Made by a program: the position numbers and the translations under genes. The notes under the pieces are model-generated. The model was not told the DNA's origin. It did not search any database and saw nothing but the letters and a program-made list of their open reading frames with translations. Source: Panopea generosa (lineage: Eukaryota; Mollusca; Bivalvia; Adapedonta; Hiatellidae). Taken from it: a stretch of DNA of 64,000 bases. The stretch covers positions 64,185,452 to 64,249,451 of the forward strand of contig CM055905.1 in the NCBI GenBank assembly GCA_029582155.1, read 5' to 3'. Positions 1 through 64,000 of this stretch are shown here, piece by piece; the stretch's first letter is position 1; the number at the start of each line of letters is the position of its first letter.

Positions 1-1
1 C

Positions 2-60
<59 letters not shown>

Positions 61-136
61 GTTATAGACTGCTATTTAAATAACCATATTTATATATTTT
101 CTATCTGTCTGTCTGTCCATCCGTCCGTGCGTCTGT
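1..136. repeat. CTGT microsatellite
   Basis: About fifteen perfect CTGT units fill 1-60. A shorter, decayed CTGT/CCGT tract lies at about 103-136. No gene is seen between here and the inverted-repeat arm at about 595. Confidence 0.95.
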
Positions 137-718
137 TGGAACATTTTTATATATATGAGTTGACTAGCAAAATTGTCATGGTAAAATATTAAGGATTATG
201 CATGGTAATAGTACAATAACATTCTTTCAATTCCAATAAACTACGCAAGAATTACATTTTCAATATACCATGTGTGCGCGCATATCATTTTAGAAAACAA
301 ATCAACATATTTGACAACAAATCAAAACTTAAACTAAGCTATGACATTGTCTTAAACAAAAAAAACAACATGTAGGATCAAATGAACCCTTGCATACAAC
401 TGAGATTAAGATAAAGTAGTTATACTCATCTATAATTCTTATATTACACATTTCTTGTTTTAAAATACTATAAAGCTAAAATGAAAAAAAACTATAAATT
501 TGGTCGAATCATACTTTTACAACACTATTATATCAGCCAAACGTTCCATGCAAATACTTGTATTTTTGTTATTTTTTTTTTTATTTATTTATTTTTTTAA
601 ATTTCAATCACTGAAAGGTGATCCATTTAATCATAGGTCTGTGAGGGTCGGGGTGGGCCATTCCTCAACAAACCGTACAAATATATATCAGACAAGTTTA
701 ACATACATTCATATATAT

Positions 719-968
719 ACACTGAAAGGAAAAAGAAAGCATACATTTTGGTTTTTGAAATTATTTCATTATTGACTAAGTTTATTCATGTGATGGAAAA
801 ATGAACTGATTTTTCTTATTGTTTTGCTTTGAAATGAATTAAATGTTTGTTTTTTGATTCAACAGTATGATGAAATATAAATATACAAAATTTATATGCA
901 ATACATATTTTGTTCCTTGACCTGTCGACGTTTATAGGTATGTATACTTTCTTTTTCCTTTCACCGAA
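719..968. mobile_element. MITE-like inverted pair inside the left arm
   Basis: Positions 719-744 and 942-968 are inverted copies sharing the core TGAAAGGAAAAAGAAAG, 250 bp apart end to end, with no coding potential between them. This is the layout of a small non-autonomous DNA transposon. The same pair is present in the right arm, so it predates duplication of the arm. No target-site duplication was resolved. Confidence 0.5.
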
Positions 969-1650
969 TACACATATATACATTAATCTTAAAGAGACAC
1001 ACTAGTCTTAACAAATTATAGATTGTAGCTCGAGCTAAAATAAAGATCAAACAGAAATAAAATATAATTTGACACAGCAGATGATAGTATAAGAAAATTA
1101 TGTTGTCTAATGACTTCAGGTGATTTTTCTCTCTTAAGTCTATAGTGGCTGGCTTGGTGTAGGACCTTAATAAATATTAAATATGTATTTTGGTGTATCC
1201 CTTTTTACAGAAAAGATAAAGTGGTAATAATTACATGAATTTTATTATATTGGGGTTGTTTTTGTGTGTTTATATTTATTAGAGGTATCTATAATTGGAA
1301 TGGTTTATAAACACAATTTTTTGTGTGTTAATTGATGGTGTTTATTGAAAACCAGGAGAAGACATTAAAAAAATATCAAAGATACCTCGGTTCATTTTAT
1401 ATTTTTCTAGTAAAATTTAACTTTATTTGAGAATCAGAAAACACAAAAGAATCACCAATTTCTTAAATTTTATAAAACATGTGTTTTCAGTTATTGGATT
1501 GGTTGAATATTAGTGTAATGTATTTCTCATTTGCATATATTTCATGAAAAATTAAGCAGATTCACATACAAACTAAAATATTATGTCAATTATGTATATA
1601 GATATACAGAAAGTATAAGTAACAAACTTATATGTGAATTCAAGAGAGAC

Positions 1651-2040
1651 ATAGACATAGACATATTTTATTAAGTAATATAGGCCTCCGGCCCAAAATA
1701 CAACATGTAAATACATCATATAGAGTGACACAAATTAAATATTATCGTTTATACAAGTCAATATTACAGAATTCACATATTAAAGTGAATATAAGCTTAT
1801 AACATGCCATATAAATCCAAAAATAATAACATTTGTATTAGATCATTTCAGGTTTAAGCATTTCAAAAGTTTTATAAAGTAACAGATGTGACATATATTT
1901 TTGAAGATATATGATTTGAAATAAATGTAGCTATATATAAATCCAAAATTAACACTATAATGAACAAGACTATTAAATCATATCATTAATATTTATATTC
2001 AAAATAAAGTGAAACTATTTATACTGTCTAATTAATAGGT
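1651..2040 (-). mobile_element. 5'-truncated LINE 3' end inserted in the left arm
   Basis: About 390 bp interrupts the left arm. In the right arm the flanks join directly (GAGAGACAGGTGTG). Read on the minus strand the insert ends in a short tandem tail (TATGTC units) after TTTTGGGCCGGAGGCCTATA, the usual look of a CR1/L2/jockey-type non-LTR 3' end. The duplicated target is at most a few bases (GAC). It contains no reading frame worth naming. Confidence 0.65.
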
Positions 2041-2183
2041 GACAGGTGTGTAGTGTTAGGATTTTTTTGTTGTTGATTTTTAAAAATCAAATATTAAAAA
2101 ATAATAAAATGAAACAACAATTGTTTTGAAAGAAACATTATTAAGAGTGTACATGTGTATACACTATTTCCAAGCAGATATTG

Positions 2184-3619
2184 TTATTTGTTATAACTTT
2201 TTTTATTTACCTAACACACAAAATAAGTGGTAACTATGGTAACTCCTATGTTTAACAAATAATCCGGTTCATGGTCATTTTTATGTTAACCTATATTAAT
2301 AGTGTAATATTAACCTATAAATAGAAACACGTCATTGCGTTGTCATAGTTATTTTTATAGACAAATCACAGGAGCTTAGTGAATGGATAACAACGTTTAA
2401 TGGGGGGGGGGGATGGGCTGGTCCCCTAGCGCATATGCAAAGACAAGGAAAGAAACGAACGTGGACCCTTTCCCCGATCAAAATTTGAGTTTCTAAGTCA
2501 AAAGGCCATCAATTTTAACAAACCCGGTCTAGACGACGTAGTATATTTGAATTATCCAATTGTCTTTCCTGAACCGTGTAATGTCTGTGGCGTAAGCAAT
2601 ACTGTTGGTTAAGGAGTTTGAACGACGCCTTTGATATTGTCTGATTACAAGTTTAATGAATGAAGCATTTGAAGTGAACAAAACGTTCATTGGATTATAC
2701 CAATACTGTTGTTGTCATTCCTACATATATATACCTCGATAATAACATTGTTCCTTACTTTAACAGTAAGCTAAACCTGTATATACATATTTCGGGGCGA
2801 TAGTGCAGTTAATAAAATATATACCGCTCGCGCTAGTCGATACGGGTTCTATCCTCAATTCAAACACATGGCATTTTAAAAAACGCTCAGTACTTGTTCT
2901 ATCCAGAAAACGGACTTGAGAGCAGTTCATTTAAGCTCTGTACTTTCCTCAGATTAGAGCTAAAACAGACAAAAATATAAACTATTATCCGTGGAAATAT
3001 TGCAATACATTCAGAAGCAAATATATAATAATTTAAATATATCCATAACTTTGAAAGTTATTATCTACGATCGCTATAGTTGCTTTAAGGAAGTAATTGA
3101 ATACACAGCTTTGTTACATATGTTCCAAATATTTTTTTTATCTCAAATGACTGATTTTGAGAAGTTTATCTCATATTAAAGTTTAAATAGTAGGTAAATG
3201 TATATTTTATAAATTTATGTTTAATATAGAGTAATTCATAATATGATACTCCAGTTTGGAAGCACTCAGAATACTGTCTCAAGAAACACTGTCGAGATAT
3301 TCCTGAAAAATTGTTGAAAGTGACGCTAAATATCGTACATCAAGAACATGTTTTGCAAGTAGGTTTAGTTTTATTCCGATACACCTATCCATCAAAACAA
3401 TTCATTTTATTACGATATCAAATGTATGCTACACATACATTACATATGTATTGTAGAGTGTAATAAGCAGAAACACACTGAACAGGTAAAGTCATTGTTG
3501 TCAGTGTAAGATAATAAACCTTCTGTTGAAACAATGATTAATTTTCATTTTAATGTATTCCAGATGTGATACAGAAGTTTCCAATCTGGTAAATCAGACA
3601 AAATTTCAAACAGAATAAC
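2184..3619 (+). other. Upstream region of gene 1
   Basis: No coding gene is seen here. At about 2808-2960 there is a weak tRNA-like SINE candidate with a B-box-like GGGTTCTATCC. A good splice acceptor (TGTATTCCAG, AG at 3562-3563) sits 56 bases before the gene 1 start codon, so gene 1 probably has at least one upstream untranslated exon. No convincing TATA box or transcription start could be fixed. Confidence 0.4.
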
Positions 3620-4441
3620 ATGCATTATGACGTACGACCAACGTCGTCAGTGAGTGATATAACTCACAAACCAGTACACTGGACGATGGAAGAAGACAAA
3701 TGGTACCGTTCAACGCAGCACCTTTGTCAATGCGTCAATATTCGACTTGTTAAAGCATGGCATCCAACTATTCGAGATGAATATCGTTGCTTGAAAGATG
3801 TCATCGGCCGTTTCGAAAATAATCAAATTGTACACGTGACGAATGGAGATGAAATAACGCTGACAACTATATTCAGCAAGGAAACTGAGAGAGTTCATTT
3901 GACTCTCGCTCTTTACAAAAAGTGTAGGTCAAAATGGAGACATTTATTTGTATTTAAAAATGAGAACCAGATTTGTTTGTTTGCTTCCAAACAGCATACC
4001 AATTACAGGAATATGCCATTGCCTGTTGTCACGTATAATGCATTGGAAGGAACATTTGTTGAACCAGGAATTAAACGAAACAAAAATTCAAGTTTCATTC
4101 AAATTAAAAAGAATCCACCAACTGTACCAGATAGAAGAAAACGTCATAAAATTTTGAAACCACGCGCTGGCACTCTTCAAGACCGACAGATTATAAGTAT
4201 TGGAAATAGCAGATTTCGATTTTCATTGCACAAAAGGAGAACGAACGAAACTCAAAAAGTTCAAAATATTGACGAATTGTTTGATTGCCAAGTGCTGTGC
4301 ACACGTCCATTTTATGGGATCGAAGAAGCTCGACCACTTATTCAAAGGACAACCGAAGATTTACCGTATCCGGTACAAGCGTCAGAAGATCTGCAAGGAG
4401 CAGTAGGTCCATCGGGTCGTGAAAGTGTCTACAGGACAGAG
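3620..4441 (+). other. Gene 1 exon 1: unrecognised N-terminal domain
   Basis: Residues 1-274. Features shared with gene 2 are PVHWTM near residue 18 followed by KWY, a core with ALYKKCRSKW-x-HLFVFK, PVVTYNA, and a G-x-KRNKNSSFI motif. A basic stretch follows (RRKRHKILKPR), then an acidic tail with EDLPYPVQAS. Gene 3 keeps ALYKK, PVVY and FNKNAS. I do not recognise this as a known fold. The basic stretch could be a nuclear-localisation or nucleic-acid-binding patch. The exon ends on a codon boundary. Confidence 0.85.
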
Positions 4442-7400
4442 GTTTGTGTCATATTACATTGTATTTGGATATTTATTGATTACAATTAAACTGTTTGGCA
4501 CATAAAACTTTAACTTTGATTTCACTTATATTGCAAGTTGAATCTAAGAAAGGCTTGTACACGTATCTCTTCTGTAAGTGTTACACACATGTGAAATAGT
4601 TCATGCGAAATAAGATTTATTGTCAGACAAACTGGATAAGTCTGGCAGAATATTTGCCCAATACAAATCATCGAATTTGTGTCTTGACCATTTTTGTTAA
4701 AAGAATGACTATTTAAAAAATAATTATATTTTTTATCATATACTGTAATGCCATTCAAACAAAGAATATATTCTTTCTTTTTTTAACTAGGAACATAACA
4801 GTGTGCCAGAAACAGACGAGCAGGATTTACAACCAAGTGTACCATCTCGTCATGAAGATTATCGAAACTTGCAAAAACGAATAGCCTCATTTACCCACTG
4901 GCCACATCCAGCTACCATGCTGAACTGTAATCAGATGGCTGACCAGGGATTATTTTTCGCTGGTAACGTTAATTAAATTGATATTGAACTGATAAAACAA
5001 GAGCGTATATACTATAAATGTATCATAGGCTCATTCTTCTTTAAATTTTAAGTTGATTTTATTCACAGCCCTTTAGTACACATGACCTCAAACTGAAACG
5101 GACACTTCTCACACGAATATAAAATACATTGGCTTTTCAACTTTGTATATTTTCCATACAGGTATGGATTACTAAGGTGATATTTAGGCCCGTCACGAGG
5201 ATTCAAACTTGTATGTAGGCGTACATAGGGAAACCTTTAAACATCTTGTCTGATACTTTACAATGCTTAGCTATTTAATATGTGGCACATGCCCATGGTT
5301 TGTACCACATTGAAGCAATTGAAATATAACTCTGGGCTACACGTGACCTTGCTAGGATTTCGATATTTCCATGTAGTTTATTTTTGTTCATATGATGATT
5401 CAATGGTTTTCACTCAATGTATACTTGTTTGAGTTTTCATGTTTTTCAAGATATTTAGTTTAAGTGAGCTGTAGGAGGATATTTCAAATTAGTTCAACCA
5501 AAGAAGATGTATGACATTCATTAAGCAATAGGAGATACGTATACATGTATGAAACATGTTGCTAATTCCAGTTTCTCTCACGCCCGGATTCAATTTTCTT
5601 TTCTTCGGACACGTTATGTGCTTTCCAGAGATCATTCTATCAGAAAGTACCAAATAGATGTCAAGGTCTGGTACGTTGACCCTTTGTTACATATAGTCAG
5701 TTGAGAGTTGGGAGAAAGACGTAAACCTAGTATTTTGGTCACTTGCTGAATTTTGCAAGATATCCCTGTAAATCAATTATGGGAACGTTATATTGATATT
5801 AACTGCGATAACGTATTAGACTATATCATATATTATTAAAGATATATCCTTGTTTTCTTTTCATCAATCTATACCACACAGGTATTTATGACCGATACGA
5901 GGTCGTAGGTTCGAGTACCGCTAGCTCCAAACACTTTATGTGAGAGAGTTTGCCAGTTACTTGCGGAAGTACGGTGGTTGTACTCAGATTATGGCATGAA
6001 GCCCTATCATGATATAATGTGTTCCTCTTCATTTTGTAGGACCTCACGATCTTGTGCGATGCTACCACTGCGGTATCGGACTGAAAGACTGGTCACACCA
6101 AGACAATCCGCTGTATGAACACATCAGATACGCTCCATATTGTGAACATCTCGTTCATACCATCGAGCCGGAACTTCTTGGTCACTATCGAGTATGTTCA
6201 TATTAGTTTATCAGATAACCTACTGATTACTTATAGACCTTGCATGTTCAATTAGCTCAAACAAACTGTGTAACCGAGTTTGACAAATTATTTATTTTTT
6301 TGGGGATGTATGAGCTCCCCTACATGACTCATAAAATATTATATTAATTATACACATATCAATTATACGTGTAGAGTTTCAGTTAAGAAATAACTACTCA
6401 AACGTATGGAATCAATTGATTATATCAATCCCTTTACAAAGGCGACATCTTTTGCTGATAATAGTGCAGAAACCTGATACGGCCGCATAATGTTTCTAAC
6501 ATTACTTTTTACACTATATACAATTAACATTAATTTAATTGCAGTTTCCAAAGCAATGATATACGAATAATAGTAAATGACCGCAAATAAATAAGAGGAA
6601 CAAAGATAATTAATTAAAAGATATATACGGATTTATAAACACTTTCAAACTAAACATTTTAACGCCTAACGCTGCTGTTGTCATTTATACAATTTGCAGT
6701 CATTTTTGCTGCCGAGTTTAACAGAAGCAGGGTCTGGACAAATCCTTTCACAAACTGGTAATATTTTAATTTCAGTTGAATATTTGTTCATTAAAAGTGT
6801 CATTCTATAGGCACAAACACAGTTTTTGTTATTAAGATGTCTAGCTGTTAGTTCTATTTATGTAATAAATTTCATACAATTGATTGTTTTAAAGCGTGTT
6901 AAGGACGAAATAAAAAACAATACAATCCATAAAACAAATTTGGATTACAGTTAGTCTTTTTGGTTATATTAAGTATGTAATTCTAGTATTTTTAAAAGTA
7001 TCCTTGACAAGAAACTTACCTACTGAATGTAATGTATTACACACTGGTTATATTTTTATGTTCTATCATCACTATAGCTAGTAAAGTTTCTATTTACAGA
7101 CCCACATGGAAACAATTACAGACACCCGGAATACCAGATTTACGAAGTAAGAGTGTCGTCGTTTGCGAAATGGCCACGTGACATCATTCAAACCCCAGCA
7201 CAATTGGCTGAAGCAGGTTTTTTCTATACAGGTACTATGTATATATTAACCTTATATATAAACATAACATGCTTTAACCTATATAATTGTGATATGATTA
7301 TTATATATGTACATTAGGTATGCAAGATGTGGTACGTTGTTTCGCTTGTGATGGCGGCCTTCAGCGCTGGGATCCAGAGGATGATCCATGGATAGAACAT

Positions 7401-9798
7401 GCACGCTGGTTCCCGGAGTGTGCTCACGTGATACAAGTGAAAGGTATGGAATACATCCAACTTGTGAGACTAGCCCTGGATCCAGACTCTGAGGATGAGG
7501 TAAATATTCGTAAAACCTCGTAATTTGGTTTTGTTTCACAGCATAATTTCAATGCCTTAATAAATATAAAAAAAATCCTATATTTGCTTTGTATGTTAAT
7601 CTGTACCTGTGCTTTGTGTAAAATGAGATAGTAGTTAAACAACAAATATGCTGTAGCAGCATTGAACAGACAGTATAACCAACTGGATAGAGTACATTAA
7701 TGCCATTTTCCGATAGCTACGGAGTTGAATATTGCCCTTTGTTCTAACGGTAAAATATTATATTCCAACTCTATTTTAAAGTAATATTTTTCATAGCAGG
7801 AATGTATCTCCACATACAAATGCACAATAGCTGTTAGGTTAGTTTTAAAAAGAAAGTGCAGTGACACCCTAAGGTTATTGTTTAAATAAGAAGTCTTCAA
7901 ATGCTCATAAATACATTCATGCATCGGTTAATATTCTATTAACGTCAAATTATTTACATTAGTGATGTTGTTAATCATAATTTCCATTGTCAGTGTTTGC
8001 TCTACTATCTACAGTAACAAATTCCAACCACTATGAACCATTTTGAAAAATATTACAAACCAAATAACATAGGACTATTTTTTTCATCTTTTTCAAGCGC
8101 AAGAATCATATTGCCATGGGTAAAAAGGCACAACTGTTTAGTGATTAAGTCAATACTTGGAATACAAAATAGTCACGTTTGAATGTTGTATTATAATGAT
8201 GTTTTCAATTTAAATATAAATACTTTTTTACAGTTTAATATGTTATATTTCAGGACGAAGACGGTGGTATTGCACAGGGCCTTAGCAACATGCAAATAAA
8301 CAACGGAAACGGTAAAGATATTATAATTAAATAAACAATGCATACAATAATGAAGTAAATTTTAAATCACTTTATTGGAATAACATTAAGTGGTCCATAA
8401 CTTCACACACCATTAGTTACATAAGTTTCTGATAATAATCACAAATCATTACACTACACATGTGCGTGTAATGTGAATTTAACGACAAAGTAAAGAAAAA
8501 CGTATTTATATACACATATGTTAAATGGGAGTTAATTCAGAAAAAAAGTAGGATACCCATTGAATCGGATTAGAAATGAAATAAAAAACAAAATATCTTC
8601 TCCATGTTAATTATTGTTTTAGCATAATTAATTGTAATAGTTCTTATTCAGTTCTGAAACATTTTGTTGAAAATAAAAATGGTATGAAACTTCGTAGCAC
8701 GTACGTTTATAACATGTAGTGAATGTGTTTTTTAATTTGAAAAAAAAACAACATTTGTTTCTATTTTTACAAAGACATATTGATAACAATGATGTCATAG
8801 TTACGAAGATGAAACAGTTATATTGATGAAAATATTAAAATTCAATTTGGTTAGAACTGCTGTTCGTTTTGCGGAGGTGCATTATAAGGTCAGGCTACTT
8901 TGCATATATCTTATCTGGGTTGCTGTCCATGCTTTACAGGCAACCAACAGCCGAGGAAGGAATCTGACGATCCCATATATAGACCAGCAGCTCAAAGCGT
9001 TATAGGGTTTGGTTATTCCAGAGCAGCTGTCAAAATGGCTATAGAGGAATGCAACACTAAAAGCAAGTACAAGTCAAACAAAATCGTATAATCAAGGACA
9101 TTTCGCAGACCAGATGGACATTTCGTCCTGCCAAACCCTAACTCTTAACAATATATTGGTCATCTTTTGATTCCTGTTCATAGTCATTGTAAATTTTGAC
9201 AACTTTACCAAGTGCACGTTTTATGATCCTACCTAAACTAGTTTAGAGTTCACGAACTTCGTGGCGGTACCCGTTTACAATATTAATGTTTGTAATCTTA
9301 ACAGCTCAAACATATCAACATAAAGAGAACAATAAACAAAAGGATGCAATTCATACAGGTATAGAACTTTTAAAAGAGACAATTTAACTTTTTTATCGAG
9401 ATTTGAACCAACGGTCCCAAATTAAGAATTCTACGAATGAAAATCATCAATTAATTATATAATACCACAATACTATTATTGCTAAGACTGTGTCATATGG
9501 GAGATATATTATAAACCAATAATGTGTTTTATTGCAGATATACGTTGGAAAGCTGAAGATCTTCTCAATTTGCTTCTGGACAAAGAAGATCAAGGAGAGG
9601 TGCTGCCGACAGATTCACCGAGACCCGCATCTCCCGTGATGCCACTTCAAATAGACAGTAAATTACATTATTTAATTATTTCTTTTTAGTAGTGAATATT
9701 CTTTTTTGTTTTAAAATGGAAATATAATATATGCTATAAATTGGTATTCTTGGTAAACCGGCACGGGTAAATGCAGATCTGTAGTCTCAGTTCATATA

Positions 9799-9835
<37 letters not shown>

Positions 9836-11588
9836 TATATTTATATATGCAATAATTTATTATTTTCTCAACACGATATCTATTATATAATATTGTCTTA
9901 ACCTCATACTAATAAAATATTCTTATAAACTATGTGTCGCTTGTGACACATGTCTTTGAGACTATGAAAGTATGATTTAAGGTCTCACTACACAGTTGAA
10001 TTTTGTTCTTTGTTCTATAAAAAATAAGGTCTCACTACACAGTTGAATTTTGTTCTTTGTCTTATATAAAATAAGGTCTCACTACACAGTTGAATTGTGT
10101 TCTTTGTTCTGTTTAAAATAAGGTCTAGGATTCCATGGGTGGGGGGCGAAATTCCGAATAGAATTTTTTTGTAAGTTTTTATTTCATAGCAGGAATGTAA
10201 ACCAACATAAAAATACACAATAACTGGTAGGTTGACCACGTTGTTTTTTTTTAAATGAGGGTGCAGTGACACCCTTAGATTTTTTTAAAAAAGTCCTCAA
10301 ATGCTCGTAAACATATGCATATGTTGAAATCCTATATAATTCACTTTTTTAACACCCGTGATGTCTTATTGCTGTACATGTATATGCTAAACCATCATTT
10401 GCTCTACTCATCTGCAGCAAGAAACCACAGCTACTATGAACCATTTTGATAATATTTCAAAACCAAATTACATAGGCCTTGTTTTTTAAGCGTAAGAATC
10501 GTAGGTAAAAAGGGGCGTAACTGTGTAGTGAGACGTACAGCTGCAGGCCTCAGCTTCACTTAACATCTCAACGTGAGCTTTTCCTCAACTAAATTTTTTT
10601 AATACTACGACTTGCGAATTTTGAGTTGAGGAAAATCTCAGCTTGAGTTATTTAGTGACATCGGCCCCAGGTCAACAAATATTTTCATCATCAAATCCAT
10701 GGGTCGTGAGTTCGAATCCCCTACCCGGCAACAGTTTCCGTGATGATTGATATACGACATTGTGTCTCATTATCATTCGTCTCTCACCACTGATTCAAGT
10801 GGGAAAGTTATCAGTTACTTGCGGAGATGGGATGTGCTCGAGTACCGGTTAATCCCAGGAAACAGTGGTTAGGTTAACTGATCGTCTGTTAGCCCTCGAT
10901 GGAATAAAAATGACTCTAAGTATTCAATCAATCAATCAATTGAAACTTTGCGTTTTCAAACTTTTATTTTTATCATATAACTTCAGTTACTATATTTAAC
11001 ACTTTTGAATGCGGTATGACTGAAACTAAACTAGTATTTTTTTTATTATCACTGGAATAACGGTAATACAAATATATAAACATAAATTGATTGATGGATT
11101 GAAAATTAGCGAGATTGTATCACATCGAGGGCTAACAGACAATCAGTTAACTAAACCAGTCTTTCCTGGGATCCCGTAAATTTAACAAGTATTCAAGTAC
11201 AACTCAGCTACCAATGTAGCTGATAAATTGCCACTTTAATCAGCGATGAGAGATTAATGATAATGAGACACAATGTCGTACATCAGTTATCACAGAGACT
11301 TTGGCCGGGCGGGGATAACAACCTAGATCTTAAATAATGTTCTTAATAACCTTGCATTTGTTTTATATTATAATTATACTTTCAGCATCGACAGAGGAAG
11401 GACTGCTTGTAGAAAGATCAATGCTGTTGGAAAGGTTAAAGTGCATCAGCTGCGAAGTAAATGACGTCAATGCCTTGTTTTTACCATGTGCCCATCATAG
11501 AATGTGCATGGACTGCGTCACCGATGTAACGATGTGTCCCGTATGCGGGAAAACAATAAAAGAAAAAGTGAAAACCTACATGGCCTAA
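3620..11588 (+). CDS. IAP-family gene 1: N-domain, BIR1, BIR2, UBA, RING
   Basis: Ten exons: 3620-4441, 4791-4962, 6040-6191, 6700-6757, 7100-7231, 7318-7499, 8254-8311, 8940-9062, 9538-9657, 11386-11588. Together they give 2022 nt, open throughout, 673 residues. Order: an unrecognised N-terminal domain (about 1-274), BIR1 (about 298-375; C339, C342, H359, C366), a linker, BIR2 (about 416-490; C453, C456, H473, C480), a UBA (about 533-590) and a RING (C626-C660) ending KTYMA. By family, it is a cytosolic IAP: BIRs bind caspases or IAP antagonists and the RING transfers ubiquitin. All introns are GT-AG except intron 8, where only a GC donor keeps the frame. Genes 2 and 3 share exon phases and splice positions, which supports the model. 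A poly(A) signal lies at 11908. The start is the first ATG before the PVHWTM motif. It resembles baculoviral and cellular IAPs, but the introns make it a host gene. Confidence 0.92.
4791..6191 (+). other. Gene 1 BIR1 (exons 2 and 3)
   Basis: Exon 2 (4791-4962) gives the first half, with KRIASF-x-x-WP and QGLFFAG. Exon 3 (6040-6191) gives the zinc-binding half, with C-x2-C-x16-H-x6-C and GIGLKDW. All four zinc ligands are present. The GLKDW / NPLYEH residues fit a type II BIR with a peptide groove. The 1.08-kb intron between them ends with a SINE-like fragment just before exon 3. Confidence 0.9.
5890..6005 (+). mobile_element. Partial tRNA-derived SINE in gene 1 intron 2
   Basis: A B-box-like GTAGGTTCGAGTACC is followed by the family body segment CCAGTTACTTGCGGA, as in the better copies at 10690 and 13578. 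It ends about 35 bases before the exon 3 acceptor. A matching remnant lies at about 43719-43790 in gene 3. Confidence 0.6.
7100..7499 (+). other. Gene 1 BIR2 (exons 5 and 6)
   Basis: Exon 5 (7100-7231) encodes VSSFAKWP and EAGFFYTG. Exon 6 (7318-7499) encodes C-x2-C-x16-H-x6-C with GGLQRWDPEDDPWIEHARW. The GGL-x-x-W and DPW-x-EH residues match the pattern of IAP BIRs that bind the N-terminal tetrapeptide of caspases or IAP antagonists. The first 52 residues of exon 6 differ by only two in gene 2 and three in gene 3. Confidence 0.92.
7715..8150 (+). mobile_element. Non-autonomous DNA transposon copy in gene 1 intron 6
   Basis: Diverged relative of 9981-10535. It shares TTCATAGCAGGAATGTA, GTGCAGTGACACCCT, TCAAATGCTC and CTATGAACCATTTTGA in the same order. 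The ends are decayed but still read GAGTTGAATATTG on the left and CAACTGTTTAGTGA on the right. It has no coding capacity. Confidence 0.65.
8940..9657 (+). other. Gene 1 UBA domain (exons 8 and 9)
   Basis: Exon 8 (8940-9062) encodes two helices around VIGFGYSRAAVKMAIEE and exon 9 (9538-9657) the third (WKAEDLLNLLLDKE). This three-helix layout before a RING matches the ubiquitin-associated domain of vertebrate and insect IAPs. Intron 8 starts with AAAA|GCAAGT: a GC donor. The nearby GT (9067) would shift the frame into a stop. Confidence 0.8.
9804..9832. repeat. (TA)n microsatellite
   Basis: Uninterrupted TA dinucleotides in gene 1 intron 9, continuing as looser TA-rich DNA to about 9850. Confidence 0.9.
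9981..10535 (+). mobile_element. Non-autonomous DNA transposon with terminal inverted repeats
   Basis: The left end GTCTCACTACACAGTTG and the right end AACTGTGTAGTGAGAC (10519-10534) are inverted copies. The left end is present as three 47-bp direct repeats starting at 9981, 10028 and 10075, with a stub of a fourth at 10122. There is no coding frame. Other copies are at 7715-8150 and, inverted, at about 58060-58255. It lies in gene 1 intron 9. Confidence 0.75.
10690..10950 (+). mobile_element. tRNA-derived SINE (family A)
   Basis: The B box GAGTTCGAATCCCC is followed by CGGCAACAGTTTCC, a conserved body (TATACGACATTGTGTCTC, CAGTTACTTGCGGAGA, CTGATCGTCTGTTAGCCC) and an ATCA-repeat tail. The A box is lost. 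It is inside gene 1 intron 9. Confidence 0.8.
11085..11325 (-). mobile_element. tRNA-derived SINE (family A), inverted
   Basis: Reverse-complement copy of the SINE at 10690-10950, beginning with the tail (ATTGATTGATGG) and ending at the B-box side (CCGGGCGGGGATAA). It lies immediately upstream of the RING exon, so intron 9 holds two SINEs facing each other about 140 bp apart. Confidence 0.8.
11386..11588 (+). other. Gene 1 RING finger exon (exon 10)
   Basis: C3HC4 RING with ligands C626, C629, C641, H643, C647, C650, C657 and C660, then KEKVKTYMA and the stop. In IAPs this C-terminal RING is the E3 ubiquitin ligase and dimerises through the last residues. The acceptor is ACTTTCAG. Confidence 0.93.
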
Positions 11589-11907
11589 TCTTCAGCACGA
11601 AATAGCAGTATCAAAGGTTTATACATGTACATGTAACATATGACTGACACTTGCTAGTAAACTTCCAAAGTTTGATACTGTATTAGAAGCAAATTGTAAA
11701 CAAACCAATTCAAGACATTGACTTAATCTATATCAGTGAAATTGACACACAAACGTTATTCCTTATGACTGATGAAAATGTAGTTAGAAATTAAAGCATG
11801 TGTATCTTTTATTCTTTTAAAAAGAGGAACACCATAAATATATAACACTACTGTATTTGTTTTAACGTGTACTTGTGTTATGACATGTAAATTATAATAT
11901 GTGCATA

Positions 11908-11913
11908 AATAAA
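11908..11913 (+). terminator. Polyadenylation signal of gene 1
   Basis: A canonical AATAAA lies about 320 bases after the stop codon, in an AT-rich 3' untranslated region. Other weaker sites are possible. Confidence 0.5.
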
Positions 11914-12117
11914 ATGTTAAGCATATTCATTTTAAATTACATGAAATAAATTTTTATTTTCAATGATCAGACTAAATAAAGTCTGCTTGTAAACATATTC
12001 ATTTTGGCTTAAACAAATAATTTGCATATTCTAATTATCATAATTACTTGTGTATTAACATCATACATGTACTCTCTTCGTAACAAGAAATTATGACAGC
12101 AGTACGCGTATGAATAA

Positions 12118-12495
12118 TGAGATCAGCATAATCAAGGAATTACACAGAGAAGAAAAGGCAACTGATTGAGATTTTGTGAACGCTCGCGTATTCATGCAAA
12201 ATCTCGCAATGTATCTTAACTTCCCCGTTCAGCTCACGAACACAAATCAAAATTCTTACATTGCAGAATGATATCATCGTAAAAACAATACCATTCCAAG
12301 AAACTTGTGCTTAAAATTGTTTAAAAGTTCTTATGATTACAAAGTTTGTAATTTTTCCTTCAAACCTCAATATCTTTAACTCAAGATGATTTTGCGTGAT
12401 CGAAACATGTTTAATCATCCAAGATTACATACATCTTAAAGTTTATGTACCAGAAATCAGTTGCTTGTTAATTATGAATGATTTGCATTAGTATT
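12118..12495 (+). repeat. Dispersed repeat R1
   Basis: The core includes TTGTGAACGCTCGCGTATTC, CAAAATCTCGCAAT, AACACAAATCAAAATTCTTA and TTCAAACCTCAATATCTTTA. The same run is inverted at about 17790-18205 and direct at about 28600-28740 and 29105-29505. It is non-coding and of unknown class. The rest of 11914-13570 shows nothing recognisable. Confidence 0.7.
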
Positions 12496-13577
12496 AACCC
12501 TTCGTGTGCTATTTAATCAACATTTAGTCAGAAGATTCAAGTTTCCTAACCTTCTATAAAAGTCCTTGGCATAATGTATATGCAATAATTTTGACACAGC
12601 GCGAGAAAAAGATGGAAGTGAACATTTATTAAAAGTCGTCTTCTCAACAACCTGTCAGTCAAACTTGGTCATTTGTGATACAAATCATCCCTATGAGTAG
12701 GGATATCACATATGAACAAATCAAGGAACTATATTTTATAAGGGTCATAGAAAAGAGTTGGTAGCAAGCACATACATATTAGAATAGACGGGACCAGGCT
12801 CAGAACACAATGCAAATAGGTCGGTAATTCTTGATAAGAATTAGTTTTATATATTACAGCAAACAGAATACTCAAAAAGGCAAAAGCAAGGCAGATGACT
12901 TTTGTTTTTATATATTCAAGAATTAAAAATAGAATAAGGTAACGGTTGGGCAGTAAATATACACTAAATTACCTCCCTTCTTTAATCTACTCTCCCTTCT
13001 TTACTTTCTACATAAACCAACTTATTTTTCATTTAATACATAAAGGAATTGAACATGTTATTAACACATTTTGACATTGCTTAATTAAAAGAAAGTAAAC
13101 ATATTAGTAGATTGCAAAACAAACAAAACATTTTCTAATTTCATATTTATAATTTAATTGTAAAGAAATTTCAACAGTTTTAATATTGTTAAAATATATA
13201 TAAAAAATTGAATATGCCATGCAAGTAAATAACATTCACACTTATAATTTTCTATTTTGTTATGACCAATGTGTTGCTATGACATGAATATATGAGTTAA
13301 ATGAGAAATAAAACATCAAAAGAAAAAAATTAAATTACGACAAAAGAGGTCAGTTCGGTAGGTGTGTGAAATCAAACAACTCAAATGCTACTGTTGGAAC
13401 AAAAATAGATAATCGATGTCATAACATATGCAAGTTCAACGCTAAATACTTTAAGATTTGCCTTATTTTATATTTTGTTAAGGTCAATAATTTATTAAAA
13501 AGAAATACAATCTAAATATAATTTCGCTTTCATTTTTAATTCAACTCCTGTTGAGACATTTCATCTGAAACTGAGCC

Positions 13578-13862
13578 AGGTCCGATTCGCTCAGTCGGTT
13601 ACGCGTCTGAAAATCAATCAAGTGGTCGTGAGTTCGAATCCCCACCCGGCAACTGTATCCGTGATGATTGATATACGACATTGTGTCTCATTATCATTCG
13701 TCTCTCACTGCTGATTCACATGGGAAATTTATCAGTTACTTGCGGAGATTAAGTGTGCTCGAGCACTGGTTAACCTTTCAGGATTCCAGGAAACTGGTTA
13801 ACTGATCGTCTGTTAGCCCTCGATGGCATAAAATGACGTAAAATATTCAATCAATTCAATCA
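13578..13862 (+). mobile_element. tRNA-derived SINE (family A), best copy
   Basis: The head has an A-box-like GCTCAGTCGGTTACGCG and the B box GAGTTCGAATCCCC. The shared body and an ATTCAATCAATTCAATCAA tail follow. It is intergenic between genes 1 and 2. The tRNA-like head is part of the SINE, not a tRNA gene. Confidence 0.85.
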
Positions 13863-16017
13863 ATGTCTGAATCATTACAAAAATAAATATATAACTGTTT
13901 ATATAGTCGTTGAATTCCTGATACATTGTACTGTAGCTTTGTTGTGTGTATCTACGCATTGCTCTTAGTCCAGCAGAATTGATTTTTTTATATATATTCA
14001 ATTTTGTTCCGGAGTTTACTATGTAAACATAGCACAACGATGTTCATGCATAATAGCATGCATAAAAACGGCTGTTATTTTACTCGAGCATATTAAGTTT
14101 CGATAAATAAGTGCAAACTTAATCAAATGTCAACAAAACTTTTTAAAAAATAATTATCATGAATGTACATTTATCTTCTGTAAAAAGTGAAATTATTTAT
14201 GGATTTGTAGTAGGTTGGAGAAATAAACAGATCGACACGCAGAGACGGTGTCACGTTAGATTCACACGCACTTCCGATAGTCCACGTGTCTCACTTAAGA
14301 GATACCTTCTGTGACAGCACTGGCACAATTGTTAAACGTTCGTTAAGTAAAACATATATTTTTATGTACATATTAAGCAGGTTAAAATTTAGCAACACAA
14401 GTAATAAGCTGGACGCAAAATATCTATATAAATACCCATTCGTGAAACCATCCATCCATTTATTAATCAATGAATAAAAAAAGCAATATCATGTTATTTA
14501 AAAGTTAAAATACAAATTAATACCACTTACCTATATTTTGTATGCAGAAAACTTAATGTTATTTTCCTTTTTGCGCGCTGATCAGTTTAAAAGCATGTTC
14601 GACTTTGTCTGACAATAACGCAAGCGTGAAGTTTAAAGTGCATTATACATTCTATTAGCTTCATGGAAGTTGTCCAACTTAACAATATATTTACCTTTTC
14701 AAAATACCTTCAATATGTCATCTGATCTTATCAAGACTATGACCTGACATGCAATGTGTATTCACAAGCGGAAGTAGGTTAGGAGTTGTTGATATAACCC
14801 TGAGGTAAATAGTTAGGCTTTAATTCACTTTATTCTAAGTATGTAAATCGCATTATCATAACTTAATTCGTGACATTTAGCGTTTATACGTTGGGTGGTT
14901 TCATTTTATCTAATGCACTCATAACACCATCTACCTAATACAACTAGTATTTGAAAAAAAAATTTTTTATTCAAATTCGTCATGATATTGTTATGCTCTG
15001 CATAATTATACTTTAAATAAAATGTAATTCTTTATGGTATAATATTGGTCCGTGAATTGAATGTTGGCTCGTGGTCGCGATATCAGGCCATTATAACTGT
15101 TTGAGGATCAATAACTAAGCCATGAATGTGAAATTACGTCTAAAATCCGATTTGACATGCAGTTGGAAATTACAATGAAGGGCTAGTTAATATTAGCATG
15201 ATGTTATTTCAGATAATGTGCCATGTCACAGGTCCAGCCTTTATTGAGATAACACGTAAAATACAGCTGATTATAAAATCTAAGTTTTGTTAATGTCACC
15301 GGTTGTGAAAACATAAATACAGTAGTAACTGCGACGGCTCGAACCCGACGGGACTGGACAAAATAATTCGAGTTAAAGGCAGTTCGAACCAAGTCTTGTT
15401 CATCATCATACTATATAATATGCACATGACTGTATACACATCGAAATCGGAATTTGGCCGGTACCAGATACGTGATTCTAGCTATATGTTGCTTTTCAGC
15501 CATCCATGTTCGAGCCAACGAGGTGCTACTTTACATAACACGGTACTACTGTCTCGCTATATATTTATTTATCTTGTACAACGACACCGATATGTAACAA
15601 TGACATATAAAGAAAGTAAACAGTTCGATAAAATAAGCCACTCCAATTGTAAATTACCATTAACATTTGTTTTGTAAAAACGCGTTTATACTATGATCAT
15701 TTATTTACTATATTGGGTCTATTACGGACATACGGGTAAATCAGCAAGATCATAATTATACAGTTGCAATTCAACATATACAAATGCAAAATGTTATACC
15801 CTTAATATACCTCTCGTTATAAAACTGTGTAAAAATAGGAACACGTATAGTGTCTGATATCATATGACGCATTCATGATTATGACCTTGACGTTTTTTGT
15901 CATATATCGTGCTTTGTTGTGTATTCGTTTCAGGAGAAAAGATAACAAAATCTTATTTAAATCGCATATTCATCGCGAATATCATCTTTATTATCAATGT
16001 TTATTGTTCAATGCATG

Positions 16018-16312
16018 CCAAATCAGCTCAGTCGGTAACGCATCTGACGATCTATCCAGGGGTCTTGAGTTCGAATCACCGCCCGGCAACAGTTTCTGTG
16101 ATAAATGATATACGGCATTCTATCTCATTATCATTCGTATCTCACCGCTGATTTTAATGGGAAAGTTATTTTACTTTCTGAGATAGGATTAGTTCGAGTA
16201 CTGGTTAACCTTTCAGAATCCCAGGAAACAGTGGTTAGATTAACTGATCGTTTGACAGCCCTCGATGGCATAAAAATCACGCTTAATATTTCATCAATCC
16301 TAATATCTCAAT
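16018..16312 (+). mobile_element. tRNA-derived SINE (family A)
   Basis: The A-box-like GCTCAGTCGGTAACGC, the B box GAGTTCGAATCACC, and the family body through CAGCCCTCGATGGCATAAA. It is inserted in the first of the three tandem units and absent at the matching place in the other two. Confidence 0.8.
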
Positions 16313-17789
16313 CCAGTGTTGCATATATATTATGAAAGACATACTTAAGCTTACAAGATTTAACCAGCACATTCTGGTAATGTTTGAACACATTTTAAGA
16401 TAACAGCTCTCTGTGTCATTATTTCGTACATAATTTACCTCTACAGCTCCAGATCAAAAACAATCAGTGACAATGAATACCAGTAACTGATAAAGTTTTC
16501 CTTTCGGCAGGTTGTATAATTAGTGAAGTATAAATTCAACTAGGATAACCCTTTACGATTAACGCATTAAAACTACCGAAATGTGATTTTACATAACGAA
16601 AGTAGTCTTATAATATAAATTTTGTCAAAGTTTTAATATCATTATAAACTTATAGTTGAACAAACTCCAATCTGCAAATTTGTTTATAATATAATAGATA
16701 ATGTGCTTTATGATATCATATATAATTATAGTATATGATGTTTATAACATTTTGTCACCATATTTGTAATCATATATATATGTGATTATTCCTCGTGGGT
16801 CTCGAACTTGAATAATGAAACTTAACTTATATTATCAGTGAAGTATGAATTTCAACCAAGAAAAACCCTTAAGATCAACGCATTAAAACTTCTGAAATGA
16901 GATTTAATGTGGCGAAACTAGATAGATGAATAATGCAACGCAATTAATTTGGCAATTTCAGACACTTTTATGTTCAGTGAAAAAGTAATCAATATTCGAA
17001 CTAAATCGTCAATGATTCATCAGATTAAATGTGTATTTTCCCTTTTAAAAACTATTCGGCTTTGTCTGCATGCCACCTGACACCTGACACAAATCCAAAC
17101 ACATGAAAATAAGCTGTAAACAAGTATATGTAATTGTAAGACGCCATACAAATCGCTGTAGCGTTAAGTTTAAATTGCAATATGCATTTCTTTAGCTTCG
17201 GTAAAGTTGTGTAAACGCAACAAGAACATTTACGTTTTAAGTATATGTATAATTTTTTGTTCACCTTAAATTTGTTATCTGAGCTAATCAGGACTTTGGC
17301 CTGGCATGCTATTTGAATTAAAAAGGAAATAAGTAAGGTGTTGCTGATATAATCTAGAGGTGAATATTTTAGTTGTATTTGACTGTATTCTATGTTAATC
17401 GAATATTAAGCATTATCATAGTTTAAATGTGACATTTGGTGTTTAAAATGTACTTAAATGTATTCAATACGTTAGGTACTTGTTACGTTATGTTCTCATC
17501 ATGTATTCCACTGAATACAACTATGATTCGAAATCCCTTTTTTTATTCAGATTCGTCTCAATTGTTATAGTTTGTGTTAACATGTTTTTAAAAGTGTAAT
17601 TCTATAATGATATATAATTGGTCCGTGGATTGTATAATGGCTCATGGTCGTAGATATTGAACTATAACAAATAAGTATTCCAGTATGATTCAGAAATTAT
17701 TTTTAAAGTCCGATTTTAAACAGAAATAAGCATTTGCATGTAACCAATGACTTGTATAGACTTGCATCTCCTGACTTAATGTTGATGAA

Positions 17790-18205
17790 AAAGCACACGA
17801 AGAATTCATAATTTGCAACTAAATAATTCACAGGCAACTGATTTCTTGTACATATACTCTAAGTTGTAGATGTTTTAACTTGTTTCGATTATGCAAAATG
17901 ATTTTGAATTAAAGATATTGAGGTTTGAAGGAAAAAGTATCGTAATTTGTCCTTATTTAAGCTTCGGTATACGTATTTTGTGATTGATTATTTTTTATTT
18001 CAACAATTAAAAAACACATTTCTGGGAATTGTATTGTTTTGATGACAATTTCACTCTGCAATGTAAGAATTTTGATTTGTGTTCCTGGGATGAAAAGAAG
18101 TTAAGATAATTGAAAACTAGATATTGCGAGATTTTGCGTGAATACGCGGGCGTTCACAAAATCTCAACCAGTTGCCTTTCCCTCTTTATATAATTCCTTG
18201 ATGTA
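17790..18205 (-). repeat. Dispersed repeat R1, inverted copy
   Basis: Reverse complement of 12118-12495, including GCGAGATTTTGCGTGAATAC and TAAGAATTTTGATTTGTGTT. It lies inside the second tandem unit. Confidence 0.7.
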
Positions 18206-19504
18206 ACTAAAATTGAAATGCACAACCCCTAAAGTTAAATTCGCAATTATATCAGTATCTGATATGCCGGCTTTTTGCAGCGATAATGTCGATATATCTC
18301 GACCTCACTGACCTTAACCAAACTGATTATGTATATGATTGATATCACCTGATATAATATGATGCTGTCATGATAACTACCTAGTTGGTAATTGACCTAT
18401 ATCGTGCTTTGTTATGTATTCGTTTCAGGAAAAAATATAGCAAAACCTTATTCATATAACCATCGCATATTCATCGCGAATAATTATCTTTATTTTCAAT
18501 TCTTATTGTTCAATATAGTTTAATCGATATTCATATTACCTGGCCAGTGTTGCGTATATTTTATGATTTCAAAATATTCATTAGTTCACAATATAACAAT
18601 TAACCAGCACAGTCTGGCAATGTTTGAACAGGATTTAAGATAACAGCGCTCTGTGTCATTTTAACATGATACAAATCTCATAAATTATCTACCTCAATCG
18701 ATCCAAATAACAAACACTCAGTGACAATACATACCGGTTACTGATAAAATTGGTTCGTACATCTGATTATATTATCAGTTAAGTATAAAATTTCAAACAT
18801 GAAAAGCCTTAAAGATCATCGTACTAAAACTACCAAATTTTGATTTTATATAGCGAATTTAGTTTAACAAATATGGCAACGGAATTAGATCAGCTATTTC
18901 TGACGCTGTTATGCTATACGTATTGGGACTTACACATCTATGGTTCATCTGATGATATGTGCTCCTTTTAAAAAAATGGCCTTCGTCTGTATTGTAGGAA
19001 CAAATCCATATAACATATATTAACAAATCAAAATAAGTTGTAAACTGATCAATATTAGTGTTAACATTCGCTTTAGGAACAGCTCCATATAATATATACT
19101 AACAAATTAAAATAAGCTGTAAACTGATCAATATTAGTGTTAATATTCGCTGTAGCGTTTAAGTTTAATAGGTACGAATGAATTTGTTTTGTTATCTGAT
19201 ATAACCAAACCTATGGATTGAAATCTAATATCACTTCTACAAATTTGAAAGCAGGAGTAAGTTGTTGTTGATAAAAGCTGGTCTGCCTTGAGGTAAATAA
19301 TTTAGTACTATGTTAATGTATTCTTTATATGTCGGCTATCAAAGTGTTTATAACTTAACTTAACATTTGGTGTCTAACAATACTCAATACGTAAGGCAAT
19401 TTTATCTAGTGAATGTATGATGTGCTGTATCTAATACAACTGAGGTTTGATAACCGTTTATTTGTGTTAAAATTCGTCATAATGGTTATATCCTGTAATT
19501 TTCA

Positions 19505-20165
19505 TGTGTCATAATATGTTCATACATTACAAACGGTCAGACGCAAGGCACACTTGTGTTATACTATCTTATACATTCCACATCTCCAGAAGCAAGGCAC
19601 ACATGTGTCATAATATTTTTATACATTACCCACGGTCAAAAGCACGGCCCACGTGTTTCATACCATTTTATTACAATAAACACAGGCAGAAATCAGGCAC
19701 ACATGTGTTATAATATTTGTATACATTACACAGGGTCAGAGGTAAGGCACACATGTATCATAACAGTTGTATACATTAAACACGGTCAGAAGTAAGGCAC
19801 ACATGTGTCATAATATTTTTATACATTACACACGGTCAGAGGTAAGGCACACATGTATCATAACAGTTGTATACATTAAACACGGTAAGAAGTAAGGCAC
19901 ATATGTGTCATAATATTTTTATACATTACACACGGTCAGAGGTAAGGCACAAATGTATCATAACAGTTGTATACATTAAACACGGTAAGAAGTAAGGCAC
20001 ATATGTTTCATAATATTTTTATACATTACACACGGTTAGATGTAAGGCACACATGTGTCATAACATTTTATTACAATAAACACGGGCAGATATAAGGCAC
20101 ACATGTATCATAACAGTTGTAAACATAAAACACGGTCAGAAGCAAGGCACTCATGTGTCAAAATG
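19505..20165. repeat. 50-bp minisatellite, about 13 copies
   Basis: The unit carries AAGGCACACATGTGTCATAA and a CATTACACACGGTCAGA-like stretch, repeated about every 50 bases with moderate divergence. The CACATGTG palindrome is kept in most units. Short reading frames through it are artefacts of the repeat. Confidence 0.9.
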
Positions 20166-20874
20166 TTAAAAACATATTTTGCAAATATTGATATTTAACG
20201 GAACAAATAAAAGAAAAGCGAATGGTTCGATAAAATACGGCAATCCAATAGTAAATCCCTATTTATGGCATTTGTTTTGTAAAAACGCGTTTATTTAGTT
20301 ATTTACAACAAAGGTCTATTCGGGTAATTACGGACAAGCGGGTCAGTCCTAACACTCATAAGTATAATGTTGTAATGTACAGTCACAATTGATAACATAT
20401 ACAAACGCACATTGTAATACCTTATATATACCTCTCGTATGTAAAATTGTTTTAAAATAGAAACACTTTTTGTTGCCTGATGTATAACATTGTATGATAC
20501 CACCACTGTAACTATTTAGACGGTAATTGAACTATATTGTCTTTTGTTGTATATTCTTTTCAGAGCAATATATCTTTACATAACCATCGCATATCTTTAT
20601 TATCAATGCTTATAGTTAAATATTATTTATTCAATTTCTATATAACTGGATCGGTTTTGCGCATATTTTATGAAATATATTTCAAAATATACATTAGTTT
20701 ACGAGATAACATTTAACAATGTTAAATGGTAAAGTCTGAACACGATTTAAATTAACAGCGCTCTGTGTCATTTAAACACGACAAAAACCTCGTACATTGT
20801 CTACCTCAACAGATCCAGATAAAAAAAACAATCAGTGACAGTGCATACCAGTTACTGATAAAGTTGGTCCGTAC

Positions 20875-20990
20875 GTCAGGTTATATTATCAGTGAAGTAT
20901 ACATTACAACCATAAACAGTCTATAAGAGCAAGTCAGGTTATATTATCAGTGAAGTATACATTACAACCATAAACAGTCTATAAGAGCAA
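20875..20990. repeat. Perfect 58-bp tandem duplication
   Basis: Two essentially identical 58-base copies, starting at 20875 and 20933 with GTCAGGTTATATTATCAGTG. This is a recent duplication inside the older third tandem unit. Confidence 0.9.
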
Positions 20991-21911
20991 CCATACCGAA
21001 ATGTGATTTTTAGTAGCGAAAGAGTTTATATAAATAGAGCTATTCAGCTATTTCTGACACTATACTGAATATTCAAAATCTGAAATGAATAGGTTATAAC
21101 TTTGTTATGTTAAAATTATGACTTGCTGATATAGCAAATTGGAAAGTGTAAAGTAATGGCAACTGTCATACAAACTATCCCTAAAGGATCTTTATGTTTA
21201 AAAGCCCTAAATGGGTGATTCATATTAAAAATATGTTATCAACCTAAATGACAAATGATTAATGACAAAATATAACTCAAGTGTTTTTTTTTGAAATTAG
21301 AAATCAAGAATAATGAAATTCCTAGAATCTCCAGGTTATGTATTTTATTTGAAAATAGTACATGAATATGTATATAACTTGTTTTGACTGGCACAACATA
21401 TATATAGATTGCAACAACAAGAAGCACTCTTAAGTAAATTAAACGTTTTAAAGTTATTGCATAATACAAAAAACGAATGTCTTATCTGTATTATGTGGTT
21501 GTTTATTTTGGAAAGTGGCCAAGAACATGTATGAAAAGTGCTTCGCTTCAAGAGGTGTGTATTTTGAAAAGAAGTACACATTTTCATATTATACATCTGT
21601 ATCACGACCTTTGTCGTATGACGTATTGAACGTCAAAACCTATACCGGGAAAAGTTACGTACCCTCACGGTTTTATTTAATAATAGTGTAAAATTATGCA
21701 GTTTAATCTAAATGCAGTTTATAGTTGAAGTATGATAAATGTTCAATAAATTGAGTTTAAGATTTTGTTTTAAAGTCACCGTTTATAAGTCTTGATCATT
21801 CTTTATATCAAATCTGACTCAGCCTATTACATTAGCAATGTTACAATAAATGCAAATCTATATTTCAAAAATTATAGGATAAATGCTAAAGATTTATCAA
21901 CCCATAGAAAC

Positions 21912-24900
21912 ATGGATATATTGGGAAACGACAACGTTAGGTTGCGTGTGCCAGTACATTGGACAATGAAAGAAAAGTTGTGGTACAGTGCAATGCAGAG
22001 TACCATCCGTATCAAAACGGACAAACAATATGGACTGATCACGCAAAAAGTAGTTAGAGGAGTACTGCGTCACTTTGAAGATGGAATGGTAGCAAAATTA
22101 AACAGAAATGAAAATGAAATATCAATTACATCTGGTAAGATTCTTCACGGTTATAGGACGGTAAAATTAACTGATAATTTATACAATAAATGCATATCGA
22201 GGTGGAACCACTTGTTTGTATTCAAACATGGCAATGCATTGTGTTTGTGTCCTTTAGCAATGCACTTAAACTATTGTTCTTTTGGAAGCATTGAATTGGC
22301 TTCTGAAATACCTTTATTAACATACGATGCAACAGAGAATATATTTATTGAAGGCGGTAAAAAACGCAACAAAAATGCAACGTTTATTCCTCGGTCTATA
22401 ACAAAGAATGGCAATGCGCCTAAACGATGTAAAGCTAAGAAACCACGTGATGTCACTCGACAAGAAAAATACACAATCAGTTTGACATCAAGAAAAACAC
22501 GGTACACCCTGATATATCAAAAGACACTTGATGATGAAGAAAGAAAAGAGGATGATGGAAAAAGGGGAAAAGATGATGTAGAAAGGAAAAATGATGATGG
22601 AGAAAGGAGAAATGATGATGGAGAGAGGAGAAAGGTTTTTGGCGAAATGAGCAATAATTTCAAAAGAATGTTCTTGTATCAATTTCAAGAAGATTTGTTG
22701 TTACCGCTAACTGGTGATGTGGAACGTTATCCAGCATTTCGGTCATTTCCAGCAGACGAAGACGTTCACTATTCAGTACAAACTTCAGACGAGCAAGAAG
22801 GTCATCGTTATATATATACGACAGAGGTTTGTTTATCCTTATGGATATTGATCACACTTGATTTACATTGTCCACTTCACCATAGCGTGAAATCTGTCCC
22901 ATAACTATACTGAAAGGAACAGCTAACCCGTAACCTGTGTATTTCCAATATCTTCAAATATGTATTGATTTACAGTCTCAATGTTCTTTCTTATTTAAAC
23001 CAAACTTTCAAAGAAAAAAAAAATGTTTTATTTTTTAAAAGAAAATTCATGAAATGTCAGGAACATAAATGTCAGGTGGCTGGTTAGCTGTTCATTGATT
23101 TATTATTATTCTAAGCTGATACACGCGTAATGTATAATAAAGGTTAACATATATCGTAAATATAAATAGTTGACATAATCAATATTGGCAGCGGTAGTAA
23201 GGCATATTGAAAAGAAACGTGAATGCATTTGTTTAATACATACTGAGTTATACTTGACATAATTTAATTATAACTGAAATACTGAGCTAAACACTGTTAT
23301 AGCGCATGTTGAATTATGATGCTTTCGTAGATATAAATTATGTGTAATATATTGTTTTTGAGTATCTTGATCTCCTTTCATAATGTAATGCACGAGTGAT
23401 ATCCAATATGTCATGTCATGTAATGCACGAGTGATATCCAATATGTCATGTAATGTAATGCACGAGTGATATCCAATATGTCATGTAATGTAATGCACGA
23501 GTGATATCCAATATGTCATGTAATGTAATGCACGAGTGATATCCAATATGTAATGTAATGTAATGCACAAGTGATATCCAATATGTAATGTAATGCACGA
23601 GTGATATCCAATATGTAATGTAATGCACGAGTGATATCCAATATGTAATGTAATGCACGAGTGATATCCAATATGTAATGTAATGCACGAGTGATATCCA
23701 ATATGTAATGTAATGTAATGCACGAGTGATATCCAATATGTAATGTAATGCACGAGTGATATCCAATATGTAATGTAATGCACGAGTGATATCCAATATG
23801 TAATGTAATGCACGAGTGATATCCAATATGTAATGTTCTTCGCCTTATAAATTGCATACTATACACGTTCTTTACGAAATACACATTCTGCAATAAACAC
23901 CCGTCGTTTCCCGTGGACACATTTATATAAAAAATTATGTGTTTACGTGTTAAATCAATTTGAAAATCTCAATTGAAAACATCTTTTCCTTAACACTAAC
24001 ACAAAAATGGATGTTTAGAGAAGTACTAATATGGATGCAATTAAAGCTTATATAAAGACCCGTTGTATCCTTGGTGGGTGTGTCAAGGGCATTTATAATA
24101 AGTTGTTCCTCGCTTATGGAGAGAATGAAGTCTCTATTATAACGGTTTAAAGATGTGTAAAAAAAAAAGATCAATGATGCTTATAAATCAACAACAAACC
24201 AAAAATGGTAAACAAAGTTCAAGACACTTTTCACACGGACACAAACGTAACATGTTACGTGACACGTATTCTGGGATTTCAACAGGAAGTGCCCATATAG
24301 TTTTTGACTCGCCGTTTTACAAAAGGGGACGAATGAGCGCATGGTAGATATCTTGACGTCGTTACTCTTCTAGAAATACCCTTAGCTATGCTGTTTTTCA
24401 GTATATTTTGGGCATCCCTTAAGTTGAATGTGACAATGCATTTCGAAAATAGGTTCAACAGTTAAGGCTATACAAAAGCGAATACTTTGAAAGGATGAAG
24501 TGAACATATACTACAAATCTAAATTCATATTTATAAATAACCTATTGAACACCCTTCGCACAACCTATCAACAAGAATGCATACAGAAAATATGTTTTCT
24601 ATATTATCCATTGCATTTCACCTGTTACAGTCCATGGTTCCGGAGAGAGATGATATAAGTTTCCACCCTAGTGTACCATCACGCTATGAAGAGTATGCCA
24701 CATTGCAAAGAAGAATAGGGTCTTTTTCGACATGGCCTCATCCTACGGCATTGCAGGACTGTAAACAAATGGCGGAGACCGGGCTGTTTTTTACTGGTTT
24801 GTTAAATTATTTCCTAAGTTTTACGATTTAAAAACATGCAGGTATTTCCGTTTTTATATATATTCCCAAAACTTGATATAGTTTTATTGAAATAAAAGCA

Positions 24901-27900
24901 GTAAAGCTTTATACAATTTTTAGGCAAATAAACAATGAAAGCAAACGTGCATTTTGAATATTGGTCTGATAAGAATAGGTAAACATGACGTAAACATTTA
25001 CGTATACGATTGGTAATATACACCTGTAAGGAAATCACACCAAGAAACACATTGTCAATGTAAACACTGGCTTTTTAGATTGACATATATTATTTAAATT
25101 ACTAGAATAAGGTTCCACTAAATATTATTGGTATGCTATTTTGCTAATTAAAATGAAGACTAATCTAATTTGCAAATATGTTATGCTGACTGAGTTATTT
25201 TGGTACACATATTACTATCATTTGATGATGATCATTTTCCTAATTAAACACTAATTCTAACCCATTGGATTTTTTTATCAGATATTATTACCAAACACTC
25301 TACAAAATATTATCAGAAAAAAAAACACAACAAATTTATGTATTATTTAAACATTATCGCAACTGCATCATTCTTATTAGAACTTTCAGTCAGTTTGATC
25401 CTTAGCATGATATTACATTGAATAATTGAACTTTGTAGGTCCGCACGATCTTGTTCGATGCTACCACTGCGGTATCGGACTTAAGGACTGGTCACAGGAA
25501 GACAACCCGCTTTACGAGCATATCAGATATTCCCCACAGTGCGAGTTCCTCGCCAATACAGTAGAACCAAGCCTCCTTCGACAATATCAGGTTTGACATT
25601 CTTATAACGTTATATCATATTATGTTATGTTGTTGTTGTTTGTTGTGGGGGCGGGGGTGGGGGAGATTTTGTGTTCTTCTTTTCTATCATATCATATTTA
25701 TGCATTGTTGGGGAATGGTTTCATATATCATGGCTGGATATTTGATCAAACGTCCAAAAGTTTATTATATAACGGAACTATTTTCAGAAATAGAACAAGG
25801 TTATAATTTGCTATTAGATATTAAAGCAAACACACACATGAGATGTAACTTGGAATTGTTAGCATCTCAATCGTAACAAAACCAATTTTAGTATAATAAG
25901 TATTTAATAAATGCCATGAATATTAATAATAATTATGGTAATTGATACAACTATTTATATTACAATTTCAGTTTTATTTGCCTAATCCTAATGAAGGAAC
26001 GCAGGATGGAGCCAGTTCGCGAAATGGTAGGTAGAATTTAGATTATTAAAAAAAAACATGATGATGTTTACCTTAGTAAAATTTAAGATAACTTGGACAA
26101 TATTCTTCCTTTCCTCTCAAATAGAATTACATTTGTTTATTTGAAACTTAATAAATACTAATTTACAATAAAACGTGTTTAATGTTATGTTTATATTCCA
26201 AAGAACCACCGGGAACAATTTACTGACATCCGGAATACCAGGCGTACGAGGTAAGAGTGTCCTCGTTTGCGAAATGGCCACGTGATATTATTCAAACGCC
26301 AGCACAACTGGCGGACGCTGGTTTTTTCTATACAGGTAAATAGTGTTTATCTATTATGACGTAAATAGCATCACATTAACGCAACTGGTTGTCATTTAGA
26401 GATATCTAACAATCATGAGAAATTTTATTTGTAAATGTTGGTTATTAAGTAATACATCATTTTGTTTATTACTATGTTATGCTGCCTTCGCATCTGTCAA
26501 TGCATCGAGCACATCTGCGTATAACGTCACCTGTTTCTTTATTTGTAACATTAACATGAGAGCTTTAGTGTCTTACATGGTACACATTTGTATGTTGTCG
26601 TATTTATAAGACATCAGTCAGGCGTGACTATTTGTATTTACACTTTATTCATCTTTTGATGTTATATTGAGGATGAGCGAGGTTGTTTGCATCTTTTACA
26701 ACTTTAAGGTATCTAGATGCGTCTTCTGCTATTGACCAATCAAAGGCAGTGCCCCTATTTGTCACTTATACTATATGTATGGTGTACTTATTTTAATTGT
26801 TCTGTATAATGATTATATTTCATGTATAAATTAGTGTCATACTTTAGAGGCTGCGAATTGAATGCCGAGCCTCCTGATTGTGTTTGTGTAACATTTATTG
26901 ATGACTGATTATTTCACTAGGCATGCAAGATGTGGTACGCTGTTTTGCTTGTGATGGCGGTCTTCAGCGCTGGGATCCAGAGGATGATCCATGGATCGAA
27001 CATGCACGCTGGTTCCCGGAGTGTGCTCACGTGATACAAGTGAAAGGTGTTGAATATATTCATCTCGTGAGACTAGCTATGGACAACCAAGATTCCGGGA
27101 ACGATGTAATTATTTATGCATCAGTTTTATGAGTTGGTTTCAGCAATACACGTTTGTCCTACCCATAATTAGTATGTTAATTGTAACTTAATTGAAAAAT
27201 GGGCTTTTAATCCAGGGAGATTTGATCAATGTTACCAAATTTGATCATAATTCTACAGCACTGTACAAAATGTGTATACAATTTATACAATCTTTCAGAA
27301 GCCATTCATCGAAAATGAATTGTCGGCCAATCAACCAATAGACGTAGCGGCGGATCAACAGAAGGCCAGTTACTGTCCCTATGTCATTCTTCGAGTGACG
27401 GATTCATGAATTATAAAACAAAAATTGAAGCATTTTTAACGCAAAAATACTGTAAAAATCTGTATATCATATTGAGTGTACCGGTCATTTAACTTTTTCA
27501 AATTGGTTATGTATGATTTAAATATCAATTTTAAACTGAATCTTTGATAACTATTCCTTTTTGTCTCTCCTGAGTATTTTCTTGAAGGTTTATAACTGAA
27601 TTCACATTGCACCTTACTATTTTTCAGGACGACGAAGGCGGTATCGCTCAAGGTCTCAACCACTTGCAAATAAACAATGGTAAACAGTTACATAGTATAA
27701 AATATGTCTGGGTCTTTGTGTCTTTTAAAATGAATTCAAAGAATTATTCCAATGCAATAACATCTAATATGTGGCAACATTTGTTTAATATTCTTTTGTA
27801 ATATTCATTTGTAATATTCATTTGTAATATTCATTTGTAATATTCATTTGTAATATTCATTTGTAACGTATTTGGAGATGCCAAGTATGAGAGATTCTGT

Positions 27901-30796
27901 AGAGACTGACTTGTATAAAATCTTATGTTTGGAGTAACTAAAATTCATTATATTTTATAACGAATATGGTAGGCAAAATCATAGGTTTTCGAAAACGGTA
28001 TTAAATGTAATTACAACTTCTTTAAATTGTGCAACGTATATGGATATGCACAATCAAAGGTTTTCGATAACTTTGTTTATTCCAACGATTTACAGACACC
28101 CAACAGCCGAGGAAGGAATCAGACGATCCCATATATAGACCAGCAGCGCAAAGTGTTATAGGGTTTGGTTATTCCAGAGCAGCTGTCAAAATGGCTATAG
28201 AGGAATGCAATAGTAAAAGTATGTTTGGTATATATGTTGCCTACATTCACATGTATTAAGTAATCCTGAATTGTATTTCCATGATCAATATTAATTTTGT
28301 ATATTGTCACATATTGGAAATGACCCATTGTACCTTTGAAACCGTTCGAAAGGATCTAAATTAAACACAATAGATGAAAATTATAAGAACAATAATCTAG
28401 TATATTAAAATCATAATTTCTCGCGTGCATGAGTACTGAACGAGACACCTTTTCCTTCAGCCTACATGGCATTATCATTAACAATTCCACACAGTTATGA
28501 TTAAATAAATATATAGAATCAATGATTAAGCTTGAAAACTGATCTTGAAATCACAAAAAAACGTCGAAAACTGTAACTGTTTAATGAGTTACAGGAAGAA
28601 ATTATATAGATAAGAAAATGCAAATGATTGTGAGTTTGTGAACGCTAGCTTATTCACGCAAAATCTCGCAATATCTCATTTTTTAATTATCTTAACTTCC
28701 TTTCACCTCAGGAACACAAATCAAAATTATTAAAAAGTATTAAATTCAGACAAACATTTAAAGAGTGTTTAACTTTAACCTTACTTTAGACAATAATTCC
28801 TATATGTCAAGTTTTCTTTAAAAAATGCATGTATATATAAACTGTCTTGTAACACCTATACAGATTTCATACCATGTACCTGATGCTTGGCTCTCATTTC
28901 TTCTTCCTTCATGAACTATTGGACAATATCCTCGGTAAACTTGTCAAACGCTTCCTCCCCAGCGAATAAGTCCAACATCCTGGCAACAGAACCTGAACAA
29001 TATATTGATACAGATAGTAACAAGTAGTTTTTAAAGGAAATATATCGGGATTTTTCAAAAAAAAAATTAAAACATATCATACCTATATAGTTTCAATCTC
29101 ACTATCATCAAGGAATTATATAAAGTTTAATAAGGAAATGCAACACATTGACAGTTTGTGAACGCTCGCGTATTCACGCAAAATCTCGTAATATCTCGTT
29201 TTCAATTATCTTGACTTCCATTCACCTCAGGAACACAAATCAAAATTCTTACACTGCAGAATGAAATTCCCATCAAAACAATACCATTCCCACCAAATTG
29301 GGTTTAAAAACTGAATCTGATTAAAACAATTGAATACTGCACCTAAACTAACGATACATTACTATAAATTTTCTTCAAACTTCAATATCTTACTTCAAAA
29401 TCCTATTGCATGATCGAAACCTGTTTAATAAATAGTTAAGATTACATACAACTTACAGTTTATGTTAAGAAATCAGTTGCCTGTGAGTTATGAATGATTA
29501 CCCTGCCAAATAATGAATTCTTCGTGTGCTATTTTATCAACATTTAGTCAGGAGATGCAAGTTTCCTATCCTTCTATACAAGTCCTTGATTACAGTGACT
29601 ACAGTCTTACCACCGCTCATGTAAAGGTCATGGTCGATATTTTGTTTCATCTTAACATTATTTATATGATACATTTAGAAATTATCATGACGCCAGTTGT
29701 GTTGTATTATTTCTATCTTAAAGTTGAGTTAGACATCCAAATTTGAACAGGTTGAGCAGGAGCAAGTCGTTTACTACCAATTATTTTATTTTCGATCTAT
29801 CGAAAAACAATATAAACTTCATTACTAACATTATTATTTTACAATATCAATAAGTTAACGTATACTTTTCTTATTCAAGATATATGTTGGAAAGCCGAGG
29901 ACCTCCTCAATTTGCTGTTAGACAAGGAAGACCGAGGAGAGGTGCTGCCGATTGATTCCCCGAGACCCGAGGAGTCTCCGGTGATGCCGCTTCAAATAGA
30001 CAGTAAGTTACATAAACTCCTTTTAACTTTAGTCACATATACTTAGTTAAAAAGTTATTTATTTTACTTCGAATGTGAAACAAGTAATTACAAATTAACT
30101 TATACAAATCATGCTAGGTGTCTTCCTGGATAAAACCAGTAATAAGCACATGCAGAAAATGTGTCTTGCTCAAGGACACCACACTTAGCTGTGAGGGGAG
30201 GATAAAACCAACGACCCTCCTAACTTGGGTTCGATGCTCTACCACTAGACCACGTGCTCCGCACTAATTATACCTTACTTTTGTTAACGTTTCATTGCGT
30301 TGATTCTTTTCTGTTTTGATATATCTTGTTACAGTTACACATTACTTAATCTCATACAGCGAATGTTTTGGGCTGTGTATTAGAAAGTGTAATTTGTAGA
30401 GGACATAATCATGTTAGGTTAAACATAGCAAGCACAGACATGCAATATTTCATTATTTGTCTTTATTAGAAATATTAAAATTCACGGCATTCGCTATTAA
30501 ATGTACATCGAAACAATTTATATGTTAAATTATAAACTTAAATCTTAATTCACAAAACGTTGTTTTAAACAAAAAAAAAATACTACGTTTCAGCTACAAC
30601 AGAAGAGGGACTGCTTGAAGAAAGATCAATGTTACTGAGTAGGTTAAAGTGCATCAGGTGTGGGGAGAACGACGTTAATGTGTTGTTTCTTCCATGTGCC
30701 CATCATAGAATGTGCGTCAACTGTGTTGCCGATGTTACTATGTGCCCAATGTGTGGAAAAACAGTTAAAGAAAAAATCAAAACGTACATGGCATAA
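21912..30796 (+). CDS. IAP-family gene 2, in-frame TGA in BIR2 exon
   Basis: Ten exons: 21912-22826, 24631-24796, 25439-25590, 25972-26026, 26204-26335, 26921-27105, 27628-27679, 28096-28218, 29880-30002, 30594-30796. The sum is 2106 nt, 702 codons including the stop, with every splice junction in phase. Order: N-domain (1-305, with PVHWTM, HLFVFK and KRNKNATFI), BIR1, BIR2, UBA, RING. Codon 437 (26224-26226) is TGA where genes 1 and 3 have AGA. Everything downstream is intact, so this is a very young pseudogene, a truncated N-domain/BIR1 protein, a gene that skips exon 5 (132 nt, frame-neutral), or a sequence error. I chose the ATG at 21912 over 21792 because it places PVHWTM as in gene 1. 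Intron 1 holds a minisatellite and a mariner relic. Confidence 0.82.
22530..22634 (+). repeat. In-frame 21-bp repeat in gene 2 exon 1
   Basis: Five imperfect 21-base units encode a seven-residue DD-x-ER-x-x repeat (residues about 207-241), strongly charged and probably disordered. Gene 1 lacks it, so it is a gene 2-specific expansion between the N-domain core and BIR1. Confidence 0.9.
23385..23836. repeat. 30/35-bp minisatellite, 14 copies
   Basis: Fourteen units of GCACGAGTGATATCCAATAT plus one to three TAATG/TCATG pentamers, so unit length alternates between 30 and 35 bases. It lies in gene 2 intron 1. Long minus-strand frames through it come from the 30-base periodicity and are not genes. 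There are no spacers, so it is not CRISPR-like. Confidence 0.95.
24029..24210 (+). pseudogene. Mariner transposase N-terminal relic
   Basis: In gene 2 intron 1, one frame reads AIKAYIKTRC, then GIYNKLFLAYGENEVS and a stop, then CVKKK. This parallels the N-terminal helix-turn-helix part of the mariner copy at 35966 (YVKTRC, then HGQNEVSYATV, WIKKF). The remainder is too decayed to follow. Alternative: chance similarity, though order and spacing match. Confidence 0.5.
26204..26335 (+). other. Gene 2 exon 5 with premature TGA
   Basis: First half of BIR2. The phase carried from exon 4 (one base) reads TGA at 26224-26226. Beside it, compared with gene 1, are a one-base loss and a one-base gain that cancel. 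The rest (VSSFAKWP, DAGFFYTG) is intact. The exon is 132 nt, so skipping it would keep the downstream frame but remove half of BIR2. Confidence 0.8.
27299..27409 (+). other. Candidate alternative terminal exon in gene 2
   Basis: After an acceptor (ATCTTTCAG), the phase-0 frame from exon 6 stays open for 36 codons and ends in TGA at 27407. It would give an isoform ending after BIR2, without UBA or RING. Two related segments in gene 3 (from 44943 and 45376) keep the acceptor and AAG start but end after 14 and 13 codons. It could also be plain intron sequence. Confidence 0.35.
27798..27862. repeat. 13-bp tandem repeat, 5 copies
   Basis: Five perfect GTAATATTCATTT units in gene 2 intron 7. Confidence 0.95.
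28600..29505 (+). repeat. Two direct copies of dispersed repeat R1 in gene 2 intron 8
   Basis: About 28600-28740 and 29105-29505 both match 12118-12495 (GTTTGTGAACGCTCGCGTAT in the second). The second copy extends through CATGATCGAAACCTGTTTAA. The 28745-29100 stretch between them shows nothing recognisable. Confidence 0.65.
30108..30262 (-). mobile_element. tRNA-derived SINE (family B)
   Basis: On the minus strand it starts with an A-box-like GTGGTCTAGTGGTAGAGCAT and continues to GGACACCACACTTAGC-type sequence (given here as on the + strand). Related minus-strand copies lie at about 34570 and 42826. It is in gene 2 intron 9. Confidence 0.65.
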
Positions 30797-30804
30797 GTAA
30801 CTAA

Positions 30805-30922
30805 TTTTTTTTTTTTTTTTTATTTTTTTTTTTATTTTTTTTTTTATTGTTACAAAATGTTAAGCTCTTGCATATACAAAAAATTAACATATTTAATATT
30901 AATGAGCTACGTATTGTGATAA

Positions 30923-31006
<84 letters not shown>
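30805..31006. repeat. Poly-T, (GT)n and (GA)n tracts after gene 2
   Basis: A T-rich tract at 30805-30850, then about 20 GT units and over 20 GA units (about 30925-31006), just after the gene 2 stop codon. Such tracts are prone to length change. Confidence 0.95.
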
Positions 31007-31008
<2 letters not shown>

Positions 31009-31130
31009 CTATATAGTTTTCACAGTTTATAGTTTAAATTTTATTAGCTCTTTTGTAACTATATATAATAGAAGAAATTATCATGTCAAGTATTAAACAC
31101 ATAACAAGCGTATCTATGTTGTGTAAGTAT

Positions 31131-31590
31131 ATCTTTATTATTCAAGATATATGTTGAAAAGCCAAGCACCTACATACATACATAATTATAATGCTAGCAA
31201 TTAAACATTACTATGTCTGAATACTTGGATGCTTATAGAAAGCCGTCTTATTATAGGTTTACATGTTTGTATATCAAGTTTGGTTAGGCTTAGATGTTTC
31301 GATTTGTTTGCATTATGTTTTCGTCATTGATGCCTTGTAATATATCTCAAATCAACTAAATCGGAAAATATTGGTATATTTAAACTATAACAGGTCTAAA
31401 GGTACAAAACACTGTGCCACTTACTAAGTTAAAGTGGATCCAATGTGTTAAAAATACGTTAATGTGTTGTTTTTACCATATGCCCATCATTGTAGGTGTG
31501 TCAACTGTGTTACCATTGTTACTATGTGCCACATGTGTGGAAAAACAATTACAAAAAAAATTCAAAACGTACATGGCATAAATAACAACA
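31131..31590 (+). pseudogene. Dead copy of IAP exons 9-10 (RING), first relic
   Basis: A CTTTATTATTCAAG acceptor and ATATATGTTGAAAAGCC match the start of gene 2 exon 9 but decay at once. From about 31397 a RING-exon copy keeps CCATATGCCCATCATTG-type zinc-loop sequence and ends in GTACATGGCATAA. It has lost the first cysteine pair and contains stops. Confidence 0.75.
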
Positions 31591-32045
31591 AACTTTTTTT
31601 TTCTTTTTTTTTTTTTTAAATTGTTAACTGCTTCTATATTCAAATATGTATGTATATATTTATCAGCTACGTAATGTAAAAATAGAGAGAGAAAGAGAGA
31701 TAGAGAGAGGGGTAGGGGTGGCTGTTAGTTAAAGAGAGACAGACACACATAGAAACAGAGAGACAGAGACATACGATATAATTTTAAAAGTTTACATATA
31801 TAACTGAACTAGTATCTACAGAACTATACAATACATGCATACTATTGTTAGATTTATAATGTTACAATGTCTAATTACTTATTGAAAGCCAGTTCTATTA
31901 TGTGTTAACATGTTAATTTATCAATTCTGATTGGACTAATACATGTATGTGTCTATTTGTTTGCATTATGTTTTCGTCATTGGTGCCTTGTGATATATCT
32001 CAAATAAACTAAAATAGAATACATGTGTATGTTTAAACTATAACA

Positions 32046-32240
32046 GGTCTAAATTGACAAAAGCTTGTGACACTGGCTACGTTAAAGGGTATACAATGTC
32101 GTGAAAAATACGTTAATGTGTTGATTCTACCATGTGCCCATCATAGAAGGTGTGTCAACTGCGATGGCGATTTATCTATGTGCCCCATGTGTGGGAAAAA
32201 CAATAAAAGGAAAAATGAAACCTTACATAGCATAACTTAT
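32046..32240 (+). pseudogene. Dead RING exon, second relic
   Basis: One frame still reads LPCAHHRRCVNC then SMCPMCGK, the second half of the RING, but the first cysteine pair and the KTYMA end are frameshifted or lost. The upstream 31810-32045 matches the sequence upstream of the first relic, so the two are tandem copies of one about 640-bp block. Confidence 0.8.
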
Positions 32241-32516
32241 AACAAACGATGTTTTTGTTATTGTTACAATATAATTTTAAACAAACATGAACATACACAT
32301 TCTCAATAAATGTTATTTGCTAGATGTTTAAAGTGTTTAGAAAACTATTGAAATTCATTTTTAATATACGTTGCATGTTGTTCTATTTTTATTATTATTT
32401 ATATAGTCGTCAATGTTAATATTATTGAAATAGTCGGTAATTTATATTTTAGATTAAACGGTTGCAAAATTTGTGTCGCTCGTTATTTCCAAATCAAACA
32501 CTGTAAAGCATCCCTT

Positions 32517-32560
32517 AGATAGATAGATAGGCAGGCAGGCAGGCAGGCAGGCAGGCATGC
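32517..32560. repeat. (GATA)/(GGCA) microsatellite
   Basis: Three GATA units run into about seven GGCA units. The surrounding 32245-33540 shows no gene. Confidence 0.9.
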
Positions 32561-33544
32561 AGTCAGACAGACACACAGACACGTGTTACGTGTATGGTCT
32601 ATGTTATGTTTATACATGTAACTATCTACCAGCTATGCTTGAACAATAGACTGTAAGTGCGAAGTAATGAGCTGGATCTATAAAACAACATGCATACAAT
32701 AGTTTGTCTTTGTTAAGGAAGGGGTGAATCCCTAACCCTAACCATTGATCATACTTGTGTACAGACTGGCAAGAAGCATTAAAATGTTTTCAGTTTTCAA
32801 TATACAATGTTACCGCTGGAAAATTCACACATAACATTTATACATTTAGATGTCGATATTAAACTGGCTGTAAACAGTAAACAAACTTACAGGAAATTAA
32901 TCAGGATATTTCAAACTTTTAAATTGACTTAAAACATTTCTTCCCTATATATCATGGCGTCATATACTCAATGGCCCCGTATTCCTAAACTGACTTCTAT
33001 TTAAACATGCAAATATTATACATTGGAAGGGTATTTTCTAACTTGGACCACGAACCTAGGTTAGGCTAAAAAAATCCTGCTTAAAATTGCAACCTTTTTA
33101 TGACGTATCAAATGAGTCATGTGATTTTTATTCGATTTCAATTTAATACAGGTTTACACGTAGAAAAAGATTGTTTCATCTTAAAGTCAGAATGACAAAG
33201 CGAAGGTCATCAAACAGTAGTTAAGTGTTATTTTTAGAATGGGAATTGTGTTTCATGTTTACCACTTCGATTGAAATATCGATTTTGTCACGTTTGGGTT
33301 TATTTGACATTCCAAACCATTCGGAGTTTATATATTAAAGATAGTGATATATTTTTTATCCATTTTAATAATTATTTTATTTTTTAAGACATTTATACCG
33401 TATTTTTTCCTGATACTCTCCCTTTAAGAGTGTTTAAATGTTGAACTTATAATTAGGTGAGAAAAAGTGTGTTCAAAGAATAATATTAGATCTGAGTATC
33501 ACATTTCATGCCGTTCCCAAAAAGCATACCATGATAGTGTGACA

Positions 33545-34080
33545 CTTAAACATAACAGAACAGAACACATATTTATTTCGATTTGTAAAATGTACATCAT
33601 AAGTTACAATACAATTTACCCAATGATTAAACATTTAAGTCATGTAATTAATCGAATAGTGAAGCAGAAAAACTCCTCCATATATTGAGTCTTAACCAGT
33701 TATATCTTAAGATAAACATAATGAAATAGTATTATATAATGTTGTTTGGAATAACTGATCAAACAGGTTTAACATAGTAATAATAACTTTCTTAAGTCTG
33801 TGTAGCATGGACATGTGATAATAAAATGGAACTCGTCTTCTAAATCTCTTTTGTTACAACATTGACAATAACGTTCATTTCTTTGTACTCTATTGTAAGC
33901 AATTCCACCAGTAGGTATTCTATGTTGATGAGCAGAAACGCTAATTCTAGGTGCTAGTTATTAGGTAAAATATTCAGATAGTTTTCGTATTCAAAGTTAT
34001 ATTGATAATTACTAAACAACTCCAGTACACCACTGGTTACCTTATTTGCAAACCATCCCTGAATAAACCAATCAATGATA
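33545..34080 (-). mobile_element. LINE 3' fragment (CR1/L2-like)
   Basis: On the minus strand one frame reads RISVSAHQHRIPTGG then a C-x2-C, EDEFHFIITCP and CYTDLRK, the C-terminal zinc-knuckle region typical of CR1/L2/RTE-type non-LTR elements. The 3' end is a TGTTCTGTTCTG tail at about 33553. A matching 3' tail is at about 44218-44285. Confidence 0.65.
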
Positions 34081-34087
34081 CGTTGTT

Positions 34088-34114
<27 letters not shown>
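34088..34114. repeat. (TA)n microsatellite
   Basis: Uninterrupted TA run abutting the LINE fragment. Another lies at 34739-34762. Confidence 0.9.
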
Positions 34115-34119
<5 letters not shown>

Positions 34120-34569
34120 GTTTATAATCAATTGAATAAATCAAACATTAGCAAAACAAAAATCATATTTTTTTTTCTTTTAATTCGATACCAAATTCTT
34201 AGCCCCTTTGTTGCAATCATTGAGAGCATTTTGGTAAACATAACATAAAATAATGTTATCAGTATTTAACTATTTAAACTAGTTTTTAACAATACGCACA
34301 TATCGAGACACAGTGCATCATGACCCACGTTTCAGAGGTGGAACAAAAATGAATCTGAAAGGTTTGAGATAATGAAACTAACAACTGAGCAAGTAAATAA
34401 AATGAATTTTGAGAATGGTTGAATAATAAATTTATATGACAACAAAATATCTTACATAATAAGGAAATATTATACAATGTAACTTTTTTTCATACTTCGT
34501 GTGTGCCTTGCATTGCATATGTAACTGTGTTATTATATTTGATTTTAGTTTAAACTTATTTATTTTAAG

Positions 34570-34697
34570 TATTTAAGTACTAAGCCTATGCGGAACACTG
34601 TATCTTGCTCCAGGACATGACACAGCCGTGACGGAGGATCGAATCCACGACCTTCCGGTCATGATGCCGATGCTATGTCACTGGACCACACGCTGAA
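34570..34697 (-). mobile_element. tRNA-derived SINE (family B)
   Basis: Minus-strand copy with an A-box-like GTGTGGTCCAGTGACA and B-box-like GTGGATTCGATCCTCC, related to the copies at 30108 and 42826. Confidence 0.65.
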
Positions 34698-34888
34698 CAT
34701 ATTTGATTTTGTATTATACTGTTTTCGTAGTTTCATACATATATATATATATATATATATATTCATATATTTTAGAAACCCTGTATATGACCAAAGAAAA
34801 ATGTTTGCTGATACGAGGAGCATTTCAAATGTAATGCAAATGGGGTAATATAAAGCGCGCGTTTGATAGATATTTAATTATTTACGCG

Positions 34889-35966
34889 TCATACCCTCAA
34901 AGTAATCCCCTTATTACGTACACAAAGCTTCAAACGTTTAATCCAGTTCTTAAAGGCATCTTCATACTCATTTTCAGGTATACCCAGCATATACTGATAA
35001 ACAGCGGACCCCAGGGCCTGTTGGGACCTATACCGTCTACCAGCTAAATGTTTTTTTCAGTTTAGGGAACAAGAAATAGTCACATGGGGCTAGGGCTGGG
35101 GAATATGGTGCATATGGAAGAATTCGAACACTCTCCTTGTTCAAAAACGAGGTCACAATAGCAGACAAATGCGCAGGGGCGTTGTCGTGCAATAGGGATA
35201 GGTGCTTTAAGCCAGTGTGTGGGCGACGTTTGAAACATTGTTTTTTAAGTTTCTTCAACACTTTTTCTTTATAAAATATACCAGTCACAGATTTTCTATT
35301 TGGTACAACCAGTTGCATAATAGGACCACGTATATCAAAGAAAATAACAAACATTGCTTCTTTAGCACTGATCAATATTTTGGCAATTGTGGGGCGGCGA
35401 CAGTTTTTGGTATCCAATATTTTGTTGTTAATTTTTCTGGTAGGCTCGAAAAAGTGTACCCATGTCTCATCTCAAGTAATAATGTAAGAAAACCGCTTTC
35501 TTTGATATTTTGGAAACATTTTAAACAGTTTTCTGGCGGTTTCAAGTCTGACACGCTTTTGCTTGTCTGACAACAAATGAGGGATCCATCTAGCTGTAAT
35601 ACGTCTCATTTTTAAAATACGTTTTAAAATGCAGAATACGCTTGCGGCTGAAATACCAACTATACTTAGTCTAACTATCTGATGAACAGTTAGTCTGGCG
35701 TCAGACTTAACCACATCACATACTTTGTTAACCGTAATGTTAGAAGTAGCACTACAAGGACGTCCCGATTTTGCTGCATCATTAATGGAGTCAAAACCGC
35801 TTTTAAACTTCTTTATCCACCTCATGACGGTGGCATACGACACTTCATTCTGTCCATGAACAACACACAATACGTCAAAAATCTCCTTCGCTGATACGCC
35901 AAGCTGGCATCGAGTCTTTACATAACCTCGAATTTCAGCTGCCTTTACACTTCTCTTGCCAACCAT
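34889..35966 (-). pseudogene. Mariner transposase, two inactivating lesions
   Basis: Reads from ATG at 35966 (MVGKRSVKAAEIRGYVKTRC) through a helix-turn-helix region, GRPCSA, DETWVHFFEP, HDNAPAH and YSPALAPCDYFLFPKLK to a stop at 34889. Length, about 350 codons, is normal for mariner. A TGA sits just before DETW (codon about 166), in the same frame on both sides. A frameshift at the A7 run near 35050 moves the C-terminus (LGSAVYQYMLGIPE) into another frame. The catalytic aspartates of DETW, HDN and CDYF are visible. Inverted terminal repeats were not found at both ends, so the element is probably truncated as well as dead. Confidence 0.85.
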
Positions 35967-36609
35967 TTTACTATAGTGTCAATGACTATATGTTGCTTTT
36001 ATCACTGTATTAGCGATAATACTGCGTGTACGCCTGTAAACATGGTATGTATGTGTAGGGAATGGATGTCTCGCTACATCGGTACAATTTTCACGAAAAT
36101 CCCGTGCAAGGCAAGGCCGCACGATAATCAGTTGCAGTATGGATTTTATTCTGTTTCAGCTTTAAATAGTTTACATTCAGTTAATGCGAGTGTTAACATA
36201 TTTCAAGTCTCATATTTATTTTGTACACAGTTGTCATTTCTCATCGAAAAACAGATTATAAAACCTTTTGTTGTGTTACGCCTGGAAGCTAGGAAAGATT
36301 TTATAAAGGTATATGTCCAGTTAAGATGTTTATTCCAAAAGTGACCGATGGCAGAGATGCATGCACTTTATAGAATCAAGAACAGTAACTCATATAATGA
36401 TGAGTATAAACATATAACATAATTAGAGTTGTGTCCCATAATGTAATGTATCTAAAATTCCGGCTAAAAGTAGTTCCTTCATTAACTTTTTGTTCCAAAC
36501 AAAGATGTTTGGTCTTATGTGTTTTACTAGATTTTTTTTGGTTGAAAACTTGAGGGTCACACTACAGTTTAAAGATGATTTGATTTGATTGATGGTTTTT
36601 CCTTTTTAG

Positions 36610-36699
36610 TATCCCACCGGAAACCTATTCACGTTTCTAAATCTTTGGAAACCGCGCAATAATTTTCACAATGACAAGGAGAAGATTTTATTAAGACAG
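36610..36699 (+). other. Candidate 5' untranslated exon of gene 3
   Basis: A 90-nt segment between a strong acceptor (TTTTTCCTTTTTAG) and donor (AAGACAG|GTAGGT). It would splice to an acceptor at 38438-38439 (TTGTTTCAG), 66 nt before the gene 3 ATG. A TGA in frame directly before that ATG shows it would be non-coding. It rests on splice signals alone. Confidence 0.35.
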
Positions 36700-38004
36700 G
36701 TAGGTTATGTTGCGGTACACTTGTAAGTAATTTATTTATTCCATTGTAATTATTATATTATTTATATATTTTACGAATGCTTGTTGATAAAGCCGTACTT
36801 GAATATATCTATAAAACAGTAAGATTCATATAGAATAAACCGTTGCGGTCCCACATTTGTGTCACGAACATACGGACAGGTAATGCTTCCTCCGCCCATG
36901 ATTACTGGAAAATGCTTGTATGTATCTGTGTTTGACTGTTCCTTATCGTACTCGACTTTTTCGATTTAACAAACATTTTGTCGAAACCTCAGCTAAGTTA
37001 AGTTTCTACATTCGCTTAGAATGGTATGCGAAACATCGAATTTTCAAGAGTATTAGGTTACTAGAAAAATGAAACATAAACATAATAAAATTACTTACAT
37101 ATATATGCTAACCGTTATGAGCGTTATTTATGTATCTTTTCGATAAAATAAACTGTAAATTCCCCTCAATGGATACCCCTCTTGATTTCAATATTTTGGG
37201 AACCCACGTAGAAATTGCAATGACAGTGACGTAATTCACCAGCAAGTTTAAACTATCGTTTGTAAGTGTAACTTATGTGGTTCGTTTTAATGTTATTATG
37301 TTCAGCTTACTTTTTTTTATCGATTAAACAAGCCGTAAATTATATATTCATACTAAAAATAGACGCCACATAAGCAATCATAATGCACAGAGCGTTATGC
37401 ACAATCTAGCTGGTGAATTTTAAATATGTGCTGGGAAGCTGCCAAAATGTATTTGTGTTGATTACATTTCGAGTGTTGGGATCCTGTCGTTTATATCAAT
37501 AACGTGTATGGTTAACTTTGTAGGTAAATGAAGTTTATTTCTCTTCACTTATTAAACTTTGTATTAATCGTCTATTTATTTAAAGGCAGTGTTTCAGAAA
37601 AAAATATCTAAAACAAAATAAAAAATGAAATTGAGTTTTAGAAAATGTAAAGAACCAACTTTTATATCTAAACTACAAGTAATTTGATATATATCAAATC
37701 AACAAAACCGTACCGCAAACGCTATTCAATTAAGGTTGTGAAATTGAATCGGAAACCCAATAAATTAAAATTGAAAAAGCACAAGAAACAAAACAGTATT
37801 GATTTGTTCAATACATTCTTATTAGAACTCAGTTCTTAAGAATATGAAGAACTTATTGTATTTTAAAACTTTCTTAGCTACGAACAATTCACATAGAGCT
37901 ATTTAAAAATCAATTTCAATAGTAATAAGAGGCCATAGCGGCATAGTGGTCTTAGGCACCTTATCATTATCGATATCGATGAACTTGTATTTGTCAGCTC
38001 TTAT
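36700..38004. other. No gene seen (gene 3 upstream region)
   Basis: AT-rich sequence with no reading frame, SINE or inverted repeat that I can support. A loose duplication around 37130-37340 (CGATAAAATAAACTGTAAAT / CGATTAAACAAGCCGTAAAT) is the only structure. Confidence 0.5.
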
Positions 38005-38285
38005 TGCTTCCGTCACTAAGGAAATGCTTATGTAACTGTTTGCTTTTATTTCTTGTGCGCAAGAATCTCGCTTCTGTTACTTAGGATATGCTCATCTAAT
38101 TGTCAGCTGTTATTTCTCGGGCGATGTAATCTCGCTTCCGTTACTTAGGATATGCTCATCTCATTGTTAGCTGTTATTTCTCGGACGCAGAAATCTTGCT
38201 TCCGTTACTTATGATATGCTCATCTAATTGTTAACTGTCATTTCTCAGAAATCTTGCTTCCGTTACTAAGGAGAGGCCTATGTAA
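38005..38285. repeat. 64-bp tandem repeat, about 4 copies
   Basis: Units of CTTCCGTTACTTAGGATATG followed by a CTCATCTAATTGTCAGCTG-like stretch and TTATTTCTC, diverged at both edges. It lies just upstream of the gene 3 start exon. Confidence 0.85.
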
Positions 38286-38505
38286 CTATTGCAAGACATG
38301 TGTACTAATGGTACAGTGATAATAATGCCCAATGGTTACTTATGTTCATTAATGGATTTATAATTAGTATAATATAATAAGGCTTATCCGACATGTTTGC
38401 TAAAACATTTGCATTCAGATTAATTCTTTTTTGTTTCAGATACCTGATTTGTTTAACAATAAACAGAAACATTTATCCTCAATTGAGGATATACTGTTCT
38501 GAACA

Positions 38506-39045
38506 ATGGATTACTTGAATCCTTTAATAAGAACTTTTAAAGAGAATGCATATCCGTACGTCAATTTGAATACCAAACATAAGCATCGACAAATGTATAC
38601 CACTCTTCAATTAGTTTTAAGCAAGTTTAAAATCAATGCTGTTGTGGTTGTCAATCCGGATGGAGATGTGTGTGTGTATACAGGTACAAACTACAATTAC
38701 GGTGCAAAATTAGTGTATTTGTCATATGCTTTATATAAAAAGGTTATTTCGAGAAGAATTGAAATATTTGTTCGTAAAAAAGGGGACAGCATGTATCTAT
38801 GTGGTATGAGAACGTCTCAATCTTCTACGCAAACTGTAGATAGGAACATAGCAATGGTACAAGTGCCGGTTGTATATTGTGATCCTACAAACGGCAAACT
38901 ACTTCATCGTGAAATAGGATTCAACAAGAATGCAAGCATGAAAACAGCGAAAACTGAAATTGACGTAAGTTTGAAATTAGACCACGTGAGCGATGTTATG
39001 GACAGCAGCTTGAAAGAAAATGAAATCACAACGAGTAGAAGAAAG
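38506..39045 (+). other. Gene 3 exon 1: divergent N-terminal domain
   Basis: 180 residues. Motifs aligning with gene 1 are LSYALYKKVISRR, IFVRKKGDSMYLCG, QVPVVYCD and GFNKNAS. The PVHWTM start, the basic block and the acidic tail of genes 1 and 2 are absent, so this copy marks the minimal conserved core. The donor AAAG|GTAAAT leaves the frame at phase 0. Confidence 0.8.
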
Positions 39046-39197
39046 GTAAATTGATATTTTCTTGAACGATATAAATATAAAAAGTATTTAAAAAACAACA
39101 TTGCAGCAGAAACAAAATTAATGCACAGAATAATAACAATAAACAGATTTTTGTAATCATCATCAAAATATGATAGTATGGAGATCCTTATTTACAC

Positions 39198-39253
<56 letters not shown>

Positions 39254-42200
39254 GGGGATAATTATTTGTGAATAACTAACATATAAATGTACAGAGCAGA
39301 TTACGGCGAGCGCGCCTAGCTACAATGCAAACAATAGACACAATATCAAGGCCTCTACCAAACCAATAAATTTGATGTCGACCACGACTTATATGTTATA
39401 GATTTACATGCAACATATCTAGACTGGACGGACAATTTACATACATGAACTGATAGCTTTATATGGGTAGGATCCAGTTACCTCCCTATATTAAAGCGCC
39501 TCTGCTCAGTTATGGTTATTTCTATGGGTATCTGGTTTTGATGAATTTAAATAATTTTAGACCCATAAATTCATAGACGTGCATGAAATGTACGTGTATT
39601 TAATGACATTCTTTATGCGGTGAAGGCGAAGGAAATTGCTTAGATATGTTCATTGATTTGATTTACGTTATATGGTAATATTTTAAACAACGTACATTCT
39701 GACATAATGGTTCAATTTATTTCCTTGTCATTAAATACAATGACTTAAATAATGTCAATACTAGAGTCATTATGTCGTTTGAAGCAGCCTGCCTATAAAT
39801 ATTCAGAATATTTATTAAAGTAAATTAAGTAAACTATACAAAGGCTTAATGGTTACTCTAAATTCCTTCCGTCAACCTGTATCTATTATAGAGTCTGCTT
39901 TTGGTCCGTAAATATAAATTTACGATAGTTTGTACATGTAGCTGAATACAACTATATAATTCCCGTTGAGGCACATATTGTTCATATACCTAGACTATAG
40001 TCATTTAGGTATTTAAGATGATGAAAATAAAAAATATAAACTATTTTTAATTTTATAAAATTGAAAACTTCTACTATTATCTATTATGATTTATTGTCTT
40101 CTGATCGTTCCAAGACAGTGACCTCTCTTGTCACTTCTTCTGTTTGTACTAGTACTATGTTGTACTATGAAATGGAAGTTATAAGTAATCGCTGACTGTT
40201 CGAAAAATATCTTTTAACACTTTTGTTATTTCAACAATCTAATGTCAGTTTTCTTGCCGTTGTGTTTATTTGCTATTCACATGATGAACACTCATTCCAA
40301 AATCGTTTGACATGTTTATGATTACATTTAAACCTGTGGTAAAATTATGTATCAAAGCAGGGTAAAGTAAACAAATTTTTAATCGAAATATTAAACGGAA
40401 TGTCATTTATATTTATTCTGCTATATTTATCGCTGACTGTTCGAAAAAAAAACATTAAACACTTGCGTTACTTAAATAATCTGATGTCATCTTTCATGCC
40501 GTTTCTTTGCTTTTCACATGGTGTTGCTTCTTTGCTATTCACATGGTGTTGCTTCTTTGTTATTCACATGGTGTTGCTTCTTTGCTTTTCACATGGTGTT
40601 ACTTCTTTGCTATTCACATGGTGTTGCTTCTTTGCTATTCACATGGTGTTGCTTCTTTGCTATTCACATGGTGTTGCTTCTTTGTTATTCACATGGTGTT
40701 GCGTCTTTGCTATTTACATGGTGTTGCTTTGTTGCTATTAACATGGTGTTGTGAATTGGATTGTGGTGTAATTTATTGTTGTGCACATCTTGAACAAAAT
40801 CTATATTACTTGCCAGAGGTTTATTAAAACAAACGCGTTTTCATTATATTCATTATGGTGTAAAGCGTTAGAAAATAAATACTGAAAGGCAAGCTTATTG
40901 TTTAAAAGTGTATAATATTATGATTTTCTGTACACAATTGTATAAGCCTGAAAGGTCAAGCTATGTACATGAGTCTTATTAAATAATTAAATGTTTGTTT
41001 AAATTTCAGTCAGTTTTAACTCAAGATGGACATGAAGTTCAATCAAACTCGGATGAACCCGTTGTACAAACTGGTAATACTTTACGGATATTTTTTGTAA
41101 AGAATACGTTTTCATGATTTTATAATAGAAACGTTTAACCATTCTATCATTAACGCCATCATTGGCATCGTTTTCGAATCTTGACCTTGGCTAAATATTA
41201 TACCAAAATATCGATTTAACTGATTCCAAGGCACTTATCATCATTTTCTTTCTGACTCAAACTCAACATCATCGATTAAAACAGTTTGATTAGTACATCT
41301 TTGGTGAACCATGGTTTTGCTTATGTTCTGTGTAAGTATCACTGACAATGCTTGTTTTGCAATAAAAATTAGTAAAATATTTATTGAACTGTTTTCATTA
41401 CAATTTATTTCGATATTTTAGGAATGAATCTGAGTTCTAGACTTAGACCATTGATGCTATATCCGTGTTACCTTGGATACCAATTCCTTTGAATCTTCAT
41501 GACTGCATTTATCCAATACTTTCTGCATACGTTGCACAAAATATAGTTTCATAGAATGATTATTTTAAGCAGTAAACATGTTTATATACATTTATGTAAC
41601 AAGCAATACGTGTACGATTTGTAAGTGTAAGTTGTTTTATGTTATGTAAGATCGCCGAAAGATTCAATTGATATATGCAAAGATCTTGCGGTTTTACTAG
41701 AGGCTTTAAGACCGCTAAGAGGTAATATATACGTTATTTTGGTACACATATTTGTTTATTTTGATATTTTAATAATAGATTGGTGTATCCCTGCCGTATA
41801 TCAATACTTTATAATAATAATATGTTTTGCAGTTTGTCGTTAAATAGGTTTACTCGTACCTTTCACAAGGCAATTAATGTTATAATAATCTACATAGAAA
41901 TGTACTTCTGAATCATTTAAATCGTTATCATTGTTTCTCTAAGCATATTGTTCAATGGTCACATGTTTTTATGGTCAGTTTTTCATCCAAATGGGCATAA
42001 AAAACAATGATTTACTTGAATGCCATTATAGTTATGTTATATATTTTCACACTATTGACAAATTATTTGATTCACAAGCGTGGTTTAAATATCCATTGTT
42101 TGGGATCGCAGAACCTCTACTATTAAATCCAAGGACAACCGAAGATTTACCGTATCCGGTACAAGCGTCAGAATATCTGCAGAGAGCAGTACTACCATGG

Positions 42201-45200
42201 GATTATCAAAGTATCTACAGGGCAGAGGTTTGTGTCATATAACATTGTATTTGGATACTAATTGATTACAATGAAACTGTTTGGCACATAAAACTTTAAC
42301 TTAAAATTCAACTATATTGCAATTTGAATTTAAGAAAAGCTTATACACGTATCTCTTCTAGATCTGTAAGTGTTACACACATGTGAAATAGTTTATGGGA
42401 AATAAGATTTGTTGTGAGAACAAACTGGATAAGTTTGGCAGAATTTTTGCCCAATACAAATTAACGAATTTGTGTCTTGACCGTTTTTGTTAATAATGAC
42501 TATTTAAAATATAATGATATTTTTTATCATACATAGTAATGCTATTCAAACAAAAATGTATGTTTTTCTTTTTTTGACTAGGAACACAACAGTGTGCCTG
42601 AAACAGACGAGCAGGGTTTTCAACCAAGTGTACCTTATCCAGCTACCATGCTGAACTGTAACCAGATGACTGACCAAGGATTACATTTAGCTGGTAACGT
42701 TCATTAAATTGATATTCTTTTCTTCTTTCTAGCTCAACAGAGCAAATGGCTTTCTGATTATTTGCTTAGTTTAAACTGATTAATTTTACTTTGATTTACA
42801 CATTCTTACAACTTAGACAAATTACGCTCAGAGTCTTCTTGGGTAGAGCCAGCACTAAGCAGCATCTGCGGAAAATGTGTAAAGGACACCACACATAGCC
42901 ATGGTGGAGGATGGAACCTACGACCCCCGATCATGGCATCACTTGTAACTAGTATCTGGCAATATTTTCTTAGAAACATGCTATTGAACTGTTAAAACTA
43001 CGGCGTATATATTACACATGCATCACAGGCTCATTCTTCATTTTTAAGTTGATTTTATTAACGGCCCTTTAGTACACATGACTTCGAACCGAAACGGACA
43101 CTTTTCACAACACGAATATAAAATGCATTGGACTTTCAACTTTGTATATGTTCCATACAGGTATGGATCACTTAGGTGATATTTACATGTAGGCCCGTCC
43201 CGAGGATTCAAACTTTTATATAGGCGTACATAGGGAAACCTTTACACATCGTGTCTTAAACTTTGCAATGCTTAGCTATTTAATATATGGCCCATGCCCA
43301 TGGTTTCTACCACGTTGAATCAATCGAATTATAACTCTGGGCTACAAATGACCTTACTAAAATTAGAGTTTCGATATTTTCATGTAGTATTAGCTGTTTA
43401 TGTTCAAATGATGATTCAATGGTCTTTGCTCAATGTATACTCATTAGAGTTTTCATGTTTTTTCCAGTCTTTTAGTTAAATGAACTGTATAAGAGGGTAT
43501 TTCAAATAGTTCAACCAACGGATATCTATGATATTAATTCAGCAATAACAGATACGTTTACATGTATAAAAAAATGTTGCTAATTCCATTTTCTCTCACG
43601 CCCGGATTCAATTTTCTGTTCTTCGGACAAGTTATGTGCTTTCCAGAGATAGTTCTATCAGACAGTACCACATAGATGTCAATGTTTGGTACGTTGACAC
43701 TTTGTTACGAAAAGTCAGTTGAGAGTTTGCCAGTTACTTGCAGAAGGGCGGTGGTTCTACTCAGATTATGGAATGAATCCCTATCCCGATATAATTTTCG
43801 TACAATTAATTGTTTGAAAGCGTTTTAAGGGCGAAATGAAAGCAATTCTATACATAAAAAAAATTTGAATTGCATTTAGTCTTTTTGGTAACATTAAGTA
43901 TGTAATTCTAGTATTTTTAAAAGTATCCTTGACAAGAAACCTACTTACTGAATGTAATGTATTACACACTGGTTATTTATCAATGTTCTATCATCACTAT
44001 AGCTAGTTAAATCTCTATTCGCAGACCCATATGGAAACAATTACAGACACCCGGAATACCAGAGTTACGAAGCAAGAGTGTCGTCGTTTGCGAAATGGCC
44101 AAGTGGCATAATTCAAACCCCTTCACAATTGGCTGAAGCAGGTTTTTTCTATACAGGTAAATACGGTCAAATTGTATATATTAACCTTACATGCTTTAAA
44201 CAAATATACTTATTATAGACCGGAACAGAACAAATCATATATTTTATTTCGATTTAAGCATATACAGTTCATCATCATACAAAATACGTTTAATCAATGC
44301 ATGCGTGTAACAAAACATACTACATAAACTTATAAAGATAGTCAATTAAGTTGGTTTCTTGATAACTAATAAAATTGGTATATGTGTGCATTAGGTATGC
44401 AAGATGTAGTACGTTGTTTCGCTTGTGATGGCGGCCTTCGGCGCTGGGATCCAGAGGATGATCCATGGATAGAACATGCACGCTGGTTCCCGGAGTGTGT
44501 TCACGTGATACAATTGAAAGGTATGGAGTACATCCAACTTGTGAGACTAGCCATCGATCAGGAATCTGAGGATGAGGTAAGTATATATTACTTATTAATT
44601 TGATGAGTTTGTGTCATGACCGTAACATAATAATAAATACATTTTCTTGTTGGTGTCGAGCCACAAAACACAAAAAACGGAAATTCAATTGAGAAAATGT
44701 TTCTAGCTTGTTTAAGCAAGTGATGCGTGTAACAACAGTGAAATAAACATATAAAATATAAATGTATACACAATACACGTATGCCCTCGTCATAATGTAT
44801 TTTGCTATTAATTGTTACAAAACGTAATTGAAAAATAGGTAGGCAATTCTGTAAAAATTTGATCAACGTTAACAAATTTTGATTTGTGTTACATACTATT
44901 ACTGCGATGTACATATATTTATGCAATTCAAAGAACATTTCAGAAGTTATTCAAAAATAATTCGTCGGACGGACGCTCTAATCATTAAATTTACTTAAGT
45001 TTGTTATACTTGGTTTAGATATCAATTTTAAACAATACTTTCGATTAGTGTTCTTATTTGTCTCTCCTGAGTATTTTCTAAATAGCCTGCCGGTTCAAAC
45101 TGAATTGACATAGCACATTATTATTTTTAAGACGACGAATGTGGTTTCGCTGAAGTTCTCAATCACTTTCTAGCTGATTTAAGCAAATAGTACATGTTAC

Positions 45201-48200
45201 AACAGTATAATAGTTATTAAATATAAATATGTGCTCAATACACGTTAATTGTCACAAAACTTAATGAAAAAATGGATAACCAATTCTGTGAAATTTGATC
45301 AACGTTAACACATTTCGAATTCGATCTGTGTTTCATTATATGTACTTAATATTTATGCAATTCATAGAACATTTCAGAAGTTATTAATTGAACATGATTT
45401 GTCGGACGGACGCACTTAATCATTAAATTCACTTAAGTTTGTTATACTTGATTTAGATATCAATTTTAAACAATAGCTTCTATTAGTGTTCTTATTGGTC
45501 TCTTCAGAATATATTTTATATATCTTGCCGATTTGAAAATGAATTGACATAGCACATTATTATGTTTCAGGACAATGGAGGTGGTATCGCTGTAGATCTC
45601 AATCATTTGCAGGAAATAAACATCGTAACCGGTAACCATTACTTAATATTATATTATATCGTTCCACCTATGTTACTTACAAAATATTTTCCTAGAATTA
45701 CTTTAATATCATTTGATATATATGAGTATTGCGTTAACAGGCAACGTTTGTTTAACATTGCATTTATAACGTGTGTTGCGATGTATCGGAAACTCCGTAA
45801 AACTTATATAAAATCATATAGTTCGATAACTGTCATAGAATAGTTTATTCTAATGATATACAGGGAGCCAAAAGCCGAAGGAGGAATCTGACGATCCCAT
45901 TTATAAATCAGCAGCTCAAAGCGTTATAGGACTTGGTTACTCCAGAGCAGCAGTCGAAATGGCTATAAAGGAATGCAATAGTAAAAGTAAGTTTATCTTA
46001 CATTCTGTTAAGGTTCGAACAGAGGGAGAATATATAAAGAATTATAAGAACAATATGTGTTCAACCAATCACTTCTTGAGTGTCTTAATACGAGTGCATT
46101 AGTGTGTCTTAATACATACTACAATTATTTCCGATGTGCTCACATCAGTAAATGACATTGAAATTTCAACAAAGTATATACATTATAGCTAGGATTAAAT
46201 AAATGAAGTATCAACGATTAAGTTTGAAAACTGGTCTTGATATCACAAAAAAACTTCAAGAACTGTATTTTTTTATGAATTGGAGCTATTATATTCCTAC
46301 CAGCTCCCGTGTTACATAATACATATAACAAGTATACATGACGCCAGTTGTTAAATTATTTTTTGTTCTAAATGTGAGTTGGACATCTTACTTTGAACAA
46401 GGGAAGTTGGGGCGTTTAGTACATACTACCAATTGTTATATTTATTCTATCGAAAAATATATACACTTCATTATTGACAGTATTTTCTATTTTTCTTATT
46501 CAAGATTAATGTCGGAAAACCGAGGACCTACATATATGCACATACTATTGTTAGATTTTAAGGTAATTCTGTCTAGATACTTGGACACTTATTGAAAGCC
46601 AGTTCTATTTTGTGTTTACATGTATATCAATTTTGGTTGGGTTAAGATGTGTTTATTTGTTTACATTATGTTTTCGTTACTGGTAACTAGTGCTAGATCT
46701 CAAATTAACTAAATTAGATACATTGCTATGTTTAAACTATAACAGATCTAGATTTACCAACCAGTGTGTCACTGGTAATATACATTCGATGTGGTGAAAT
46801 CGATCTTAGTGTGTTGTTTTTAGCATGTGTCCATCATAGAATATGTGTCATCTGTGTTGCCTGTGTTACTATGTGTCTTATGTGTTGAAAACACAATAAA
46901 AGATAAAAGCAAAACGTACTATGCATAAATTCGTGTAATTGTCTCTTCAGTCAAGACGTGTTGCCTGTTAACCTATAGTATATAACTCATGGTTGATATC
47001 AAGTATATATAGTATTTTATAACAAGAAATACGTAATATAAAAACTATAAATGATTATAGCTTTTTTTTTATCTTAATCTAAGTTTTATAAAAAGGGTCA
47101 TCCGATTTTGTTTGTTTCCGACAGTGTTATAGCTTAGTGTAAAAATGTATTTGTTGTTTAATATGATTATGTTATACTAAAATGATATGAACGCAAATAT
47201 GGTAATGAGAAAATGTATTGTAATTCCCGTCTCTGTTAGAAAGAGTGTGTTTAATTAGTACACAATTAAATTGAAATTTTGTTTTCCTTATAATTGAAAA
47301 TTGATTTGTTATTTGACAGATTTTGAACCATTCTGTACATGTGTTTGTACTATTGTGTTGACTGTGTACTTTAATGTGTTGTACTATTGTCTTGACGGTG
47401 TACTTTAAATGTGTTTGTACTATAGTGATGACAATGTACTTTGAATGTATTCGTATTAATGTGTTGACTATGTACTTTTAATGTGTTTGTACTATTTTCT
47501 TAACGGTCTCCTTTAAATGTGTACGTACTATTGTCTTGACGATGAACTTTGAATGTGTTTGTACTATTGTTTTGACTATGTACTTTGAATGTGTTCGTTT
47601 TATTGTGTTGACTATGTACTTTTAATGTGTTTGTACTATTCTCTTGACGGTGTACTTTTAATGTGTTTGTACTATTGTCTTGATGGTGTACTTTGAATGT
47701 GTTTGTACTATTGTGTTGACTATGTACTTTGAATGTGTTCGTTTTTTTGTGTTGACTATGTACTTTAAATGTGTTTGTACTATTATCTTCATTGTGTACT
47801 TTTAATGAGTTTGTACTATTGCCTTGACGATGTACTTTGAATGTGTTTGCATTATTGTCTTCATGGTGTACTTTGAATATGTATGTACTATTGTGTTGAC
47901 AGTGCACTTTGAATGTTTTCGTATTATTTTGTTGATTGTGTACTTTAAATGTGTTTGTACTATTGGGTTGACTGTGTCCTTTTAAAATGTTTGTACCATT
48001 GAATTGATTTTGTACTTTGAATTTGTATGTGTTTTTGTGTTGACTATGTTCTTTAAATGTGTTTGTACTATTGTGTTGATTGTTTCTTTTGAATGTTACT
48101 TGTTCTGTTGGGCATATATTATATTCTATTTGTTATCTGTATTGATTTGTCCAGAGCAAAACAATGATTAAAAGATAAAAGACATTTATTAACTTCAATA

Positions 48201-48783
48201 TATTTACAGAATTACAGCTGAGTTCAGAGAATATCATCGTAAAACTTTTAGATATGGAAGACCGCGTTGAAATCCTACCACCTCAAGCAAATTTTTCAGA
48301 AACGGAACATCTGCATTCAGAATCACAAAACAACAGTAAGTATAAAACTAGGGTACTTGTGCAACACGGCTTATAATAGAAATACAAATTTGCTATGAGC
48401 AGACGTTTTTAAAACAAGAACTAGATTTTAGAAAAATTGTTTATAGAACATTTTTTAAAAAAAAAAACAAAAAAAACTGCAGTTTGATAAGTTCAACATT
48501 TGTATCTTTCTCTTTCATTCAACTGTTCACTTATATATTAGGTTATGAATTTTCAGCTTTATCAACAAGAACAGCAGAAAGAGCAATGTCGTTGGAAGAA
48601 GAGAACTCTAAGTTGGCAAGTTTGGCTGCTTCAAAATGTTGCTTGTGTGATGAAATTGACGCCAATGTGTTATTCCTACCATGTGGACATGTGGTGATGT
48701 GCTCTGAATGCGCCAAGGATGCAGCTATGTGTCCGATATGTCAGGATTCCATACGGGAAAAAGTGGGAACCTTTATGGCATAA
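38506..48783 (+). CDS. IAP-family gene 3: N-domain, single BIR, UBA, RING
   Basis: Eight exons: 38506-39045, 41010-41073, 44025-44156, 44395-44576, 45571-45631, 45864-45986, 48210-48335, 48557-48783. Sum 1455 nt, 485 codons including the stop, all junctions in phase. The N-domain (1-180) is a divergent relative of those in genes 1 and 2. Then come a BIR matching their BIR2 (C253, C256, H273, C280), a UBA and a RING (C437-C471) ending GTFMA. It lacks BIR1: remnants of exons 1 and 2 lie in intron 2 and exon 3 is deleted. The outer exons differ from genes 1 and 2 while the middle four closely match them, so the gene looks composite. The start is fixed by a TGA directly before ATG in ACAATGG. A poly(A) signal lies at 48961. 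Whether the composite is transcribed as one unit cannot be seen from sequence. Confidence 0.8.
39199..39252. repeat. (TA)n microsatellite
   Basis: A long TA tract in gene 3 intron 1. No IAP exon can be recognised in the rest of this 1.96-kb intron. Confidence 0.95.
40505..40750. repeat. 25-bp minisatellite, 10 copies
   Basis: Ten units of TTCACATGGTGTTGCTTCTT plus TGCTA in gene 3 intron 1. Three overlapping plus-strand frames through it are repeat artefacts. A non-repeated relative of the left flank lies about 240 bases upstream (GCTGACTGTTCGAAAAA at 40190 and 40431). Confidence 0.95.
42050..42693 (+). pseudogene. Relics of IAP exons 1 and 2 inside gene 3
   Basis: 42050-42222 matches the 3' end of gene 1 exon 1 (TTEDLPYPVQASE) down to its donor. 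42582-42693 matches exon 2, with acceptor and donor intact, but a 60-base in-frame deletion removes the start of BIR1 including its KRIASF and WP motifs. After it, sequence follows gene 1 intron 2 to about 43790 and then jumps to gene 1 intron 4, deleting exons 3 and 4. BIR1 cannot be made here. Confidence 0.85.
42826..42957 (-). mobile_element. tRNA-derived SINE (family B), partial
   Basis: Shares GGTAGAGCCAGCACTAAGCA, GCGGAAAATGTG and AGGACACCACACATAGCC with the copies at 30108 and 34570. The A-box end is degraded. It is absent from the matching place in gene 1 intron 2. Confidence 0.6.
44690..45560 (+). repeat. Tandem duplication containing a dead exon 7
   Basis: The approximately 430-base block leading into exon 7 of gene 3 is present twice. 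Both copies carry AACATTTCAGAAGTTATT and TTTAGATATCAATTTTAAAC. The first ends in a decayed exon 7 (from 45133, GACGAATGTGGTTTCGCTGA) with a weakened TTTTTAAG acceptor and a stop. The second leads to the working exon at 45571. Confidence 0.75.
46498..46925 (+). pseudogene. Dead exons 9-10 (RING) inside gene 3 intron
   Basis: TTATTCAAGATTAATGTCGG and CCGAGGACCTACA match a dying exon 9. From 46744 a RING copy keeps CGTACTATGCATAA at its end, but the third cysteine loop and the frame are lost (a stop after CLMC). It resembles the relics after gene 2, not gene 3's own RING, and marks the 3' limit of the inserted block. Confidence 0.8.
47330..48095. repeat. 36-bp minisatellite, about 21 copies
   Basis: Units of TGTACTTTGAATGTGTTTGT followed by ACTATTGTGTTGAC-like sequence. 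The period is a multiple of three, so one minus-strand frame (47500-47907) stays open as a 12-residue KVH-x-Q-x-NSTNTF repeat. It lies in the intron before gene 3 exon 7 (48210). Confidence 0.92.
48557..48783 (+). other. Gene 3 RING exon
   Basis: C437, C440, C452, H454, C458, C461, C468, C471 form a C3HC4 RING ending REKVGTFMA. It has LPCGH where genes 1 and 2 have LPCAHH, and an extra charged helix upstream, so it is a distinct RING lineage. Confidence 0.92.
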
Positions 48784-48960
48784 ATCGAAGTACGAACAAA
48801 CGAAAAGTATATCCAGGACTGTGACGATGGATATGGTATTCACTTACTCGTACTACGATTTATGACATAAAAGATCCTAAAATTCGTTAGCCAAACCGGT
48901 TCATATGCATGTAATGTTTCATAAACATGTATCCTGCGATTAGCGAAAATTGTGTTATAA

Positions 48961-48966
48961 AATAAA
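48961..48966 (+). terminator. Polyadenylation signal of gene 3
   Basis: AATAAA lies 178 bases after the stop codon. Confidence 0.55.
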
Positions 48967-49599
48967 TGGTTGAGACTTTCAAAGAATTTATATTAAAATG
49001 TAAAACTAAGTATAGTTATCAATTTTCATGTACAATGACCGGTACAGGTTAACTCTGTCTCTAGTGCTTCTGACTGTCAATTCAAGGGTCGTGGGATCAA
49101 ATCCCCGCACCGTGTTACCGTGAGAGTATTTTGATTTGTTATTTCATGCTTAATGGAGACTCACTTACACCAAGCTATCACAGATGCATTATTTAGTTAA
49201 CAAATGTATTTGATTTGATTATCCATGTAGAAAGAGTACAAGGACTTGGGATTCTTATATATTCTTTAACTTGTACTCATTTCCAATGACAATACATATA
49301 TTGAGACATGGACCCAATGTAATCTGTCAGAAGAAAAAGTGAGCATTAAGCAATTTATATTTTACCTTTTTATGAGTTCAACACATTATATAAAATGGCA
49401 GTATGTGTATATATAATAGCAAAGATCTATTAACTAAATTGTAAATTATTGTCTTTTAATTTGAAGAGTCTAATAATGGATCGGTAAATGAAATTTGTAT
49501 CTACACATGTTTTTGTATGTTCTTAAAAGAGGTATATCTTAGACTTGAAGATGATTATTTATAAATCTGTAAAATGTCGAGGAAACGGGACACTGTTAA
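48967..49599. other. Intergenic, one SINE-like head
   Basis: About 49035-49160 contains GGGTCGTGGGATCAAATCCC, a B-box-like tRNA-derived fragment. The rest shows no gene. Confidence 0.4.
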
Positions 49600-52500
49600 G
49601 AGAATTGCTACCTGAATCACAGTAATTTTGAAACGAAAGCAAGACTTGATTATTTTTTTTATTTCGGATTCACTTTTAACAGATATAGATACAGTAAAAA
49701 TTAAGCCTGGATACAGAACAGATCACTCTTTATTAATTTTGACATTTGAATTTGGCAAATTCAAAAAGGGGAGATCATACTGGAAAATGAATAATTCATT
49801 GTTAAAAGACCAAAAATATGTCGATGAAATAAAACAAATAATAAACAGAATAAAACTACAATATTCAAAGAAAACGCAACATTTACACATAAACACAATC
49901 GAAAATAAAAAATTAGAATTAGAAATAAATGACCAATTGTTTTTTGAAGTATTGTTACTAGAGATTAGAGGAAAAACTATATCATACTCATCATTCAATA
50001 AAAAAAGACAAGACGAAAAAGAACAATTACTTTATGAAGAAATAGATAAACTTGAAAAAGAACTTGTATGTGATCAAAATACTATTGAAATTAAGAGACA
50101 AGAATTAAATGATATAAGAGAAAAAAAATTAGAAGGTATGAAAATTAGATCAAGAGCAAAATGGATTCAAGAGGGGGAAAAAATGTCTAGATACTTTTGT
50201 AATTTAGAAAACCAAAATTTTGTATCTAAATCAATGTTGAGTTTAAAACTTAATAATGAACAGACAATAAACGATCAAGATAAAATTATTAAGGAAACTG
50301 TAAAATTCTATAAAAAATTATACTCCCAAAATGAAACTGTAGAAGTAAATTTAAATAATATATTTTCTGATATTAATGTTCCTAAACTAAATAATGATTT
50401 GAAAAAATCACTTGAAGGTCATATAACATATGAAGAAATATTGGGCTGTCTGAAGAATATGTCAAATTTTAAAAGTCCAGGATTCGATGGTTTTACAGTA
50501 GAGTTTTATAAGTTTTTTTGGAAAGACATTGGCCATTTTCTTGTACGTGCGATAAATGATGGGTTTGACAAAGATGAACTTTCAGTCACACAAAAACAAG
50601 GTGTAATCACTTGCATACCTAAAGGAAATAAAGATAAACAGCTTTTAAAAAACTGGCGCCCAATATCACTTTTAAATGTAGCATATAAACTAGCATCCGC
50701 AGCTATTGCACAACGAATTAGATATGTATTGCCATCTATTATAAATGAAGACCAGACAGGCTTTTTACCAGGAAGATATATAGGTGAAAACACCAGGTTA
50801 CTATATGATATGATGTTTTACTTAGAAAAACAACATAAACCAGGATTATTACTTCTGATTGATTTTGAAAAAGCTTTTGACTCTGTAAGCTGGTCGTTTA
50901 TCTTTAAAGTTCTCAATTTCTTTAACTTTGGCCCTTCAATAACTAAATGGATAAAATTATTTTATACAAATATAGAATCATGTATTGTTATAAATGGACA
51001 CCTATCTGAGTGGTTCTACTTAAACAGAGGTTGTAGACAAGGGGACCCTCTATCTCCTTATATATTCCTTTTATGTGCAGAAATCCTTGCTGTTCTGATC
51101 AGAAATAACCCAGGTATTAAAGGTATAGATATTGGTGAAAATAAATTTTTGATTTCACAATATGCAGATGATACCTCAATTGTTTTAGATGGTACAGAAA
51201 AATCATTGTTAAATACCCTTAAAGTTTTAAAATTCTATGCAGAAATCTCCGGCCTTAAAATGAATATTGAAAAAACTAAGACGGTGTGGCTAGGATCAAG
51301 AAAAAACTGTCAAGAAAAATTATGTGAGGAATGGCATCTTTCTTGGGTAAATAAATTCACAATATTAGGTTTAAAATTCTCTGTAAATTTAAATGAAATG
51401 ATAAATATTAATTATAAAGAAAAAAATTCAAGACATTAAAAAACTTCTTGCCAATTGGTCAAGGAGAATTTTAACTCCAATAGGCAAAATATTAGTTATA
51501 AAATGTTTAGCATTATCAAAATTAAACCATCTAATTATGGCATTGCCAAGTCCAACTTGTGCAATGATCAGAGAACTAAAATCATTATTCTTTAAATTTT
51601 TATGGGACGGTAAACCAGAAAAAATAAAACGTGCAGTTATATACCAGTCATATGAAAAAGGTGGTTTAAAAATGTTTGACATTGATGTTTTCTTTGGCTC
51701 CTTGAAATTGACATGGATAAGACGGCTTTTTCAGTCAAACAAACCATATTTATCTATTTTTTAAAACTATGTACCCCTATATTATAAATTTTTCTTCATT
51801 TGGAGCAGATTTCATTTCTCGACATGTTAATAGAATAGATAACCCTTTCTGGAATGATATATTTAATATTTATAAAAAAATTTCAACAAATATCATACCT
51901 AGAAACTGGAATAACTTTCAGTCCACTCCATTATGGCACAACCCTCATATTAAGGTCGGAGGATCTAGTATTTTACTGAAACATTGGTTTAAAAAAGGAA
52001 TATATTATATAAATGACCTCATGAATACAAATGGCAATTTCTTCACATACAGAGAATTCACTGAAAAATATAGTGTTAACACTAACTTTATCGAATTTGA
52101 AGGACTCGTAGCATCAGTCAGACACTACTTAGATAAGTTATCTTTTCAACATTTATCATACATTTGCCTTAACCCTTTAATACCATATACAATGTCAACA
52201 ATCCTGAAAGATAAAAAGGGCTGTAGAACAATTTACCAACATTTCATGAATAAAGATTATATTCCAACCTCTAAAACAAAATGGGAGAATGATTTAAATA
52301 TTCGAATTAATCTGAGAGATAGTAAGTATTACGCTCTTCCTTTCAATGTCACTAAAGACACAAATTTACAATGGTTCCAATTTAGAATTAATTACAGAAT
52401 TCTTGGAACAAACTCATTGCTTAAAAAAATGAAGATTAAAGAATCCGATGTATGTTCCTTTTGTCAAAGAGAAACCGAAACTATTAAACATATATTTATT

Positions 52501-53150
52501 GACTGCATAGTAACGCAACAATTTTTTCAAAGTTTTAAAAATTATCTGAATGAAAAGTGCAATACAGTAAATACAGACTGGTCATCTTCAGACATAATCT
52601 TTGGCAGTATGACATTCGAAACTGTTTTGAATATGTTGCTATATACTGCTAAACTCTTCATATACTGTCAAAAAGTGAAAAACAATATTCCTATTTTTGA
52701 ACCATTCAAACACTATATTAAAATGTTGTATGAAACAGAACGATGTATTGCCAAAAATAACATTGAGGTGGAAAAATTTGATTTGTTATGGAACCTATAC
52801 ATTCCTCTTGTATCTTAAAAATAAAGACTATTAATTTTACATTTTTCAGATTTATGTTTTATAAAAGTTGCCCTCCAGGATGGCCTCTTTGCTTATTTTG
52901 TGTAGACAGTACTTAAGTGAAAATCTCTTGCTGCCTCGATTTTTTCTATTGTTGTTTTTGTTTTTTCTTTTTCTACTTATATATTGTTTTATAATGATTC
53001 AACTTCTGTTTTATTTTTCATTAAAAGAAAAGGAAAGTGTTTATATAACAATTTTACATCTGGTCATAGAACACATGTGTACTCTAACTAGAGTTTATCT
53101 TATTTGTGAAAGCAAATTTTGCAATAATATTAGATCTTAATTACTGTTTA
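49600..53150 (+). mobile_element. 5'-truncated L1-like non-LTR retrotransposon
   Basis: Starts within the C-terminal end of an AP-type endonuclease (GYRTDHSLL), continues through reverse transcriptase to a C-terminal zinc knuckle, then an AT-rich 3' region with TTAAAAATAAAGAC. The first several hundred bases of the endonuclease and any ORF1 are missing, as expected after incomplete reverse transcription. The 3' end is approximate and no target-site duplication was found. Confidence 0.85.
49628..52818 (+). pseudogene. L1-like reverse transcriptase ORF with three frame breaks
   Basis: Three frames in sequence: 49628-51439 (reverse transcriptase with NWRPISLLN, LIDFEKAFD at D412, RQGDPLSPY and YADD at 512-515), about 51425-51764 (thumb, with ANWSRRILTPIGK and KLFFKFLWDG-like sequence), and 51769-52818 (C-terminal region with C229-x2-C232-x8-H241-x4-C246). 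Breaks fall at T8 (about 49660), A7 (about 51422) and T6 (about 51758) runs. The catalytic residues are intact, so this was recently functional or the breaks are sequencing errors. Confidence 0.85.
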
Positions 53151-53219
53151 CATCAATAGTATAGCCTATATTTTTTGTGTCACAAATGGAATCATTATAA
53201 TTATAAGGGACTATGTTAA

Positions 53220-54438
53220 ACTATAAATATCTGCTTGGAAATAGTGTTTACACATGTACACTCTTAATAATGTTTCTTTCAAAACAATTGTTGTTTCATT
53301 TTATTATTTTTTAATATTTGATTTTTAAAAATCAACAACAAAAAAATCCTTACACTACACACCTGTCTCTCTTGAATTCACATATAAGTTTGTTACTTAT
53401 TCTTTCTGTATATTTATATACAAAATTGACATAATATTTTAGTCTATATGTGAATCTGCTTAATTTTTCATGAAATATATGCAAATGAGAAATATATTAC
53501 ACTAATATTCAACCAATCCAATAACTGAAAACACATGTTTTATAAATTTAGGAAATAGGAGATTCTTTTGTGTTTTCTGATTCTCAAATAAAGTTAAATT
53601 TTACTAGAAAAATATCAAATGAACCGAGGTATCCTTGATATTTTTTGAATGTCTTCTCCTGGCTTTCAATAAACACCATCAATTAACACACAAAAAATTG
53701 TGTTTATAAACCATTCCAATTATAGATACCTCTAATAAATATAAACACACAAAAACAACCCCAATATAATAAAATTCATGTAATTATTGCCACTTTATCT
53801 TTTCTGTAAAAAGGGATAAACCAAAATACATATTTAATATTTATTAAGGTCCTACACCAAGCCAGCCACTATAGACTTAAGAGAGAAAAATCTCCTGAAG
53901 TCATTAGACTAAATAATTTTCTTATACTACCATCTGCTGTGTCAAATTATATTTTATTTCTGTTTGATTTTTGTTTTAGCTCGAGCTTCAATCTATAATT
54001 TGTTTAGACTGGTGTGTCCCTTTAAGATTAATGTATATATGTGTATTCTGTGAAAGGAAAAAGAAAGTATACATACCTATAAACGTCGACAGGTCAAGGA
54101 ACAAAAAATGTATTGCATATAAATTCTGTATATTTATAATTCATCATACTGTTGAATCAAAAAACAAACATTTAATTCATTTCAAAGCAAAAAAATAAGA
54201 TAAAAATCAGTTCACTATTCCATCACATGAATAAACTTAGTCAATAATGAAATAATTTCAATAACCAAAATGTATGCTTTCTTTTTCCTTGCAGTGTATA
54301 TAAAAATTATATGAATGTATGTTACAACTTGACTGATATATATATTTGTACGGTTTGTTGAGGGATGGCCCACCCCGACCCTCACAGACCTATTACGGGG
54401 TGATTAAATGGATCACTTTTCAGTGATTGAAATTTAAA
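53220..54438 (-). repeat. Long inverted repeat, right arm
   Basis: Reverse complement of 595-2183 without the 390-bp LINE insertion. Long stretches are nearly identical, including CTACACCAAGCCAGCCACTA and ACCTATAAACGTCGACAGGT. It contains the same MITE-like inverted pair. No protein is seen. Confidence 0.85.
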
Positions 54439-54822
54439 AAAAAAATTTGAAACGAAAATTGCATACCTCATAGTTTTCACACCACACTTATGTTAGCAAT
54501 GGTAGACATTCGTCTTTGATAAAAATCTGAAAATAGCATAATTTGTTAGCAGTATTATCGGAAGCACAACAAATTATTTTATATGACTGTGAACTTTCTT
54601 AATATGTTTACAGTTCATAATTTATGGGGCGAATAACATTACTCAATGAACGCTCCTCGTCATGCATAGAAAATACATCATAAATATATGTCAACTCTGG
54701 AAAGTCACCAGTTCCCATGTATTGTGGTTCCTGTGATATTTTCTTATGTTTACAGTTCAGCTTGAAGTTGAACTTTCTTCGAAATTACTAACAAAAATTG
54801 AAAATGTAACTTTTTTTAAATT

Positions 54823-55003
54823 CTGTCAAACCTGTTTTAAACAGACTGTCAAGGAAAGGAGCAAAAGTGTTCTTTTAAGACAGGTTGTTGTTAAATACAG
54901 GTAACATTTACTCTGAAAGCATAGAGATGGGAAAGTGAAAATATGATTACTTAAAACAGATGGCTGCTTAATAGAGGTGACCGCTTACAAAGGTTTGACT
55001 GGG
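54823..55003. mobile_element. MITE with GTCAAACCT ends
   Basis: The left end CTGTCAAACCTGTTTTAA and the right end ACAAAGGTTTGACTG form imperfect inverted ends about 180 bp apart, with internal ACAGGT-type subrepeats and no coding frame. The remaining 55004-56284 shows nothing I can name. Confidence 0.55.
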
Positions 55004-56284
55004 TATGTTTTTATCTTGGATATTGACTTATCTTAAATATATATAACTTAATTGAAATATTTTTAAAGACCTTTTTTAAAATACATTGTATACATACTAT
55101 GTAAATCATAATTATTGCATATTATTTGTTTTTGAATGTATCAATGTTGATTATATTCAGAATTGAACTTATCGCCGAATATCGAACATTTAATTTGGAA
55201 ACCTAATTATTGTTGAAACAGGCACATATAATTCACGCCTTTAAAAACGCAACGTTATGTGCTATATCAAACTGTGATATCATATGAAGGATAACCCAAG
55301 GCAAAATTTATTTTTATTTTTTCAATTTGATTCCAATAATATCAGCACTTTAAAAAACAAACCTAACAAATTAATTGTGAACCGATAAAAATAAAGCAGA
55401 TCCGGAAAAAAATCTTTATCTTTATTCACAGATTTACGTTTTAAAGGCGATTGTTATATATCAATTATCTTTGAGCCTGAACAGCGAAATGTTATTTGAC
55501 AGTTAAACATTAGGAATAAAAGTTAAATGGAATATTGTTATGTCTTGTTGCTGTAATAATACACCAAAATAAATGGTTTGTTAATACATGTTCTATCGGT
55601 ATGCTGTTATATTGTTCCACAGTTACATCTGATAGAAACAAATTCTCAATTCCCAAAATAATTCATTTCTCCTTAACCATCATTTGGCCAGGATGCAGTA
55701 CCTTAATTACTTTGATTATGTTTTATAGTATTTATTTCAAAACAATTTGTTTTGTTTTGGGTTTTTTTATGTCAAATTCATATTCTTATTTTTTTTTCAA
55801 ATAATATAGTTTTCTGCTTATTAAAATAGATTAAATTGTTATAAGATTGTAATAAAGCGTGTTTTATTAGTGTTGCTTTGGCAACGGAATGGACTATTTT
55901 CTTGAAAATCAGTCGTTGACTGCTAGTGAGTGGAAGAATTTCCGGAATGGATAAAACTGAAATAATAGACAAAATACGTAATAACAGTCAGAAAGGATAA
56001 TCATCAAAAGTTGTAAAAATTTAATTTATCTGATTAAATTGATTGCTATAGAGATGTGTCGCTAAACTATTCCTTGAACATTTGTTCCTGATCAAGGGTC
56101 AGGTAAACTGCAATACACACAAATGACTTCAGCTTTCTATACTACAAATGCCATTGATAACACTTGTTTCACCGGTCGAGACATACCGTGATTTTTTGAA
56201 CTTTAAGATTATTTACATGTTTTTAAAATCCATATCATTTAAACATTACAAGCAAATTGATAGTAGATGCTTGATTGTTTATAA

Positions 56285-56500
56285 TTAATGGATAGATTGA
56301 TTGATTATTAAGTATTTTATGCAGCCGAAGGTTAACGGACGACCAATTAACCTAACAACTTTTTCGAGGGACCCTGGAAGATTGACCAGTATTCGAGCGC
56401 ACCAAACTCCGCAACTAACTGAAAACTCTGCCGCTTGAATCAGTGGTGAGAGCCGAATGCCGCTTGAATCAGTGGTGAGAGCCGAATTACAATGAATCAA
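56285..56500 (-). mobile_element. tRNA-derived SINE (family A), partial, with 29-bp duplication
   Basis: Minus-strand copy beginning at the ATTGATTGATTATT tail and carrying family-A body sequence. A 29-base stretch (GCCGCTTGAATCAGTGGTGA onward) is repeated perfectly at about 56429 and 56458. Confidence 0.7.
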
Positions 56501-56896
56501 CCAGACATGTACTAAGTATCTCTAAAATCTTGTCCAAAGGTTCCTAATATAAAATGAAGGATATATAAACAATGATTTTAATTGATAAAGCACAATGTCC
56601 CCAGCCTTAATGATTAGGAGACATAATTTATATAATCAAATCAAAATATAAACAACACAATGAATATATTGAACACTGCATCATGTCCACCCAGTGTCGG
56701 CTTTATAAAAAGCAACAAATCTAACTTTACAGATAACCAAAACTGTATAATATAATCATTTTGAGCCAAAACACACTTTACCATGAATCAGACCGACGGC
56801 GACCCTTCATCTATTTATATCATTACCTTCGAAGATATAATATCACTGACAATCTGATTGTCTTCAAATTACATGTTTTATGGAAGGACTCTATAC

Positions 56897-57128
56897 CGGG
56901 ATCAGATATAAAGAACAAAAATAATACAAAGACCAGTGAACCATACGCATTATAATGAAATTAAATGTAGAAGAAAGGAGAGAAGTTCATGCTTTATTGA
57001 ATTCCAATCGTTTCCGGGATCAGATATGAAGAATAAAAGCAATACAAAGACCAGTTAACTTTACCTATGTAATGAAATCAAATGAAGAAATAATAAAGAA
57101 AAATTCATGCTAAATTGAATTCCTATCG
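56897..57128. repeat. About 115-bp tandem duplication
   Basis: Two diverged copies starting with CCGGGATCAGATATAAAGAA and CCGGGATCAGATATGAAGAA, each ending in TTGAATTCC-AATCG-like sequence. It is non-coding. The rest of 56500-58060 holds no recognisable gene. Confidence 0.8.
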
Positions 57129-58059
57129 TAATCAACAAAGAAATGATTAATTAGAAATAAGGTTAAAATCCTGCTTTTCCAAACAAACCAAAACCGAAAT
57201 AAAGAAATGAAAAAAAAATTTCTATAGAAAACTGTGGCGACCCAAATCAGATTGCTCATACCGATCAACCAGACGAAAGTCACATTTATACAGCACATTT
57301 AATACAATGGCAAATATAGGCAAAGTAAAATACTTTTACTTAAAAGAACTACCCATATACCCCATCTGTCATTAGACAACAACTGTTCAAAAACTATAAC
57401 GTATATTATCATACGATATACACAAAGAGTCTAGAAGAGTTATTACATGTACGTGACAAAACCAACCTAACATCAGAACAATTGAGCCAGCCGTTCAGGA
57501 CCAATCAGCGCTCTTCATTCATTCATTTGTTGTATTGTTAATACTGTTTAAAATGTATTGTGATTTTATTATTATACACTTATCAGTATATGCTTTATTA
57601 TGAAACATAGACTATTTATTTATGAAGTAGACGATTATGTATGTTACAGCTCTTCATAATTAAACAGGCAACATATCAATATTCAACAGACACATACATA
57701 TACAATACATAAGTATATATACGCATAAACACAGTCGTATATATTTGGACGAGTTGTCTAGACCTTTGAGACGATTTGTCTTCGGACAAGATGTCTTTGA
57801 GACGAGTTGTCCATAATTCATTTGGATTTTGGGTTAATGAACTTGTGCTAATGAATATAAAGAATAAAAACCATGGAAACTGAGTAATTTAAAGAGCCAA
57901 TTATGTCATTATTTTATCTTATATTACAAACACGTTACATAAACCCAGATTGTAACAGAGAGAATAAAGAAAGTATGTAATTTATATCACAAGAATCACA
58001 ATTTGAATGAGTGCCGTCGTGCAGAACTTCACCACTATGAAAACATAGTTGAACATTTT

Positions 58060-58255
58060 TGAAAAAAGCAATATCAAAACATGAGCTATCAACGTCTTTA
58101 CACAGTTGCACCCCTTTTTTGTCACGGTAACATGATTCTTGCGCTTAAATAAAGCCATTTTGTTTGACATAGTTCCAAAATGATTCATAGAGTGGTTGTG
58201 ATTTCTTGCTGCAGATGAGTAGTGCTAACGCTGGTATAATACATACTGCAATAAG
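58060..58255 (-). mobile_element. Non-autonomous transposon copy (family of 9981-10535)
   Basis: Shares, inverted, TCTTGCTGCAGATGAGTAG, the tract around AAAATGATTCATAGAGTGGT and a TTTACACAGTTGC end. Only the right half of the element is recognisable. Confidence 0.55.
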
Positions 58256-58397
58256 ACATCACTGGACGTGTTGAAAACGTGGCCTCTATAGGATTTTAAC
58301 AGATACATGTAAAGTACTGTCAAATAAACCTTTCAAACGGCATAGCAAATGACACGTACTTTGAGATATTGAGTTAACTCCTTTAATATACGTGTAC

Positions 58398-61300
58398 ATC
58401 GAGGGCTTGGTGCGAAACGGTTGTAACTGATGTTTTCATCAAAAATGATTTTTTTTGTATTTTTCGGTTTGGTTTGTGTATATACACATCCAGTAAAAAT
58501 TATACCTTTGAATATTAAAGTTTTACCCCTCAAATTGTATATTTGTCCTAAGGTTGTATCTCAAAAAGTCAGATTCCTTTGGTGCGAAATGGTTGTAACT
58601 CAAGTTACAACCCTTCCACACTGAACATCCAAATAATATCTTGGTGTGAAACAGTTGTATTTGAAGATTTATGTCCAAATCCTTAAAATGTAGAGTGAAT
58701 AATTTAAGAATATTTGTTTTTATATGTATATTATAAACTAACATTTATATTTTTTTATTCATAAATTTACAACCCTTAATTTAACATAATCTAAGTGGTA
58801 AGGTTGTCTTAGTTTATCATAAATGACATCATAAATAAATTTATGAATAAGTTCTTTTTTGCCTCATACTACCAAGTTGATATAAATATACATGTATTAA
58901 TACATTATAACAAGTAAATATTTGAATAAAATTGCTGGTGAAAAGGGTATATAAGAATAAAAGACAGAAAATAGATTTACTATCATGTTTTTACTGAAAA
59001 TAAATATATAAAATCAATTTGATGTACTATCATTTTCATTCTGATCGTGAAAGAAGTTTTTAGAAATCTGTTTCCTTGGTGGAACCAGCACTTAGTGCTA
59101 TATTAGATATCGCCACAACTCAGACTTATGACCTCTGCAATGCAAGGCAAATCTTATTCATTTTATAATTTAAAGAATAATTAAATTTAATAAGGAAGAA
59201 ATTTACTGAGAGAAAACTTAGGGATGTACAGAATCTTATAGGTTGTATAATGCAAAATTTCTCTCACATTTTACTTATCATTTTAAACTAACTCTAGCCC
59301 GTGTGGTTCTGGCTAAGAATAGAATCACTGTCGATCTCTGCGTAGGGGTAGGACTCTTCTGGATGGATGTCATGTTCATTTTATCATTTTTGTTATGTTC
59401 ACTATTGTGACAAATTGAGTAATATGATAGAATTTGCTGAAACTCTGCAGTTCTGCAGGTATCAAGGTTCTAGGTTCATTCTGCATATTCATTTGTTGAT
59501 GTATTGTTTTAATCTGTATGTTAATGTTGTTTTTGTACATGTAGAGTGAACCTGAAATCTTCCTCCTTTTTTGCGTCAAATAACCTATAATGTGTTGATA
59601 CGCCGTAAAACCCTATTCATTCATTAAACTAACTCACTTAACTACTGCAGCTATTTTCTTTGTCGTTCATTTTTAAAATCTGAACTTCTTTATAAACTAG
59701 AGCTCTAACTAGTACAAATGTATTTCTTGATTCAGAAATGACATTGGTATGCTAGCTTCAGATGGTAATGCTTGTGTACATATTAACATTGAGAATCTTT
59801 GTACTGTTATAAGTTATTCAGCAGCCCACCTCAATTTAAAAGGCAATGTTTCCTTTGAAATTACCCATCAAGGATACAAGTGGCAGTATTGCACTTGAAA
59901 ATGGTATTGACCCTGATGCAGAATCTAATTTCTTGACTTGAGCCTATTTTAGATGGGAAATATACAAAGTAGTCCAACATACTGCAATTCTCCAAGTAGC
60001 CTTTTGGCTATTTTTTATTTTGTGCCTCCCAAGACCACTGGATATGCAAATAATGAAAAAGCCACATCCACCCCCCATCTTATTTAATGAATCCAATACC
60101 TATAGTTGCAAACTTTTTTATCAGAAGAGGCTATCAAGCATGCTGAAACATTTAGTGGTGTTTCAGACGTGTATAAATTAAACTTTATATCTGATTACCC
60201 AGTATGAACACTCAATAACAAGTTGACATTTAAATTCCTGAATGCATTGATGATTTAAATGACAGTGTTACATTTTTATAGCAATGATAGAAATGTGTTT
60301 GATGCAACTTTTGACTGTTGGTCTTAGTGTTTGTAGATATATACCAATTGTGAAAGCAAAGGTTTTCACTTGAAGCATTTTAATCTTCTACAGTCAGTCT
60401 TTTTATACATCCATTTTAATCTATCGTTCCACCGACCCAAAAAAGATCAAGGTGGTCTATGAAATGCATTTGAAAATGTCTCAGCAGGACAAAAAAGTTG
60501 GGGCCAGAAATAACGATTTATGAAGTGGGTTCCATTGCTAGTCAATAGCAATTAAAACAGCATGTGGAATTGCCTTGTGTCTCTTTTATTTTTATCAAAA
60601 CAATTATCAGAAGAAGACAAGACAATTTATATTTACAGTACCACCAAAAACAATAATAGGTTTTACAATGTCATGTTGTGGTTTTGCCTAGAAAGGTTCA
60701 ATCTTCTTTCTATCACTCATAAATATTAAGAGAATGCACAGAACGAGGGTGACTCTATCCATGCTTCTACAGAGTGTGCCAGTAAAAATAGTTGTGCATA
60801 ATTATACAACCTCACAGTGGGCAGCAATTTTGAGATTGAATGATCAAATTAATATTTAGCATCATTTTTATGCCATCAAGGGCAAACAGCACAGTCGATC
60901 AGTTGACCTGTTCTTACCTGAGATCATGGAAGCCTAATTAGAATTCGAAATACAACCATCTTCCTAAGAAATGATGTGAAGTACCAATTCAGGAAACCCT
61001 TACTATATTCAGGAAATATGCATGTTTAGTTTTTTTCATTTGATAAATCTTGCCCTTTTAATCAAGAATTTTAAAATTAACGCTGAAATGATAATGTTTA
61101 CCGGGAATCAACACAAGTATTAAACTGTTTATTGTCTGCCCCCTATCAGTTCAACTATCAGTCTGATTATGATGGTGAAGTATTCACTTTTCCATAAATG
61201 AGTCAACCACACCTGGTCCATCAACTATTGAACTAGAACAGTTGAGGGATCATTTTATCCCAATCACACCAGCAATGTTATTGATGTGGATCTTTTGTCT

Positions 61301-62948
61301 CCATGACAGAAATTATTATTCCAAGGGTACATAGTTTAATCCTTCATACATATTGTTACCTTATCACATGTACAAGTAAATTTATAACAAAATACTTTTT
61401 GCATTGCTAATTTTAAGGTTTTAAGCAAGCGTTATTTTATAAATTTAGTTCTTGAAAAGATAAGTTATGGTCTGTTTAATTGTAATACAGTAAAACGCAT
61501 TATTATAACGATGTATTTCAGTGGAGCTTCATAAAAATCACAACCAAATTAGATGGCAATGAGTTGATGAGATTTACCTTTCCTGAAAGTTGTAACCAAA
61601 CAGTACATCATCAATGCAAAATGAAATAACCAGTATGCTGAAGCACTATCATGGTCTTTAAATTTGTATGATAGCTTAAAGTTAACAAACCTTTTTGCAT
61701 TTTTTACCAGAATGGTTGCTGACTTGAGCCTGCAGTTCATCACTATATGAATTAGAACCACATCCGTTTCCTATTTTGTCAGAGAAATTAGCATTAAGGG
61801 TTATTTTCTTATGCTGTAACTCATTTCTGTTATTTTCTCTGTATTTATGATTAAAAAGTTATGAATAAGTTTTATTTTAGTCAAAATTATCAGTATTTTT
61901 TCCTAGTGTTGAGTAACGTTCAAATAGAATGAATAGGGTTTTACGGCGTATCAACACATTATAGGTTATTCGATGCCAACAGGAAGGAAGATTCCAGGTT
62001 CACTCTACATGTACAAAAACAACAAATTAACATACAGATTTAAAAAAAATACACCAACAAATGAATATGCAGAATGAACCTAGAACCTTGATACCTGCAG
62101 AACTGCAGAGATTCAGTAAATTCTATCATATTACTCAAATTGTTGCTTCTTACGATATGTATAAGCCACAGTGGTACTATTCTTGCCATCACGCATATGG
62201 CTCCCTGAAACCACACATAGGTTGATAATTTAACCACAATAGTGAACATGGCAAAAAATGATAAAATGAACATGACGGTGGATTCCTATCCCTCTGCAGA
62301 GATCGGCAGTGATTCTATTCTTAGCCGGAACCACACGGGCTGAGTAACGTTCAAACAATGTCATGGTCTTTATCATACCTAATACTGCCATTAAAAGTGC
62401 TAAAAATGTAGAATATATAAGAAATATTTATTCCTAAATAACCTGTATTTAATTTGGATATCCGTTTGTTACAGAAAGTGACTGGAAGATAATATAATGG
62501 TCATTAGATTATAGAATGTATTACTTTCACATTGTTTTGTTATAAAATACAAAAAAAAAGGTATTCAAGCTAACTTATTTCAAAATAGAGTAAATAAAAG
62601 AAATATCTATATATAATAAACACATGAAAAAGATGTTTAAAAATGCATTTGACATTTGCAGTAATTGAGAACAAAAAAAGAGATACAACCCTTTCGCACC
62701 AAGAAATAATTTCAAAATTTGCACAATTTTGGTGCGAAAGGGTTGTAACTGGGTCTTCATCAAATATCTTCTTTTTTAAGCTAAATGACTATTTCCTGTC
62801 AGTCTCTATTGAAATCATCCACAAAATTGAAAATGATAGTCTTAAGACAATTAATATGAACAAAAAATAAAAGAATGAAGAAGTTTTTTGTCTTTCCTGA
62901 ACAATTTAGGAATATTGAGTTACAACCGTTTCGCACCAAGCCCTCGAT
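58398..62948. mobile_element. 4.55-kb element with perfect 31-bp terminal inverted repeats
   Basis: The 31 bases from 58398 and the reverse complement of 62918-62948 are identical; the core is GGCTTGGTGCGAAACGG. The TTGGTGCGAAA-x-GGTTGTA motif recurs near both ends in both orientations (58579, 58601, 58643; 62689, 62730). These look like subterminal binding sites for a transposase. Inside is a second inverted pair (59295-59635 with 61925-62345). No intact transposase is present, and I could not assign a superfamily or a target-site duplication. Confidence 0.75.
59295..62345. repeat. Nested inverted pair inside the element
   Basis: 59295-59635 and 61925-62345 are inverted copies: GTTCTGCAGGTATCAAGGTT and TGTGTTGATACGCCGTAAAA in both. 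The right copy is longer by an extra segment of about 95 bases at about 62140-62240. The 59636-61924 interior has no open frame longer than about 70 codons. Confidence 0.8.
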
Positions 62949-63285
62949 ATGTTACGTGGGCGTTCGTCTTGTTTGTCATGCTAGTAGTATTATTATGCTT
63001 ATTTTCCTAGAGGTAAATAAAACTCATGCTAAATAAATGTATAAAAACATTAAATCTGACGACGAAACTTAAGCGTACATTGACAATGGAATAAGTGGTT
63101 ATTTAATCTTATAATGTATATAAATCTGAATGTATAAAACAAAGAATGAATCAAGCTTTCAGTAAAGTTTAATAAGAAAAATAAAATATAAATGTACATA
63201 TTCTAAGGAACCTTTAAATGTCTTTTTTAAAAAACAAAACATACAATATTAACAATAGATATCAACGTGAACCTAAACGACATTA

Positions 63286-64000
63286 CATATTACTCAAATT
63301 GTTGCTTCTTACGATATGCATAAGCCACAGTGGTACTATTCTTGCCATCACTCATATGGCTCCCTGAAACCACAAAGGGGTTGATAATTTAACCACAATA
63401 GTGAACATGGCAAAAAATGATAAAATGAACATGACGGAGGATTCCTACCTCTCTGCAGAGATCGGCAGTGATTCTATTCTTAGCCAGAACCACACAGGCT
63501 GAGTAACGTTCAAACAATGTCATGGTCTTTATCATACCTAATACTGTCATTAAAAGTGTTAAAAATGTAGAATATATAATAAATATTTATTCCTAAATAA
63601 CCTGTATTTAATTGGGATATCAGTTTGTTACAGAAAGTGACTGGAAGATAATATAATGGTCGTTAGATTATAGAATGTATTACTTTCACATTGTTTTGTT
63701 ATAAAATACAACAAAAAAAAAGGTATTCAAGCTAATTTATTTTAAAATAGAGTAAATAAAAGAAATATCTATTTATAATAAACACATGAAAAAAGATGTT
63801 TAAAAATGCATTTGACATTTGCAGTAATTTAGAACAAAAATCCAGATACAACCTTTCGCACCAAGAAATAATTTCAAAATTTGCAAAATTTTGGTGCGAA
63901 AGGGTTGTAACTGGGTCTTCATCAAATATCTTCTTTTTTAAGCTAAATGACTATTTCTTGTCAGTCTCTATTGAAAGCATCCACAAAATTGAAAATGATA
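63286..64000. mobile_element. Second copy of the element's right end, cut by the window
   Basis: Direct repeat of about 62140-62850, nearly identical over 700 bases, including TACGATATGCATAAGCCACA and the TTGGTGCGAAAGGGTTGTAA site at 63891. The unrelated stretch 62949-63285 separates the copies. It begins inside the element, so it is an incomplete copy or a tandem duplication of its end. Confidence 0.8.

Follow-up and report, generated by a model that had tools for sequence, protein, structure and literature searches.

Gene layout of the IAP cluster

The 64-kb window (the whole stretch of DNA analysed) and its flanking DNA contain five tandem IAP genes, members of a family that regulates cell death, here numbered 0 to 4. 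Genes 1 to 3 lie inside the window (Table 1) and genes 0 and 4 flank it, one per side; the first-pass annotation had described a set of three, to which the two outside the window are now added. All five genes with a BIR2 at least 80% identical to that of gene 1 carry the domain exon, in matching place and orientation. The order domain-BIR-BIR-UBA-RING was found in genes 0, 1, and 2, as full models or matches; gene 4 has the same order, but the second half of its BIR1 falls where part of the sequence reads N. Splice sites in the models of genes 1 and 2 were picked manually, on the basis of the match between genes and an open frame.

Table 1. Features of the three IAP genes inside the window.
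Gene	Feature	Position	Strand	Basis and remarks
Gene 1	Exon 1	3620..4441	+	Core ~residues 18-162, basic block 163-212, acidic linker 213-274 with YPVQASED; open for 274 codons, donor gtttgt; homologous to the exons of genes 2 and 3
Gene 1	BIR1	4791..6191 (exons 4791-4962 + 6040-6191)	+	Hand-built spliced model; Pfam BIR, two stretches
Gene 1	BIR2	7138..7499 (exons 7138-7231 + 7318-7499)	+	Hand-built model; Pfam BIR residues 387-450
Gene 1	Linker exon 8254-8311, UBA-like exon 8940-9062, exon 9538-9657	8254..9657	+	Hand-built model; weak alignment to cIAP1 3t6p
Gene 1	RING exon including stop codon	11386..11588	+	Pfam zf-C3HC4_3 E 1.4e-8; phmmer to BIRC3 RING 3eb5 E 3.1e-9
Gene 2	Exon 1	21912..22826	+	Core, basic block, charged repeat, linker with YSVQTSDE; open for 305 codons; 36% identity to gene 1 over 202 columns
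Gene 2	BIR1	24631..25590 (exons 24631-24796 + 25439-25590)	+	Hand-built model; Pfam BIR
Gene 2	BIR2	26242..27105 (exons 26242-26335 + 26921-27105)	+	Hand-built model; Pfam BIR residues 416-479
Gene 2	Exon 27628-27679, UBA-like exon 28096-28218, exon 29880-30002	27628..30002	+	Hand-built spliced model
Gene 2	RING exon including stop codon	30594..30796	+	Pfam zf-C3HC4_3 E 1.5e-8
Gene 3	Domain exon	38506..39045	+	Diverged copy without basic block or linker; open for 180 codons, donor gtaaat; BLASTP E 1e-8 to gene 1
Gene 3	Recently copied end part of gene 1 exon 1, separate from the domain exon	42046..42227	+	Linker with YPVQASEY; blastn 85.8%, 4260-4843 vs 42046-42634; protein match E 2.5e-9
Gene 3	BIR1 first half, damaged by internal deletion	42582..42693	+	Second half not found
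Gene 3	BIR2	44063..44576 (exons 44063-44156 + 44395-44576)	+	
Gene 3	UBA-like exon	45863..45985	+	75.6% identity to gene 1
Gene 3	Own RING copy	46784-46891		Contains stop
Downstream of gene 3	Nearest intact RING	48592..48780	+	

IAP (BIRC) proteins carry at least one BIR, and the predicted products of genes 1 and 2 each matched PF00653 in two stretches (E 5.5e-39 and 1.5e-41, respectively). Both end in a C-terminal RING that exceeded the curated cut-off of its Pfam family; in PDB, the RING part matched BIRC3 (Table 1) and BIRC2 (3t6p, E 5.1e-9) best. Neither product gave a Pfam row for CARD or UBA at E up to 0.1. The exon between BIR2 and RING, which we take to be UBA-like from its position and resemblance, aligned weakly to cIAP1 ahead of the RING of 3t6p (6.2 bits).

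Gene 3 is damaged. From 42046 onward it was recently copied from gene 1, the copied part beginning inside gene 1 exon 1 (at 4260), whereas its domain exon is diverged. Most of BIR1 is lost and the gene's own RING is interrupted by a stop; the nearest intact RING downstream is perhaps not its own, since it shares only 51-53% identity with the RINGs of genes 1 and 2. The domain had been said always to precede BIR-UBA-RING, which applies to genes 0, 1, and 2 but breaks down in gene 3. Because of this damage, the cluster is not uniformly maintained.

The shared first-exon domain

The three domain exons in the window are open throughout and each is followed by a GT donor. The frames that hold domain exons span 183-371 codons, compared with a longest stop-free run of 170 codons in 40 base-shuffled windows; since long frames occur as well in a repeat array and in a LINE-like element of the window, frame length alone is little proof. 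The exons are homologous: BLASTP aligned genes 1 and 2 at E 5e-31 (36% identity), genes 1 and 3 at E 1e-8 (31%), and genes 2 and 3 at E 2e-7 (27%), and the score of any of these pairs was reached by none of 1000 shuffles. The earlier description of a shared first-exon domain, apart from BIR, CARD, UBA, and RING, that is fused to IAPs is supported. The further statement that the first exon encodes a domain is correct for the core and incomplete for the exon, which also specifies a basic block and an acidic linker. The exon probably encodes a basic domain of ~110-150 residues with mixed helix and strand, followed by this block and a flexible acidic linker.

The motifs ascribed to the domain varied in how well they described the three window copies. 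YxKxxS[KR] is present in all three, LFVFK in two (gene 3 reads IFVRK), and P[VL][VL]xY in two, failing in gene 3; Gxx[KF]NKN[AS][ST] is present in none, the actual form being [RF]NKN[AS][ST] in all three. As originally noted, PVHWTM is restricted to genes 1 and 2 among these copies and both have a basic block after the core (pI 12.0 and 10.8). Over all five copies the only invariant columns are F, K, N-K-N, and S, and domain identity to gene 1 is 18-40%. The core is basic in every copy (pI 9.0-9.7). The block, absent from gene 3, has a pI of 10.6-12.0 in the four copies having one; it carries KPR or HPR, plus VSL except in genes 1 and 2 (ISI and ISL). Linker pI is 4.5 in gene 1 and 4.6 in gene 2.

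The exons of genes 0 and 4 share 18% and 24% identity with gene 1, respectively, and have the same NKN, exon end, and linker. Their cores were not significant pairwise against genes 2 and 3 (scores reached by 29-150 of 1000 shuffles) and the three-copy profile scored them at E 0.19-1.2 (gene 0) and 0.28-0.36 (gene 4); we assigned both to the set because of their link to gene 1, NKN, position, exon end, and linker.

Searches of Pfam, NCBIfam, PHROGs, and PDB sequences yielded no significant match to the domain, which supports the label "unrecognised" as far as these libraries go. No Pfam gathering cut-off was passed by any of the five domain-exon proteins, the sole Pfam row among the three window exons being PF01507 for gene 3 (E 0.0031, 18 bits vs a cut-off of 22.5); for the three window proteins, the best PHROGs E was 0.065 and NCBIfam gave nothing. 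PF01507, together with CDC45 (E 1.3), fermitin (E 0.86), and collagen IV (E 0.056), was deemed a chance match, each coming from one query. Scans of Pfam, which has PC4 among its families, matched no nucleic-acid-binding family to the domain exons.

Two structure predictions of the domain were of low confidence (pLDDT 42 and 48). The chances are about evenly balanced that this is a known domain with an ordinary fold that has diverged past sequence recognition, a reading compatible with the roles considered below. Both models, though poor, show the order helix, three strands, helix, hairpin, an arrangement that many common folds could give and that agrees with such a domain; against it, Foldseek returned nothing at E <=0.001 from PDB and BFVD, a weak test given the confidence of the query models.

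As far as searched, the domain is confined to the five-gene cluster, and it was not found in any other IAP examined. When the genome was queried with the gene 1 exon, three matches had E up to 0.01, and each of them lies in the window. The gene 3 exon gave ten matches at E up to 1, comprising the three window copies and seven weak matches (E >=0.025) that all contain stops. Fifteen were obtained at E up to 1 with the gene 2 exon: three are the window copies, 11 of the 15 fall on the basic or charged stretch (residues 172-250), and one lies in the core with four stops. The gene 0 exon matched only its own locus. Genes 0 and 4 were missed by all window queries, so such genome searches overlook diverged copies. 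The N-terminus of a chromosome-5 IAP (L048) was rejected as a distant copy, as its hhalign probability of 0.2% was below that of the reversed sequence (0.8%); it gave no row with the core profile at E up to 3. No relatives were detected in viral contigs (three-copy alignment, and the cores of genes 1 and 2), bacterial and archaeal genome contigs (three-copy alignment), or phages (gene 1 exon). The domain is likewise unreported in the literature searched, i.e., articles outside subscription journals, preprints, and supplements, including the available parts of PMC7831173 and PMC8917759.

Rates of change, linker site, and candidate roles

The protein sequence of the domain changes much faster than those of BIR2 and RING. 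Core pN was 0.42-0.59 and pS 0.60-0.81 in ten pairs from the five genes, with pN inflated by misalignment at 20-30% identity. At similar pS (at least 0.53), BIR2 pN was 0.06-0.16 (seven of ten pairs) and RING pN 0.11-0.13 (five of six pairs); identity over all pairs was 74-94% for BIR2 and 77-94% for RING. Core pN was below pS in all ten pairs, by a clear margin between genes 1 and 2 (0.42 vs 0.64) and barely between genes 3 and 4 (0.58 vs 0.60). Given the misalignment and the near-equal values in the latter pair, constraint is clear mainly for genes 1 and 2.

It is very improbable that the first exons are relaxed or dying, i.e., functionless leftovers. The damage to gene 3 would fit such decay, as would its detached linker copy (dN 0.26, dS 0.17 to gene 1). 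Against this stand the consistently lower pN than pS in the core, the E|GT exon end kept in four of five genes, and the open frames of all five domain exons, the last partly by choice since they were found as open frames.

The linkers carry a predicted site, [PS]-[VT]-Q-x-S-[DET], that resembles TRAF-binding motifs and is conserved across the cluster. Among mechanical ORFs of the window and loci, totalling 290,798 residues, [PS][VT]Q[ATV]S[DET] occurred eight times, always in IAP linkers, the pattern having been fitted to these same eight; the looser [PS]xQxS[DET] occurred 17 times, including the eight linkers. The TRAF motifs given in the available text of PMC6125299 are PxQxT and Px(Q/E)xxD. 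None of the linkers matches PxQxT in full: P is present in six and replaced by S in two, Q is present in eight, and T in none, all eight having S. One linker matches Px(Q/E)xxD strictly, and seven have D or E at P3.

Conserved effector parts behind a variable front end would conform to the usual pattern of a specificity module. As the domain changes fast and is unmatched in the libraries, it may choose the target of each protein. We therefore tentatively favor the domain exon as the target-selecting front end of a TRAF-linked BIR-BIR-UBA-RING E3 ligase family, holding this as a little short of an even call. If the genes are expressed, the domain would bind a partner, which is likelier to be a protein than nucleic acid and could be a host signalling protein or a pathogen factor; the linker site may dock the protein onto TRAF, caspases or IAP antagonists may be ligands of the BIRs, and whatever is brought in would be ubiquitinated by the RING. 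Several observations run counter to this reading: fast change also fits weak constraint, the basic core would suit nucleic acid, the linker site departs from the TRAF motifs, gene 3 is damaged, and the cores of genes 0 and 4 lack significant pairwise homology to genes 2 and 3.

It is less likely, though conceivable, that the basic core and block instead bind viral or cellular RNA or DNA, making the IAP part a sensor-linked or localised E3 ligase. The basic core of all five copies is weak evidence for such binding, to which the strongly basic block of four copies adds, and the available text of PMC7831173 describes a bivalve IAP type joined to PC4. On the other side, no nucleic-acid-binding family was matched, the few invariant columns hold no rich basic patch, and gene 3 lacks the block. 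Self-association or autoinhibition, in which the domain would control activity by self-pairing or by folding back onto BIR or RING, appears rather unlikely. In its favor, the domain exon occupies the same protein end in four of five genes, joined by the acidic linker exon end. Against it, a domain in contact with its own protein's conserved BIR or RING should be slowed by them, yet this one is far more divergent than either.

A bolder extension of the target-selecting reading is that the domain has a new fold, arose in one bivalve lineage, and works inside the cell as a fast-diversifying recognition head, binding pathogen factors directly and passing them, or a signal via TRAF, to the IAP ubiquitin ligase. 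The cluster would then be a tandem sensor-ligase family built on an IAP chassis. We regard this as improbable.

Bivalve IAP genes are numerous for reasons that are unsettled. Two surveys, in their available parts, sort them by BIR, RING, UBA, DD, and similar domains, such that a front end without known matches might be overlooked. Should the fast-changing domain pick targets, IAP expansion would be partly about ligase targets, beyond BIR number. The two intact genes in the window, genes 1 and 2, allow a direct test of this idea.

Comparison with known IAPs and TRAF-docking peptides

The cluster genes resemble cIAP1 and cIAP2 (BIRC2 and BIRC3) in passing from tandem BIRs through a UBA-like region to a C-terminal RING. 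They differ in their number of BIRs (two), in giving no Pfam row for CARD, and in their additional domain exon at the N-terminus. According to the available text of PMC8917759, BIRC2 contacts TRAF2 through its N-terminal BIR, whereas in the cluster genes a linker peptide is proposed for TRAF contact.

Likeness is also seen to the expanded IAPs of hard clam and oysters, which share tandem arrays, two-exon BIRs, a single-exon terminal RING, and purifying selection (PMC7831173 and PMC8917759, available parts). In most hard clam IAPs the initial BIR extends over the first two exons, whereas the domain exon comes first in the cluster genes. The bivalve IAP parts named in the available text of these surveys are BIR, RING, UBA, DD, UBC, WD40, and PC4, and do not include the cluster domain. 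Type G3, in which BIR is joined to PC4, offers a parallel as a lineage-specific domain added to an IAP (PMC7831173, available text); unlike it, the domain exons gave no PC4 row in Pfam scans at E up to 10.

The linker site can be compared with the TRAF-docking peptides of CD40, LMP1, and TANK through the PxQxT and Px(Q/E)xxD motifs (PMC6125299, available text). It differs from them in its uniform substitution of S for T and in being predicted from sequence. The cluster site also lies in a predicted E3 ligase, whereas the context of the CD40, LMP1, and TANK type is a receptor.

The first-exon domain and its five copies

The first exons of genes 1, 2 and 3, the IAP genes of the window, stay open over 274, 305 and 180 codons, respectively, and each ends at a GT donor; in 40 base-shuffled windows, used as a chance control for frame length, the longest stop-free run was 170 codons. 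In gene 1 the exon comprises a core (residues ~18-162), a basic block (163-212) and an acidic linker (213-274). The first-pass annotation had proposed that the three exons encode one domain, and pairwise comparisons bear this out (BLASTP E 5e-31, 1e-8 and 2e-7), with none of 1000 shuffles attaining any of the three scores. The YxKxxS[KR] motif it listed is present in all three exons, whereas LFVFK and P[VL][VL]xY each occur in two and are absent as written from the third. The signature it wrote as Gxx[KF]NKN[AS][ST] is found in none of the three; amended to [RF]NKN[AS][ST], it is found in all. Gene 2 additionally carries an in-frame 21-bp tandem repeat encoding a charged DDGERR-type stretch, which gene 1 lacks.

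With BIR2 as query, at least 100 matches were obtained across all 39 contigs of the genome (1.47 Gb), and the best five of them (80-100% identity) all lie on contig C12; they represent the window genes, one gene ~49 kb upstream and one ~6 kb downstream. The DNA fetched for reading comprised twenty 10-kb stretches and a single 4-kb stretch. The domain exons assigned to the flanking genes 0 and 4 gave weak rows with profiles of the three window exons (E 0.19 and 1.2; 0.28 and 0.36, respectively), and shorter frames score equally in the same profiles (e.g., one in locus L033, E 0.17 and 0.095). The two exons are set apart by their length, their position at the expected first-exon place, RNKN, a KPR/HPR block with VVSL, a VQAS linker and an E|GT exon end. 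In core comparisons, the observed score was attained by 0, 2 and 12 of 1000 shuffles for the pairs gene 0-gene 4, gene 1-gene 4 and gene 1-gene 0, respectively; the remaining four cross pairs were not significant (29-150 of 1000). The window and the fetched loci together contain 38 open frames that reach 150 codons or more; the motif [RF]NKN, defined on three of the exons, marks five of these frames, namely the five domain exons. Gene 0 also matches BIR1, BIR2, UBA, exon 8 and RING; gene 4 matches the same set, but lacks a match to the second half of BIR1, a region in which its sequence is partly N.

The first-pass annotation called the domain unrecognised, and searches of Pfam, PHROGs, NCBIfam and PDB sequences gave no significant family for it. 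All five copies have a basic core (pI 9.0-9.7), and the following block is basic in the four that have one (pI 10.6-12.0). Structure predictions of low confidence (pLDDT 42.3 and 48.4) gave the order helix, three strands, helix, hairpin; fold searches with these models returned nothing at E <=0.001, a result that speaks for neither a new nor a known fold.

Coordinates of features (window positions unless a fetched locus is named)
Feature	Position	Strand	Remark
Domain exon, gene 1	3620-4441
Domain exon, gene 2	21912-22826
Domain exon, gene 3	38506-39045
Domain exon, gene 0	L032 4810-5628	+
Domain exon, gene 4	L039 4976-5689	-
Shorter frame	L033 2438-2611
Tandem repeat, gene 2 exon 1	22529-22633
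UBA exon, gene 1	8940-9062
UBA exon, gene 2	28096-28218
RING exon, gene 2	30594 on
Extra RING copies, gene 2	31458-31565; 32037-32222		damaged
Duplicated segment, genes 1/3	4260-7507; 42046-44584
Linker/BIR1 exon	L045 4537-5394
Linker/BIR1 exon	L048 3763-5064
Linker/BIR1 exon	L049 940-1620
Two adjoining open frames	35037-35978	-	stop between
Two long open frames	49616-52818	+
Minisatellite array	19503-20164		50/100 bp units
Minisatellite array	23381-23836		30 bp units
Minisatellite array	40503-40751		25 bp units
Minisatellite array	47339-48096		36/144 bp units

Reach of the domain and the linker site

Four chromosome-5 IAP loci were sampled. L045, L048 and L049 have a similar linker but no detectable core, although an earlier exon of L049 could fall outside its stretch, since 4 kb was read; at L043-L044, neither was detected. 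The L048 N-terminus was considered as a distant copy and rejected, being unrelated by hhalign. Near the C12 cluster lie two IAP pieces that are more distantly related (~64.115 and ~64.148 Mb), and the DNA fetched on their surroundings showed no domain exon. Given these absences, the domain looks private to the cluster, within the reach of genome searches whose window exon queries missed even genes 0 and 4. In L045, L048 and L049 a PTQ[AV]S linker and the start of BIR1 share one exon, unlike the cluster, where an intron separates them.

We compared five cluster linkers (YPVQASED, YSVQTSDE, YPVQASEY, YSVQASDD and HPVQASTD) with three from chromosome 5 (YPTQASED, YPTQVSDN and YPTQVSED). The set is not independent, because the gene 3 linker is a recent copy of the gene 1 linker, L045 and L049 are close, and the chromosome-5 trio was chosen for the motif noticed in it. 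A cluster-linker profile reached L048 only at E 1.6, and L045 and L049 had no match at E up to 3. The pattern [PS][VT]Q[ATV]S[DET], which was fitted to the eight linkers, occurs 8 times in 290,798 residues of mechanically derived open frames, solely in these linkers; the looser [PS]xQxS[DET] occurs 17 times and marks 7 of the 38 frames with 150 or more codons, all seven being IAP first exons. The Q and the S at P2 are invariant, and P3 is acidic in seven of eight. We hypothesise that the site may dock TRAF proteins. TRAF1/2/3/5 motifs are given as Px(Q/E)E, PxQxT and Px(Q/E)xxD (PMC6125299); against the strict forms, PxQxT is found in none of the eight linkers and Px(Q/E)xxD in one. Mammalian BIRC2 is described as binding TRAF2 via its N-terminal BIR (PMC8917759).

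Gene models, duplication and rates of change

Genes 1 and 2 yield nine-exon models with consistent phases and single open products of 641 and 670 aa; these are predictions from DNA, with splice sites hand-picked under guidance of the between-gene match. Each product has two BIRs and a RING according to Pfam, and outside support for the UBA-like exon is weak. The gene 1 intron after this exon (9063) requires a GC donor (AAAA|GCAAGT), where genes 2 and 3 have GT. Two further damaged RING copies follow the gene 2 RING exon and gene 0 has a second copy as well: the last exon has been duplicated repeatedly.

From 42046 onwards, gene 3 was recently copied from gene 1, exons and introns alike, starting at a point inside gene 1 exon 1; the eight matching pieces are 85-94% identical, except the RING piece at 74%. 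The segmental duplication is thus recent and has lost sequence in several internal deletions, and the introns that the two genes share are ~85-94% identical. The first half of BIR1 has an internal deletion, its second half was not found in gene 3, and gene 3's own RING copy contains a stop. Divergence is greater in the domain exon of gene 3, which shares 27-31% identity with the other two window exons; a hypothetical direct splice from it to BIR2 would be in frame, since by coordinates both ends are phase 0. Of the paired open frames elsewhere in the window, we take the minus-strand frames to resemble a mariner-type transposase and the plus-strand frames a LINE reverse transcriptase.

The core changes faster than BIR2 and RING, a statement about rate and not positive selection. 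By simple counts under strong saturation, core pS was 0.60-0.81 and pN 0.42-0.59 (10 pairs), the latter inflated by misalignment at 20-30% identity, as in the gene 3-gene 4 pair (pN 0.58 vs pS 0.60). In comparison, pN was 0.03-0.16 for BIR2 (10 pairs; 0.06-0.16 in the seven with pS >=0.53), 0.03-0.13 for RING (6 pairs; 0.11-0.13 in the five with pS >=0.61) and 0.01-0.20 for the UBA exon (10 pairs). Between genes 1 and 2, pN was 0.42 for the core vs 0.11 for RING, at pS of 0.64 and 0.61. For the same genes, dS was 0.16 in the UBA exon and 0.44-0.58 in the BIR2 exons, compared to 1.25-1.76 in exons 1-3 and 9; these low mid-gene values suggest that local gene conversion may have occurred there.

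Comparison with known IAPs

With conserved effector modules and a front module that is variable and, as far as seen, cluster-private, the proteins match what would be expected if the domain gave an E3 ligase its specificity. The number of IAP genes and their exon layout suggest a bivalve host. In the available portion of a hard clam survey (PMC7831173), tandem IAP arrays and a BIR-PC4 type are reported, and no leading domain exon of the C12 kind was found there. For hard clam IAPs it describes BIRs encoded by two exons, the initial BIR in most of them occupying exons 1 and 2; in the Panopea C12 cluster, by contrast, the domain exon leads.
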